From Mytilus galloprovincialis (taxonomy: Eukaryota; Mollusca; Bivalvia; Mytilida; Mytilidae), in NCBI RefSeq assembly GCF_965363235.1, contig NC_134840.1:1922001-1986000 (forward strand): a stretch of 64,000 bases of DNA. The letters are read 5' to 3'. The notes beneath the pieces are model-generated. The model worked only from the letters and a program-made list of their open reading frames with translations. It had not been told where the DNA came from and made no database searches. A program made the position numbers and the translations under genes. This document shows positions 1 to 64,000 of the stretch, one piece after another (positions within the stretch are counted from its first letter, which is position 1; each line of letters opens with the position of its first letter).

Positions 1-3000
1 AAGTAAAATCGTTAAGATACCACTGGCTCCCAATATTATCTCAAATACTGAAGCTACCATAAGTGAACCAGTTATCTGCAAAATATAGTTCAGATTCTGT
101 TTTTCATTTGTTATTTTTTTTTTGTCGTTATTTCAATTACTTTTAAAATAAGCCGACCTCTAAAGCAAGCGTATAATAACAAAAACACCGAATTCCGATA
201 AAATTCCAATATGAAAGTCCGTAATCAAAGCTCAAATACATTAAACGAAAGGATAACAAATGTCATATTCCTGACTGCATTTATCTGTGTAGATTAAATC
301 TGGTTTTCTAGATGGTGAGCCAGATCTATCAGTTTACTCAGAAAGCTTACTTTTGCACTTGGTTATCAGTAAAAGTGAGACAACAACGAAAATACACCAT
401 CAAGCATAACATACAGTCAATGATGAGACAACAACGAAAATACGTCATCAAGCATAACATACAGTCCATGGTGAGACAACAACGAAAATACACCATCAAG
501 CATAACATACAGTCAATGGTGAGACAACAACGAAAATACATCATCAAGCATAACATACAGTCAATGATGAGACAACAACGAAAATACGTCATCAAGCATA
601 ACATACAGTCAATGATGAGACAACAACGAAAATACGTCATCAAGCATAACATACAGTCTATGGTGAGACAACAACAAAAATACGTCATCAAGCATAACAT
701 ACAGTCAATGATGAGACAACAACGAAAATACGTCATCAAGCATAACATACAGTCTATGGTGAGACAACAACAAAAATACGTCATCAAGCATAACATACAG
801 TCCATGATGAGACAACAACGAAAATACGTCATCATGCATAACATACAGTCCATGGTGAGACAACAACCAAAATACGTCATCAAGCATAACATACAGTCCA
901 TGGTGAGACAACAACAAAAATACGTCATCAAGCATAACATACAGTCAATGATGAGACAACAACAAAAATACGTCATCAAGCATAACATACAGTCCATGGT
1001 GAGACAACAACGAAAATACATCATCAAGCATAACATACAGTCCATGGTGAGACAACAACAAAAAAACGTCATCAAGCATAACATACAGTCCATGGTGAGA
1101 CAACAACAAAAAAACGTCATCAAGCATAACATACAGTCCATGGTGAGACAAAAACGAAAATACGTCATCAAGCATAACATACAGTCCATGGTGAGACAAC
1201 AACGAAAATACATCATCAAGCATAACATACAGTCCATGGTGAAAGAACAACCAAAATACGTCATCAAGCATAACATACAGTCCAAGGTGAGACAACAACA
1301 AAAATACGTTATCAATCATAACGTACAGTCCATGGTGAGACAACAACAAAAATACGTCATCAAGCATAACATACAGTCCATGATGGGACAACAACAAAAA
1401 TACGTCATCAAGCATAACATACAGTCCATGGTGAGACAACAACAAAAATACGTCATCAAGCATAACATACAGTCCATGGTGAGACAACAACGAAAATACA
1501 TCATCAAGTATAACATACAGTCCATGGTGAGACAAAAACGAAAATACGTAATGGTGAGACAACAACGAAAATACGTCATCAAGCATAACATACAGTCCAT
1601 GGTGAGACAACAACGAAAATACATCATCAAGCATAACATACAGTCCATGGTGAAACAACAACCAAAATACGTCATAAAGCATAGCATACAGTCCAAGGTG
1701 AGACAACAACAAAATACGTCATCAAGCATTACATACAGTCCACGGTGAGACAACAACAAAAATACGTCATCAAGCATAACATACAGTCCATGGTGAGACA
1801 ACAACGAAAATACATCATCAAGCATAACATACAGTCCATGGTGAGACAAAAACGAAAATACGTAATGGTGAGACAACAACGAAAATACATCATCAAGCAT
1901 AACATACAGTCCATGGTGAAAGAACAACTAAAATACGTCATCAAGCATAACATACAGTCCAAGGTGAGACAACAACAAAAATACGTTATCAATCATAACG
2001 TACAGTCCATGGTGAGACAACAACAAAAATACGTCATCAAGCATAACATACAGTCCATGATGGGACAACAACAAAAATACGTCATCAAGCATAACATACA
2101 GTCCATGGTGAGACAACAACAAAAATACGTCATCAAGCATAACATACAGTCCATGGTGAGACAACAACAAAAATACGTTATCAAGCATAACATACAGTCC
2201 ATGGTGAGACAACAACGAAAATACATCATCAAGTATAACATACAGTCCATGGTGAGACAAAAACGAAAATACGTAATGGTGAGACAACAACGAAAATACG
2301 TCATCAAGCATAACATACAGTCCATGGTGAGACAACAACGAAAATACATCATCAAGCATAACATACAGTCCATGGTGAAACAACAACCAAAATACGTCAT
2401 AAAGCATAGCATAGAGTCCAAGGTGAGACAACAACAAAATACGTCATCAAGCATTACATACAGTCCACGGTGAGACAACAACAAAAATACGTCATCAAGC
2501 ATAACATACAGTCCATGGTGAGACAACAACGAAAATACATCATCAAGCATAACATACAGTCCATGGTGAGACAAAAACGAAAATACGTAATGGTGAGACA
2601 ACAACGAAAATACGTCATCAAGCATAACATACAGTCTATGGTGAGACAAAAACGAAATAAGTCATCAAGCACTACATACAGTCCATAGTGAGACAACAAC
2701 AAAAAAACGTCATCAAGCATAACATACAGTCCATGGTGAGACAACAACAAAAATACGTCATCAAGCATAACATACAGTCAATGATGAGACAACAACAAAA
2801 ATACGTCATCAAGCATAACATACATTCCATGGTGAGACAACAACGAAAATACATCATCAAGCATAACATACAGTCCATGGTGAGACAACAACAAAAAAAC
2901 GTCATCAAGCATAACATACAGTCCATGGTGAGACAACAACAAAAATACGTCATCAAGCATAACATACAGTCCATGGTGAGACAAAAACGAAAATACGTCA

Positions 3001-6000
3001 TCAAGCATAACATACAGTCCATGGTGAGACAACAACGAAAATACATCAAAGAACAACCAAAATACGTCATCAAGCATAACATACAGTCCAAGGTGAGACA
3101 ACAACAAAAATACGTTATCAATCATAACATACAGTCCATGGTGAGACAACAACAAAAATACGTCATCAAGCATAACATACAGTCCATGATGAGACAACAA
3201 CAAAAATACGTCATCAAGCATAACATACAGTCCATGGTGAGACAACAACAAAAATACGTCATCAAGCATAACATACAGTCCATGGTGAGACAACAACAAA
3301 AATACGTTATCAAGCATAACATACAGTCCATGGTGAGACAACAACGAAAATACATCATCAAGTATAACATACAGTCCATGGTGAGACAAAAACGAAAATA
3401 CGTAATGGTGAGACAACAACGAAAATACGTCATCAAGCATAACATACAGTCCATGGTGAGACAACAACGAAAATACATCATCAAGCATAACATACAGTCC
3501 ATGGTGAAACAACAACCAAAATACGTCATAAAGCATAACATACAGTCCAAGGTGAGACAACAACAAAAATACGTTATCAATCATAACATACAGTCCATGG
3601 TGAGACAACAACAAAAATACGTCATCAGGCATGACATACAGTCCATGATGATACAACAACAAAAATACGTCATCAAGCATAACATACAGTCCATGGGGAG
3701 ACAACAACGAAAATACATCATCAAGCATAACATACAGTCCATGGTGAGACAAAAACGAAAATACGTAATTGTGAGACAACAACGAAAATACGTCATCAAG
3801 CATAACATACAGTCCATGGTGAGACAACAACAAAAAAACGTCATCAAGCATAACATACAGTCCATGGTGAGACAACGACAAAAATACGTCATCAAGCATA
3901 ACATACAGTCCATGGTGAGACAACAACGAAAATACGTCATCAAGCATAACATACAGTCCATGGTGAGACAACAACGAAAATACGTCATCAAGCATAACAT
4001 ACAGTCCATGGTGAGACAACAACGAAAATACGTCATCAAGCATAACATACAGTCCATGGTGAGACAACAACAAAAAAACGTCATCAAGCATAACATACAG
4101 TCCATGGTGAGACAACGACAAAAATACGCCATCAAGCATAACATACAGTCCATGGTGAGACAACAACGAAAATACGTCATCAAGCATAACATACAGTCCA
4201 TGGTGAGACAACAACGAAAATACGTCATCAAGCATAACATACAGTCCATGGTGAGACAACAACAAAAATACGTTATCAAGCATAACATACAGTCCATGGT
4301 GAGACAACAACGAAAATACATCATCAAGTATAACATACAGTCCATGGTGAGACAAAAACGAAAATACGTAATGGTGAGACAACAACGAAAATACGTCATC
4401 AAGCATAACATACAGTCCATGGTGAGACAACAACGAAAATACATCATCAAGCATAACATACAGTCCATGGTGAAACAACAACCAAAATACGTCATAAAGC
4501 ATAACATACAGTCCAAGGTGAGACAACAACAAAAATACGTTATCAATCATAACATACAGTCCATGGTGAGACAACAACAAAAATACGTCATCAGGCATGA
4601 CATACAGTCCATGATGATACAACAACAAAAATACGTCATCAAGCATAACATACAGTCCATGGTGAGACAACAACAAAATACGTCATCAAGCATTACATAC
4701 AGTCCATGGTGAGACAACAACAAAAATACGTCATCAAGCATAACATACAGTCCATGGTGAGACAACAACGAAAATACATCATCAAGCATAACATACAGTC
4801 CATGGTGAGACAACAACGAAAATACGTAATGGTGAGACAACAACGAAAATACGTCATCAAGCATAACATACAGTCCATGGTGAGACAACAACAAAAAAAC
4901 GTCATCAAGCATAACATACAGTCCATGGTGAGACAACAACGAAAATACGTCATCAAGCATAACATACAGTCCATGGTGAGACAACAACGAAAATACGTCA
5001 CCAAGCATAACATACAGTCCATGGTGAGACAACAACGAAAATACGTCACCAAGCATAACATACAGTCCATGGTGAAACAACAACAAAAATACGTCATCAA
5101 GCATAACATACAGTCCAAGGTGAGACAACAACGAAAATACGTCATCAAGCATAACATACAGTCCATGGTGAGACAACAACGAAAATACGTCATCAAGCAT
5201 AACATACAGTCCATGGTGAGACAACAACGAAAATACGTCATCAAGCATAACATACAGTCCATGGTGAGACAACGAAAATACGTCATCAAGCATAACATAC
5301 AGTCCATGGTGAGACAATAACGAAAATACGTCATCAAGCATAACATACAGTCCATGGTGAGACAACAACGAAAATACGTCATCAAGCATAACATACAGTC
5401 CATGGTGAGACAACAACGAAAATACGTCATCAAGCATAACATACAGTCCATGGTGAGACAACAACGAAAATACGTCATCAAACATAACATACAGTCCATG
5501 GTGAGACAACAACGAAAATACGTCATCAAGCATAACATGCAGTCCATGGTGAGACAACAACAAAAATACGTCATCAAGCAATACATACAGTCCATGGTGA
5601 GACAACAACAAAAATACGTCATCAAGCATAACATACAGTCCATGGTGAGACAACAACGAAAATACGTCATCAAGCATAACATACAGTCCATGGTGAGACA
5701 ACAACGAAAATACGTCATCAAGCATAACATACAGTCCATGGTGAGACAACAACGAAAATACGTCATCAAGCATAACATACAGTCCATGGTGAGACAACAA
5801 CGAAAATACGTCATCAAGCATAACATACAGTCCATGGTGAAACAACAACGAAAATACGTCATCAAGCATAACATACAGTCCATGGTGAGACAAAAACAAA
5901 ATGCGTAATGGTGAGACAACATAACATACAGTCAAACACAAATGCATTTTTGTCGATGTTTTACTAATACATGTTTTTTTACGGACATTATCATGTTTAT

Positions 6001-8220
6001 ATGACAATACAATAGAAACATATTCAGATATGGCTTTTCTTACAAAAGGAAAATAAAATAAACAAATCAGTCAAAGATTGACTTTTCAGCAGTGATACAA
6101 CTCACATTTGGATCTAGAGAGAATGACTATTGTTTTCTCTTAGAATTTTAAGTTCAATTGCTAAGTTACTTTATAAAGTTGAGTTGAAGCATTTAAACCT
6201 TACCATATTAAGACGTTGTTGCCAATACGGTTGGTCATTAATATCTGTAAAATTACCTTAAACAAAAAAAAAATGACTATTTTATACATGTATTGTCATT
6301 GGTAATATCAGCACGTTGTATAACAATGGTTGGTAAGGCAAACAATACATATCGTTTTTAAAAGATATACAGGCAATCTACATATGATACTTACACATTA
6401 TTCATATTGAGTACAGTGTATAAATTGATAACTTACCTAATGTAAAGTTAGATATAACAACATTTGACGCATTCGATGATGCAACAGATATGTCTGGACA
6501 TTTCCATTCGTCAAACGACGTGAGCACTATGGCGGGAACAACATACGCATATTGTGGACACTGAACAATAGGTAGCCTATGAAATTAAAGCAACAATTTT
6601 ACATCATTAAATCCAAATTAATTGTTATTATGCATGGAACATCATAAAAATATATGTTTTCAAGATGAAAAAAATATATGCTAATTGGTCTTTGTTAGGT
6701 TGGTTTAGAAACATGTGTTGTAAGTCACAACAGTGGCGTAGCCAGGGTTAAAATGATGTGGATGCGAGAAAAAAAATTAGGACCTTTTATGCACTTTTTT
6801 TCTGACGTTTTTCCTGTATACATGTGTACTCCCCCTACAATCCGACAATGGCTAGATTTTTGTTTAATTTCAAAATACCCATCAATATATAAGTTTCTAA
6901 CAGAATTTTGTTGTTATCTCGTAACTACCATCATTAGATACAGTAATATGTGATGTTAAAGTTTCACATCCAATTGAAATATGAAATCTCAAAATGGACC
7001 CATTACAAAGGCCCTTTTGTATATGGAACTTCGAAATATAGGCTCTGAAGTGATACCCCCCTTTCCCGGAATTTGAGCCTCCACATGGGATTTTTTTATT
7101 ACTTGTCTTAACGCGTGCAGGGGACAGAAATGCCGGGCGTCCGTCATGTGTTGCCAGATTTTTGTGAAATTTATATTATCAGCAATGTCTTTGAAACTCG
7201 CGAAAATAAGTCCTGATCAAATAATTTAACCAACTATGCCCCTTTGAAATATAAATCATAATTGATATACCATTGCATTTGGCCTGAAGCTTTTATTTCT
7301 CTTTAGATATTAAAATTTAAAAAAAGAAAGAAAATGTTTTTTTTTAGTAACTGCCCTTGTATATTAGAATAGATAAATATGTGCACTACAGGGACTTTTG
7401 AACTCTTTTTTTGAAAATAAAATTAATATTGAAACAAGTCTGAAACGGGTAATTATTAGCCCAGAAATGATCACACTCCATAATAAATACTAGTCGTATT
7501 TAATGTCACAGGAAACGAATCATTATATATGAATTCGATTTCATGTCTTTTGAAACAGACATGCATATGATATTGGTCGACATAGTTTAAAGTATATGCA
7601 ATTATACGAGGAATGTAAAAATGTCATGAATCATTAATATTATATCCATCCAAGTTAAAATGTTCACAACTTCTGATTATGATACTTACCTTACACCAAA
7701 GAAGAACTGAATGACTGTACAGATACCGCAAGCAAACAACATGTTCCCCAATAGAATGGAAGCGACCTCTACGTCACCTTGAGCACAGATGGTTATAGCA
7801 ACTAGTCCAGGAGTGGCTAAATTCGAACTAAGAAGCATCAAATAATGCTGGAAATATACAACGGACAGTATGAGAAGATACAACGTATACTTGCCATCAG
7901 CCCGAATGGGTGTATTTTATTTGCACAAAGATATCATTGTCAATGAAGAATGGTCAATAATTAAGGGGGAGTCTTTCAGTGATATTACCATAGACTCATT
8001 GGCAGGGGTGTTACATGCAAGGTAATTGGTTTCTTTTAACGACATCTGGGTGTTTTGAATATATAAGAATATCTGATAACTACCTGAAAAGCTAGAAATA
8101 CTGTTGTTATCCATGTGGGATTGTCTTCTACTTTGTATTGTAGTCCTGATAATGTCCGTCTGCCTTCCATCTCAATAACCTTCTTAAATAATGATGGAAT
8201 ATATGTTGGAAAATAAACAC
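1..8220 (-). CDS. SLC23-type nucleobase/ascorbate transporter, 5' part (3' end outside window)
   Basis: Membrane transporter of the nucleobase-ascorbate (SLC23/NAT) family, expected to move ascorbate or nucleobases with sodium across the plasma membrane. Exons on the minus strand, in transcript order: 8220-8084, 7847-7690, 6576-6437, 6256-6204, and 75-1 (cut by the window edge). All junctions are GT-AG and the phases agree. The predicted protein shows the family's TM1 QHYL motif split by the first intron, then a TM2 region with GVRLPIVQ, a YAYVVPA stretch, FDEWKCP, an extracellular loop with N-x-S/T sequons (NAS, NFT, NFT), and in the last exon the helix beginning ITGSLMVASVFEIILGASG. A likely start is the ATG at 8170-8168 (purine at -3, G at +4). 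The frame runs on to the acceptor at 8221, so a further 5' exon is possible; an 18-nt candidate at 8626-8643 is phase-compatible but speculative. The intron between 6204 and 75 contains the 48-bp satellite. Substrate is not predictable. Confidence 0.85.
170..310 (+). repeat. Interspersed repeat family R1, degenerate copy
   Basis: A degenerate copy of a repeat recognised by the order of its phrases: a short run like 'aaaaatactgaa', then 'aaattca', 'gaaagtcc', 'aaaagctcaa', 'catattcctgact' and 'ttaaacctggtttt'. Other copies in this window lie near 23265-23465, 24185-24270, 33290-33400, 61005-61080 and 62410-62620, and reversed near 54975-55070, 56695-56740, 58490-58570 and 59620-59740. It directly abuts the 48-bp satellite. 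No coding capacity or target duplication is visible. The family looks non-autonomous, and its class is unknown to me. Confidence 0.6.
374..5931 (+). repeat. 48-bp satellite array, about 115 copies
   Basis: Head-to-tail array of a 48-bp unit that begins 'atggtgagacaacaacgaaa' and continues for 28 more bases, ending 'acatacagtcc'. Units differ mostly by single substitutions (for example cgaaaa/caaaaa, gtcatc/atcatc). Some units are shortened, notably the version ending 'aatacgtaatggtgagac', which recurs near 1547, 1860, 2272, 3402, 3765, 4367 and 4828. Blocks of about 10-15 units recur in the same order (about 1241-1745, 1915-2465, 3046-3600, 4255-4560), so there is a loose higher-order structure. 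The last third (4900-5890) is more uniform. Because 48 is a multiple of three and the unit lacks stops in several frames, long open frames exist on both strands; I regard these as by-products of the composition. The array lies inside an SLC23 intron. Confidence 0.97.
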
Positions 8221-9135
8221 CTAAAATTGATGGTAATTATGAATAACTATCTTCAAGTCAATTTCCACAATGTCGTTTGCCATTTTCGTTTTCTCTACAA
8301 ACTTATGATACTATAATGTATTCACGTAGTCCAAATAAAAGTGACCTCTTGGGAAGGTATGTTTACTTGTTTGACACTCTCCTGTCAATAAAGGATCTAT
8401 AAAACACGAAATTGACAATACCCTCATCAAAACAGTCTAAATAAATGGATTCTTATTCAAAGAAAAATAATTTCAAACTGACTTGCGACTGTTTGTCCTG
8501 CGACTTTCTGTCCTACATTCTGGAATAATATGACATGTATGAGAAAAAAGTAGATATATAAGTTGATTTATAACAACCTAAACATTTTCAAATATCATAA
8601 GTTTGTATATATTATATATACATACCTGTATTCAAGTGTTCTTCTAAAATATTTTGCTTTTAATAAAATTATAAAAAAAATATTGTATTTATATGGAAGC
8701 TAACATCCTTCAACTTTCAGTATAAGCACCATGCATTATACTGATGAAAAATGCATGACTTTTCAGTGGCAAAAGAAAACGGTCAATTCTAAATAAAATA
8801 TCATACTGCCTAATAGTACTAAATTGAAATAATTGGTTCAATTTGATTTTACACTTGGATTGTTTCCCTCTTCTATCTTACGTATATGAAGGTCACTTGG
8901 TCATTATTTTTTTAAAGTGCACTCATTTTACTTTTTACGCATTGTTAACGAATAATTGAATGCTTAGTTTGTGGCAATTGACACACTAAATGAAATATGT
9001 TGAGTTTATTATTGGTATGATTATTATAGGTAAATAACAAGTCTGGTCACATGAATTCTATTTACTTTTTTATCTGCTTCTAGACTACTCCCTGAACACT
9101 ATCATAAATTAAAAAAAAAACTTTCTGGGAATCTT
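8221..9135. other. AT-rich non-coding stretch
   Basis: No open frame with a recognisable protein and no clear repeat. It may hold the promoter or a 5' exon of the minus-strand transporter. The only exon-like candidate seen is 8626-8643 on the minus strand, with an acceptor-like 'ttttag' and a donor-like 'gtatgt'. Confidence 0.5.
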
Positions 9136-9142
9136 CACATGT

Positions 9143-9251
9143 CACAGGGGCGGATCCAGACATTTAAAAAAGGTCCCCATTCAAATGCATTGATCGTCCA
9201 AAAAAGGGGGTTTCAATCCCCCGGACCCTCCCCCCTAGATCCGCCACTGCA
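9143..9251. mobile_element. Short inverted-repeat element (MITE-like)
   Basis: About 110 bp with imperfect terminal inverted repeats: it opens 'caggggcggatccag' and closes 'ctagatccgccactg', whose reverse complement is 'cagtggcggatctag'. The interior has an A-rich stretch and runs of G and C. Termini of the form CAGxGGCGGAT are common in hAT-like non-autonomous elements of invertebrates, but I see no clean 8-bp target duplication, so the class is only a guess. Confidence 0.55.
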
Positions 9252-9252
9252 T

Positions 9253-9525
9253 GATATTATTCCATTGAGTAGTACGATCTATAGTTGTTAATTTCTGTGT
9301 CTTTTGGTATCTTGTCAGACCCGGCGGAAGAGTTGGGCAATCATACCCCACATTTTTTTTTACTATGATATATAAGATAAGATATATACAATATAAAAAA
9401 GAAGATGTGGTATGATTGCCAATGAGACAACTCTCCACAAGAGATCAAAACGGCACAGACATTAACAACTATATGTCAACGTACGACCTTCAACAATGAG
9501 CAAATCCCATACCGCATAGCCACCT
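9253..9525. repeat. Repeat family R2, two copies in opposite orientation
   Basis: Two copies of repeat family R2 face each other. The left arm runs from 'agttgttaatttctgtgtc' to 'gcaatcatacc', and the right arm, from 'ggtatgattgccaatgagac' to 'cattaacaactatatgt', is its reverse complement with differences. The spacer is AT-rich. Transcribed, this would fold into a long imperfect hairpin. R2 is recognised by 'gaagatgtggtatgattgcc' followed by 'aatgagacaactctcca' and 'aaggccttcaac'-like phrases. Confidence 0.65.
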
Positions 9526-10526
9526 ATAAAAACCTTACACACATAAGCTCTGGAGAGCTTTTAAACCAGATGATCAAAGACATATTCAACAGCCAGTGAA
9601 TACATCAGTACTTGCATATACAATATCAAATAAAGAGAGCAAGGGCCTGTATTATGACTTAATTTTGCATAATATCGATAATAGTAACTGATATGATCAC
9701 TTTACAACGAATATACATATCAATAATCATTTATTGTTAAATGTTTCAGTTCTTATAAAGTTATCTTATCTCATCTGAATATGATTTTAATTATTCATTT
9801 GTGCATTTCATAATTTATATGGTTGATGGATCTGATTCTGACCAATGCTAATATACTAAATTCACTATGGTGTTTATTCACAGTCACTTGTCTCAGAAAA
9901 AAAATCCTTGTTATATTAAGGTATATAAGGGGGGGGGGGAATTCTGAGACAAGTGCGTGTGTTTTATTGTTAATTTATATGTGAATAATTTCCTTTTTGG
10001 GCCTTATATATGACAAATATTCTATTCTATTCTATCAAATTCATACAAAACAAAAAGGTTTAATCAAGCAGCTACAAATGGAAAAATGCATTTATTGGAT
10101 ATAAACGACAAATGAAAAATAAAATGGGTTTCACATCGAAAGCACTATCCAATCCGGATATATTTCAAATTTGTCCGTTTTGATCCGCATTTTACAATAC
10201 TGGAATAAACTTCCGGCAATTTCTGAAAAAATAAGATTCAAGTTAGTCAGCATTAGTGTTGTCATTTATCCTTTATGAAGAGAAATATTATTTAGTTTAA
10301 TCGACAGGTAGTATCAGAACGTCACCCAGGACCGTTACTGTAACAAATAGTGTTCTGCATTTGTCGTATGAAAAAAAATATTCTCGCCGAAAACTAAATA
10401 CTTCTTGAATCTTGAATCTATGGACTATAAAAAAAAATATAGCAAAACGAAAAGACTAAAAACGCTTGGCATTTTTGGTTTTGCATCGTTTGACTTTCTC
10501 TGAAATTTTTAATAAAGGAACATATT
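9526..10526. other. Non-coding stretch with one small palindromic element
   Basis: No gene seen. At 9885-9898 and 9942-9955 there is a perfect 14-bp inverted repeat (cacttgtctcagaa / ttctgagacaagtg) enclosing a run of G. The rest is AT-rich and unremarkable. Confidence 0.5.
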
Positions 10527-10535
10527 ACTGACACT

Positions 10536-11422
10536 TAGTCCGAGATTACTTTGATGTCCAACGGCTGTTTTGCCAAATAAGCTGGGGCCGTGGGACGTCA
10601 GAGCTTGTCCCATATCAAAAAGTGGATAAATTCCCACCCAAAATAGATGCGCTGCTTCGTTGCTTCTGGTGCCGACTGACGACCTTGGAATTATATAAAT
10701 CGGTCATCAATCTGTTCATTTTTCATTTATCTCTTCATTTATGTAAGTTTCAGCTACCAGCTGCCAACCTTTATTTTCTCATCATTAGACAGTTTTCACA
10801 GTGACCCATCGATTTCGGCATTTTGCCTAAGTTCATTTTCAAAGATTATCACATGACCACGAGAAAACAGTGATGATTTATGCAAATGACCATAATGTAA
10901 CACCTCGTTCATTTACGATACAAGTTATCTAAATGTCCGAGAGCTTCCGATTGTAACGTGGTCGGAACTAAATGCTTCATACCGATCTCCTGTAAAGGAG
11001 GAGAAAAATCATGGTTTGCTACTAAATGTTAATCATCGATCTCCTATAAAGGAGGTGAAAAATATAAATATTTGCATATTTTGAGTCTCGAGACCACAAA
11101 CTCTCGTAACTTGACGTCCATTTGAAAGTGAAAGTCAAAATGCTGAAATCGATGGGTCACTGTGAAAAATGTCTAATAATGAGAAAATAAAGGTTGGCAG
11201 GTAAGTGAAACTTACATAAATGAAGAGATAAATGAAAAATGAACAGATTGATGCCCGATTTATATAATTCCAAGGCCGTAAGTCGGCACCAGAAGCGACG
11301 AAGCAGCACATCTATTTTGGGTGGGCAAATATCCACTTTTTGATATGGGACAAGCTCTGACGTCCCACGGCCCCAGCTTGTCTGGTAAAACAGCCGTTGG
11401 ACGTCAGAGTAATCTCGGACTA
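10536..11422. mobile_element. Foldback DNA transposon, 887 bp, with 9-bp target duplication
   Basis: Two arms of roughly 300 bp (10536-10845 and about 11115-11422) are reverse complements of each other with scattered differences. The termini read TAGTCCGAGATTAC at the left and GTAATCTCGGACTA at the right. The element is flanked on both sides by the identical 9-mer actgacact (10527-10535 and 11423-11431). A 9-bp duplication with very long terminal inverted repeats is typical of Mutator-like elements, so I infer a non-autonomous MULE-type foldback element. The 270-bp centre has no transposase and contains a short internal duplication, 'cgatctcctgtaaaggagg' near 10983 and 'cgatctcctataaaggagg' near 11038. 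The arms agree well, so it is not very old. Confidence 0.9.
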
Positions 11423-11431
11423 ACTGACACT

Positions 11432-12335
11432 AAACTCTTATTTTAAAGGCTTCAACACCATTAATTAGATGATCGCAACCAGGAACTATCACAGGTTTTT
11501 CTCAAGCTCACAAATTACACCTACATTTAATGTTGATCTGTCAAACTTGACCAATACACCTTATTGCTAATTGGAATTAGGCGCCGGTTGAATTATTGAC
11601 ATCATACAGCAATCATTTTTGGTGGAAGAAGACTTCAAGACTTCTGAAGGCCTATGGTGCTGGCTGTAAAATCATTGAACCGTTACCACCTCTGTATGCC
11701 GCGTCTGTTTCTGTGTATTACAATTTCAGAACAACTTCCTAGTCTTGACACCGATTTTTACATATGATTAAGCATCTGAATCATTTAATTTGTAAATTAG
11801 GATTGAAAAACAATCACTATCCATATCATAAATATGTACCCTTTTATTTTTGTAAATTATAACAGAATGTTTTTAATGTAGATATTTGTAGTATGCATGC
11901 ATGAATTTGGTATTGGATCGACTTGCCCTGTTTACATGTTCGCCCTTGGTCTGTTCGTCCTGAATTCTTTAGCCCATATAGTACGTTCGCCCTGTGTTCA
12001 TTCTATTTACTGATGTTTTATGATAAAATTAATAAGCCAATCAAAAACATTTTCTCTGAAGATTATTCTAACATGCTAGATTTCGAACTTGTGTTGTTTT
12101 CATCTAGTTGTAAAATCGTGAACATGGCAGGTGAATATTCATCTGCAAGGAGGTTCTAACACAACTTAAGGATAAAAGCATGGCTGATTGACAAAATTCA
12201 ATGATGCAGTACTACCATAAAGATAATAAATAGTAGTTTTCTCACTAATTGACATAATACTACATGTTATTTTTGTATTCAATTAAATCATTTAAAGCAC
12301 AATGTATATTGTACTATTCTTTTTTTCACAAAAAC
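11432..12335. other. Non-coding AT-rich stretch
   Basis: No gene, RNA gene or recognisable repeat was found on either strand. Short open frames here have no recognisable domain and no splice context. Confidence 0.5.
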
Positions 12336-12340
12336 CAACA

Positions 12341-12715
12341 AACAGGTTGCCCCCACCCCATTATGAGTGGTGTCCCTTAAATTAGGGACTCCCTAAAACA
12401 AGGGGTCATTTTACTGTTGAAAAAAAAAAGAAAGAAATTTTTAATATTTTTAACTCAAAAGTGGGAAAATTCATTATATTTGGAACAACTTTTCTAAATG
12501 AGGGGTCAAATTAATAAAGAAGATATAAGTTTAGAAACATCACACAATTCTTTTGACACGTTTTGACCATTTAATACTTGATAGATGCATAGTTCTTGGG
12601 GAAAAGTTTCATCAAATAATATGAATATGAAGGTGCTCATTTTTTACCGTGGGTTGAGATGTTCTTCCAATGAGGGTTACCCCTCATTTGGAGTGTTGTT
12701 CCCAACCTGTTAAAG
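12341..12715. mobile_element. Possible inverted-repeat element
   Basis: The left end reads 'aacaggttgcccccacccc', and the right end, read on the minus strand, begins 'aacaggttgggaacaacac'. The interior mentions 'aggggtcat'-like phrases twice. The similarity of the ends is limited to about nine exact bases plus a looser tract, and no target duplication was seen, so this is a weak call. Confidence 0.3.
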
Positions 12716-13039
12716 GTCCATCTTTGTGCATAATTCAAAATTGGAAATCTCAACAAGCATCTAATATTCTTACACAAGAAAATAAACCCTGGTCTGCTAG
12801 CTACATTTTGTACATGTTCATCTTTTCTACTGATTTAATAACTAGAATCATGCAAACAGACTTAAGAAAAAGGCATGTAAGCTCATCTTACAAATATGAC
12901 ACTTTTTCTAGACAATCCAGATCATGCAGATTGCGCAAAATACTTCGCTAAAAATTGTAACCTTTAAAATCGTTGTCGCGCACTAAAAACACCCATGGGG
13001 ACTTTTAAAAGTTGGCAGGTACAAAAAATGTATGAAGCA

Positions 13040-13335
13040 AGTCTTACTATTTTTATGCCCCATTTATGGGCATTATGTTTTCTGGTCTGTCCGTCTGTCC
13101 TGCTTCAGGTTAAAGTTTATGGTCGAGGTAGTTTTTGATGAAGTTGAAATCCAACTTGAAACTTAGTACACATGTGTTCCTTATGACATGATCATTCTAA
13201 TTTTACTGCCAAATTAAAGATTTTACCTAGTTTTCAGGGTCCACTGAACATAGAAAATGATTGTACGGATGGGAAATCCATGAACTTATGACACATTCTT
13301 GTTTGAAGAAAAAAAATATGTCATAACGATAATGG
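13040..13335 (+). repeat. Interspersed repeat of a family widespread in bivalves
   Basis: Starts 'tatgccccatttatgggcat', passes through 'ggtctgtccgtctgtcc', 'tcaggttaaagttta', 'gtagtttttgatgaagttga' and 'cttgaaacttagtacacatg', and ends with 'gacacattcttgtt'. From memory, sequences with this order of phrases occur in large numbers in bivalve genomes. No terminal repeats or coding frame are visible; the copy looks old, with scattered differences from the form I remember. Class not assigned. Confidence 0.6.
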
Positions 13336-13542
13336 AACAAAGCAGGCTTGGTTAATGGGCTTGCTTTTATAGTAATTCAAGTTACCTTTTATTCACCTTC
13401 TTCCACCTCAGAGCAATCAGCTCTTTGATTCCATTGTGGCGTCAGTTATTTTCTAATGTGGAGTGAAAATTTGAGGAGATTAAGCTTTGTGATGTCCAGT
13501 AATGGCAGACAAAAAGGGATAAGCTGAATATCTGAACCTTTT

Positions 13543-13962
13543 AATGGTCCGAGACCACAATGTCAATTATTTCGTAGTGCAGAGACAATAAATGAAAATT
13601 AAAAAAATCCCACCTGGGCCTTCTCAATAAAATATTACAGTGTGTTGTACTACTTTTGGTACAAATTATATCAAAATTATAGAAAACTTCATCAGCTCAA
13701 ACTCCAAATATGGACAATTTTATGTTTAGGGGGTTTTGAGATCTTTTGACAGCTTTAGAAGTGCTAATTTTAAAACTTTTTCAGCTGTACAAAATCACTA
13801 ATTTACTCTAAAATTCTGGACACAAATTTTTTAACAGTTTAATTTCAACCCCTACTTGCAATTTGGATATAAAACATGAAGAAATAAATTTGGAAGGTGT
13901 ATAAAAAAAATTGGCAAGTAACACACCGTCAACACTAGGGACGACTATTGTGGTCTCAGACC
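13543..13962. mobile_element. Inverted-repeat element (about 420 bp)
   Basis: The ends are reverse complements: left 'ggtccgagaccacaat', right 'attgtggtctcagacc', giving the terminus GGTCTGAGACCACAAT with one difference. The motif 'taat' stands on both outer sides and may be the target duplication. The interior is AT-rich with no coding frame. I infer a non-autonomous DNA transposon. Confidence 0.6.
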
Positions 13963-13970
13963 TAATGAAT

Positions 13971-14042
13971 GGTCCTCATGATAATTTTTGACCATTTGCA
14001 GACCATTGAATGTAAAAAATATCATCATGATCATTAGGACCT
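13971..14042. mobile_element. Tiny palindromic element
   Basis: About 72 bp whose ends, 'ggtcctcatgat' and 'atgatcattaggacc', are imperfect reverse complements. It lies just beside the preceding inverted-repeat element and opens with the same GGTC, so it may be a related or nested fragment. Confidence 0.4.
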
Positions 14043-14704
14043 TTAAAGTATATGTGAATTAAGAGCTACATGTGTATGCACATTTCCATACCTACAGAAT
14101 GTAGCACACAATTTGAGATCAGGCGTACTCCCAGGGGCAACATCATATACAAAAATGTCAAAAATGTTCAGACATGACAGATATAGCCTTCGTTATTCAT
14201 ATCCATAATATAATTACACTAACAAATCAGTGTCTTTTGCTGTATTTAGGCTATATAGAAAGTTCCATCATGTGTAATTTCTCATAGTTTTATTTATAGT
14301 ACGTTAAAACAGTAGGATATCAATTGAACATGTTGAACACAAATAAAAAAAGATGTGGGGGCATGAATAGAATAATATACTTTCATTGTCCCCTAGTCAT
14401 GTTAGTACTCAAAGAAAAGGTAATCATAGTATATGTACTTTATTTTATGCCAGTCAACAATCAACAAAAAAAGCAAGTACATGTACATTTTAACAGAATC
14501 TTATTAATCAATATATAGCTCTACTTCAATCTATGCTTTTTGGTTTTTTTTCAATTGTGCATTAGATGCAGTCATGTTTAATTAAGATCTTATGTATTTA
14601 TTGTATAAAACATAAGAAAAGTATCTATATGTACATTGTATGTGTTGGTAAATTCAGTACTGAAATTAGATATAACCATGATAACAAAGTTACATTTGTT
14701 TCAG
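14043..14704. other. Upstream flank of the Kelch gene, no confident exon
   Basis: AT-rich. A 3' splice site at 14704 ('tttgtttcag') implies that a 5' untranslated exon lies upstream, but I cannot place it. The frame is open upstream of the proposed start, yet that part has an unlikely composition and lies before the acceptor. Confidence 0.5.
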
Positions 14705-14736
14705 ATATTGACCTATGTTGGGGAATCAGTGCAGTC

Positions 14737-17700
14737 ATGGAAAACAATAATGGTTTGGTATTGGTAGAGTCTCAGCAGAGTAGGAGCTCAAGTCTTATTG
14801 ACTCAAATATTTCACAGACCAGTGAGCAAGGGGATGGTGTCACAACAAATAATAATCTATTTATAGACAAAGACAGGGCCCATAACTTTCTTAGAGGGTT
14901 TTCAAAACTATACCGTAACAAAGAATTTGTTGATGTTGTGCTTTCAGTTGATGGGAAAGATTTTCCCTGCCATAAAAATGTTTTGGCAATATCTAGTCCT
15001 TTTTTCATGGCAATGTTTTCAACAGATATGGCTGAAAGCCACCAAGATAAGATTGCATTACATGAGATTGACTCGTTAACAATGGAGTTAGTGTTAGATT
15101 ATATATATACAGGACAAGTGAGTTTATCAGAAGATACCGTACAACATTTATTGTCTGCGTCAAACCGATTCCAGTTGTTATCGTTACGGACAGGATGTGC
15201 TGAATTCATGATGAATCATATCACTGTTGTTAATTGTATTGGTGTTTATTTCTTTGCCAAAGCACATGAGTGTGAGATCTTAGCTTTAAAAGCAAAAGAG
15301 ATTATTAATAATCAGTTTTCAGTATTATGTAAACAGCAAGAATTTTTATCTCTGCCTGCCGATAAACTTGTGGAGATTGTCAGTGATGATGATATTAACG
15401 TTACGGTTGAAGAGACAGTTTTTGAAGCATGCTTAGAATGGGTTATGACAGAAAAGGAAAAAAGACAAAATCATTTAATGGAGATCATGAATTGTGTAAG
15501 GTTTGCAAACATTACTTCATACTATTTCTGTGATAAAATTGATCCAAACACTTTATTGAGGAGTTGTGAATCATTAAGGAAGACATTAGATATTGTACGA
15601 TATTACCACATGTTACGAAATAGGCAACAGGAAATGGATCTGAACTTAATGCCAAGACAAGGCATGTTATATGAGAGGGGAGTAATGATCATAGCTAATC
15701 CGTACACTGAAGATTCTCTCAAGAAATTCAACAGTATGGAGTTACTACTGCCAAAGACAGGAGAAGTCATTTCTATATGTAAACTGCCACAAAGTTTGTA
15801 TACCCCAGGTAAGTTGTATGTCTAGCTGTTGAATCTTTGACATGTTTGTTGTACATTGTATGTATTTTTACTAGTTAGTGGATCTTGACATTGTCAAAAA
15901 CTGTTAGACTACCTTTCAGAAGTCACTTTCAGGCCTCCAAGATCCTGGCCAACATTTCAAAATTCCCCATTTCTATTCTCAATTTTATTTTCCTTAATTT
16001 GACAAAAATGGTATATACTTGTACTTGATTGAATGATGGTCGGTATTTCAAGAGTTTACCAAAGGACTTGGAAAAAACACATATTTTTGGAAATTATGAT
16101 TTTGTGGTAAAAGGAAAAATATATCACATACAACAGGTAAAACATTTTATATACATGTATATTTGAAATTGTTGCAAAAATATCTCCTTCAATTTGGTTT
16201 TATAAATTTGATGTAGACATATGACTATGATAACATACATGTATATAAAAAAAAGAACGAAAAATACCAGAGGGACATTCAAACTCATAGATCAGAAATA
16301 AACTGACAATGTCAGGGCTAAAAAATAAAAGACAATTGTACTGTATATAATATCTTTCAAAATAAATATGTTATTTAGTATTAACATTCCTAAGTAGACA
16401 ATAACATTTCAGAAATTTTCTAGATTATATTTCACACATGCTATATATATCACTATAATATTCTGCTTTGCTGTTGTGACTTTCAGGTTGTGCAATAACA
16501 GGAGAGAATCAGGTTTATTTAGCTGGAGGTGCCATACGGAAGATTAACTACAGAGGTTCTATCACAACAGAGGGGGTATCCAATAACTTCTATATGTTTG
16601 ATCAGCTAGAATGTGCCTGGCAGACTAAGGCCAAGATGAATATGTGTAGGTCACAGTTCTCACTCACAGTGGTTGATGGGTAAGCCTAATTAGGTTGAGT
16701 AAAGTTGGGACAGACCTTCAATGTATATGATGACTTGGAGTACCTAGACAGACAGACTCAAAATAAGAAGAAAGATTTGGTATGATTTCCAATGAGACAA
16801 CTATATGTATCTGTTGGAACGTTAACCAAATTCGGACAAAAAATGTAAACATCAATAGGTCACTATAAAGCATTCAACATGTAAAAGGCCCAGGCATAAC
16901 ATAATGTACAACGATTCAAAGGAGAAAAACATTGGCCTGATTTAGGCTAAAGATATAACATGTACATGTTTAAATTTGACAACTTTTGCTTGTTAGTTTC
17001 AGTGAACCTGGTTATCCCCAAAGTTAAAAGGAAGTGGATGTAAGCAAAAATAGGCAACCATATGACCTTCAACAATGAGAAAAAAACCATACTGTACAGT
17101 TTGCTATAAAAAGGCCCATATACGAAAAATATGTAACAATTCAATTGTGAAAAACTAACAGCCTAATGACACTTGTTTCAACATTTTATAGACAATACAC
17201 ATATACACATTTGTTTATTTACAATTACTTACAGGTACATGTTTGCTATTGGAGGTCAGGATGGGACAGAGATACTTAGTAGTGTTGAACGATATGACCC
17301 CCACTCTAATGCCTGGATGCTGGTGGCCCCTCTACCAAAGGCACTAAGATTTATGACAGCCTTGAGTTACAGGGGAAGGTTGTATGTTTTTGGAGGGGAG
17401 GCGTCCACAGATGTTAGTAACTCTGTGTATAGGTAAGGACTAGGTTTTATCAAAGATCACTTAATGTTACAGAAAACCATCCACAGATGTTAGTAACTCT
17501 GTGTATAGGTAAGGAGTAGGTTTTATCAAAGATCACTTAATGTTACAGAAAACCATCCACAGATGTTAGTAACTCTGTGTATAGGTAAGGAGTAGGTTTT
17601 ATCAAAGATCACTTAATGTTACAGAAAACCATCCACAGATGTTACTAACTCTGTGTATAGGTAAGGAGTAGGTTTTATCAAAGATAACTTAATGTTACAG

Positions 17701-20353
17701 AAAACCATCCACAGTTGTTAGTAACTCTGTGTATAGGTAAGGACTAGGTTTTATCAAAGATCACTTAATGTTACAGAAAACCATCCACAGTTGTTAGTAA
17801 CTCTGTGTATAGGTAAGGACTAGGTTTTATCAAAGATCACTTAATGTTACAGAAAACCATCCACAGATGTTAGTAACTTAGTGTATAGGTAAGGACTAGG
17901 TTTTATCAAAGATCACTTAATGTTACAGAAAACCATCCACAGTTGTTAGTAACTCTGTGTATAGGTTAGGACTAGGTTTTATCAAAGATCACTTAATGTT
18001 ACAGAAAACCATCCACAATTGTTAGTAACTTATTGTTTATGAATTTGTAAGGCCTATGTTCTATGGTTACAGAAAACCATCAAGTTTATGACAAGTTTAA
18101 GAAAGGGAGAAATTTATATATATCAATAGCTGATTACTAACCTTAAATTCATACTCTTCTGGTGCAATTACAGTGATTATTTATCAAGTTTTCTGATCAG
18201 TGAAATATAGATATAAAAGTTTAACCTATTCACCCTGAAGGGGACAGACATATGGTCATTTTAATACAAAAGTGCTACTAATTATAAATGTATTAGCTGA
18301 TATGAGCCTGAATAGTTATCCTTTCATATATTTGTAATACTCATATGATGTATATTTTAGGTATGATCCAACAGAAGATACATGGTCAGAGTTGCCTCCC
18401 ATGAATATAGCTCGAGTTCTAGCTGGGAGTGTTGTGTATAAAGACAAGATCTATGTTATTGGTAATATGACTGGGAAACCTCCTTCATCAAATAATCTTT
18501 TGTTAAATCCATTTTATTGCTAATTAAACTCATCGTAGATACCAGGATTTAAATTTTGTACGTCAGGCACATATTTTGTCTACAAAAGTCTTAAATAAGA
18601 CTCATTTTTGCAGAAACTGAAATATTAGCTTGTCCTGCTTAACATGGTTACTTTTTGAAGGATATATTTTAAGATTCTATTATAAATATTATGTAATCAT
18701 TTGTTCAATTAAACATGATAGAATAACAAACCTTTGCACAATGATCATAACTTATGAGTCGAAAGATACTAATGAGTCAAAAACAAACTGACAAAGCCAG
18801 GGCAGAACACAAAAAAAACACAAACAACAAAAACACAAAATATAGAAACCTAAAGACTGAGGAATACAAACCGCATCAAAAACTATGGTATTCCAGGTGC
18901 TATAGAAGAATTAGCAGTTCCTGCTCCACATGTGGCACATGTTGTGTTATAATTTATAACAGTAATATATCTCTCTTTATGGATATGTGTCATGGAATTA
19001 AATATTAAGGGCACACCTTTATTAATGAATTAACACGAGATTTACTATATTTGATCAGTCAATCAGCATGTATAAATTATTATAAATCAACTCAACATAT
19101 TTTTACTGGATTATAAAACAGCTCTGTTCACTCAGTGCAACTTTCAAAGAAGGTTTTTTATATGCATTTTTTTTTAATAAATATTCCCAGTTTAATTTGT
19201 ATTAGAAAGGTTAGAATAAAATGTTAGATCAGATATTAAAAGCCTTCACTAGCTTATGTTTGTTTGTTTTTTTAATTAGGTGGAAATTCAGCATTAAGTG
19301 AGAAATGGAAGAGAGAGTTTTTACCAGAACACTGTGTTAGTTCTGTAGAGATATTTGATCCAGAGAGCCAGACCTGGAGCCCAGGACCAGAACTTCCAAA
19401 TGCATTATGTGGAGCTGGTAAATTAGTTTCTTATAATATCATAAAATCATGTACTTCAATCTCTTTCAGCTGTATTAAAAATATTTATTAGTAATTTAAA
19501 AACAAATTAGATAAAAGGTTAGTGTTAACTCACCAAATATAAAACATAAACTGACAAAATTGAGAGTATCTTTTTGTTACATGAAACAAAAATTAAAAAT
19601 CATCAAACAAAATGTCTGTGAAAATAGAATTTCTTACTGAAAATGTAAGTTACATTTTTCATACTTATGAATGAACTGATTTAATTGCCCAGTGAAATAT
19701 ATAAAACAAAGAAAATCCCTTATCTGTATTCATTTTATACACAAAAGTAGTCTTCACTAAAAAAGATTATGCACATATTTTGTTTTTAAAGTTAAACTTT
19801 AATACATATTTTACATTAAACATTATTTATAGGGGTTATCTGCCCTTAGACTATTCATTTTTTTATGTTCTGTATATGAAAAACTAATAACTACTTTTAT
19901 GATAATTTAAATTGTACTTTATTGCATAGTTTATTTTTACTAATGAAGGTAAACATTTACAAACTTCATTTTGGCACATAACCCCCCCCCCCCCACCACC
20001 ACCACCTCCAAGAAGAAATTGTGTTGAGAGAATTATTTTACCTTATCCAATATATGTTTCCTATAAAATCACAATGTTTGATTTTGATATTGTTGTTACC
20101 AATCTATATACACATTTACACTATTAAATAAATACACAACAAATTATCTTTTGTTTAAGGAATTGTGAAATATGGAAACACCATATTGATTGTTGGTGGA
20201 GAAGATGATAAAAGTTGGATGGCAGGACTCTGTTGGTTAAAAGAAGAGAAAGGACGACAGACGTGGGCAGAAGGACAAGAATTACCTACAGTTATGAGTA
20301 CATTTGGTTGTGTTGTAGCTAACATACATCATGAAGCACCAAAGAATCAGTGA
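14737..20353 (+). CDS. BTB-BACK-Kelch protein (KLHL family), complete, 631 aa
   Basis: Expected to be a substrate adaptor of Cullin-3 ubiquitin ligases. Coding exons: 14737-15808, 16487-16679, 17235-17432, 18361-18461, 19280-19417, 20160-20353; all GT-AG, phases 1,2,2,1,1, total 1896 nt with the stop. BTB domain at about residues 48-160 (FVDVVLSVDGKDFPCHK, then FFMAMFSTDMAE, which contains the phi-x-E motif used for Cullin-3 contact), BACK at about 165-268, and Kelch repeats from about 360 to 620 with repeated GG motifs and blades such as VERYDPHSNAWMLVAPLP and VYRYDPTEDTWSELPPM. Start chosen at 14737 because an acceptor lies 33 nt upstream and the context is good (G at -3 and +4). I cannot assign it to one vertebrate KLHL type. 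Intron 3 and the 3' end are each amplified as tandem repeats derived from the adjoining exon. Confidence 0.95.
16250..16340 (+). repeat. Fragment of repeat family R4
   Basis: Contains 'accagagggacattcaaac', 'tcatagatc' and 'aaataaactgacaa', the opening phrases of the R4 family that recurs at 18770-18960, 34085-34330, 35870-36085, 38690-38880 and 56995-57130. It lies in intron 1 of the Kelch gene. Confidence 0.6.
16756..17125 (+). repeat. Diverged R2 repeat pieces in Kelch intron 2
   Basis: Two degenerate R2 fragments. One near 16765-16840 has 'ggtatgatttccaatgagac'; the other, near 17045-17120, has 'atgaccttcaacaatgag' and 'gctataaaaaggccc'. Both carry many differences from the copies at 43560 and 49645. 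Confidence 0.5.
17404..18040 (+). repeat. 76-bp tandem array derived from the end of Kelch exon 3
   Basis: Nine units start at 17404 and every 76 bp to 18012; the last is degraded. Each unit holds the final 29 nt of exon 3 ('tccacagatgttagtaactc' through 'tgtgtatag'), the 5' splice site gtaagg, and 47 more bases ending 'atgttacagaaaacca'. Donor-like sites therefore sit at 17433, 17509, 17585, 17661, 17737, 17813 and 17889, with a changed one (gttagg) at 17965. Each unit also carries the AG of 'atgttacag'; from that AG to the next donor is 36 nt, phase 2 at both ends, with no stop. Reading straight through the first donor meets TAA at once. Confidence 0.95.
18530..18615 (-). repeat. Fragment of repeat family R5
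   Basis: Contains 'ataccaggatttaaatt', 'gtacgtcaggcac' and 'gtctacaaaagtc'. The reverse complement of this order is seen at 57830-57905 ('tttgtagacgaaacgcgcgt', 'aatcctggta'), a repeat I remember as frequent in mussels. It lies in intron 4 of the Kelch gene. Confidence 0.5.
18760..18965 (+). repeat. R4 repeat copy in Kelch intron 4
   Basis: R4 phrases in order: 'aaactgacaaagccagggc', 'aacacaaaatatagaaac', 'ccaggtgctatagaag', and 'gctccacatgtggcacatgt' followed by 'tgtgt'. In the copies at 34085 and 35870 the same phrases lie directly 3' of a reverse-transcriptase remnant, so I infer R4 is the 3' tail of that retroelement. Confidence 0.55.
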
Positions 20354-21056
20354 TATTGTTGATTATAGCTAACATACATCATGAAGCACCAAAGAATCAG
20401 TGATATTGTTGATTATAGCTAACATACATCATGAAGCACCAAAGAATCAGTGATATTGTTGATTATAGCTAACATACATCATGAAGCACCAAAGAATCAG
20501 TGATATTGTTGATTATAGCTAACATACATCATGAAGCACCAAAGAATCAGTGATATTGTTGATTATAGCTAACATACATCATGAAGCACCAAAGAATCAG
20601 TGATATTGTTGATTATAGCTAACATACATCATGAAGCACCAAAGAATCAGTGATATTGTTGATTATAGCTAACATACATCATGAAGCACCAAAGAATCAG
20701 TGATATTGTTGATTATAGCTAACATACATCATGAAGCACCAAAGAATCAGTGATATTGTTGATTATAGCTAACATACATCATGAAGCACCAAAGAATCAG
20801 TGATATTGTTGATTATAGCTAACATACATCATGAAGCACCAAAGAATCAGTGATATTGTTGATTATAGCTAACATACATCATGAAGCACCAAAGAATCAG
20901 TGATATTGTTGATTATAGCTAACATACATCATGAAGCACCAAAGAATCAGTGATATTGTTGATTATAGCTAACATACATCATGAAGCACCAAAGAATCAG
21001 TGATATTGTTGATTATAGCTAACATACATCATGAAGCACCAAAGAATCAGTGATCT
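20317..21056 (+). repeat. 50-bp tandem array over the Kelch stop codon, 15 copies
   Basis: Fifteen nearly identical 50-bp units begin at 20317, 20367 and so on to 21017. The first unit is coding: it supplies the last codons (A-N-I-H-H-E-A-P-K-N-Q) and the TGA at 20351-20353. The next fourteen repeat this same segment plus 'tattgttgattat' in the 3' untranslated region. Almost no variation is visible apart from the final unit ('tgatcttgta'), so expansion was recent or is kept uniform. Confidence 0.97.
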
Positions 21057-21109
21057 TGTATAGTAGGCCTTGTTGACTTGGAAAGGTCATGTTAACTATT
21101 ATAGGTCTT

Positions 21110-21222
21110 GTTGACTATTACAAGTCTTTTGAATACTCTTTTTGACTGATATAAGTCTTTTTTACTAATATAAGTCTTTTTGACTGATATAAGTCTTTTT
21201 GACTGATATAAGTCTTTTTAAA
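21110..21222 (+). repeat. Short 20-bp tandem repeat
   Basis: About five imperfect units of 'gactgatataagtctttttt' type, just downstream of the 50-bp array in the probable 3' untranslated region of the Kelch gene. Confidence 0.75.
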
Positions 21223-22952
21223 GATGAATACAAGATTCCTCTGACAGCCTTTTAAGAACTCATTTTGTTTGTCATCCTAATGGTGTAGTCCATATAGAAA
21301 TCATGATGACAATTTCTGACCTAAATGTATGAAACCAAGTTTACATCTTGAAATGGTAAAATATCGAATTTTGTGTAAACAATTTGTGCATTAACCAATT
21401 TCTTATTAATTTGTATCTTTTAACACATACACACCACCAAGTCTGGTTGACAATTAACATGTTTTCAATAAGGACTGCACTTTGGTGTACCACAGCCCAA
21501 CAACTCTTTAAAAAGACTGTCTGGAGGCAAAGCAAATCAGAAATCAGATTAGTTGTAGATTATTTACATCATGATGTTTTAAATTATCATTACTGCCATA
21601 TTTAACTGTTGTTTGTAAGCTACAGATAATTTGAGGATTTTAGGAGTTTCCTAGTCTATTTTTGTTAGATGTAAAATTTTTATTGATTTTCATTCAGTCA
21701 ATTAAAATATTTATTACCATTAGCACTCATTTTAACGCTGCTCTTGTTTTTGAATTTTTGTGAAATATTTTGGAATCCTCTGGTTTTATCCATGTCGTGC
21801 CATTAAACATTTTACCATCTAACCCCTACCTTTCTTGCCATAATTCTTATACATACAGTTTAAAAAGCTATTTTTCAAATGTTATAAAATGCTTGTTATT
21901 TTTCATAGTTTTTGAAAGAAAAAGATACAAATGTTAAGTGTATAAAGATCAAGAGTGATTCATTTCGATCCAGATTTTTGATGGCTTTCATCTGAAAGAC
22001 AAGGACTTTTTATCTGTCTTCTTAAGTTCTGTTATTTATATTTTATCAATTTATTATATCCTTTTATAAAGCTTGATATTTTGAAACAGAGTAGCATTTA
22101 TCCTTAATTAACATATGTTTGCAACTTTATTATGCTCTTTCTTATTTACATACTAATGTCCTGTGATTGCAAATCCTGTACATTGTTTATTTAATTAAAT
22201 TTCATATTTTTGAAAGGAAGCTTTGACACAAATTGTTTACACTTGTTTTGATGTGAAAAGTTATTATGATGTTTGAAGATGTGGACAGAGAAAGAATTAA
22301 GATACAATACAGTAATATTATTCAGGATTTCATATAAAAACTGTAAACCTAGTGATTGAAGATTGGATATGGTATGTCATATCTTGTAAATGTTGTGAAA
22401 GAGAATTCTTTAGTAATAAACAATTAATTTTTAAGCTAATTATTCTCATGTGCATTATGAACACTAATAATAATATGTAATTAACCAAAATTATGGCTAA
22501 AAATAGTAAAATACTTTCCAGAACCACCCATAGAAGTAATGTAACAGTTTTATTTATATAGCAAAAATTGTGATATAATGATGGAAACCTGGAACTTGTT
22601 TAAATGTGTCTTAGATGTGTTAATATACATAACTTATTGCTAATTAAAGAAACAATGTAATTACTTTAAGCATTTCATGAGATTCTGAAACTTGTTTACA
22701 TTGACATTTTCATATTGTTTGTATATCTATTTTACCTTGCATTTTAATATGGTGACCACAATTGAGTAGGTCCACCTTATGGTGAAGTCATTTTTATATT
22801 GTTATTTGAAAGCATTTACCAATGTATGTATGAGCTGCTATCAAAATTAACACTGTGATTAAAATTATAGATTGTTTTTCTATAGAAATTATAAGTATTA
22901 AATGCAATTTTAGAAAGAAAAAAACTTTTAATTTACTGTTAGCATTAGAGGT
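21223..22952. other. AT-rich stretch, probable 3' UTR and spacer of the Kelch gene
   Basis: No coding frame with recognisable content. A canonical AATAAA lies at 22415-22420 and could serve the Kelch transcript if the untranslated region is about 2 kb, but no further evidence fixes the 3' end. Confidence 0.4.
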
Positions 22953-23098
22953 TTGTTCACTTCTAGCTTTGTGATAATGTGCGTGTATTTGGGCATTAGA
23001 GGTTTGTTCACTTCTAGCTTTGTGATAATGTGCGTGTATTTGGGCATTAGAGGTTTGTTCACTTCTAGCTTTGTGATAATGTGCATGTATTTGGGCAT
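22945..23098 (+). repeat. 52-bp tandem repeat, three copies
   Basis: Three nearly identical units of 52 bp beginning 'gcattagaggtttgttcact' and ending 'gtgtatttgg'. The third has a single change (gcatg for gcgtg). No coding content. Confidence 0.9.
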
Positions 23099-23264
23099 TA
23101 GAATTGATCTGATTTCTTGTCTAACTAAAGACTTCAAAAATCAGTATTTCTCTCATTATACAATCTATAGACTAGACGGCTAAATGATTTGTTCACATGT
23201 AAAAACAGGCCCTGCATATCTGTATTGTACAAAGCATGAGGTTACATGGTCCTGCCCTAAAATG

Positions 23265-24275
23265 TTGAAGGTTTGCATACTACAATAAAAAGTAAAGATA
23301 GCAAAAATACTGAACTTAAAGGAAAATTCAAAAGAGAAAGTCCTTTATATAATGGCAGAATAAAAAGCTCAAGTACATCAAACGAATGAAAAACAATTTT
23401 CATATTCCTGACTTGCAATTGGTACGGGTATCAATTTAACCTGAAAAAAATTTAAATATTCAAAAGAATTTTTTGACTGGATGCAAAACAAACAGTAAAC
23501 AACATGGATGAAAGGTTTTTCTAAAATAAGCATAGTAACACTCGGTTGTTAATACAGCTGATCTCAAAGTGAAATTTATATTTAATATTTATATATCAAA
23601 CTGTATATAATTAAAATGGACATTAGCTTTTCTACACTATATGGCAATTTTTTCTGCAGAGAAAACATCAAAACATACAGATATCTTTAAGAGACAACAG
23701 TAATTTACCGATGGTCAAAGCTTGTTAATCCATTTAGTATATGCCAACCAAGAGAGAAAAAACAACCATAAGTGAATCAGATGTACCCCTAAAGGAGTCC
23801 TCTTACTAACTCATAGGATCTCCTGCTTTCCATTCGTTATGTGGATTTAAATAAAGGCAACAGTAGTATACCGCTGTTCAAAACTCATTTATCCATGGAC
23901 AAAAAACAAAATCGGGGTAACAAACTAAAACCGAGGGAAACGTATTAAATATAAGAGAGCTACGACACAACACTAAAATGTAACACACACAGAAACGGAC
24001 CAAGCATCAGACAAAATCCCACGAGAATAACAAATATAACATCAAAATCAAATACATGAATTTGGGATAGACAAGTACTGTGACACGTCTTATCGCAATG
24101 TAAAATTACACTCAAAAATAAGAGAAAACAAACGACGCAACGTTAAAATGTAACACACACAGAAACGAACAATAATATAACAATGGCCATATTCCTGACT
24201 TGGTACAGGACATTTTTAAAGGAAAAAATGGTGGGTTGAACCTGGTTTTGTGGCATTCTTCTCATAATCCTGCTT
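23265..24275 (+). repeat. Cluster of R1 and R3 repeat copies
   Basis: R1 at about 23265-23465 ('aaaaatactgaacttaaagg', 'catattcctgacttgcaatt'). R3 at about 23855-24010 ('aaataaaggcaacagtagta', 'taccgctgttcaaaac', 'aacaaactaaaaccgaggga', 'taacacacacagaaacgga'), with a second partial R3 end near 24140-24170. A further R1 end at about 24185-24270 has 'catattcctgacttggtaca'. Other R3 copies are at 33648-33790, 36355-36510 and, partial, 57345-57380. Confidence 0.6.
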
Positions 24276-24706
24276 AAATAATATTAGAATGTCCCTGTTA
24301 AATAATTCCATATGATGTGGATACTGCCACCCATAACTTATCAACTGAGATAGGGAATACAATATGAAAGGACGGTTGATAAGATACTACCGAGAAAACA
24401 GAAGATGAAATCTGCATTGTTGTCCTAGGTCTCAATTTGAATTATTCAACTGAGTTAATTTCAGAACAGAGATCTTGGTAGGTCACAATACTCAATGTCG
24501 ATAATATCCTCAAAATCAAGCTCACAGAGATATTCGATATCCAAGCTGAAATGTATGGTTTTGAGTTACATGACATCTACTTTATATCTGAATAAGAAAG
24601 TAATGAACTTGTCCAGATGTATTTTACTTAATTTAGTATACAAAATTTCGAAAAAGAGCAGACTAATGCCGCTATAGGCAGCACTCGCACCCGCAAAGTG
24701 GAAAGG

Positions 24707-25015
24707 GATTAAGGCAACAACCATTTGATTTTTGTGGGGGGGGGGGGGGGGGGGGGCTATGGTTTTTTTTGGAAAAAAAAGTTTGTTTCCAGTTTTTGGA
24801 GAAAAAAATAATTTGTTTTTGATTCTGAGAAAAAAAAATTGTTTGTTTCACCCTCAGCTGCCACTATATGTAATGCTAAAATTGAAAGAAAAAAATTGTT
24901 TTCGACTTGTCGCGAAAAAAAAAGATTGTCTTTCGCCATGGGCGAAAAAAAAAATTTGTCCAGAAAAAAAACCCATAGCCCCCCCCCCCCCAGAAAATCA
25001 AATGGTTGCTGCCTA
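24707..25015. mobile_element. Inverted-repeat element with poly-G and poly-A blocks
   Basis: The ends are reverse complements: left 'aggcaacaaccatttgattt' followed by a long G run and 'ctatgg', right 'ccatagcc' plus a C run and 'aaaatcaaatggttgctgcct'-type end. The interior is a series of A-runs separated by short blocks containing 'tttgt'. About 305 bp, with no coding content. I infer a non-autonomous DNA transposon; no clear target duplication. Confidence 0.7.
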
Positions 25016-25575
25016 ATATAAGTTGCAAAAACTTGTTTCCCAATCCACTAAAAATAAATATGTTTAAACTAAAATGTATTTAAAATGGTGATTAAAAAAG
25101 CGATCTATTATTTGAAAATAAAAATAAACAAATAAACATTAAATTAGATAAACAATATTTTTTGACAATCTGCCATTGAAGTATTTTGTGTCAACTATTA
25201 CGTAAAACATAGGATAACAGATGTTTGATGTCTGCTCAAAATTAATAATTGTATCCATATTGTTTGGCAAAATAAGACATTTAATGTCCATTGACCTTTT
25301 GAGTGAAAGGGATTTGCCATATCCAAAGCATATCAAATACTTATCATGATGTTTCCTGTAACATTATAACAATTAGATAGAAATTACGCAGTGTTCGTGG
25401 TAAATGTATCTTTAAGATTAGATAACAAGTGACATACATACATCAGTAGATTAAATAAATATCATACTATATCTTATTTACATAAATAAAAGTAAATCTG
25501 AAATATCAATATTTTTATTTCAATGCACGCAATACTGTAGTCCGACAGCAGCTGATGACTTAAGTCGTTTGGGCG
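25016..25575. other. Upstream flank of the first TNF-like gene
   Basis: AT-rich with no recognisable repeat. It presumably contains the promoter and 5' untranslated region of the gene starting at 25576; an E-box-like cagctg lies at about 25549-25554. No TATA box stands at a convincing distance. Confidence 0.4.
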
Positions 25576-28500
25576 ATGGACGACGTAGAAATTCAAAAGG
25601 CAATGAAAAGGGACAGAAAGTTTGTCTGTTCTAACGCTAGGATATTAATTGTATGTGTTTTCTCATCCGTTTGTTCAATTAGTTGTGTTATTTGTATGTG
25701 GTTATCTGTAAACAAGATTGAACAGATAAGGAGAGAGTTGATAACCTTGTCGCATAGAAGTCCTGAAATAAATTCTACTAGAGCAGCAGCGGAAAATACA
25801 ATCAAGGTAACTTTAAAAAGCAAATTGTAGATTTTTTGTTCACAAATTACATTTCATAAATATGTACTATTTATATTTTTATTTCAATACTTGTAGAATT
25901 CATCACATGTACAAGTGCCATTCAACATTATATTTAACAGTCTTAAGAAAACGACCAGCCAGCTAATTTTGTAGTATTTACTTTTTATTATCATTGTAAC
26001 TATTCTTAATTTATTATCTTTCTGGAGAAAAAGTCATGATATATAATGATGACAGTCACTCGAATATATTTTGTTTTTACATATGTTTTGATTTTGACAG
26101 AGTGATGATATACTTCTAGAGGAAGCAAGTGACGATACAATGTCAAGTAACCAAAGTCTACATGGTGCAGGTAGGTTCATTACTGTAAAGTGCTTATGAT
26201 TCTAAAGGAAGCAAGTGACGATACAATGTCAAACAATCAAAGTCTACATGGTGCAGGTAGGTTCATTACTGTACAATGCTTATGATTCTAAAGGAAGCAA
26301 GTGACGATACAATGTCAAACAACCAAAGTCTACATGGTGCAGGTAGGTTCATTACAGTACAGTGCTTATGATTCTAAAGGAAGCAAGTGACGATACAATG
26401 TCAAGTAACCAAAGTCTACATGGTGAAGGTAGGTTCATTACTGTACAATGCTTATGATTCTAAAGGGAGCAAATGACGATACAATGTCAAACAACCAAAG
26501 TCTACATGGTGAAGGTAGGTTCATTACTGTACAGTGCTTATGATTCTAAAGGAAGCAAGTGACGATACAATGTCAAACAACCAAAGTCTACATGGTGAAG
26601 GTAGGTTCATTACTGTACAATGCTTATGATTCTAAAGGAAGCAAGTGACGATACAATGTCAAACAACCAAAGTCTACATGGTGAAGGTAGGTTCATTACT
26701 GTACAATGCTTATGATTCTAAAGGAAGCAAGTGACGATACAATGTCAAGTAAACAAAGTCTACATGGTGCAGGTAGGTTCATTACTGTACAGTGCTTATG
26801 ATTCTAAAGGAAGCAAATGACGATACAATGTCAAACAACCAAAGTCTACATGGTGCAGGTAGGTTCATTACAGTACAGTGCTTATGATTCTAAAGGAAGC
26901 AAGTGACGATACAATGTCAAACAACCAAAGTCTACATGGTGCAGGTAGGTTCATTACTGTACAGTGCTTATGATTCTAAAGGAAGCAAGTGACGGTACAA
27001 TGTCAAACAACCAAAGTCTACATGGTGAAGGTAGGTTCATTACAGTACAGTGCTTATGATTCTAAAGGAAGCAAGTGACGATACAATGTCAAACAACCAA
27101 AGTCTACATGGTGAAGGTAGGTTCATTACTGTACAGTGCTTATGATTCTAGAGGAAGCAAGTGACGATACAATGTCAAACAACCAAAGTCTACATGGTGC
27201 AGGTAGGTTCATTACAGTACAATGCTTATGATTCTAAAGGGAGCAAGTGACGATACAATGTCAAACAACCAAAGTCTACATGGTGAAGGTAGGTTCATTA
27301 CTGTACAGTGCTTATGATTCTAAAGGAAGCAAGTGACGATACAATGTCAAGTAACCAAAGTCTACATGGTGAAGGTAGGTTCATTACTGTACAGTGCTTA
27401 TGATTCTAAAGGAAGCAAGTGACGATACAATGTCAAGTAACCAAAGTCTACATGGTGAAGGTAGGTTCATTACTGTACAGTGCTTATGATTCTAAAGGAA
27501 GCAAGTGACGATACAATGTCAAACAATCAAAGTCTACATGGTGCAGGTAGGTTCATTACTGTACAATGCTTATGATTCTAAAGGGAGCAAATGACGATAC
27601 AATGTCAAACAACCAAAGTCTACATGGTGAAGGTAGGTTCATTACTGTACAATGCTTATGATTCTAAAGGGAGCAAGTGACGATACAATGTCAAACAACC
27701 AAAGTCTACATGGTGCAGGTAGGTTCATTACTGTACAATGCTTATGATTCTAAAGGGAGCAAATGACGATACAATGTCAAACAACCAAAGTCTACATGGT
27801 GAAGGTAGGTTCATTACTGTACAGTGCTTATGATTCTAAAGGAAGCAAGTGACGATACAATGTCAAGTAACCAAAGTCTACATGGTGCAGGTAGGTTCAT
27901 TACTGTAAAGTGCTTATGATTCTAAAGGGAGCAAATGACGATACAATGTCAAACAACCAAAGTCTACATGGTGCAGGTAGGTTCATTACAGTACAGTGCT
28001 TATGATTCTAAAGGAAGCAAGTGACGATACAATGTCAAACAACCAAAGTCTACATGGTGCAGGTAGGTTCATTACTGTAAAGTGCTTATGATTCTAAAGG
28101 GAGCAAATGACGATACAATGTCAAGTAACCAAAGTCTACATGGTGAAGGTAGGTTCATTACTGTACAATGCTTATGATTCTAAAGGGAGCAAATGACGAT
28201 ACAATGTCAAACAACCAAAGTCTACATGGTGCAGGTAGGTTCATTACAGTACAGTGCTTATGATTCTAAAGGGAGCAAATGACGATACAATGTCAAACAA
28301 CCAAAGTCTACATGGTGAAGGTAGGTTCATTACTGTACAGTGCTTATGATTCTAAAGGAAGCAAGTGACGGTACAATGTCAAACAACCAAAGTCTACATG
28401 GTGAAGGTAGGTTCATTACTGTACAGTGCTTATGATTCTAAAGGGAGCAAGTGACGATACAATGTCAAACAACCAAAGTCTACATGGTGAAGGTAGGTTC

Positions 28501-31500
28501 ATTACTGTACAGTGCTTATGATTCTAAAGGGAGCAAATGACGATACAATGTCAAACAACCAAAGTCTACATGGTGAAGGTAGGTTCATTACTGTACAATG
28601 CTTATGATTCTAAAGGAAGCAAGTGACGATACAATGTCAAGTAACCAAAGTCTACATGGTGCAGGTAGGTTCATTACTGTAAAGTGCTTATGATTCTAAA
28701 GGGAGCAAATGACGATACAATGTCAAACAACCAAAGTCTACATGGTGCAGGTAGGTTCATTACAGTACAGTGCTTATGATTCTAAAGGAAGCAAGTGACG
28801 ATACAATGTCAAACAACCAAAGTCTACATGGTGCAGGTAGGTTCATTACTGTACAGTGCTTATGATTCTAAAGGAAGCAAGTGACGGTACAATGTCAAAC
28901 AACCAAAGTCTACATGGTGAAGGTAGGTTCATTACTGTACAATGCTTATGATTCTAAAGGAAGCAAGTGACGATACAATGTCAAACAACCAAAGTCTACA
29001 TGGTGAAGGTAGGTTCATTACTGTACAGTGCTTATGATTCTAAAGGAAGCAAGTGACGATACAATGTCAAACAACCAAAGTCTACATGGTGAAGGTAGGT
29101 TCATTACAGTACAATGCTTATGAAACAGTACTGATAGTAAAGTTGTGAGGTGACAGCGAGTTGTCACGGTTTTGAATCCCCTCTAGGAGCTCTGTATTTG
29201 TTTTTGACTTACTGTTTTCTCACGTTATAAAAGATAAAAGATGATACCAAGAGGTAAAACAATGTCACTAGTCGTAGAAAAACAGACAGCGTATTTTACC
29301 AAATAAGAAAAAAGGAGATAAGTAGTATAAAACAGTAATGATGATTCAATATGAACGATACCATGAACCGAGTAATATTGACGAAAATGTCCTAGGTTAT
29401 GGGAGGGTTGAGAACCCCACCACATTCTCTATTATGTGCGTGTCCCAAGTCAGGAGCCTGTAATTCAGTGGTTGTCGTTTGTTGATGTGTTACATATTTG
29501 TTTTTCGTTCATTTTTTTTGTACACAAATAATGCCGGTAGTTTGTCGTTTGAATTATTTTACATGGTTCACTTCGAAGCCTTTTATAGCCGACTATGCGG
29601 TATCGACTTTGCTCGTTTTTGAAGGCTGTACGGTGACCTATAGTTGTTAATTTCTGTGTCATTTGGTCTCTTCTGGATAATTGTCTCATTGGCAATCATA
29701 CCACTTCTTCTTTTTTACATCTTTCATTTATCGAGTAAAATATTGAAAAAAGTTAACCCTACCACTAATCGGTTGAACATATCAACAAAAATATTAATAT
29801 TAATTCTATATTATCTTTTGTTTGACTGCCCCTCTGGTATCTTTCGTCTCTCTTCACGGCTGAATGATTGGACCAAATGAACCATCTAAAAGGCGAAAGA
29901 TTGAAGAAAATAATACCTGCCATTATTTAATGAGACCAGTTGTCTAGGAATGGTAATATGTACTGTTCTTGTATTTTCTTGGGACGTTTTAATCATGACA
30001 ATGCCTAGTAGTACAGAGACAAACCTATGTCTTTTCTGTATTGGTGATAAATCAATTTTTAATTTGTAAAAAAGGAAATAACAAAAGTACCTAACTCCTA
30101 TGTAAATTATAAAACAGATGGGAAAATCCATAAAACTGACAAAATAAATCATCAGAATGAATGGAAAAGACAAGTAAGACACAGAATAAAATATGCCATG
30201 CCATTATCTATTTTTATTTTCCTATCAACTGTTTTGTGAATTTAAAAATACTTGAAGTAATATGATATTCAATGTATATCATTTATTAGCTTCATAGTTT
30301 TAAATGTACAAATATTTTTTTTGAACAGAATTAGGAGGGAGACATCTGAGAACAAATAACAGAATGGAAGATATTCAAGGTAACTGCGTCACACATCTTA
30401 TATTTTTTTTTTATATATATATGCTATAATACAATCATAAACAGTACTTTCAAATTGTTTCTATTTTCAAAATATATTTAGTACATACACTATTTGATAT
30501 TATTTTATCCACGAATTCTTTGAAAACGTATAATAGCATAGCATTTGCGATCCATTTATCGATATAGTCGTGAACTAATAATGCTTTTTATCGGTTTCTT
30601 AGTTTTTCGCATAGAAACAGAATTTTATGCAAATGATGCGAAAGATTGTTAACTGTTGCTGCAAAATGTGTTAATACGGTGTGTTTATTTAATTTCAGGT
30701 GGTATTTTGCATCTTGATGCACCTGTACAGCAGGTAATATTAATTATAATTTAGAATTTGAAGTCGTAAAACCGGTTTCAATGCACTGTTTTAAAAAAAA
30801 ATACAGATGTGCAGAAAAGTTGATCTTAAAAAAATAATAATAATAAAAAGTAAAAATTGCAAATAATTGTAGTGACATTGTAGTCAATCTATCTTCTTCT
30901 TCATTATAATATTTAAATCAAGTGTAACAGTTATTTTTAAATTTAACATATATTCTCATACGCATACCATGTATTAGTATACCGAAGCAAACACTTTAAT
31001 AATTTAAAATACACAATATACATACAATCATAACAATTACACTGTTAAATAACTTTGTATTTTATAAAGAAAGCGTAATTGAGAATGTGAAGAATCAGAA
31101 TAAAAAGTTTGTCTATACATTTGTTGACATTAAGACTAATGAATAACATAAATGCATCTTTCTTTACACCTTTCTATAGCCTAAAGCCGTTCATTATGTT
31201 CCAACTGGAGTCACAAGAGATCTCATCAGTCAAACATTTACAAACAGTGAGTTGAATAATCACAATTATATCTCGAAAAAGCTTAAATAACGTTTACTTA
31301 TATTGACTGATATCGGCATTACACAGGTTAAATAACGTTTACTTATATTGACTGATATCGGCATTACACAGGTTAAATAACGTTTACTTATATTGACTGA
31401 TATCGGCATTACACAGGTTAAACGGTCAAACGTTTACTTATATTGACTGATATCGGCATTACACAGGTTAAACGGTCAAACGTTTACTTATATTGACTGA

Positions 31501-34500
31501 TATCGGCATTACACAGGTTAAATAACGTTTACTTATATTGACTGATATCGGCATTACACAGGTTAAATAACGTTTACTTATATTGACTGATATCGGCATT
31601 ACACAGGTTAAATAACGTTATACAATTACTGTCTTTTGATGAGGTAAATATGCGGTTTTATTGACTTTTGAAAAATGATATTCACTAAGGCCGACGGCCG
31701 AAGTGAATATCAGTTTTTCAAAAGTCAATTAAACCCCATATTTACCGAAACAAAAGACAGTAATTGTTTTATTCCATATTCCGAGAGAAGAACATGACTG
31801 TATTTAATGAATAACATATACCAAAACAAATTTTACATGAAACATTTAACCGTAACGTTGCATGTAAAAGCGCGTGACGTTTAGCGCGGTGAATAACACT
31901 TTCTCAGGTGAATATGCTTTTTTATTCAAAATCCAATTCATATAGAGAAACCTACTAATATAATACCAATATGGAATAATTACTTATATTGACTGATCTC
32001 GGCATTACACAGGTTAAATAACGTTTACTTATATTGACTGATATCGGCATTACACAGGTTAAATAACGTTTACTTATATTGACTGATATCGGCATTACAC
32101 AGGTTAAATAACGTTTACTTATATTGACTGATATCGGCATTACACAGGTTAAATAACGTTTACTTATATTGACTGATATCGGCATTACACAGCTTAAATA
32201 ACGTTTACTTATATTGACTGATATCGGCATTACACATGTTAAACGGTCAAACGTTTACTTATATTGACTGATATCGGCATTACACATGTTAAACGGTCAA
32301 ACGTTTACTTATATTGACTGATATCGGCATTACACAGGTTAAACGGTCAAACGTTTACTTATATTGACTGATATCGGCATTACACAGGTTAAACGGTCAA
32401 ACGTTTACTTATATTGACTGATATCGGCATTACACAGGTTAAACGGTCAAACGTTTACTTATATTGACTGATATCGGCATTACACAGGTTAAACGGTCAA
32501 ACGTTTACTTATATTGACTGATATCGGCATTACACAGGTTAAACGGTCAAACGTTTACTTATATTGACTGATATCGGCATTACACAGGTTAAACGGTCAA
32601 ACGTTTACTTATATTGACTGATATCGGCATTACACAGGTTAAATAACGTTTACTTATATTGACTGATATCGGCATTACACAGGTTAAACGGTCAAACGTT
32701 TACTTATATTGACTGATATCGGCATTACACAGGTTAAACGGTCAAACGTTTACTTATATTGACTGATATCGGCATTACACAGGTTAAACGGTCAACATCA
32801 CAAATTGTATCACCAATAAGATGTGTCTATACCCAACTCTCTAGTGACATGTTTTCGTGGTCTTAGATCTTTAGATTCCAATATAGTCATTTGATCTGTA
32901 ACTGCACAGATTGTTTCCTATTCCTAATTGTTGCATCTCTGCTGGGGGTGTTTCCTTATTTCAATAATTTACCTCCGTAAGTTGCACTATAACAAAATAA
33001 AATGTAGCGATATTTATCACTGTTAAACAACTACAATGACTCGTTTTACTCTACACTTGTTTTAAATACATAATTGAAACTTATATAATTATATGTTTAT
33101 TACACCACTTCAATTCAGTTTACTTTAACACAGAACAAAGATGAGCAAGACAAAGACACTACTTAATTATATCAAATGAAAATAAAAATACCGCTTTATA
33201 CATATATATATACGTCTGGAGTGCTTTCCAATTATCCATCATAAAGTCAAATAATTTTCAAAAGACATCATTTCAACATATGATATAAAATATTATGTGG
33301 AAAAAGTAAAATAACAAAAATACTGAACTGTGAGGAAAATTCAATACGAAAAGTTTCTTATAATGGAAAATCAAAAGCTCTTAAAAATAAAACAAATTAT
33401 GTGCAACAAACAAATAATAATATATATTTTGCATTTTGATCAAACATCCTTGGATTATTTTCTATCATGTTAGCTACTTATACAGTGACATACTTTTGTT
33501 TTAAATATCTCTAATACGTTAACTAGATATTTTTCAGTATGATAATGGTATCTCTTTTTATTCTAGATGCAATGTGTGTAAACAAATGGCACGGTTTGAT
33601 GTGTAGGAATAATACATATAAGAATATAGGTATGATTCATTTCGGTGTGAATAAATAAAGGCAACAGTAGTATACCGCTGTTCAAAAGTCATAAATCGAT
33701 TGAGAGAAAACAAATCCGGGTTACAAACTAAAACCGAGGGAAACTATAAGAGGAAAACAACGGAACAACAGAAAAAGAGTTATGAAAGTGTACACAAATG
33801 AACAAAATAAAATTGCAAATTGAGTATGGTATGAAATTCAACACTTTGTTTTTATTTTTAAAGCAAGCAAAAACGACCTACGCTCTAAATAAAAATAAAA
33901 CGAGATGATTTCCAATGAATTATTTTTGCAACAATTTCTATTAAACCATACATACATATTTTTGTTATCTGCAGACTTCCTTCTGACTTTGATCTCTGAC
34001 AAAGATAACATTTAATCATTTAAAAATATAACCTACTCTTGGGCACATCTTAATTATAGTTCAACTGGTCTTCTGATATTGATAGCTAATAAAAGACGAA
34101 CGAAAGATACCAGAGGGATAGTCAAACTCATAAATCGAAAATAAACTTACAACGCCATGGCTAAAAAAGAAAAGGACAAACAGACGAACAATAGTACACA
34201 TGACACAACATTGAAAACTCAATAAGCAACACGAACCCCACCAAACACTAGGGGTGATCTCAGGTGCTCCGGAAGGGTAAGCAGATCCTGCTTCACATGT
34301 GGCACCCGTCATGTTGCTTATGTGATAACAATCCGGTAAATAGTCTAATTCGGTAGGTCACATTCATGAAAGGGAAGGGGATTGTAGTTATGACGTAAGA
34401 AACATATCCGATATCATTTGTGAAACGGTTATTCCATAACTGTCAACCCACTCATGATGGCGTCCGTAAAATTTACAAAGGGATGATTTCAACTTCACGA

Positions 34501-36880
34501 TTTGGAACTCTTGGTTTAATAGCTTCCTTGTGAGAAGTAACCCTCTATCAAGAAAATCATGATAGGAAATGCAAGCTCGGGAATATCGTTTCAATTGGGA
34601 GATATATACCACGTATGCAGGTGCTGCTTGAATGTTGCTACTCAGAAATGGAAAGTTCACAATTGAAAAGTTGAAATCATCTTTTTTGTCGTAAATTTTT
34701 GTTTTCAACCGATCCTCGTTGTCAATTTCTAGATGTAAGTCAAGATATGAGGCCGACTTAACTGTATCTGTAGTATCTTTTATCTCTAGTTCGATGGGAT
34801 AGATTCGTCACCAAATAGTCACCAAATTTTGAATTATTTGGTGAAAGAACATCCTCTATATAGCGGAAAGTAGAGTTAAAGGATATTGCTAACTTTTTAT
34901 CTTTCTTCCTATGAAGTTCCTGTATGAAGTCAGCCTCCTATTAATAAATTAACAAGTCGACAATAAGAGGGGCACAATTTGTTCCGATTGGAATGCCGAC
35001 AGTCTGTTGAAAAACACGTCCTCCGAACGTAACAAATATGCTGTCAATCAAGAAATCAAGCATCTTGATAATGTCAGTTTCAGAGAATTTTTCGTTTGAA
35101 TCAGAGTGATCCTTTACAAAGTAGGATGTATCCCTCCCTAAGACAAGATACTTGTATCTACGTTGGCCATTCTTTTTTATGAAATAAAGCAATACGAACT
35201 CTTTCGATTTGTCTTTTAGTTTGGAATGAGGAATACTTGTGCGAAGCGTAGAAAAGTCAAATGTTTTTTTTATAATTATAAAAAGACTCTGGAACTTTTA
35301 CCTACCGTGAGGTCTAGGTCCATTCACTTAGCAGTATAATACTACTGTTGAATCATTACATTCAAGTTAACATTTGGTGTATATTGGTATATACATACCA
35401 TTTCATTTATCTCAAAAGACCTTGCACATGCTACGAACTGAATTTGTTCCTTATTTATAGATTCCAATAGAATTATAGAATTTTGGAAAAAAGCTCAATG
35501 GACAAAGACTCACAATAGAGATGTACTTTCACTCGGAATGAACAAACCAAGCCCTGGAATATTTACAGTGGAAACTGGAGGATTATATCTTATGTATCTA
35601 AATGTAATAGTTTGTAAATGATATAGATATAGGAAGATGTGGTATGAGTTCCACACATATGTATATGTATATGTATCTAAATTGATTTTGTTCATTTTAA
35701 TTAACAATATGAAAACAGTAGCTGTAGGAGAGTTGGATTAAAGGATTAACAGTTGAATAGTCAGAGGAATTATTTTAATTTTCCTACACCATAGCAATGA
35801 TTTATTTTTGTATTTTTCATTTCGGGCATATATTTAGAGCGAAATTATTTTATTGTTGAATCCATTATTTAAAAAGGAGTAAAAGATACCAGAGAGACTT
35901 TCAAACTGACAACGCCATGGATAAAAAAGAAAAAGACAAATAGTACACAAGACACAACATATAAAACTAAGGACTAAGCAAAACGAACACAACCAAAAAC
36001 TGGGGGTGATTGCAGGTGCTCCGTCCTGCTCCACATGTGGCAACCGTCGTGTTGCTCATGTTATTACACACCCGGTAAATAGTCTAATTTGGTAAGTCAC
36101 ATTCGTGAATAGGGAACGCGATTGTAGTTACGACATAACATATCCGATATTATCTGTGAAACGGATATTCCATAACTGTCAACCAACTCGTGATGTTCTC
36201 CGTAAAATTTACGAAGAGATGATTTCAACTCCATTGTGAACTCTTGGTTTAATGGCTTGTTTAATTTTTGTTTGCTCAACGTTTAGTTGTAATTTATTTG
36301 TGGATATTTTAAAGACAGATATAATGCTAACTTTTGTATTTAAAAAACAATCCAAAAAAATAAAGGCAACAGTAGTATACTGCTGTTCAAAACTTATAAA
36401 TCCATGGACAAAAAACAAAATCGGGGTAACAAATTAAAACTGAGGGAAACGCATTAAATATAAGAGGAGAACAACGACACAACATTAAAATGTAACACAC
36501 ACAGAAACGGACTAAAAAGGCATGTTCCAAAAAATGATATTTTTTATACAGATTTCCAACATGAAGTTATTATTACAAAACGCATTCTAATTGTATACTT
36601 TTCTTAATATATGTTGTAGGTTCTTATCAGTGCAACACTTTCTAAACACGACGTTGGAATATTTATAGCGGATGACAAAAAATTAGTTTGCCGTGAGAAT
36701 TTAGACTATGTCAGAGGTACCGCATCTGTGTCTACTAACTCAAAGGCTAAAACCTGTAGCGTATCGGGAGTGTTTTACGTCGAGCGAAGTCAAACAATTA
36801 CCGTTAAGATAGTCACCAGGAACACCGAAATATACCTGGATAGCTATAATACAAACTTTGGAGCTGTTTTACTTGCATAA
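25576..36880 (+). CDS. TNF-superfamily ligand A, complete, 306 aa
   Basis: Predicted type II membrane ligand for a TNF receptor. Coding exons: 25576-25806, 26101-26170, 30329-30379, 30699-30733, 31180-31246, 33567-33629, 35461-35603, 36620-36880; phases 0,1,1,0,1,1,0; 921 nt with the stop. Residues 1-21 are a charged cytoplasmic tail, 23-43 a Cys-rich transmembrane helix, 45-129 a stalk with an N-Q-S sequon, and about 130-306 the TNF homology domain. The domain opens with PKAVHY (compare the family's AAH), has a C-x5-G-x2-C motif followed by the NNT sequon (155-168), the strand GGLYLMYLN|VLIS interrupted by intron 7, a second cysteine pair in the last exon, and the typical end TNFGAVLLA. The stalk has no collagen repeats. 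Exon 2 is the seed of an 86-bp array; intron 5 holds a 45/50-bp array; introns 6 and 7 carry retroelement remnants. Receptor unknown. Confidence 0.92.
26122..29118 (+). repeat. 86-bp tandem array derived from TNF-A exon 2 and its 5' splice site, 35 copies
   Basis: Thirty-five units with a strict 86-bp period (26122 to 29046 for the unit starts; no insertion or deletion seen). The first unit is the 3' part of exon 2 (26101-26170). Each unit repeats 49 nt of exon, the donor gtaggt (26171, then every 86 bp to 29095), the sequence 'tcattactgtacag', and 17 nt that resemble the 5' end of exon 2. From the AG of 'gtacag' (or 'gtaaag') to the next donor is 66 nt, phase 1 at both ends, with no stop in the units read, so each could in principle add 22 residues in frame. 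The 20-nt gap between mini-exons is too short for normal splicing, so only joins across several units are conceivable. Variation is by substitution: E/G, S/N, D/G, A/E. Confidence 0.97.
29465..29720 (-). repeat. R2 repeat copy, reverse orientation
   Basis: On the plus strand it reads 'agttgttaatttctgtgtca', 'ctcattggcaatcatacc' and 'cttcttcttttt', the reverse complement of the R2 start. The portion at 29500-29640 matches the rest of the family more loosely. It lies in intron 2 of TNF-A. Confidence 0.6.
31280..31619 (+). repeat. 45/50-bp tandem array in TNF-A intron 5, left block
   Basis: Seven or so units of 'gttaaataacgtttacttat' plus 25 bases ending 'ggcattacacag'. A longer unit type replaces 'taaataacg' by 'taaacggtcaaacg' (50 bp). 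Each unit ends in an acceptor-like 'ttacacag' followed by 'gttaaa'. Unlike the other arrays it starts about 35 bp after the donor at 31247 and does not copy exon sequence. Confidence 0.95.
31620..31980. mobile_element. Hairpin-containing insertion splitting the tandem array
   Basis: A 361-bp block interrupts the array exactly between 'aacgtt' and 'tacttat' of one unit. Its first half (31623-31766) is a long near-perfect palindrome centred on 'ggccgacggcc', with arms containing 'attgacttttgaaaaa' and 'tttttcaaaagtcaatt'. The second half is unique AT-rich sequence with 'cgcgtgacgtttagcgcg'. I infer a non-autonomous element; I could not define a target duplication. Confidence 0.7.
31981..32793 (+). 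repeat. 45/50-bp tandem array in TNF-A intron 5, right block
   Basis: Continuation of the array after the inserted block: about five or six 45-bp units, then mostly the 50-bp unit with 'ggtcaaacg', with one 45-bp unit returning near 32640. Total for both blocks is roughly 24 units. Two distinct unit types kept in runs suggest local amplification by unequal exchange. Confidence 0.95.
33290..33400 (+). repeat. R1 repeat fragment
   Basis: Contains 'aacaaaaatactgaactgtg', 'aggaaaattcaatacg' and 'aatcaaaagctc', matching the R1 order. It lies in intron 5 of TNF-A. Confidence 0.55.
33648..33790 (+). repeat. R3 repeat copy
   Basis: Opens 'aataaaggcaacagtagtat', then 'accgctgttcaaaa', 'gggttacaaactaaaaccg' and 'gaggaaaacaacgg'. 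It begins only some 20 bp after the donor of TNF-A exon 6. Confidence 0.65.
34085..35265 (-). mobile_element. Retroelement remnant with reverse-transcriptase segments (Penelope-like or LINE-like) and R4 tail
   Basis: On the minus strand two protein blocks are recognisable: one at about 34941-35192 with the reverse-transcriptase-type phrase QQTVGIPIGTNCAPL, and one at about 34388-34708 with NFPFLSSNIQ, VYISQLKRYSRAC and LRKFYG-like text. The stretch 34085-34330, farther 3' on that strand, is an R4 copy, which suggests that R4 is this element's 3' tail. The set of phrases is one I associate with GTNCAPLLADLFLY-type reverse transcriptases found in many invertebrates; I lean to Penelope-like but am not certain. 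The copy is broken in several places and lacks its 5' part. It lies antisense in intron 6 of TNF-A. Confidence 0.75.
35870..36265 (-). mobile_element. Second remnant of the same retroelement, 3' end only
   Basis: The minus strand at about 36097-36265 encodes a short block with NQEFTMELKSSLRKFYGEHHE-like text (SLRKFYGEHHELVDSYGIS), matching the end of the remnant at 34388. The part 35870-36085 is the R4 tail ('caggtgctccgtcctgctcc', 'acatgtggcaaccgtcgtgt'). Strongly 5'-truncated and broken. Intron 7 of TNF-A. Confidence 0.7.
36355..36510 (+). repeat. R3 repeat copy
   Basis: Opens 'aaataaaggcaacagtagta', then 'ctgctgttcaaaac', 'aaaatcggggtaacaaatta' and 'taacacacacagaaacggac'. It ends about 110 bp before the last exon of TNF-A. 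Confidence 0.7.
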
Positions 36881-37040
36881 TGTTTTTAATCTCAACATAA
36901 AAAGTGCGTCTTTTTTTTTGTTGATTTTTTATAAATGACTATAGCGTTGAATAATGTATAACCATGTGGATATGATAACTGTATTGTTAACACCTGCTTG
37001 TTGTCTTAACATATGTAAAGTTACTGTGAAAAGAAACAAG

Positions 37041-37046
37041 AATAAA
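37041..37046 (+). other. Poly(A) signal of TNF-A
   Basis: AATAAA 161 nt after the stop codon of TNF-A and well before the next gene's start at 37324. Confidence 0.55.
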
Positions 37047-37323
37047 TAACATAAAATAGAAAATGTATAATCAAATATTTTTACCCAACCTTATTATGCA
37101 ACATTTTAATCTGAAGTCTTAGTTCATTGTCAGTATTTAAAGCGTCACCCTTCAAGCTAAATTTATTATGTGCTTTATCCGACTTCGAATAATTTATTGT
37201 GTCAAGGTAAAAAAAGGCGGAAATCATAATCCGGTCACCTGTGTTTACATTTTGAATTTCACAAATCTTAATTATACGTTCTTATGACCTTATGTAGCTA
37301 TAGGGCTTAACTTTATTTAAGTC

Positions 37324-40300
37324 ATGAAAGTTACTCAAAATAATGCACCCGTATGCATTAAAAATTTCGGATATTTTATCATATGTTTTTACATTTTATG
37401 GTCGTCCAAAGAAATAGCGCGACTTTCAAACGATGTTGTTGTTCTGCGTAAATCTGTACAAGACATTTTGATAGACGGCCATATACCAGTTCAGGTAATC
37501 TCTTTCTTATATGCTTATGAATTTCTCAATTATGTAATATAAAAAGAAGCACATCCAATATTTATGATATCTGCTCAGATAACTCCTCATCAAACACGAA
37601 AAAAACAAACATTTTATATTTGAATATATCTTCTCTCAAAAACTATTAATATTGCACAAAGATATAACATACAGTTTGTCCACATCAATTTTACGGTGTT
37701 TTATGTCTAACTATTAATTTCCTTCATTTGTTTTGACAAAGCTATTATGTAATATACTTCTTAAACTTATGGTTTATGTTTTAACTTTATCAGAATACAA
37801 GAGAGCATGATCCTATGCATAAAAATGTACAGGACGATGACGACACAGAAAACAAAGCTTCCGACGATCAATATTTTCGCCATAAAAGATTTGCAGATAA
37901 AGGTATGGTTTTTGTACTTTTTTTTAAATGACATTGCATTTCTGAAACCATGTACAATTGTTGGGTTATTTTCTTCAAATAATAATAATAATGTAAAATT
38001 ATAACTATAACTTAAACTATGATATAAATCTGAATTTACTGTTTATTGTGTGTTTAATTTGCTATTTTTCTTCTTGAAATATGTTTTAATTGATTTATCT
38101 ACATAAGGATTAGACACCGTCTTCATATTTAAGATAAGAAAAAATGCAAGAAAGAAAAACGATACCTGAGGAAATGTCGGAAGAAGCTGCGCAATAAGGC
38201 GATTGTCAGTTCAAAAGAGGTACCCACTAACTTAAATTTTGATAAGATTACAAATATGATATTTCACCCAAATAAGGAAGACACGATAAAATATTCACAT
38301 TATCAGTAAAGTGATAAATGCGTAGAGTGGATTAAAAATAAACCGTTGAATGATTAAATACAGCAGGTGGAACTTTATCTGTGGTCGTTCCTGTGGAACG
38401 TTAATAGGATAACGCGCTACGGACGCATACAATTTGCGCGTAACTTTTCATTTGTTTTTGATACTTTAATTTTTTTAATCGAAAACTTTTTTCACAAGTT
38501 TTTTTTTCTGCCTAAAATACTTTATTTCACGAAATTTATCAATTACGTTAACGAATTTAATGTGTTCAGTATATGTAAATGAGACAGAAAACAAACATTT
38601 CAACTTATTCAAAATAATTTAGATATTTACAGCTTTTAATAATAGCCACGTGTTATTGTGTCAAGGTAAAATTCATGTCGAAAAATAGACTAGCACCGCA
38701 ATGGATAAAATACAATATACTTAACACAACATAAACAACTAACATGACTAAATACTGAGGAACACGAATACCACTTAAAAAGGTGCTCTGAAGTTTAATC
38801 AGATCATGCTCCATACGTGGCACCTGTCGTGTTGTGCAAAACGTACAAACCCGGTGATAAGTCTAATTTGTTATGTCACGTTCGGGGAAAAGGAGGATCG
38901 GATTGTGTTTACGACGAAATGAACATATTCGTTGTCATCGTTGAAATAGATGTTCTATCAAATTGCCGATGGTAAATAAATTATATAAGGACCATCAATG
39001 AACTACCATTAACGCCGTATTCTCTTTAGAATAAAAAAAACCAATCAAGTTATGGCAAAACAATTTTTCTATTTGAAATAATAAAAAAAAAATCACTTTT
39101 TCAGTTAAATTTTAAACTGTACTCAGACAAGATACTTTTATTGCAGGCAGCATTACAAGCAGCCCATGTGGAACTTGATTTTCGTATAAATACTACAATG
39201 TCGAAAAAACTATTGATGGCTATTGACAGTAAGTACAACAATGTAAAAAATACATCTGGAAGGTAGACGTACATGTAATGAAAGATTAGTGGCATTCTGT
39301 AAACGAAAGTTGTTATATGTCAAAGTTAGACAGAAGTTAACTACAGTTGTGCAAATCTCAAAAAATAAGAAGATAAAAGTCAAAGTAACAAACAAAAATG
39401 AGAGAGTTTATATATCGGTACATGTTTATAAGTGTTGATGATTATGTGTTTATGTTAATAATATCTATTGTGAAATATTTTGATTTAGATCCCAAATATT
39501 TTCAGAATGTTATAAAGAATTTGGTGGATTAGTTTGTTACAACAATAAGACGTATGAAAGCGACAGTAGACAATCAGGTAAAACATACAACAATAAGACT
39601 TATGAGAGCGACAGTAGACAATAAGGTATAACATACAACAATAAGACTTATGAGAGCGACAGTAGATAATCAGGTAAAACATTTTAAAGTTCAACAAATA
39701 AGACTTATGAGAGCGACAGTAGACAAACAGGTAAAACATTTGAAAGTTCTACCAATAAGACTTTTGAGAGCGACAATAGACAATCAGGTAAAACATTTGA
39801 AAGTTCTACCAATAAGACGTATGAGAGCGACAGTAAACAATCAGGTAAAACATTTGAAAGTTCTACCAATAAGACTTTTGAGAGCGACAATAGACAATCA
39901 GGTAAAACATTTGAAAGTTCTACCAATAAGACTTATGAGAGCGACAGTAAACAATCAGGTAAAACATTTGAAAGTTCTACCAATAAGACTTTTGAGAGCG
40001 ACAATAGACAATCAGGTAAAACATTTGAAAGTTCTACCAATAAGACGTATGAGAGCGACAGTAGACAATCAGGTAAAACATTTGAAAGTTCTACCAACAA
40101 GACTTATGAGAGCGACAGTAAACAATCAGGTAAAACATTTGAAAGTTCAACCATAAGACTTATGAGAGCGACAGTAGACAATCAGGTAAAACATTTGAAA
40201 GTTCTAAAGGATATAAATGAAGAGAATATCGTAAACATAAGCTAAAATAGAATTCTGTTTCCATGATGTATACGAGCAGTTATCTCTACACATTGTACCT

Positions 40301-42229
40301 TTTTGTCACCTGTTTATAAGAAGCTTTCATAGTGTTAGTCGTTTTACTTCAGACACAAGAGGAATCTACATCCATGATTGTTTAACACTCGATTATTATT
40401 TTATATGTAAACAAAATTAATCTGATTTGTTGTTTTTTTTTTTTATGTTAATCAGGCAATCATAAATTATATAAACCTGTGCAATTATTTTTTTCTTATC
40501 ACGATACAGATTAAACACATTAATGATATCATTATAATTGAACGAAAACGTGTTTTTATACGATGAAAAATGTTAATATAAGTTCAAACGACCTTAAAAC
40601 ATATATTATAATTTACAATCAAAAGATTGTTTTTCTAATAATGTTTTCTTTTGACCTGGCAATAGAATGAAAAAACGTAAAACATATAAAATAACCCGCA
40701 TGTACCAAAAGTTAATTGGAAAATAATTAAAATTAATAAAAAGTATGCGTATCCGTATGTTTTGTTTGCTTATCAAAATCAATTGAAAACATTGTATACA
40801 TTTCTATAAAAATACAGAAAAGACTCTTAGTGTACCGTGGAAACTATCGTCACCAAAAGAGATGTCGCCACTGGAGCTGACATCTGAGCATGGGAAATAT
40901 AAAGTAAAATATGATGGTTTATATCTAGTGTATCTGAATGTAAGTGATTTAAGTATAGCTAATATCTTGAGGAAAATGCATAACGCCACAACAATAAAGA
41001 AATACCAAATTCCATATTAGATAATAAATGTACTAAAACAACTATGTCGTAAACTTTGTGTCTGATGTAGTATTCCAAAATATAGATAAAATTATATATG
41101 TCTTACTTGCACACAAACCTAAAGTTATTAGTTTAGTCATGTATACAACGTCAAGAATATGCAAAGTCAATAAACACACTTTATATGATCACTTAAGTGA
41201 ACAACATGATGAATTACAAAGTGTCATTTACTTAGGGACTTCCGTTTAGAATATTTCTCGAAGTTCAGTATGCTTGTTATTATACTTTATCTGTCGAATG
41301 TACAACACAACCAATGTAATGGTATCTGTGAAAGGCTAACTCGTATTCCATCGCCGAGACACAATTTAATGACAAATGAGATGCATACGTTCTTTATATT
41401 TTTAAATATCTGAAGTTAAAGAAAAAGAGTTGCCAGTTTGAGGGTTTATTGCCTATATAAATGCATGTGTACAATTTCCTTCATTTGCCTGCACGCAAAA
41501 CCAGTACTATTGGAATGCCAACTTAGTTTTATAAAAATCAACACATAGACGATATAACTAGAATTATGGTATTGATTGCCTCGTTGTTATCCAACAATGC
41601 GCAGTCCTTTACAAAGTTAATTTGTTCTCGGGAATTAGCAGGGTAGAGTGTGAAATCTGTGATAACGGCAGACCAAATTTCGGTATACAAAGTCAAACTA
41701 CTTCATCGAACAAACAACCTACATTAAAGGAGATTATTTTGTACTAATATTTGCAAAGATAATATGTCACACCAAACCAAGTGTATATAGTGTTGGATTT
41801 ATATCATCCAGACAGCAACCCAATGCCAAAGAGAATATGACTTGATATAATTGTCACACAATTTCATGTTGCTTTGCTGGACATAATATTTGAAATAGGT
41901 GCTATTAGATTCAGTGTCAGTCATCTACAATGTTATAATTGTCATCTTGTTTTCAGATACTATTCATTCCAACTAATTTAGAGGAAAGAGCTGCCATCTT
42001 TTTAGATGACAAACAGATAATGACTTGTCAAGACGGTGTCTACATGGGACATGAACTAGATCTAGCTGATAGACAACAAAACTTCACAGAAAAATCATGT
42101 GCCACGTTAGGCACATTTATTATAAACAAAGGTCAAACGTTATCCATACGTATTGAAACACAAAGTACCAAGTTAAGATTGTGGGGAGTCGGCAATAACT
42201 TTGGAGTCATTTTATTACATAAAAAATAA
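37324..42229 (+). CDS. TNF-superfamily ligand B, complete, 304 aa
   Basis: Coding exons: 37324-37494, 37794-37902, 38134-38219, 39147-39228, 39506-39577, 40818-40939, 41957-42229; phases 0,1,0,1,1,0; 915 nt with the stop. It begins only 443 bp after the stop of TNF-A. The cytoplasmic tail is very short (about 13 aa) and the hydrophobic segment modest (FGYFIICFYILW, about 15-26). The stalk carries an acidic run and RHKR at about 86-89, a furin-type R-x-K-R site. A Lys/Arg-rich exon (CKKEKRYLRKCRKKLRNK) takes the place held by collagen in TNF-C. The TNF domain runs from AAHVELD (about 127) with C-x5-G-x2-C, an N-K-T sequon, DGLYLVYLN|ILF, a second Cys pair, and NNFGVILLHKK at the end. Exon 38134-38219 is the least certain (weak donor gtaccc), but its phase and open frame fit. 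The donor of exon 5 seeds a tandem array. Confidence 0.9.
38690..38965 (-). repeat. R4 tail copy
   Basis: Plus-strand phrases 'aggtgctctgaagtttaatc', 'ccatacgtggcacctgtcg', 'tgttgtgcaaa' and 'cccggtgataagtctaattt' match the R4 tail next to the reverse-transcriptase remnant at 34320. Only the 3' tail is present, with possibly a little coding sequence near 38900-38960. It lies in intron 3 of TNF-B. Confidence 0.6.
39541..40205 (+). repeat. Tandem array (48-57 bp units) derived from the end of TNF-B exon 5, 12 copies
   Basis: Twelve copies of the exon 5 end ('cgtatgaaagcgacagtaga' to 'caatcag') plus donor gtaaaa and, in most units, 'catttgaaagttctacc'. The first spacings are 48 bp, the later ones 57 bp. 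Later units alternate between a 'cttttgagagcgacaatag' and a 'tatgagagcgacagtaaac' form, giving a 114-bp dimer. Nearly every unit keeps CAG|GTAAAA. The 57-bp unit is a multiple of three and open in the exon frame, but the second unit carries an in-frame TAA, so simple use of later donors would end the protein early. The last unit lacks one base. Confidence 0.95.
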
Positions 42230-42230
42230 A
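42225..42230 (+). other. AATAAA overlapping the TNF-B stop codon
   Basis: The canonical AATAAA overlaps the stop codon (TAA, 42227-42229). A second copy lies at 42467-42472 and is the more conventional poly(A) signal for a short 3' untranslated region. Confidence 0.4.
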
Positions 42231-42559
42231 ATTTTAAGATATTTACATTTGTTCTGTTATAATTTTTTATTCTGTATTCTAACTTTTTTTTTAGCACGAT
42301 TTCTTTTTAGACTAAGGCTTTTACAAAATTAGTAGATAATAAGGAGATGAGGAATAGTACCGATGATGAAATTATCTAGCATAGTCCAAAATGAAGCGAA
42401 ACTTAATGGCACTGTACGGCCTTCAACTCGCATAAAAGAGATTTTTTACAACTGATTTTTAACTGAAATAAAATATCGTTTTGGAGATATTGTATCTATC
42501 CGGATTCGTTTTGGGTAACATCATCAAGTGTATTAAGTATCAGTTCATGCATACTCATC

Positions 42560-42995
42560 GCATTATTTGTGTATATTTAAGATTTTATGTTCGTCATTAC
42601 ACAAATACACATATCATAAATCATGGCATCCTCTTAATCAAATCTTCGTACTATTCACAAATCGTCTGTAATCATCAAAATCTGCTCAATGTCAATATAT
42701 GTGTTCTCTAAATCTACTCAATATTCACATATCATGTGTCATCGTATAAATCTAAACAATATTTAACATACCATATGTCATCGTCAAAACCTTTTCAATC
42801 TGTCAATCTCTTAATCTATGCAATATTCATAAATTGTCTGTAATTGTCAAAACCTGCTCAAAAAATTTCCATATATGAGTCCTCTAAATCTACTCAATGT
42901 GAACATACCATATGTCTATCATCTCCTAAATCTGCTCGTTTTTCACATACTTACATCCATTATATCTTCTGTATTCTAATATATCATCTTTTGTC
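42560..42995 (+). repeat. Degenerate tandem repeat, about 50-60 bp
   Basis: Recurring phrases 'aaatctactcaatattcaca', 'tcatgtgtcatcgt' and 'aaaatctgctcaatgt' appear about seven times with many differences. An old, decayed minisatellite in the spacer between TNF-B and TNF-C. Confidence 0.55.
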
Positions 42996-45285
42996 CTCTT
43001 AATAAAAGACAAACACTTAGTCTCTTAGTAGTAGTTTGGCTGTAGAAGATCTGTCACAAAACCAAACATTGTCTACCAATGGTAGATTTTGAACTACAGA
43101 TCTCTCAGAAGATCTAAACACTGAATATATGTCGTCATTAGTAAACCCTTTGTCCTGTAACAGTAGGTTGAATTACAGAAGATCAGCAATCATAACTAAA
43201 CATTGGCAATCATACCACATCTTCTTTTTTATATTGTGTCTGTAAAAGAGGTTCGAACTATAAAAAGTCTGCAATATAGATACTTCGTCTTGTAATAGTT
43301 GGCATGAAGAACGATTACTAAACGTAATTCGAAATATGTAGAACAGCCATTAATTTCATAGGCTCATTTTTTTTCTTCACTTCAAAAAAACATCGAAATC
43401 GCATGAACTTGCTTCTTTGGGACAATCAGCTCTCAATATTCATGCATCAATCGAAATGTAAATCAAGTTTAGCAAAAATATAACAAAGGGAAATACGAAG
43501 ACTGTTCTAATTTGTGAAAGATCTACGACCGCGTGGTATGAGACACAGACAAACCTTACCGATATAGGAAGATGTGGTGTGAGTGTCAATGAGACAACTC
43601 TCCATCCAAATAACAATTTATAAAATTAAACCATTATAGGTCAATGTACGGCCTTCAACACGGAGCTCACACCGAACAACAAGCTATAAAGGGCCCAAAA
43701 GTATTAGTGTAAAACCATTCAAACGGGAAAACCAACGGTCTAGTCTATATAAAAAACGAGAAACGAGAAACACGTATAAATTACATAAACAAACGACAAC
43801 TACTGTACATCAGATTCCTGACTTAGGACAGGTGCAAACATTTTCAGCGGGATTAAACGTTTTAGTGGTTTGTTTTCTGAAACAATAGTATAACATCACA
43901 ACATAGAAAACACACGATAAAATATCAATTGGAATGCTTAACTCAATCAAAAAACACAGTCCGCTTATTCGTTATAAGTATGATAACTTGCCAATATAGG
44001 TTTTTCCGTCAGAAGAACACTTAAGTTTATAAAATCCAAGTAATGCGAACCATAATACATTAGTAAAACAGATATGTTAACGCCATTTGAAGACAGGGAG
44101 TATAATTGCTGAGAAAAATTGGACATTGCGAAACTGAAATAGTCATGTTTGTTATATCCTACATTATTATAGTTGTCCATCTGTGTCAATTTCTTGTCTT
44201 AAATGAACTGTAAAACAATATACAAAGAGGATAAACGTTAATTAGTCATCTGATACTCGCAACACTGTGTTGTTCACAGTTAGTCTGAATTAGTCCTCAT
44301 GGATACTCGACACCCTGTGCTGTTTACATTAAGGCTGAATTAGTCATCTTGGATACTCGACACCCTGTGCTGTTTACATTAAGTCTGAATTAACTCAGGG
44401 TAGTTTATGAGCCAGCAATATTTTCCAGGGAAGTAACGGTAACTGAATATAATGAAATAATACATGGTTATCAAATGAAAATACAAAATGAAAAATATGT
44501 AGTGTGCTTATTCTAACAATTAGACTGCGTCTGTGTTTTATTCGGCGCAAGCGTTAAAAGTTATAGAAGAAAACAGAAACACATGTTCAGCTTATTAATA
44601 AACTACCCAAAATGCAATGATATGTGAGATAGTTATTCAAAATGTATAACAATACTTAACCATATTACATTACTTTGATGTTTTTAAAGTTCAAAGATAT
44701 TTAATATAGTTTAATAATTTATACATATATTATCATGTTGGACAAGTTCGAAAATTGAAAATAGATAAATATCATTATACTTGTATATAATTTGTCAAAT
44801 AACACAAAACTTTAATTGAATCTATAATTTTTAATGTGAGTTAATTGACAGCTTTCAGTTATAAGAGTTAATATGTGATATATTATATTTGACTTGCGCT
44901 CCACACTAAATATGTTCAATCATCCATAGATCATGATAAAAACACCCGGGGAGCAAACACTGTGACCAAAGTATCAAATACAAGAAATTTTAGTCATAAA
45001 ATTAAATAATAATATCTATATTTCATTGTTTTATACAGACAATATTTCAATTTGAAATCGTAAACAAATCAATCATTTTCAAAAAACCATTTAAATACAA
45101 GTTACATATCTGGGCCCTGGATTGATATTAATATAATAGTGATTTCCTGGGAATCAAAGTGCAAGTAGAATTCACCTGTGATATTAAAGACCTATATAGA
45201 TATATATATGTACGTACTTACCTATCTATGAACAATGCGCATGACAATTTGGAAAAAATAAAAACGTAATAGAGAAGGTATGTTT
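42996..45285. other. Spacer between TNF-B and TNF-C
   Basis: No gene found. Holds a near-complete R2 copy (43555-43955), a short reversed R2 piece near 43200-43233 ('ggcaatcataccacatcttc'), and three copies of a roughly 60-bp repeat at about 44246-44396 ('gatactcgacaccctgtgct', 'gtttacattaag', 'ctgaatta'). The rest is AT-rich. Confidence 0.5.
43555..43955 (+). repeat. R2 repeat, long copy
   Basis: About 400 bp starting 'gatataggaagatgtggtgt' and passing through 'aatgagacaactctccatcc', 'aaaccattataggtcaatgt', 'acggccttcaacacgg', 'aagctataaagggccc', 'ccaacggtctagtctata' and 'gattcctgacttaggacagg', ending near 'caattggaatgcttaactc'. It is collinear with 49642-50085, so this is close to full length. 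No terminal inverted repeats or A-rich tail were recognised; class unknown. Confidence 0.75.
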
Positions 45286-45287
45286 AA

Positions 45288-45326
45288 ATGGCGGGAAAAG
45301 CAACTAGCAGCTAGTAGCATATATAC
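45288..45326 (+). promoter_or_regulatory. Possible core promoter of TNF-C
   Basis: A TATA-like 'catatatac' lies about 41-49 bp before the start codon at 45367, which would leave a leader of only some 15-20 nt. Just upstream is 'ggcgggaaaa', which resembles an E2F-type site and also contains the GGGAAA half of an NF-kB-type site. This is inferred from sequence alone. Confidence 0.35.
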
Positions 45327-45366
45327 TTGGGCTTGATGCTTTCTCGACCAAACTTTTTATTTTGAA

Positions 45367-48300
45367 ATGGATTTATACTCTGATGCTAATTATGCACATG
45401 AAATGTCGCCATGTTCTAAATGTCGAGGTAACATTGACACAACAACGCAAAGAAAACCATCACTAACGAGTTCACAAAGACTAATTATCTTAGCAACTAT
45501 AGTTCTATTTATTTTGTCTTGTGCAATTTTGGCATGCAATGTATGGATACTATCAGAAAATATTAACATCAGAAAAGAACTGTCTACCGAGTTACATAAA
45601 GCTGCATTACACTCAGAGGCATTACAAAATCGAGTTGAAGAAACTCATCGAGTAAGTATTAAAAAATGTTTATTTCTAATCATAGAAATACTTTTAATTC
45701 GATTTTCTTTAACGAATACTTTTACACGTGCAAAACTGTTTTTCTCCTTTTTTTTAATTTTTGTATTCTAGCTAGTGTTTTGTTTTCGCTTTTGTATTTG
45801 TATTTTGAATTTTGAATTTTTATTTCTTTTTTGTTTTTAGCTGGGTTCTTTTAAGGGGGGAAGGTATGTCGTTAAGAAAGCTTCATTCTTCATGTATAAT
45901 ATTGTAAAATTTATACATGAAAATGACGGAGGAAACATAATTGATTTACATCAGCTTAACTGGTATTATCTCCCTTTCCGTTGAATTCGCTGAAATCAGA
46001 CAAATTCTCCTGAATCAATTTACTTCCTCTTTCTGTTCTATAATTGATCTGATTACCTTAAAGGGAAATAAAATAATATTAAAACATTTCAGTTTTTTAT
46101 TTTTATTAATCTTTAAGTTAATATTTACAATTATAACTCATCGCAGATAGGTTGATGCAACGCTCTTTTGCAGATAAAAAAACTTCTATTTAGTTTTTCG
46201 ACTGGTGGTATTTTCTTTGTATTATCTTTTTAATTAGTTATCTTTATCCATCAATGTATGCAGCAAAAATGAAGACAGTTTCATCTATATGATGTGCCAA
46301 AGGTGTTCAAATAAATAAGTAAATCTTTTACATTCATAGTCACATAATGTACATCATAGTATTAACGGCTTAGTAAACCTAACTGATTTTAATTACTTCA
46401 AAAGTTGACATCAATCTATGTATTCAATTACTTCCCGTGAATAAAGAAAGTTTTTTTTTTTATCCTTAATGAACTTGATCTCTAAAACAGTAAATGCGTA
46501 CTCCTCAAGAAGGACTTGACATCAATCCGGTAAATTTTGTTAGATAATTTTTTGTTTATTTGAGTTTTTGTAAGTTACTTTTTAAAACTGCTTTCCCTTG
46601 TTCTATAAATTTTCCTTCTTCTCTAATGCGGCGTAAAGCAACCAACAATCAATCAATCTTCTCTTTTTTTGTAATGCGCTTTGTTTTTTCTACATTTCTT
46701 ACATACATCTGATAATTTTCTGCGAAAATTTCCGTCAAAATTATTTCGTTTTAAAATTACATAAAATGAGCGAAAAATGAGTGCAGTTAGTATATGTCTC
46801 GATTATAATTTTCAGATTAATTTGTACTCTCAAATCGAATTAACATTAGTTCATAGGATAACAACATAATGGAATTCCCCTTTTTCATAACAATACATTC
46901 TGTAGTTTCCCCTTTCTAGTTTTTAAAGTTGCAGTATAAGTAAAATCGATATGCATTTTAGCTTCTCAAAACATAATAAGATAAACCTGGTTTATCGTCT
47001 TCCAGTGACAAAAGACGAGGCTTTAAACAACCATCAGGCATTGTAAGCCCTTCAATAATGAGCAAAAACGTATAGTTAGCTTTTATTGGCTACGGCATGG
47101 CAAAATATTAAAAAAAAAAGTCGAGAGCAGCAGGGGTTTACCTTACAAATGTCATTGTTATGAACACTAAGCCTAGCCCCTCTTATTTCGGAAATAATAA
47201 ATTATTAATAACTCACTAGATTGTGAAATGAAAATCAGCTAAGAAAAGTCAATTAACTGTATAACACTTGTATAATAAACAACGCATCATTCAATTAAAT
47301 TTGATTTTACATTATACCGTATCTAAAATGCTTGCATAGGAAAATAGCGTGTGTCCATAGCGCTCTTCTAGATTAACCTTCACCATGAACGCTGTAATAA
47401 ACAATGACATTGCAAGTTATTCGTACTTTGCAAGGGCAAATATATTTTATATAATCCTTTTACTAGTGTTAAAACGACAGGGAAGAATTAAATATAAATC
47501 TGATAAATATAAATACTTATTCTTTTTATTGTTTAAAATGTTAAAATGTAAAAAGATATTGTCTTGTCATTAAATTTCAAAATGTTGACATCCAGGTCAA
47601 TTGTCAACGGCTAGATTTTTGAAAAGACAATAAAACAAAATATGTCTATACGTCTCGTTGCAGCAAATGCATAGAAGGCGAACTTCTAGTGGTTTTTTTT
47701 TTAGTTTCATTTCGTGTTATGCCTTAAATTTGATGTCTTTTCTTCCAAAGTTTTATTCATTTACTTTCAATAGGATGAAGACGACGATGAAATTTACAAT
47801 CACGTGGTTTTTAAACGAAATGCTCAAAAGAAAACCAAAACGAAGAGAGGTATATATAACTATTGCACAAGATGATCTTTGAAACGTTTCGAACGTATTT
47901 GCTATAAGTAAAGACGATACAAGTACAAAACGTGTCGAACGTATTTGCTATAAATAAAGACGATACAAGTACAAAACGTTTCGAATGTATTTGCTATAAG
48001 TAAAGACGATACAAGTACAAAACGTTTCGAACGTATTTGCTATAAGTAAAGACGATACAAGTACAAAACGTTTCCAAAATACAAATATGAATACAAATGT
48101 TTGATAAGTTTCGGATAACATTTTACACCCCCAAAACACTAAAGACTACCACCGCATTAATCCGCGGCAAGTACGTGTTTTTAAGAACAAAGAACACATA
48201 CAATTTTTGGGTGTAACATCTTAAACATCTATAGATATAAGAAGATGTTCTATGAGTGCCAATGAGACAACTATCCATCCAAGTCATAATTTATAAAAGT

Positions 48301-51300
48301 AAACAATTATAGGTCAAAGAACGGTCTTCAACACGGAGACTTGGCTCACACCGAACAGCAAGCTATAAAGCGCCCCAAAATATGACTAGTGTTAAACCAG
48401 TCAAATGGGAAAATCAACGGTCTAATCTATATAAAAAACGAGGATCGAGAAACTTTTATGAACCACATCAACAAACGACAACTACTGAACATCAGACTCC
48501 TGACTTAGGACAGGTGCATAGCAGCGGGTTTAAACGTTTTAATGGTACTAAACCTCCACCCTTATCTAAAATATAAATAATAGCAAATGTGGGATATAAG
48601 GAAATAAAACAGCATAACAAACAAAATTTTGATATGAAATCTACATTGTGCCTCTCAATTGATGCACGTGTTGATTTAGTTCAAATGAAATAGCTCTATA
48701 GAAAATTATATCTGTTCAATATATTTAAATCTCAGCTCGCAGATGTAAGTGCAGAGGGAGGCGTGGGAGAAAAGGACCTCCCGGACCCAAAGGTGATCGA
48801 GGAGAAAAGGGTGAATCTGGTACAACAGGAGAACAAGGATCACGTGGTGCTCCTGGTATAAAAGGAGATCAGGGTCCTATTGGAACTCAAGGAAATACTG
48901 GTGTGTATCATTTTATAAAAACACGAATCAACGTATGTGTTTACTTAATTTTACTAAGTCTGGGTATAAATTTTACCAAAATTGGAATGTAATATTTTCA
49001 AGCTTCGAATACACGTATATGTAGTGGAAAACAATTTTATCTGCTTTACGGTTAAAACGCCAGTTCGGCAGTAAATTTGATATGTCAGTCTAGGTATATA
49101 TTTTACATGTTTTATATGCTTTTTCGTTACTTTATATTGTTTAGTTCCACTAATATATCAGTTTGATTTTATGTCTCATATGCCAGTAATTTTTAAAGGA
49201 CATAGCCACGGTTATTTATCTTAAAACATAAGTTGACGATCCTCATCTTTTAATCAATCGTTTTATATTATTCATTAATAGGACCGAAAGGGGAGAAAGG
49301 TGATCCTAGTAAAACGGTAAGTACATACTAACTGTAGCAATTATACATAGATATAAGTCTACATGTCTGTTTTGTGCTCTGATATGTCAACATTGAAATT
49401 GACCAGCCTTACACAATTCATATAAAAAATATTTACTTTCTTGTAAAATCATGTACTACAGAAAAAGACTGATATCATTAAATAAGTATAAGTAAAACAA
49501 AAATAATAGCAACATGAGTTAATTTAACAAGTAAAAAACAATAATATGATCGTGCGATGATACACATATTGCATACAGAATAGACCAGTCTATCTTGCTT
49601 ATCTGGTAGTATTTCGTGTGTTGCCATAGTTACATGTACTGTATATAGATATAGAAACATGTGATATGAGTGCCTATGAAACAACTCTCCATCTAAGTCA
49701 CAATTTATAAAAGTAAACCATTATAGGTCAAGGTACGGTTATCAACACGGAGCATTGGCTCACATTGAACAGCAAGCTATAAAGGGCCCCCCAAAAAATA
49801 CTAGTGTAGAACAATTCAAACGGGTAAACCAACGGTCTAATCTATATAAAAAACGAGAAAGAATAAACACTAATGAACCACGTAAACAAACGACAACCAC
49901 TGAACAGCAGATTTCTGACTTAGGACAGGTGCAAACAATTGCAGCGGGATTAAACATTTAAATGGTACCAAACCTTCTCTTTATAAAACAGTAGTATTGC
50001 ATCACAACATGGAAAGACACACTATAAAATATAAATTGGAATGACTTTACTCCATCAAAAAACGAAGTGGCACAAATAAACACACAATGCAAGAATACAT
50101 TTGATCTGTGATACAATGTAAATACAGAGTTAATAATAATAAGTGATGAATTATTAAAGTAAAAGTATAAAACTGCTGTGAACTGCAGTTAAACAATTTT
50201 AGAAAAACATCAAATTTGAAAAACAAATTACGTCATATAATACACAGGTAAATGAAAAAAAAAATTGTTGTTAAGTATACTTCTTCTTCTGTCTATGTAC
50301 CGTATACATACTTTTATTTGTAAATTCATCAAATTAATATGCTTTACTTATTTTAAAATATCATTGGAATGCAAATGATTATCTTATTCATGACCTATCA
50401 ATTATTTTTCAGATGAAAATAAAAGCAGCACATTATACTTCTGACTTCGATCGTGATATCAACCATGAAGACAAGATCTGGGAAAAGACAAAAAATGGTT
50501 ATAGAGAATATGGTGCACATCATTCACATTTTAGACTAATCACCCTTATATTTTCACTGATGCTTAAATTAACTTTTGATATCTAGTTAAGAAGCAATCA
50601 CTAAAATTAAGAACTACGGAGAACGTCTTTATCAAGTTTTTTTTTTTTTAAATTTCACAGTAATCAGTTAACAATATGACAATCAAGATTTATTTCTTAC
50701 ATATAGTTTTTGTAGCAATAAACAACTTTCGCAAAAACACAAATTCAACCCTCATTTATCTGAGATCCTATATCAGTAATATGTTTACTACATATGATAT
50801 GCTAAATCCAGACAAACTTTTTGAGAAGCTAATACTTGTTTCATTTAAAATGTTATGTTTAATACTTGAAACTGGTCAATTAAGGTCTGAAATATCTTGA
50901 AAAATAAAAAAAGTACATGCATGATACTCATTGTTTAACATTTTAAAAAAAGTTTGCATGTACTTATTAATTTTTCACGTCAAGGTTAAGTATTATGAAC
51001 TTTAATTAATGCACACTTACAAATAAAACCGAAATGATAAAAGAAAAAGAAGTGACAAACGAGGCAATAGGAATTTATAAGTCGAAGAAAGGACAAAAAC
51101 ATGGGGAAAAGAAAAAAGACAAACAACATTCTGGGGAAGGTTCACAGAAAAGTAAAGAGTCAACAACATTAACCCTATAGAATACCGCTGGCTCATAAAC
51201 TCATACCTCGAAAGGGTATGTAGCTCTTGTTCGAGTAAACCCTGTAGAATACCGCTGGCTCATAAACTCATACCTCGAAAGGGTATGTAGCTCTTGTTCG

Positions 51301-54300
51301 AGTAATTACACCCGTCGTATTGCTCATGAAACTTCATTATCCCCTTATAAGTTGAATGCAGTGAGGCTAGCTACGAGGCGAAGATAACGGACTTGAGGAA
51401 CCCCTAGTGTTACATACCCATGGTCATCTGTGACTAAGATAATCCATAACAGTCAACCAAACTGTGATGGAATTCGTAAAAATTTTGACAAGTTTCTTTA
51501 CTTTACCAGTCCAATATCCTACTTGGAAGCTCCTCCCTTCTGTTACGAAAATCAGGTATAGGTAAAAGCAGCAGTAGTATTATCAAAACCTACAAAAAGA
51601 TACAACTAATTATACAGGCTTTCATATTTTTTTAATTGAAGAGTTAAGTGAGATTAAACTTTTGCACACTGTGACAAATATAAAACCATAGTTTAATTGC
51701 ATCATAAGCATAACGCTCGTTATAATGTTCAATTGATGGACTGGGGCTTCAAAATTATTTGTAAAAGACACATGTATTGTAAATTTACTTCAGGAATTTC
51801 TAAAAAGACCCACCATTACAATTTTACACGTACCAAGTGAAAAAATTAAGGCGGTATTTGTCCAGTAGATTCCTCTGTACAGTATTAAAATGCATTTTTG
51901 CTTTTGTTTATTTCGTTTATTTGTAAAGTTGAGTGAATAATTTGTTTTTTTTTTCTCTCAGTTGAATGCAATAACATATGGCATGGTACAGTTTGTAGAA
52001 ATAGAACATATACAAGTTTAAGTAAGTAGTCAATGGACATAAATTATGTTATAAAAATAGGTTTTTCTACAGTATTTTCCAAAATGCACTCAAAATGCTA
52101 TTATCATAATTTGACATTAAAACAGAGGTTTGCGTAATAACGGAAACTGTTACATACCCCACATGGTCATGATGCTTACCAAAATGTATTCCAATTTTCA
52201 CTGACTAATATCTGTTCAATTTAAGACAAGTAATTAAAGATGCCAGTTAATGGACAATTTTCTAAACCGATTATACTTACGAAAAAATTTTTACATTATA
52301 TATTTAACATCTGATGTTGATACATTTTCAAATAAAAAAAAGTATATGATGCTATGATATTTTCAGAAAACAGTCAGACTATGACGTTTCTAGAGAGATC
52401 AAATTGGAATAATGTTGAAAATCCTTTTGATGATACAGAAAAGGGGAAATATAAAGCCAAAGAAACAGGGATATATCTCGTTTACTTCCATGTAAGTTTA
52501 TTATAATAATTAAAATCAGGAATGTTCACAACAAAACTTTAGAAATCTAAAACAAGTAACAGAGACACGTCTGTCAGGTGCCACATGCTTCGTACAGTAA
52601 ACACATGTCTTGTGGACTCAATTATATTTGGTTGTTGTTTCTTCATTTTGTTTGCGGGGGAAGAGGTTTCGGAAAAGTATAATGGATAAAATAATTCAAG
52701 GCCGACCAAAAATAGCTTTATTGACGATAATTTATATTTGGGTACTAAGAATGCAATCCACTTTAAATGACCATTACTTTTTATTGGGAGAAACGCACGT
52801 GTAACATATGAAACCTAAGAATTGCATTATAAAGAACCTACCGAATAATGTTAATTAGTGTTTTGTTTATTTGTATTTTTTTTGTGTTATTTTAATGTGT
52901 ATATTAAATGCATCATATTGTCATCGTCCATGTATTTAACTATAATTATCTAACCTCATTCAAAATAGTTGTAGACCAAATCACAGCTTGACAGATTGTC
53001 ACCGATAACTTATGTAATCTAGATAGGAGATTATTTCCTTGGAATCTCAATTATTGTCACAAACAATCTAGAGGCGGGTTCTGCTAACCAATGCGGATCA
53101 CCTTAGATAATTATACACAACCAATCAGAAGGCGTTGTTCTGCTAACCATTGTACATCACCCGAGATGTTTATCCATAATTTTTGGAGTGATAAATGCTG
53201 CCCAGACCTAAATGACGTGTTTGGTAGACTGATGTTTGTCTTTGCGTCGTTTACGTTTGTTTAGCCGTGTTTTTATCTGGTCTCTCTCTGAATTTCGAGT
53301 CTTTATGTTTTTCTTTGATTTTTTCCGCTTCTTTTTTAAAGAGCCACTGGTTTGGACTTTGTTTTTCTGAAGATCCTTATTGATTGATTGATTTGTAGAG
53401 CTTTAGTTGATGACTGCTTTCAAATATCTCGCGTATATTCAGGACGGAAAATTTAAAGTTATTTGTTAAAGAATTCACACAAATACATCAATAATTGGGA
53501 AAATCAGTAATCGACATTGGAAGCTGTTTTTCATATTTTGTCTTTCGTTTGTCCTTTGGTTTATTCCACACGTTTTCACACCAATGCCTTTTATAGCTTG
53601 AATTATGATATCGGTTTTGTTCATTTTTAAAGGCCATTCGATGGCATATAGTTATCCTTTTCAAATTTTTCTCTGGTTGATAGTTGCTTATTGGCATTTA
53701 TATCATATACTTTGACTTTTACCTGAAAAGAAAAGACTTTTGGTTAATTAACTGAAGCCAACATGTTTTCTAATAACAAAATCTGAAACTAGCAATATGA
53801 AAAATACAAAAACAAAATACATGTTTAATGCTTTGCTATTGGTCTTTTGTATTATAGTTCGATATTAATTTAAAACATTTTCTTTTAGATGTCAATCATT
53901 TTCTATGTACTTCTTATTTGTATCATTGAGATTTTGAAAATAATTTTTTTAATATCTGAAACAAGAAAGTGTAATCAGTGTTCGCTATGTTTTACATAGA
54001 AAACATTGTTTAATTCCAAGATAAACCTGTAATTTATCAAATATTTGTAATTGAAGGAATCTTTTAAAACATTCTGTATTAGATTGCTCTGGCTACTGAA
54101 AATTGTTTATTTAACAGAATCTGGAAAATAATTTTGAAAATAAAAATAAATGTATGTTATTGTAGGTTGTGTTCAATAATGTTTTGTCCAGGGAAGAAAT
54201 ATCTATATGTTATTGTAGGATAGATATATGTTATTTTAGGTTGTGTTCAATAATGTTTTGTCCAGGGAAGAAATAGCCATCATACATCATCGGCATAACC

Positions 54301-54527
54301 CAAACACTGACACTGTACTTAGGTGTGTGGAAGGCAACGACAGTTATGTTCATGGACCAAAAAGTCATAAAAACAAAAAGATGAAGACTTGCAGCATAAC
54401 AAGTGTATTATTCGTTCAGCAGAATGATGTTTTAGAAATACAAAACAAAATTGCTGGTACGACCATTGACCTCACGAAGGATGCTACATATTTTGGAGCA
54501 GTTCTTTTATCAAATGTTCTTCAATGA
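45367..54527 (+). CDS. TNF-superfamily ligand C with collagen stalk (ectodysplasin-like), complete, 372 aa
   Basis: Coding exons: 45367-45651, 47774-47849, 48736-48900, 49282-49316, 50413-50497, 51962-52021, 52367-52491, 54240-54527; phases 0,1,1,0,1,1,0; 1119 nt with the stop. Residues 1-38 cytoplasmic, 39-61 transmembrane, then a helical stalk, an acidic DEDDDE stretch, and a basic segment (KKTKTKR, RRCKCRGRRGRK) that could be a furin or proteoglycan-binding region. Next come about 19 uninterrupted Gly-X-Y triplets (128-184) over two exons, and the TNF domain from AAHYTSD (192) with C-x5-G-x2-C plus an N-R-T sequon, TGIYLVYFH|VVF, the second Cys pair, and TYFGAVLLS near the end. Transmembrane, furin-type site, collagen and TNF domain in this order is the plan of ectodysplasin; orthology is not proven. 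The donor of the fifth exon (gttata) is weak; an in-frame alternative ends at 50512. Confidence 0.92.
47884..48075 (+). repeat. 45-bp tandem repeat after TNF-C exon 2
   Basis: Four to five units of 'cgaacgtatttgctataagt' plus 'aaagacgatacaagtacaaaacgtttc'-type continuation. The array starts about 35 bp after the donor at 47850 but does not copy exon sequence. Confidence 0.9.
48228..48565 (+). repeat. R2 repeat copy in TNF-C intron 2
   Basis: Collinear with the long R2 copies: 'agatataagaagatgttcta', 'aatgagacaactatccatcc', 'ggtcttcaacacggag', 'gcaagctataaagcgcccc', 'aacggtctaatctatata' and 'actcctgacttaggacaggt'. It ends about 170 bp before the collagen exon. Confidence 0.75.
49642..50085 (+). 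repeat. R2 repeat copy in TNF-C intron 4
   Basis: The longest R2 copy: 'atagatatagaaacatgtga', 'aacaactctccatctaag', 'ggtcaaggtacggtta', 'aagctataaagggcccc', 'aacggtctaatctatata' and 'tttctgacttaggacaggtg', continuing to 'aattggaatgactttactcc'. The copies at 48228 and here each keep a short open stretch of similar text (SNLYKKR, QTTTTEQ, DLGQVQ), which may be chance or a relic of a coding segment. Confidence 0.75.
51050..51560 (-). mobile_element. Diverged copy of the R4 retroelement tail with a 66-bp internal duplication
   Basis: The region has 'aatttataagtcgaagaaag', 'cccgtcgtattgctcatg' and 'agataatccataacagtca', which correspond loosely to the R4 tail and the end of the coding part at 34430. 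Within it 'gaataccgctggctcataaa' to 'gctcttgttcgagtaa' occurs twice in tandem (about 51180-51240 and 51246-51306). Old and broken. It lies in intron 5 of TNF-C. Confidence 0.55.
53480..53700 (-). repeat. R2-related repeat, reverse orientation
   Basis: Plus-strand phrases 'ttttatagcttgaattatga', 'tatcggttttgttcatt', 'aaaggccattcgatgg' and 'ttgcttattggcatttatat' match the reverse complement of R2 in order but with many changes. Intron 7 of TNF-C. Confidence 0.45.
54160..54275 (+). repeat. Tandem duplication of the acceptor and start of the last TNF-C exon
   Basis: The acceptor plus first 36 nt of exon 8 ('gttgtgttcaataatgtttt' to 'gggaagaaata') occur twice, 74 bp apart, at 54166 and 54240. Both are preceded by an acceptor-like 'gttattgtag' or 'gttattttag'. 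Because 74 is not a multiple of three, use of the upstream acceptor would end the protein at a TAG (54274-54276), so the downstream site is the functional one for the full TNF domain. Confidence 0.9.
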
Positions 54528-56990
54528 TCTCACTTTTTATGCTTTAAATTGAGATTGAAATTGAGATTGAAATTGAGATTTAATTTATTGACTCAAAAGT
54601 GTATTACAATTTGTTCGTCAAATACAAATTTTTATCTTTAGCAGTTATTATAATAGAAATCAGTTTAAAAATATTTTTTTGTTAACAAATACATTTCTAT
54701 GCATATTAATTAATTGATATATTTAGAAGACACTTTTTCAAGTATTTATCAAACCTTAATGATTACTTATATAGTACTTAGTGTATGTTAAAAGCTGTAC
54801 ATGTGGGATATTAAATGTCTTCATAAAAGATTAATTTGTTATCCATTTGAAACTATTTTTTTTACACTAAAATCCTTTATACCTTTACTTTTTCTATAGA
54901 AAATGCATGACCAAATCAAAGTTATACAGATTTTATGTAAATATCTCTATATTTGAAAATGCATGTCCAAGTCAGGATTCGTTTGATGTGTTTTATCATT
55001 TGATTTTGCCATTTGATTAGGTAATTTCTATTTTGAATTTTCCTCGCAGTTCAGTATTTTAAGTTTGACTGTCCCTTTGGTATCTCTTGTCCCTCTTTTT
55101 TTTAAGACAAGCATAGGAGTAAAATACATAACCGGTTTTTACTGAATTTATAATATCTTTATTTGTAAAAGCGTTGTTACATAAAATAAATGAAAAGTAT
55201 ATAGATGGAGATTATGTTTTATATTTAAAAAAAGAAACAATTCATGAAGATCAATGAAATATCTTATACTGAAATATTTCTTGATGGAAAAAGTTTTTAT
55301 CATTGCAAATTATATGATATAATTGAGAAATGCTTGACCATTAATAAATCGGTTTGTTTTGTACTGACTTAATATTCTGTACATAGAATCTGTGTTTGCT
55401 AAAAAAAAAAAGCATTTATTGGTTACATGGTTTTTTTATTTTCGCTTTTTTTTTCTTTAGAACAGTAGAATAAATCCTATTTTTACTTTTTTATTCCTAT
55501 AATATAAAACATGTTTAACACGATGAATTAATTTTCAATACTTTCAGCTTTCCCAGTTTGAAAATAATTGAGACAATTTAAAACAACATGCAGTAACTTT
55601 TCAAAAGCTTAAATAAATGGACTGAACATAAATTACTTTCAATGAATTGGCAAAAAAAAATTAATCTGAATTTTACTTTATTCTTTAATAAAAACTGTTT
55701 CTGTACTAGTTATTTTAGTGCGAAAAGACTATGATTGTAACCAACGAATATTTAAATTACTAACGTAATAAGAAATGGTTTTAAACAAGTGCTAGTTTAC
55801 TTATATATTATATAAATTTAGAATGTAATATCTTTCTTTTTTTAAATTTTTGATACATTTGTTGAATATCTGATGTTTGAAACTATCATTTACAACTAAT
55901 AATCTTTACTTTTAGAACAATTGCTTTTAGTTTGTCAGCATACAGAAAACCAACCTCGATTTCATATAGTCTAAGGTGACTGTATCATATACTACTATAT
56001 TTAAAGTTGTACGTCTCAAATAAATACCTGTTTATTTTAAGATTGTCTATACAAATCTGTTCAGGTATGAGATAACATATCAGTCGACCTACTTTTTAAA
56101 CCGTCCTTTGTTAACTTCATGTAAAGATTTTATTTTGTGTAAATAAAAATCTGTATTATATTTGGTTATTATAGATTATCTTGCGGACACTGAAAAGTGT
56201 TTAAGGATTTATATCACGAATTTCATTTTTACGTCATTGAAAATATCATAAAAAATATTTGAATTGTTTTGGGTTAATAAACTCTTGGTATGCTCATTCG
56301 GGAACTTAACAATGATTGTTTCCAGTTGCATCTGGATGTCACAGTCTGATTGTATTACACATTCAGTTATCATAGTAGCAGAACACGTATATGTAATTCA
56401 TATTTCTTTCTTTTTTTCTTTTCGTACATTTACACTTACCATTGTGCAAATCAATCGCATTGATGGTGGTTGTCCTAAATGTTGCACATTAAATTAAAAT
56501 ATGCAAGAACACATAATTATATTTTCGAATCACTTAATTTTAAGCGTAAGTAATTAATACCTGTTAGAAAATTCATTCAACAAAACTATTAACACGAGTA
56601 GCAATAGAGAATATAAACTGCATACGAATATTTAGCCAAATCACTTGAATTTTGAAGTCATGATAATGCTGATATCTATGCATAAATCTCTTTTGAAAAA
56701 GGACTTTCCGTTTTGAATTTTCCTTGGAGTTTTGTTGTTTTTTCTTTTCACACATAAATATTACATTTTCTATTTTTAGAAGACACACTTTTATCTTTAA
56801 ATTTAGAACAACATACTGGATTCTCCTATGTGATCCCTTGCAAAGCCTTTATCGGTGTCTTTTAGGGGATGAGGGGGTTAAAAAGTTGATATCAATTTAA
56901 ATTAAACCAAATCCTAAATATATCGTTTACTCTTTTTGCAAAACATTCCGTAATGATCAGTGTGAAAACCACTAGTTCTGTTGTCATTAA
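54528..56990. other. AT-rich spacer after TNF-C
   Basis: No gene recognised. The first part is presumably TNF-C 3' untranslated sequence. Reversed R1 fragments lie near 54975-55070 ('aattttcctcgcagttcagt') and 56695-56740. A short run of 'gaaattgagatt' repeats lies at 54551-54582. Confidence 0.5.
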
Positions 56991-57135
56991 AGAGGGGCTA
57001 AAGTTACCAGAGGGACATTCAAACTCACAGATCGAAAATAAACTGACAACTAAAAAGAAAAAGACTAAGAGACAAATAACAGGACACAACATAGAAAACT
57101 TAAGACTAAGAAACATAAACAGTGCTCTCACCAAA
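56990..57135 (+). repeat. R4 repeat fragment
   Basis: Contains 'agttaccagagggacattca', 'aactcacagatcgaaaataa', 'actgacaac' and 'aggacacaacatagaaaac', the opening half of R4. Confidence 0.6.
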
Positions 57136-57159
57136 TATAATGCATTGTCCATTTGATTA

Positions 57160-57620
57160 TTGTACTATCACTCGTGTCCCTTAACAAAGTATTTCCTCAC
57201 TTATTACTGTACGTATACATCACACTTCTTACCATAGCAAGTGTAAATCAACACAACTCCCCCACATATTAACAGAACACTACGTACCCTTGCTGGTGTC
57301 CCTTAACAAAGCCAGTACTCACTTATTATCATACATATACATAAATAAAAACAGTAGTATACCGCTGTTCGAAAGTCACACTTCCTACTATTGCCAGTCT
57401 TACTCAAAACATATCTTCCACATTTTAACATAACACTTCTTTTACTTGCTAATGTCCCTTGACAAAACTTATCCTAACTTATTATCATACGTATACAAAA
57501 CACTTTCTACTATTGCCAGTCTTACTCAAATATCTCTTCCAGATATTAACAGAACACTTCTAATCCTTGCTGGCTCCCTGTGCAATAATTACACGAAGTT
57601 CTTGAATGATATGGAACACT
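57160..57620 (+). repeat. Degenerate tandem repeat, about 120-140 bp
   Basis: Four imperfect units share 'tgtcccttaacaaag', 'ctcacttattatcatac', 'cacacttcttaccat', 'attgccagtcttactcaaa' and 'tattaacagaacacttc'. A short R3 piece ('aacagtagtataccgctgtt') interrupts it near 57350-57380. Confidence 0.6.
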
Positions 57621-57829
57621 TCAAATTCGTGTTAGTGTTACTCAACATTGCCATTCAACATATTGTACAGTAGTAAGCTTAGGTGCCTAAATTTGTAAAT
57701 CGGGACACTGCATTTCATGCAACGGTCATAATAAAACAAAGTGTGTTTCGTCAGTGAAGTCTACCATTCCTTTAAGAAACTGTGGTCCTCAATGCTCTTT
57801 AACTTCATACTTTATTTGGGGATTTGAGC

Positions 57830-57905
57830 GTCAATGATGAGTCTTTTGTAGACGAAACGCGCGTCTGGCGTAAATGAAATTTAATCCTGGTATCAATGAT
57901 AAATT
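57830..57905 (+). repeat. R5 repeat copy
   Basis: 'gatgagtcttttgtagacga', 'aacgcgcgtctggcgta' and 'aatcctggtatcaatgataa'. The reverse-complement counterpart is in Kelch intron 4 (18530-18615). From memory this phrase is frequent in mussel sequence. Confidence 0.6.
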
Positions 57906-58044
57906 TTATTCAGAACTCACAAATAATACACGATGGACCAGGATTATAGATTCTAGGTACTAACGTTGTTAATGATATTCATCACGTGTTATAGTATTCT
58001 TTTTATTTGTCTGTAATTTTTTACTTTTACTGTTTAGTCTATTT

Positions 58045-58180
58045 TGGCAATGTCCCTTTGACGTGGCTCCGTGTTGAAGGCCGTACATTGACCTATAATG
58101 GTTTACCTTTATAAATTGTTATTTGGATGGAGAGTTGTCTCATTTGCACTCATACCATATCTTTCTATATCTACTTATTC
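58045..58180 (-). repeat. R2 repeat fragment, reverse orientation
   Basis: Plus strand reads 'ggctccgtgttgaaggccgt', 'acattgacctataatggttt', 'ggatggagagttgtctcat' and 'cactcataccatatctttc', the clean reverse complement of the first 130 bp of R2. Confidence 0.75.
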
Positions 58181-61100
58181 AACCCGTCATTGTGTTATTG
58201 TACTATGTTAAGTTTTAGTGTTCTTGTCTTTCGTATTTGCTAATGTGCTTTGTTATATGCCTTTTTGTTTATCGGTTGTAGGATATTTGCAATGATGACT
58301 GCTGTTCCCTCATATTTGACATTTTTACCCATTATGTCTGTTTGTTAAATAAAATTTTTTAATATAATGAAATTTAATGCGGCTGTCAGAAGTTTAGCTA
58401 GCTATAAAACCAGGTTTAATCTATCAATTTCTTCAAAACAAAATGTCTGTAGCAAGTCAAATATATGATAGTTGTTATCTACTGTTTGATATTTTTGAGC
58501 TTTTGATTTTGCTTAGGGACTTTCCGTTTATACAATTTCTCCGAGTTTGGTATATTTGTTATTTGACAGTTTAAAAGAAAATTAAAGATATTTTGTTTAT
58601 TATTACTCCATTTGTAGTTTTATATTTTGTACTTAAACTAAAAGCATATTTTTTGACCGAAGTAAATGTTTGCATCTATGCTGTGTCTTAACATTACATG
58701 CACGGTGTATAAAGATTTGATAATTAATTATCGTACACTGTTTTAGCAACAGAAGATATGAATAAGTGCGTTTTATCTTTTAAAACTCATATTATAAGAT
58801 TAAAATACGGAATTCCTACCTACACTTCCTTCCTTCTTCCAGAAGAATATTTCCGCCAAGAAATAGATCGCTGCTTGGTTATGTATGCAAACGGTATTGA
58901 GTGGGATATAAAAATAAAACTATAGGGAAATCCCGAACTATTAAATATACCAAGGGAATTTTCAATGATTACCTATATTAGATATACATTAACCATCATA
59001 TCCCTATAGTGGAAGTTTCAGTTAGAATTTCCGCAATATAATGTAGAACAGCATAAAGCTTTAGGGCTTCTTCAATTTGTTCGAATTTTACGAAGGTAAG
59101 CTTTTTTTTTATCAAATTAAAACAACTAAAACATTATTTTAATATATCGATATTTGTCTTTAATTATTTTTGCAAAAAAAACCATACTAATCACGAAAAC
59201 AAATGATTTATTTCTGAACTATTTTTGGTAACTAAAAAATAAACTGTTAAATGACAAAAAGCAAATTCTGACGAAGGCAGCTCGTTTAAAAACTCATAAA
59301 TTTCGTATATATTGTATTTTATTTTGGTAATTTTAGTCTTGCATGAATCTATTATCCTTATTTTTTTTACCTAAGTTTGATTAAATGTTAGTAACATTAG
59401 ACCAAATGTTTACAACCTAGACCTAAAGTCGGTTGCATGGATAACTCGTAGTGGTCAAAAGGTCATATGGTTTATTGACGTTTTTCTGTACAGAATTTAT
59501 TGCATACGTATTTAATTTCACTTTTGAGAAATAAAACAACGGATTCAATATAAAAAAATGTAAATCATTCTTCTTACCACTCATATCTTAGCTCTATAAC
59601 ACCAGGTTCAATCCACCATTTTCTACATTTGAAAATGCCTGTACCAAGTTAGGAATTTGAATAGGGACTTTTCGCTTTGAATTTTCCTCGGAGTTCAGTA
59701 TTTTTGTGATTTTTCTTTTCACTTCTCGTTTTTATTCATAATTTGTATCATTTTTTTTTATGTTTTTCTCTTTTGATGGAACCATATACCGCTTTTCTGT
59801 TATTTTGTATATCTCTGAAGGTTAATGTCCTGGCAGTGATACATTGTACAACACAGTGAATGTCATTGTCCTAGTTCTGTTTATATATTTTTTTCTTATT
59901 GAAGTAGATGCAACTACGTACAAATTAAGAAATAAGTCTAATGGATTGCAGCATGCAATGTTTTACATGAACAATATTAAAACTTTACGATGAAGGATAT
60001 CAAAACTGTCTCCTTGTTTTCTTCGACATACAATCTTGATATTTATCTGACCTAAATAACGACAGATGTTTTTAAAATGGTGCATACACTATTTGATATG
60101 GAAAATTTACATATAGTTTTGTATTGTTGCATGGTATTTCTGTTGTAACAGCAATTAAACATATGTTTGATACTGACAACGATTACGCACAAATTTATCT
60201 AAATTTAAGCGAGTAAATTGTTGTTTTCCTTGTGTTTGTAAAGTGTATTTAAGTTTTATTTGTAGTTCTTTCTAGACATGTGGTAAACATTTTGGATTTC
60301 TATCTTTTTTTGGGGAGGGGGGCTTCCAAATTTTTGTTTTTGTAGATACCTTAACAAATGTTTGTCATGAAAAGCTATTGGTATTATTCACATCTTGTTT
60401 CATCCGTTGAAAGATTTTTCATTAGGCATTTTTGACAATTAAGAACATATTAGATATCATGAAATCATTTTGTATAACTTTATGTTCTCTCTAATTAGTT
60501 AACCCCTCGATACACACACATATACATATACAGGATATACAAACAAATAAACATTAATCAAGAAATATTATTCTCTGCGTAGCAATTGTAAAAGGAAATT
60601 CATATTCAATACTTTAAATAATGTTGTCAGTTTTCTTACCCCAAAACATATATTAATATTGAGTATAACCATCTTAGTTAACACATTATACTTGAGTTTA
60701 AGTTTAATGTTTTTCTTAATTCATTATGAAGCAATTATTGCATCAGACCCCCACAGAAGGCATACATTGGTAAGTAAATGTTCACATATTTAATATAAAC
60801 ATGTTATGCTTTTGAGATATTTTTAACCGTTGAATTAACATTTGGCATTTTGGTTAGACAAATTGTAGTAAATGAAGCTGTCTGAATGATATCTTAATAA
60901 AAGCTCTTTCATTTTTTTTTCTTTAATTTGTTTTAAGAACAAAAGATAAAAAAAACATCATTATCATCCAATTGGTGTGAATAACTATTGCCGGAGTAAA
61001 AGTAAGATAGCATTTATACCGAATTCTGAGGAAAATTCAAAAAGGAAAGTCCATAATAAAAAAAACCAGTTATTGTAAAAGAAACTCATTAAGATTTCAG

Positions 61101-61365
61101 AGTCAATGAATTTGACTACACAGGAAATTATACAATCACATACATTTATTTCTGTTGTCAATTATATTAATAGATCGTAACAATTGCACAAAGTTATATG
61201 TTTGGAGTCACTTGATCAAAATTATTTATGATAATTGAGGCTGTCCTTTAAGGAAATATATTTTTGAATATTACGTCCGTCTTAAAATAAAATATCTTTA
61301 TGTTTATTGAGGCTGTTCTGAAAGGAAATTTATTTATAATTAAAAACCAATTCTTCAGAGAACAA
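58181..61365. other. Gene-poor AT-rich stretch
   Basis: No coding region, RNA gene or long repeat was recognised. Reversed R1 fragments are present near 58490-58570 and 59620-59740 ('gaattttcctcggagttcag'), and an R1 fragment near 61005-61080. Elsewhere only homopolymer runs. Confidence 0.5.
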
Positions 61366-61369
61366 TTAA

Positions 61370-62210
61370 AGGTCTTTCCACCTTGATAATAAGAATGAAA
61401 TTTATAAAAACGATGTTAGAAAATTTCGCTCTGTGTTGATGTCATGTGGTAAATCAAACTGATAAAAAAATAAGATTAATAGGTTTATGCAAAGGAAAAA
61501 TTTTCAGCAAAGGTCAAAATCTAGAACGTCAAATTGACCTTTGACCTTGTCCTCAATTTTGAGATCATAGGTCAGTGATGATCTCAAATCAAAAGACCCC
61601 AGGTCAATAACTTGTATGGTTGTGGAGAAATACCGATTTCAAATACAAAAGGGGAGAAAAATCCTATATGGGTTGATCAAAACACTTCCACTTAAATGGA
61701 TTGAAGTTGCGCCTTATCGTAAACAGTTATTTGGCAAATACATCATATCATTAACTGTTACAGTTTCTTTTGAAAAACGATAACAAGCAAAATTCTATAT
61801 TTAGAATATGACTTTGACCTTGACCTCAATTTCTTTCAAATGAACCAATGACTTCATGTCAAAAGACTGTAGGCCTGTACGACTTATACCGTATGAATTT
61901 ATCCAACATATCGCCTTTCTTAAATTTTCAAAGGGAAATAACTCCCATAAGATGTCTTTCAATCACTCCAGTCGAATCAAACAAATCATTTTTAAGAGTA
62001 GACAAACAATTTGGTGAAAACAGTTTGTTAAAATCTTTTACCGTTTTAGAGATATAGCGATAACAAGAAAATGGGGACGCGGGGAGATTACTCCTATAAG
62101 TGTTCTGTCACACAGGGTGAGTTTTGAAACCCCCATTTATGTACAACATCATCGGCCAAAAATTCATTCGATATGTTGTAAAACAATAAAAAAAGGAAAA
62201 GTGGAAAGAC
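61370..62210. mobile_element. Non-autonomous element with TTAA target site, 841 bp
   Basis: The left end begins AGGTCTTTCCACCTTG after TTAA (61366-61369); the right end is reverse-complementary ('ggaaaagtggaaagac') and is followed by TTAA (62211-62214). The duplicated TTAA is the signature of piggyBac-like transposition. The interior contains paired phrases on ascending scale ('gaccttgacctcaattt', 'gacctttgaccttgtcctca', 'caaaagac') but no transposase frame. Confidence 0.65.
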
Positions 62211-62219
62211 TTAATTATC

Positions 62220-62345
62220 GAGGCTGTTTTCTAGAAATATCTTTATGATCTTTGAGATTGTTCTAAAAAGAAAAATCTTTATGATTATTGACGCTATCAT
62301 AAAAGAAAATATCTTTATGATTATTGAGGCTGTCCATTAAAACAT
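62220..62345 (+). repeat. Short irregular tandem repeat
   Basis: Three or four units built on 'atctttatgattattgaggc' and 'tgtt/tgtcc ... aaaagaaaat'. Related phrases ('ttgaggctgtcctttaagga', 'ttgaggctgttctgaaagga') also occur upstream at 61236-61332, so the TTAA element at 61370 appears to be inserted within this repeat field. Confidence 0.6.
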
Positions 62346-62409
62346 ATATTAAGCCATATCAACAATATGTGAAAGTAAGATTCATACTTATCTTAAGGTA
62401 AAACAAAAC

Positions 62410-62620
62410 ATTTGACAAAAAGTAAAATCACAAAAATACTGAACTTAGAGGAAACTCAATTCGGAATGTCCATAATCACATGGCAAAATCAAATAACAAA
62501 ACACATCAAAAACGAATGGACAAGAACTGTCATATTCCTGACTTGGTATAGGCATTTTCAAATGTAGAAAATGGTGGATTAAACCTGGTTTTATAGCGCT
62601 AACCCTCACACTTTGATGAC
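62410..62620 (+). repeat. R1 repeat, well-preserved copy
   Basis: 'aaaatactgaacttagagga', 'aactcaattcggaatgtcc', 'aacacatcaaaaacgaatgg', 'tgtcatattcctgacttggt', 'gaaaatggtggattaaacct', 'ggttttatagc'. The best preserved of the R1 copies in this window; about 200 bp. Confidence 0.7.
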
Positions 62621-62953
62621 AGTCTCATCAAATTCCGTTATATTTACATTGATGCGTTAACTAAACAGACACAATAAATAAAATAGTCAAAATATGGGTT
62701 AATCAGTCATCATCGTATAACAATTTTAAAAGGAACAATTTAACAGAACACAAAAACATCTATCTACAAACACATTCATTGATTTGTGTGTCTGACGTCA
62801 GAAATTTTTTAACGTCACATAGATTTGTTCAATGTGCATACAAACAATTTTAAAATTTACATAGACAATTGAACTGTATGAATTTTACTCTAACAGGTGC
62901 GCATTTAGACAAATAATGTCTTTTCCGCAATAACCGAGACCAATCTACTATTA

Positions 62954-63619
62954 AGGTAGCAATACACAGTTAGGAGTTTAGTTTCGCATTTTGGCCCCTG
63001 TGGATTTTTCAAATAGGAAAGTTATTGTGTAATAAAATTCATTTTTAGACAGATGAGTGCTAATTTAGCCTTCAAAGATGGTTTATAAGTGCATCAAGAC
63101 TATTTTTTACCTGTTTTATGGGCTGTTTTCTGTTTGACAATCCGTATTTTCATAGCTAGTCCGGCCATCGGTCCAGAAATTAATGTACTGTTTACAAACA
63201 CTCTTTTTCTACACGAAGTTTTTGACGCAATTTTACAAAAAAAATGAGATGAAAGACATTTGATTTTCATTGGATTTGCTGAATGATATATGTACACAGT
63301 TTCAGAAAAGGTATTACTTCAAGCGATTGAAATTCTACTTTTAGTCAAATTTTGGGGAAATATGTGACATCTTTCCCCCCCTTTTTGCAATATTTTATAA
63401 CAAATAAATGCAGATTGTTGCCATGGATACACCAAAAAGAAATTATATTTTACCATTTTATATACTGGATATAAAATCTATGAAAGATTCTGATTACATA
63501 CATATGCCCATATATGACACAAACAGTAAGCTTGATATTGCAAGAAAGCAAAGAAAAGGGGAGGGTAAAATTCATGAGTGCAAATTTTAGTATTTTTTCC
63601 TAACTGTTTATTGCTACCT
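62954..63619. mobile_element. Inverted-repeat element, about 670 bp
   Basis: Left end 'aggtagcaatacacagttag', right end 'taactgtttattgctacct': about 20 bp of terminal inverted repeat with one or two differences. The left flank has TTAA, but the right flank reads 'taatta', so no exact target duplication is seen. The interior has no transposase-like frame. Confidence 0.6.
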
Positions 63620-64000
63620 AATTAAAATGTTTAATAAGAAAACCAAAATATGAAGCCAAATAGGAACAGAGCTTTCCATTAAGTATGATTTAAGTTTACT
63701 AAAGGTAACAAAGATAAGATCATGTCGTAGCTCACAGTAGAAGTTAATTTAAATAGAAAAATTAGTAAAGCTCTATTAAACGGATTTTACAATTGTTCTC
63801 ATGCTGTGCTCTTGAAGCAATGTCCATTTGCAGAGAAGAGAAATACGCTCACACATTTGATCAAAGCAGATGAATTAGTATTTTTTTTATTTTTTTATTT
63901 TTTACATATATAAACGTTTTATTCCTAAATATTTCCTGTAAGTAGTTTGTCTTTTACAAGCAAGTAGCCAATAATCTAATGGTTGCCGTCTATTACACAT

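Follow-up and report, generated by a model that had tools for sequence, protein, structure and literature searches.

Why do several tandem arrays of unrelated sequence in one stretch of mussel DNA each begin inside the end of a coding exon, and what becomes of the splice sites that they multiply? A first-pass annotation of the 64,000-nucleotide stretch of Mytilus galloprovincialis DNA analysed here (the window) had pointed to such arrays at three exon ends, to a fourth array carrying a stop codon and to a duplicated acceptor. It had proposed either that exon borders are favoured as starting points or that multiplied donors are tolerated or useful.

Tandem duplications at exon borders of the window

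Minisatellite-like tandem duplication was confirmed for the window arrays by TRF and by alignment of the copies. Together with direct reading of the DNA, this bore out the arrays at exon ends that carry the donor (at 17404, 26114 and 39543), the fourth array with its stop codon and the duplicated acceptor. Four tandem duplications in the window span an exon border, namely three donor arrays and one two-copy duplication on the acceptor side. The features are as follows.

17235 to 17432, plus strand: kelch exon of a KLHL-type (BTB-BACK-kelch) gene, recognised by Pfam Kelch_1 and an in-house kelch profile; its 3' end seeds array 1
17404 to 18030, plus strand: array 1, 76 bp x 8.2 (TRF and DNA reading), made of the exon's last 29 nt and the intron start
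20316 to 21059, plus strand: array 4, 50 bp x 14.9 (TRF), at the end of the last KLHL coding exon, with the stop codon TGA in each unit
26101 to 26170, plus strand: predicted short exon of TNF-like gene B, lying after a transmembrane exon with matching phases; seeds array 2
26114 to 29123, plus strand: array 2, 86 bp x 35 (TRF), with the donor GTAGGT in 35 of 35 aligned copies
33567 to 33629, plus strand: probable paralogous exon in gene B, free of an array, with a weak match to the array 3 exon and matching phases
39506 to 39577, plus strand: predicted exon of TNF-like gene C; seeds array 3
39543 to 40206, plus strand: array 3, 48-bp units first and then 57-bp units (TRF), with the donor GTAAAA, or GTATAA in one copy
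54152 to 54275, plus strand: two-copy acceptor-side duplication; acceptor and exon start copied once, at 54166, with the exon proper from 54240

The kelch exon ends at 17432 (TATAG/GTAAGG, the slash marking the border), and array 1 starts 29 nt upstream of this end; its donor reads GTAAGG in most copies and GTTAGG in one. Arrays 2 and 3 likewise start within their exons, at borders GGTGCAG/GTAGGT and CAATCAG/GTAAAA. When the copies were aligned, the donor GT was found in later copies of arrays 1–3 too. A tandem duplication that straddles the border copies the donor automatically, which accounts for its presence in every unit. In array 2, an intron between neighbouring copies would measure only 20 nt. 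The two copies of the acceptor-side duplication, which is not an array and was missed by TRF, lie 74 bp apart; because this is not a multiple of 3, the two acceptors give the exon different frames. A scan of the window that did not depend on TRF found 15 local duplication events, and in 4 of them a splice border from the hand-made gene models is included.

How firmly these borders can be called exon edges differs between genes. The seed of array 1 is strongly supported as a real exon by kelch homology (Pfam Kelch_1 match at G000:C3:1939227-1939337; 49 bits with the in-house kelch profile), and BTB and BACK were found in the exon upstream of it. For arrays 2 and 3, an open frame, matching phases and one weak match give moderate support for seeds that are real exons. 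That match is between the array 3 exon and exon 33567–33629 of the neighbouring gene B (44% identity, E 0.28, phases equal); the latter has a single donor and may represent the state of the array 3 exon before expansion. The label TNF-like was given to genes B and C, whose C-terminal exons are related to each other and to that of a third gene. The exon at 54240 matched TNF weakly (E 0.07, below the cut-off).

Other features of the window were recorded alongside. Two arrays 360 bp apart (31283–31619 and 31980–32795) have a common core unit, with acceptor-like ATTACACAGG in the consensus. A large 48-bp satellite array occupies 375–5906 (~115 units by length), and several of its reading frames are open for hundreds of codons; since this follows from the unit length, it is no evidence of a gene. 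On the minus strand, open frames at 34388–34807 and 34941–35297 gave no match in Pfam; they have a reverse-transcriptase-like look and may resemble Penelope-type elements.

Genome-wide DNA searches were performed with arrays 1–4 and their flanks (1.385 Gb in 331 contigs, GC ~32%); common words were skipped, and counts are therefore lower bounds. Among the matches listed, arrays 1–4 matched at their own loci only, and the units are unrelated between genes. On the matches listed, a dispersed satellite was rejected as the source of these four arrays, which upholds the earlier statement that they are not one mobile satellite. Variants are shuffled among the copies of array 2 and the last copy of array 1 has diverged, both of which fit unequal exchange. 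Elsewhere in the genome, a 43-bp x 15.7 array (L021:625-1298) arises from a stretch with ATGAGACAACTATCAACC, and a similar stretch lies near window position 16790; this array was possibly seeded by a dispersed repeat and not by an exon.

Arrays and exon borders elsewhere in the genome

Because the window had been chosen for this very feature, the question of chance was put to loci outside it. The sample was built from loci surrounding Pfam hits of TNF, Kelch_1 and protein kinase. It also took in two kelch stretches with several exons, which were added once the first cases outside the window were known and which contributed no border-spanning array. Dropped before the count were the window itself (L001), 18 tandem kinase loci resembling two others that stayed in, ORFs of at least 260 aa and those exon copies that are repeated within the L037 array; one pair of kelch paralogues (L033 with L034/L042) was retained. 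In all, 65 of 84 loci were merged into 51 contigs (197,829 bp). At 0.24 bits per codon, a trained codon-usage exon finder proved too weak by itself, and homology profiles were used instead; these gave 69 exons with 116 borders, and 42 of the 69 exons came from kelch genes. The main set of arrays was defined by TRF with a period of at least 30 and a score of at least 100 (n = 21), and collapsed units were placed at random.

Four of these 21 arrays, each of them in a kelch gene, span the border of a homology-supported exon, two at donors and two at acceptors.

C2_106033003, outside the window: donor array, 37 bp x 6, kelch gene
C2_32644907, outside the window: donor array, 45 bp x about 3, kelch gene
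C8_70057012, outside the window: acceptor array, 92 bp x 2.8, kelch gene
C9_18801122, outside the window: acceptor array, 99 bp x 7, kelch gene

Thus, units that span the boundary of a real coding exon were found at the kelch exon of array 1 and at these four loci, and with moderate support at arrays 2 and 3; 5' and 3' exon boundaries are both affected, with donor and acceptor cases in the window as well as in the outside sample. The share of splice borders affected in this genome is perhaps a few percent, given 4 cases among 116 borders in a kelch-heavy sample.

The first explanation to be weighed is chance, by which a minisatellite-rich genome would place some arrays on exon borders and the reader would have selected those. 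The comparison of array-border overlap with random placement, which had been proposed genome-wide, was run here on the 197,829 bp of Pfam-chosen sequence. Relative to the four cases observed, 0.86 were expected under uniform placement (P 0.008) and 1.22 under placement within contigs (P 0.023). A stricter set of 13 arrays gave expectations of 0.69 and 1.10 (P 0.003 and 0.016), and a TRF-free scan (26 events) returned the same four at borders with P 0.010 and 0.036. Chance does predict about one border array in the sample and not zero, and with a looser set of 42 arrays (period of at least 20; expected 1.14 and 1.52) P rose to 0.027 for uniform and 0.058 for within-contig placement; moreover, the four cases had been spotted by eye before the array thresholds were fixed. 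We regard the excess as suggestive: modest, and from a small sample.

A donor-motif proxy was also counted across the genome. Three occurrences of CAGGTAAGT at 29–59 bp spacing gave 108 matches, and the reversed motif gave a nearly equal 103, which speaks for chance. Among the matches listed (100 of 108 and 100 of 103), hand-counting found at least 25 donor-motif arrays vs. at least 11 reversed-motif arrays (one-sided P 0.012; worst case 25 vs. 14, P 0.048), with single motifs numbering 10,610 and 10,824, respectively. In the 19 donor-motif arrays for which letters were available, a step in composition between exon and intron was absent (mean GC difference ~0; 6 up, 8 down, 5 equal), which means that many donor-motif arrays may not be exon edges. 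By its array counts, the proxy agrees weakly with the border excess. Selection against border damage should in any case make border arrays rarer than intronic ones and hold exon borders below the chance level, so that a real excess needs either a bias in birth or better retention. Overall, we consider chance an unlikely but serious explanation.

Two further observations came from these searches. CAGGTAAGT is repeated at multiples of 64 and mostly at 78 bp at G000:C1:7060302-7061206 and C1:7066749-7069966; these are additional donor-motif arrays, beyond the searched spacing. Protein-kinase-domain ORFs stand in tandem at G000:C1:45761805-45814157 and C3:92336287-92354268, many of them about 1.85 kb or 1.74 kb apart; their scores are nearly identical, some contain stops, and the arrangement is macrosatellite-like.

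Proposed origin and probable tolerance of the multiplied splice sites

The reading that we favour, with a probability of roughly 0.75, is that these are minisatellites born from duplications straddling an exon border, which then grew and were tolerated under exon definition. A local tandem duplication of about 40–100 bp would straddle the border and then expand, with unequal exchange or slippage keeping its copies alike. The copy that stays attached to the intact exon is the first one at donors and the last one at acceptors. Provided that splice sites pair across the exon, use of the nearest donor and acceptor would yield the normal exon and the remaining sites would end up in the intron, where the array could be tolerated; by matching logic, an array spanning a stop codon would be harmless. 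The exon-attached copy, being under selection, could neither be lost nor drift, and such arrays would therefore stay alive and recognisable longer than purely intronic ones.

Better retention of this kind is a plausible cause of the excess, and it is the one that we favour. Alternatively, exon edges might be duplication hot spots (through a composition step, R-loops or nucleosome borders), with arrays beginning there more often than in introns. Such a bias in birth predicts the excess seen in the sample and in the motif proxy, and donor and acceptor sides are indeed both hit; but no measurement here separates birth from retention, and the donor-motif arrays lack the composition step. We judge a birth bias unlikely. 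Of the proposal that exon borders are favoured, the modest excess stands, with birth and survival both as candidate causes.

In all 5 of the donor arrays examined, translation continued past the first donor runs into an in-frame stop ahead of the second one, indicating that the first donor is required for the normal protein. The unit lengths of 76, 86, 48, 37 and 45 follow no frame rule. Array 3, with its open 57-bp frame (ORF 39688–40245), was considered as an in-frame translated repeat and rejected, since an in-frame TAA lies 44 nt past the first donor and before the second. Multiplied donors might instead act as decoys that adjust splicing and persist under selection, and the GT retained in aligned copies of arrays 1–3 and of C2_106033003 speaks for this. 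However, most of the unit is equally kept (by eye), so GT retention needs no special explanation; later copies of C2_32644907 have GGAAAT in place of GTAAAT, indicating that extra donors are not maintained there; unit sequences are not common to different loci; and the early stops count against use of the later donors. The anatomy of the arrays examined provided no evidence of a decoy function, which we judge improbable. Of the two halves of the earlier suggestion, tolerance is thus favoured over use, and the extra splice sites are most likely passengers and not a new regulatory device.

One acceptor array might affect the protein sequence. The L037 array (L037:1541-2226, minus strand) repeats part of a kelch exon, and the last three of its copies share an open frame with that exon. 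From two of the six upstream acceptors the frame continues into the intact exon, and from the remaining four it is closed by a stop in the fourth copy; given these frames, inclusion of extra 33-aa exon copies is conceivable.

An assembly artefact is very improbable: assembly is difficult where arrays are long and identical, and array 4 is nearly uniform, but variants are interspersed among copies, periods differ between loci and similar arrays were found elsewhere in the genome.

Known counterparts and significance

The first-pass annotation knew of no named phenomenon linking minisatellites to exon edges, which was mistaken. According to excerpts of two papers on amphioxus, 'mirages' are minisatellites across intron/exon boundaries, described in Adh3 and the globins BflGb6 and BflGb9 (PMC3087553), to which PGBD5 and, as cited there, troponin C were added (PMC3902484). 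In these excerpts, 5' and 3' boundaries are both hit and RT-PCR suggests regular splicing (PMC3087553), units measure tens to about 160 bp with AG/GT in many copies, and the repeats undergo concerted evolution from which units at the cluster edge are excluded (PMC3087553, PMC3902484). Like mirages as described there, the window repeats span exon borders at donor or acceptor with the splice signal in many copies; unlike them, they come from a different animal, reach up to 35 copies and are known from the DNA of one assembly. Judged by this analogy, the window repeats appear to be of the same kind as mirages.

Two other systems are partly similar in the portions of the reports at hand. In human segmental duplications, internal tandem repeats are likewise minisatellite expansions at exon-intron boundaries, with altered splicing; those were picked by variation between paralogues and have transcript support for altered gene structure, whereas here only DNA was read (PMC2812944). 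Intron gain in the potato RdRp gene also involves tandem duplication that copies splice signals (PMC4974935); unlike in that excerpt, the copies here most likely lie within an existing intron and not a new one. A literature search found no report of such repeats in molluscs, mussels, bivalves or Mytilus among the titles and abstract beginnings of the matches listed. As far as we have seen, three things are new: the occurrence in a second lineage, how large the arrays are, and a first, though weak, estimate of an excess.

Only tentatively would we propose that minisatellites arise preferentially at coding exon edges in animal genomes at large, with mirages as a general and continuing process that supplies raw material not only for new splice sites but also for introns and for exon copies in frame. 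In the excerpts consulted, amphioxus mirages were reported gene by gene; their occurrence at several exons of another animal, possibly in excess, opens the way to testing whether mirages are a general source from which splice sites and introns evolve. The window also offers a test case for exon definition, with up to 35 donors beside an exon that depends on the first of them for its normal product.
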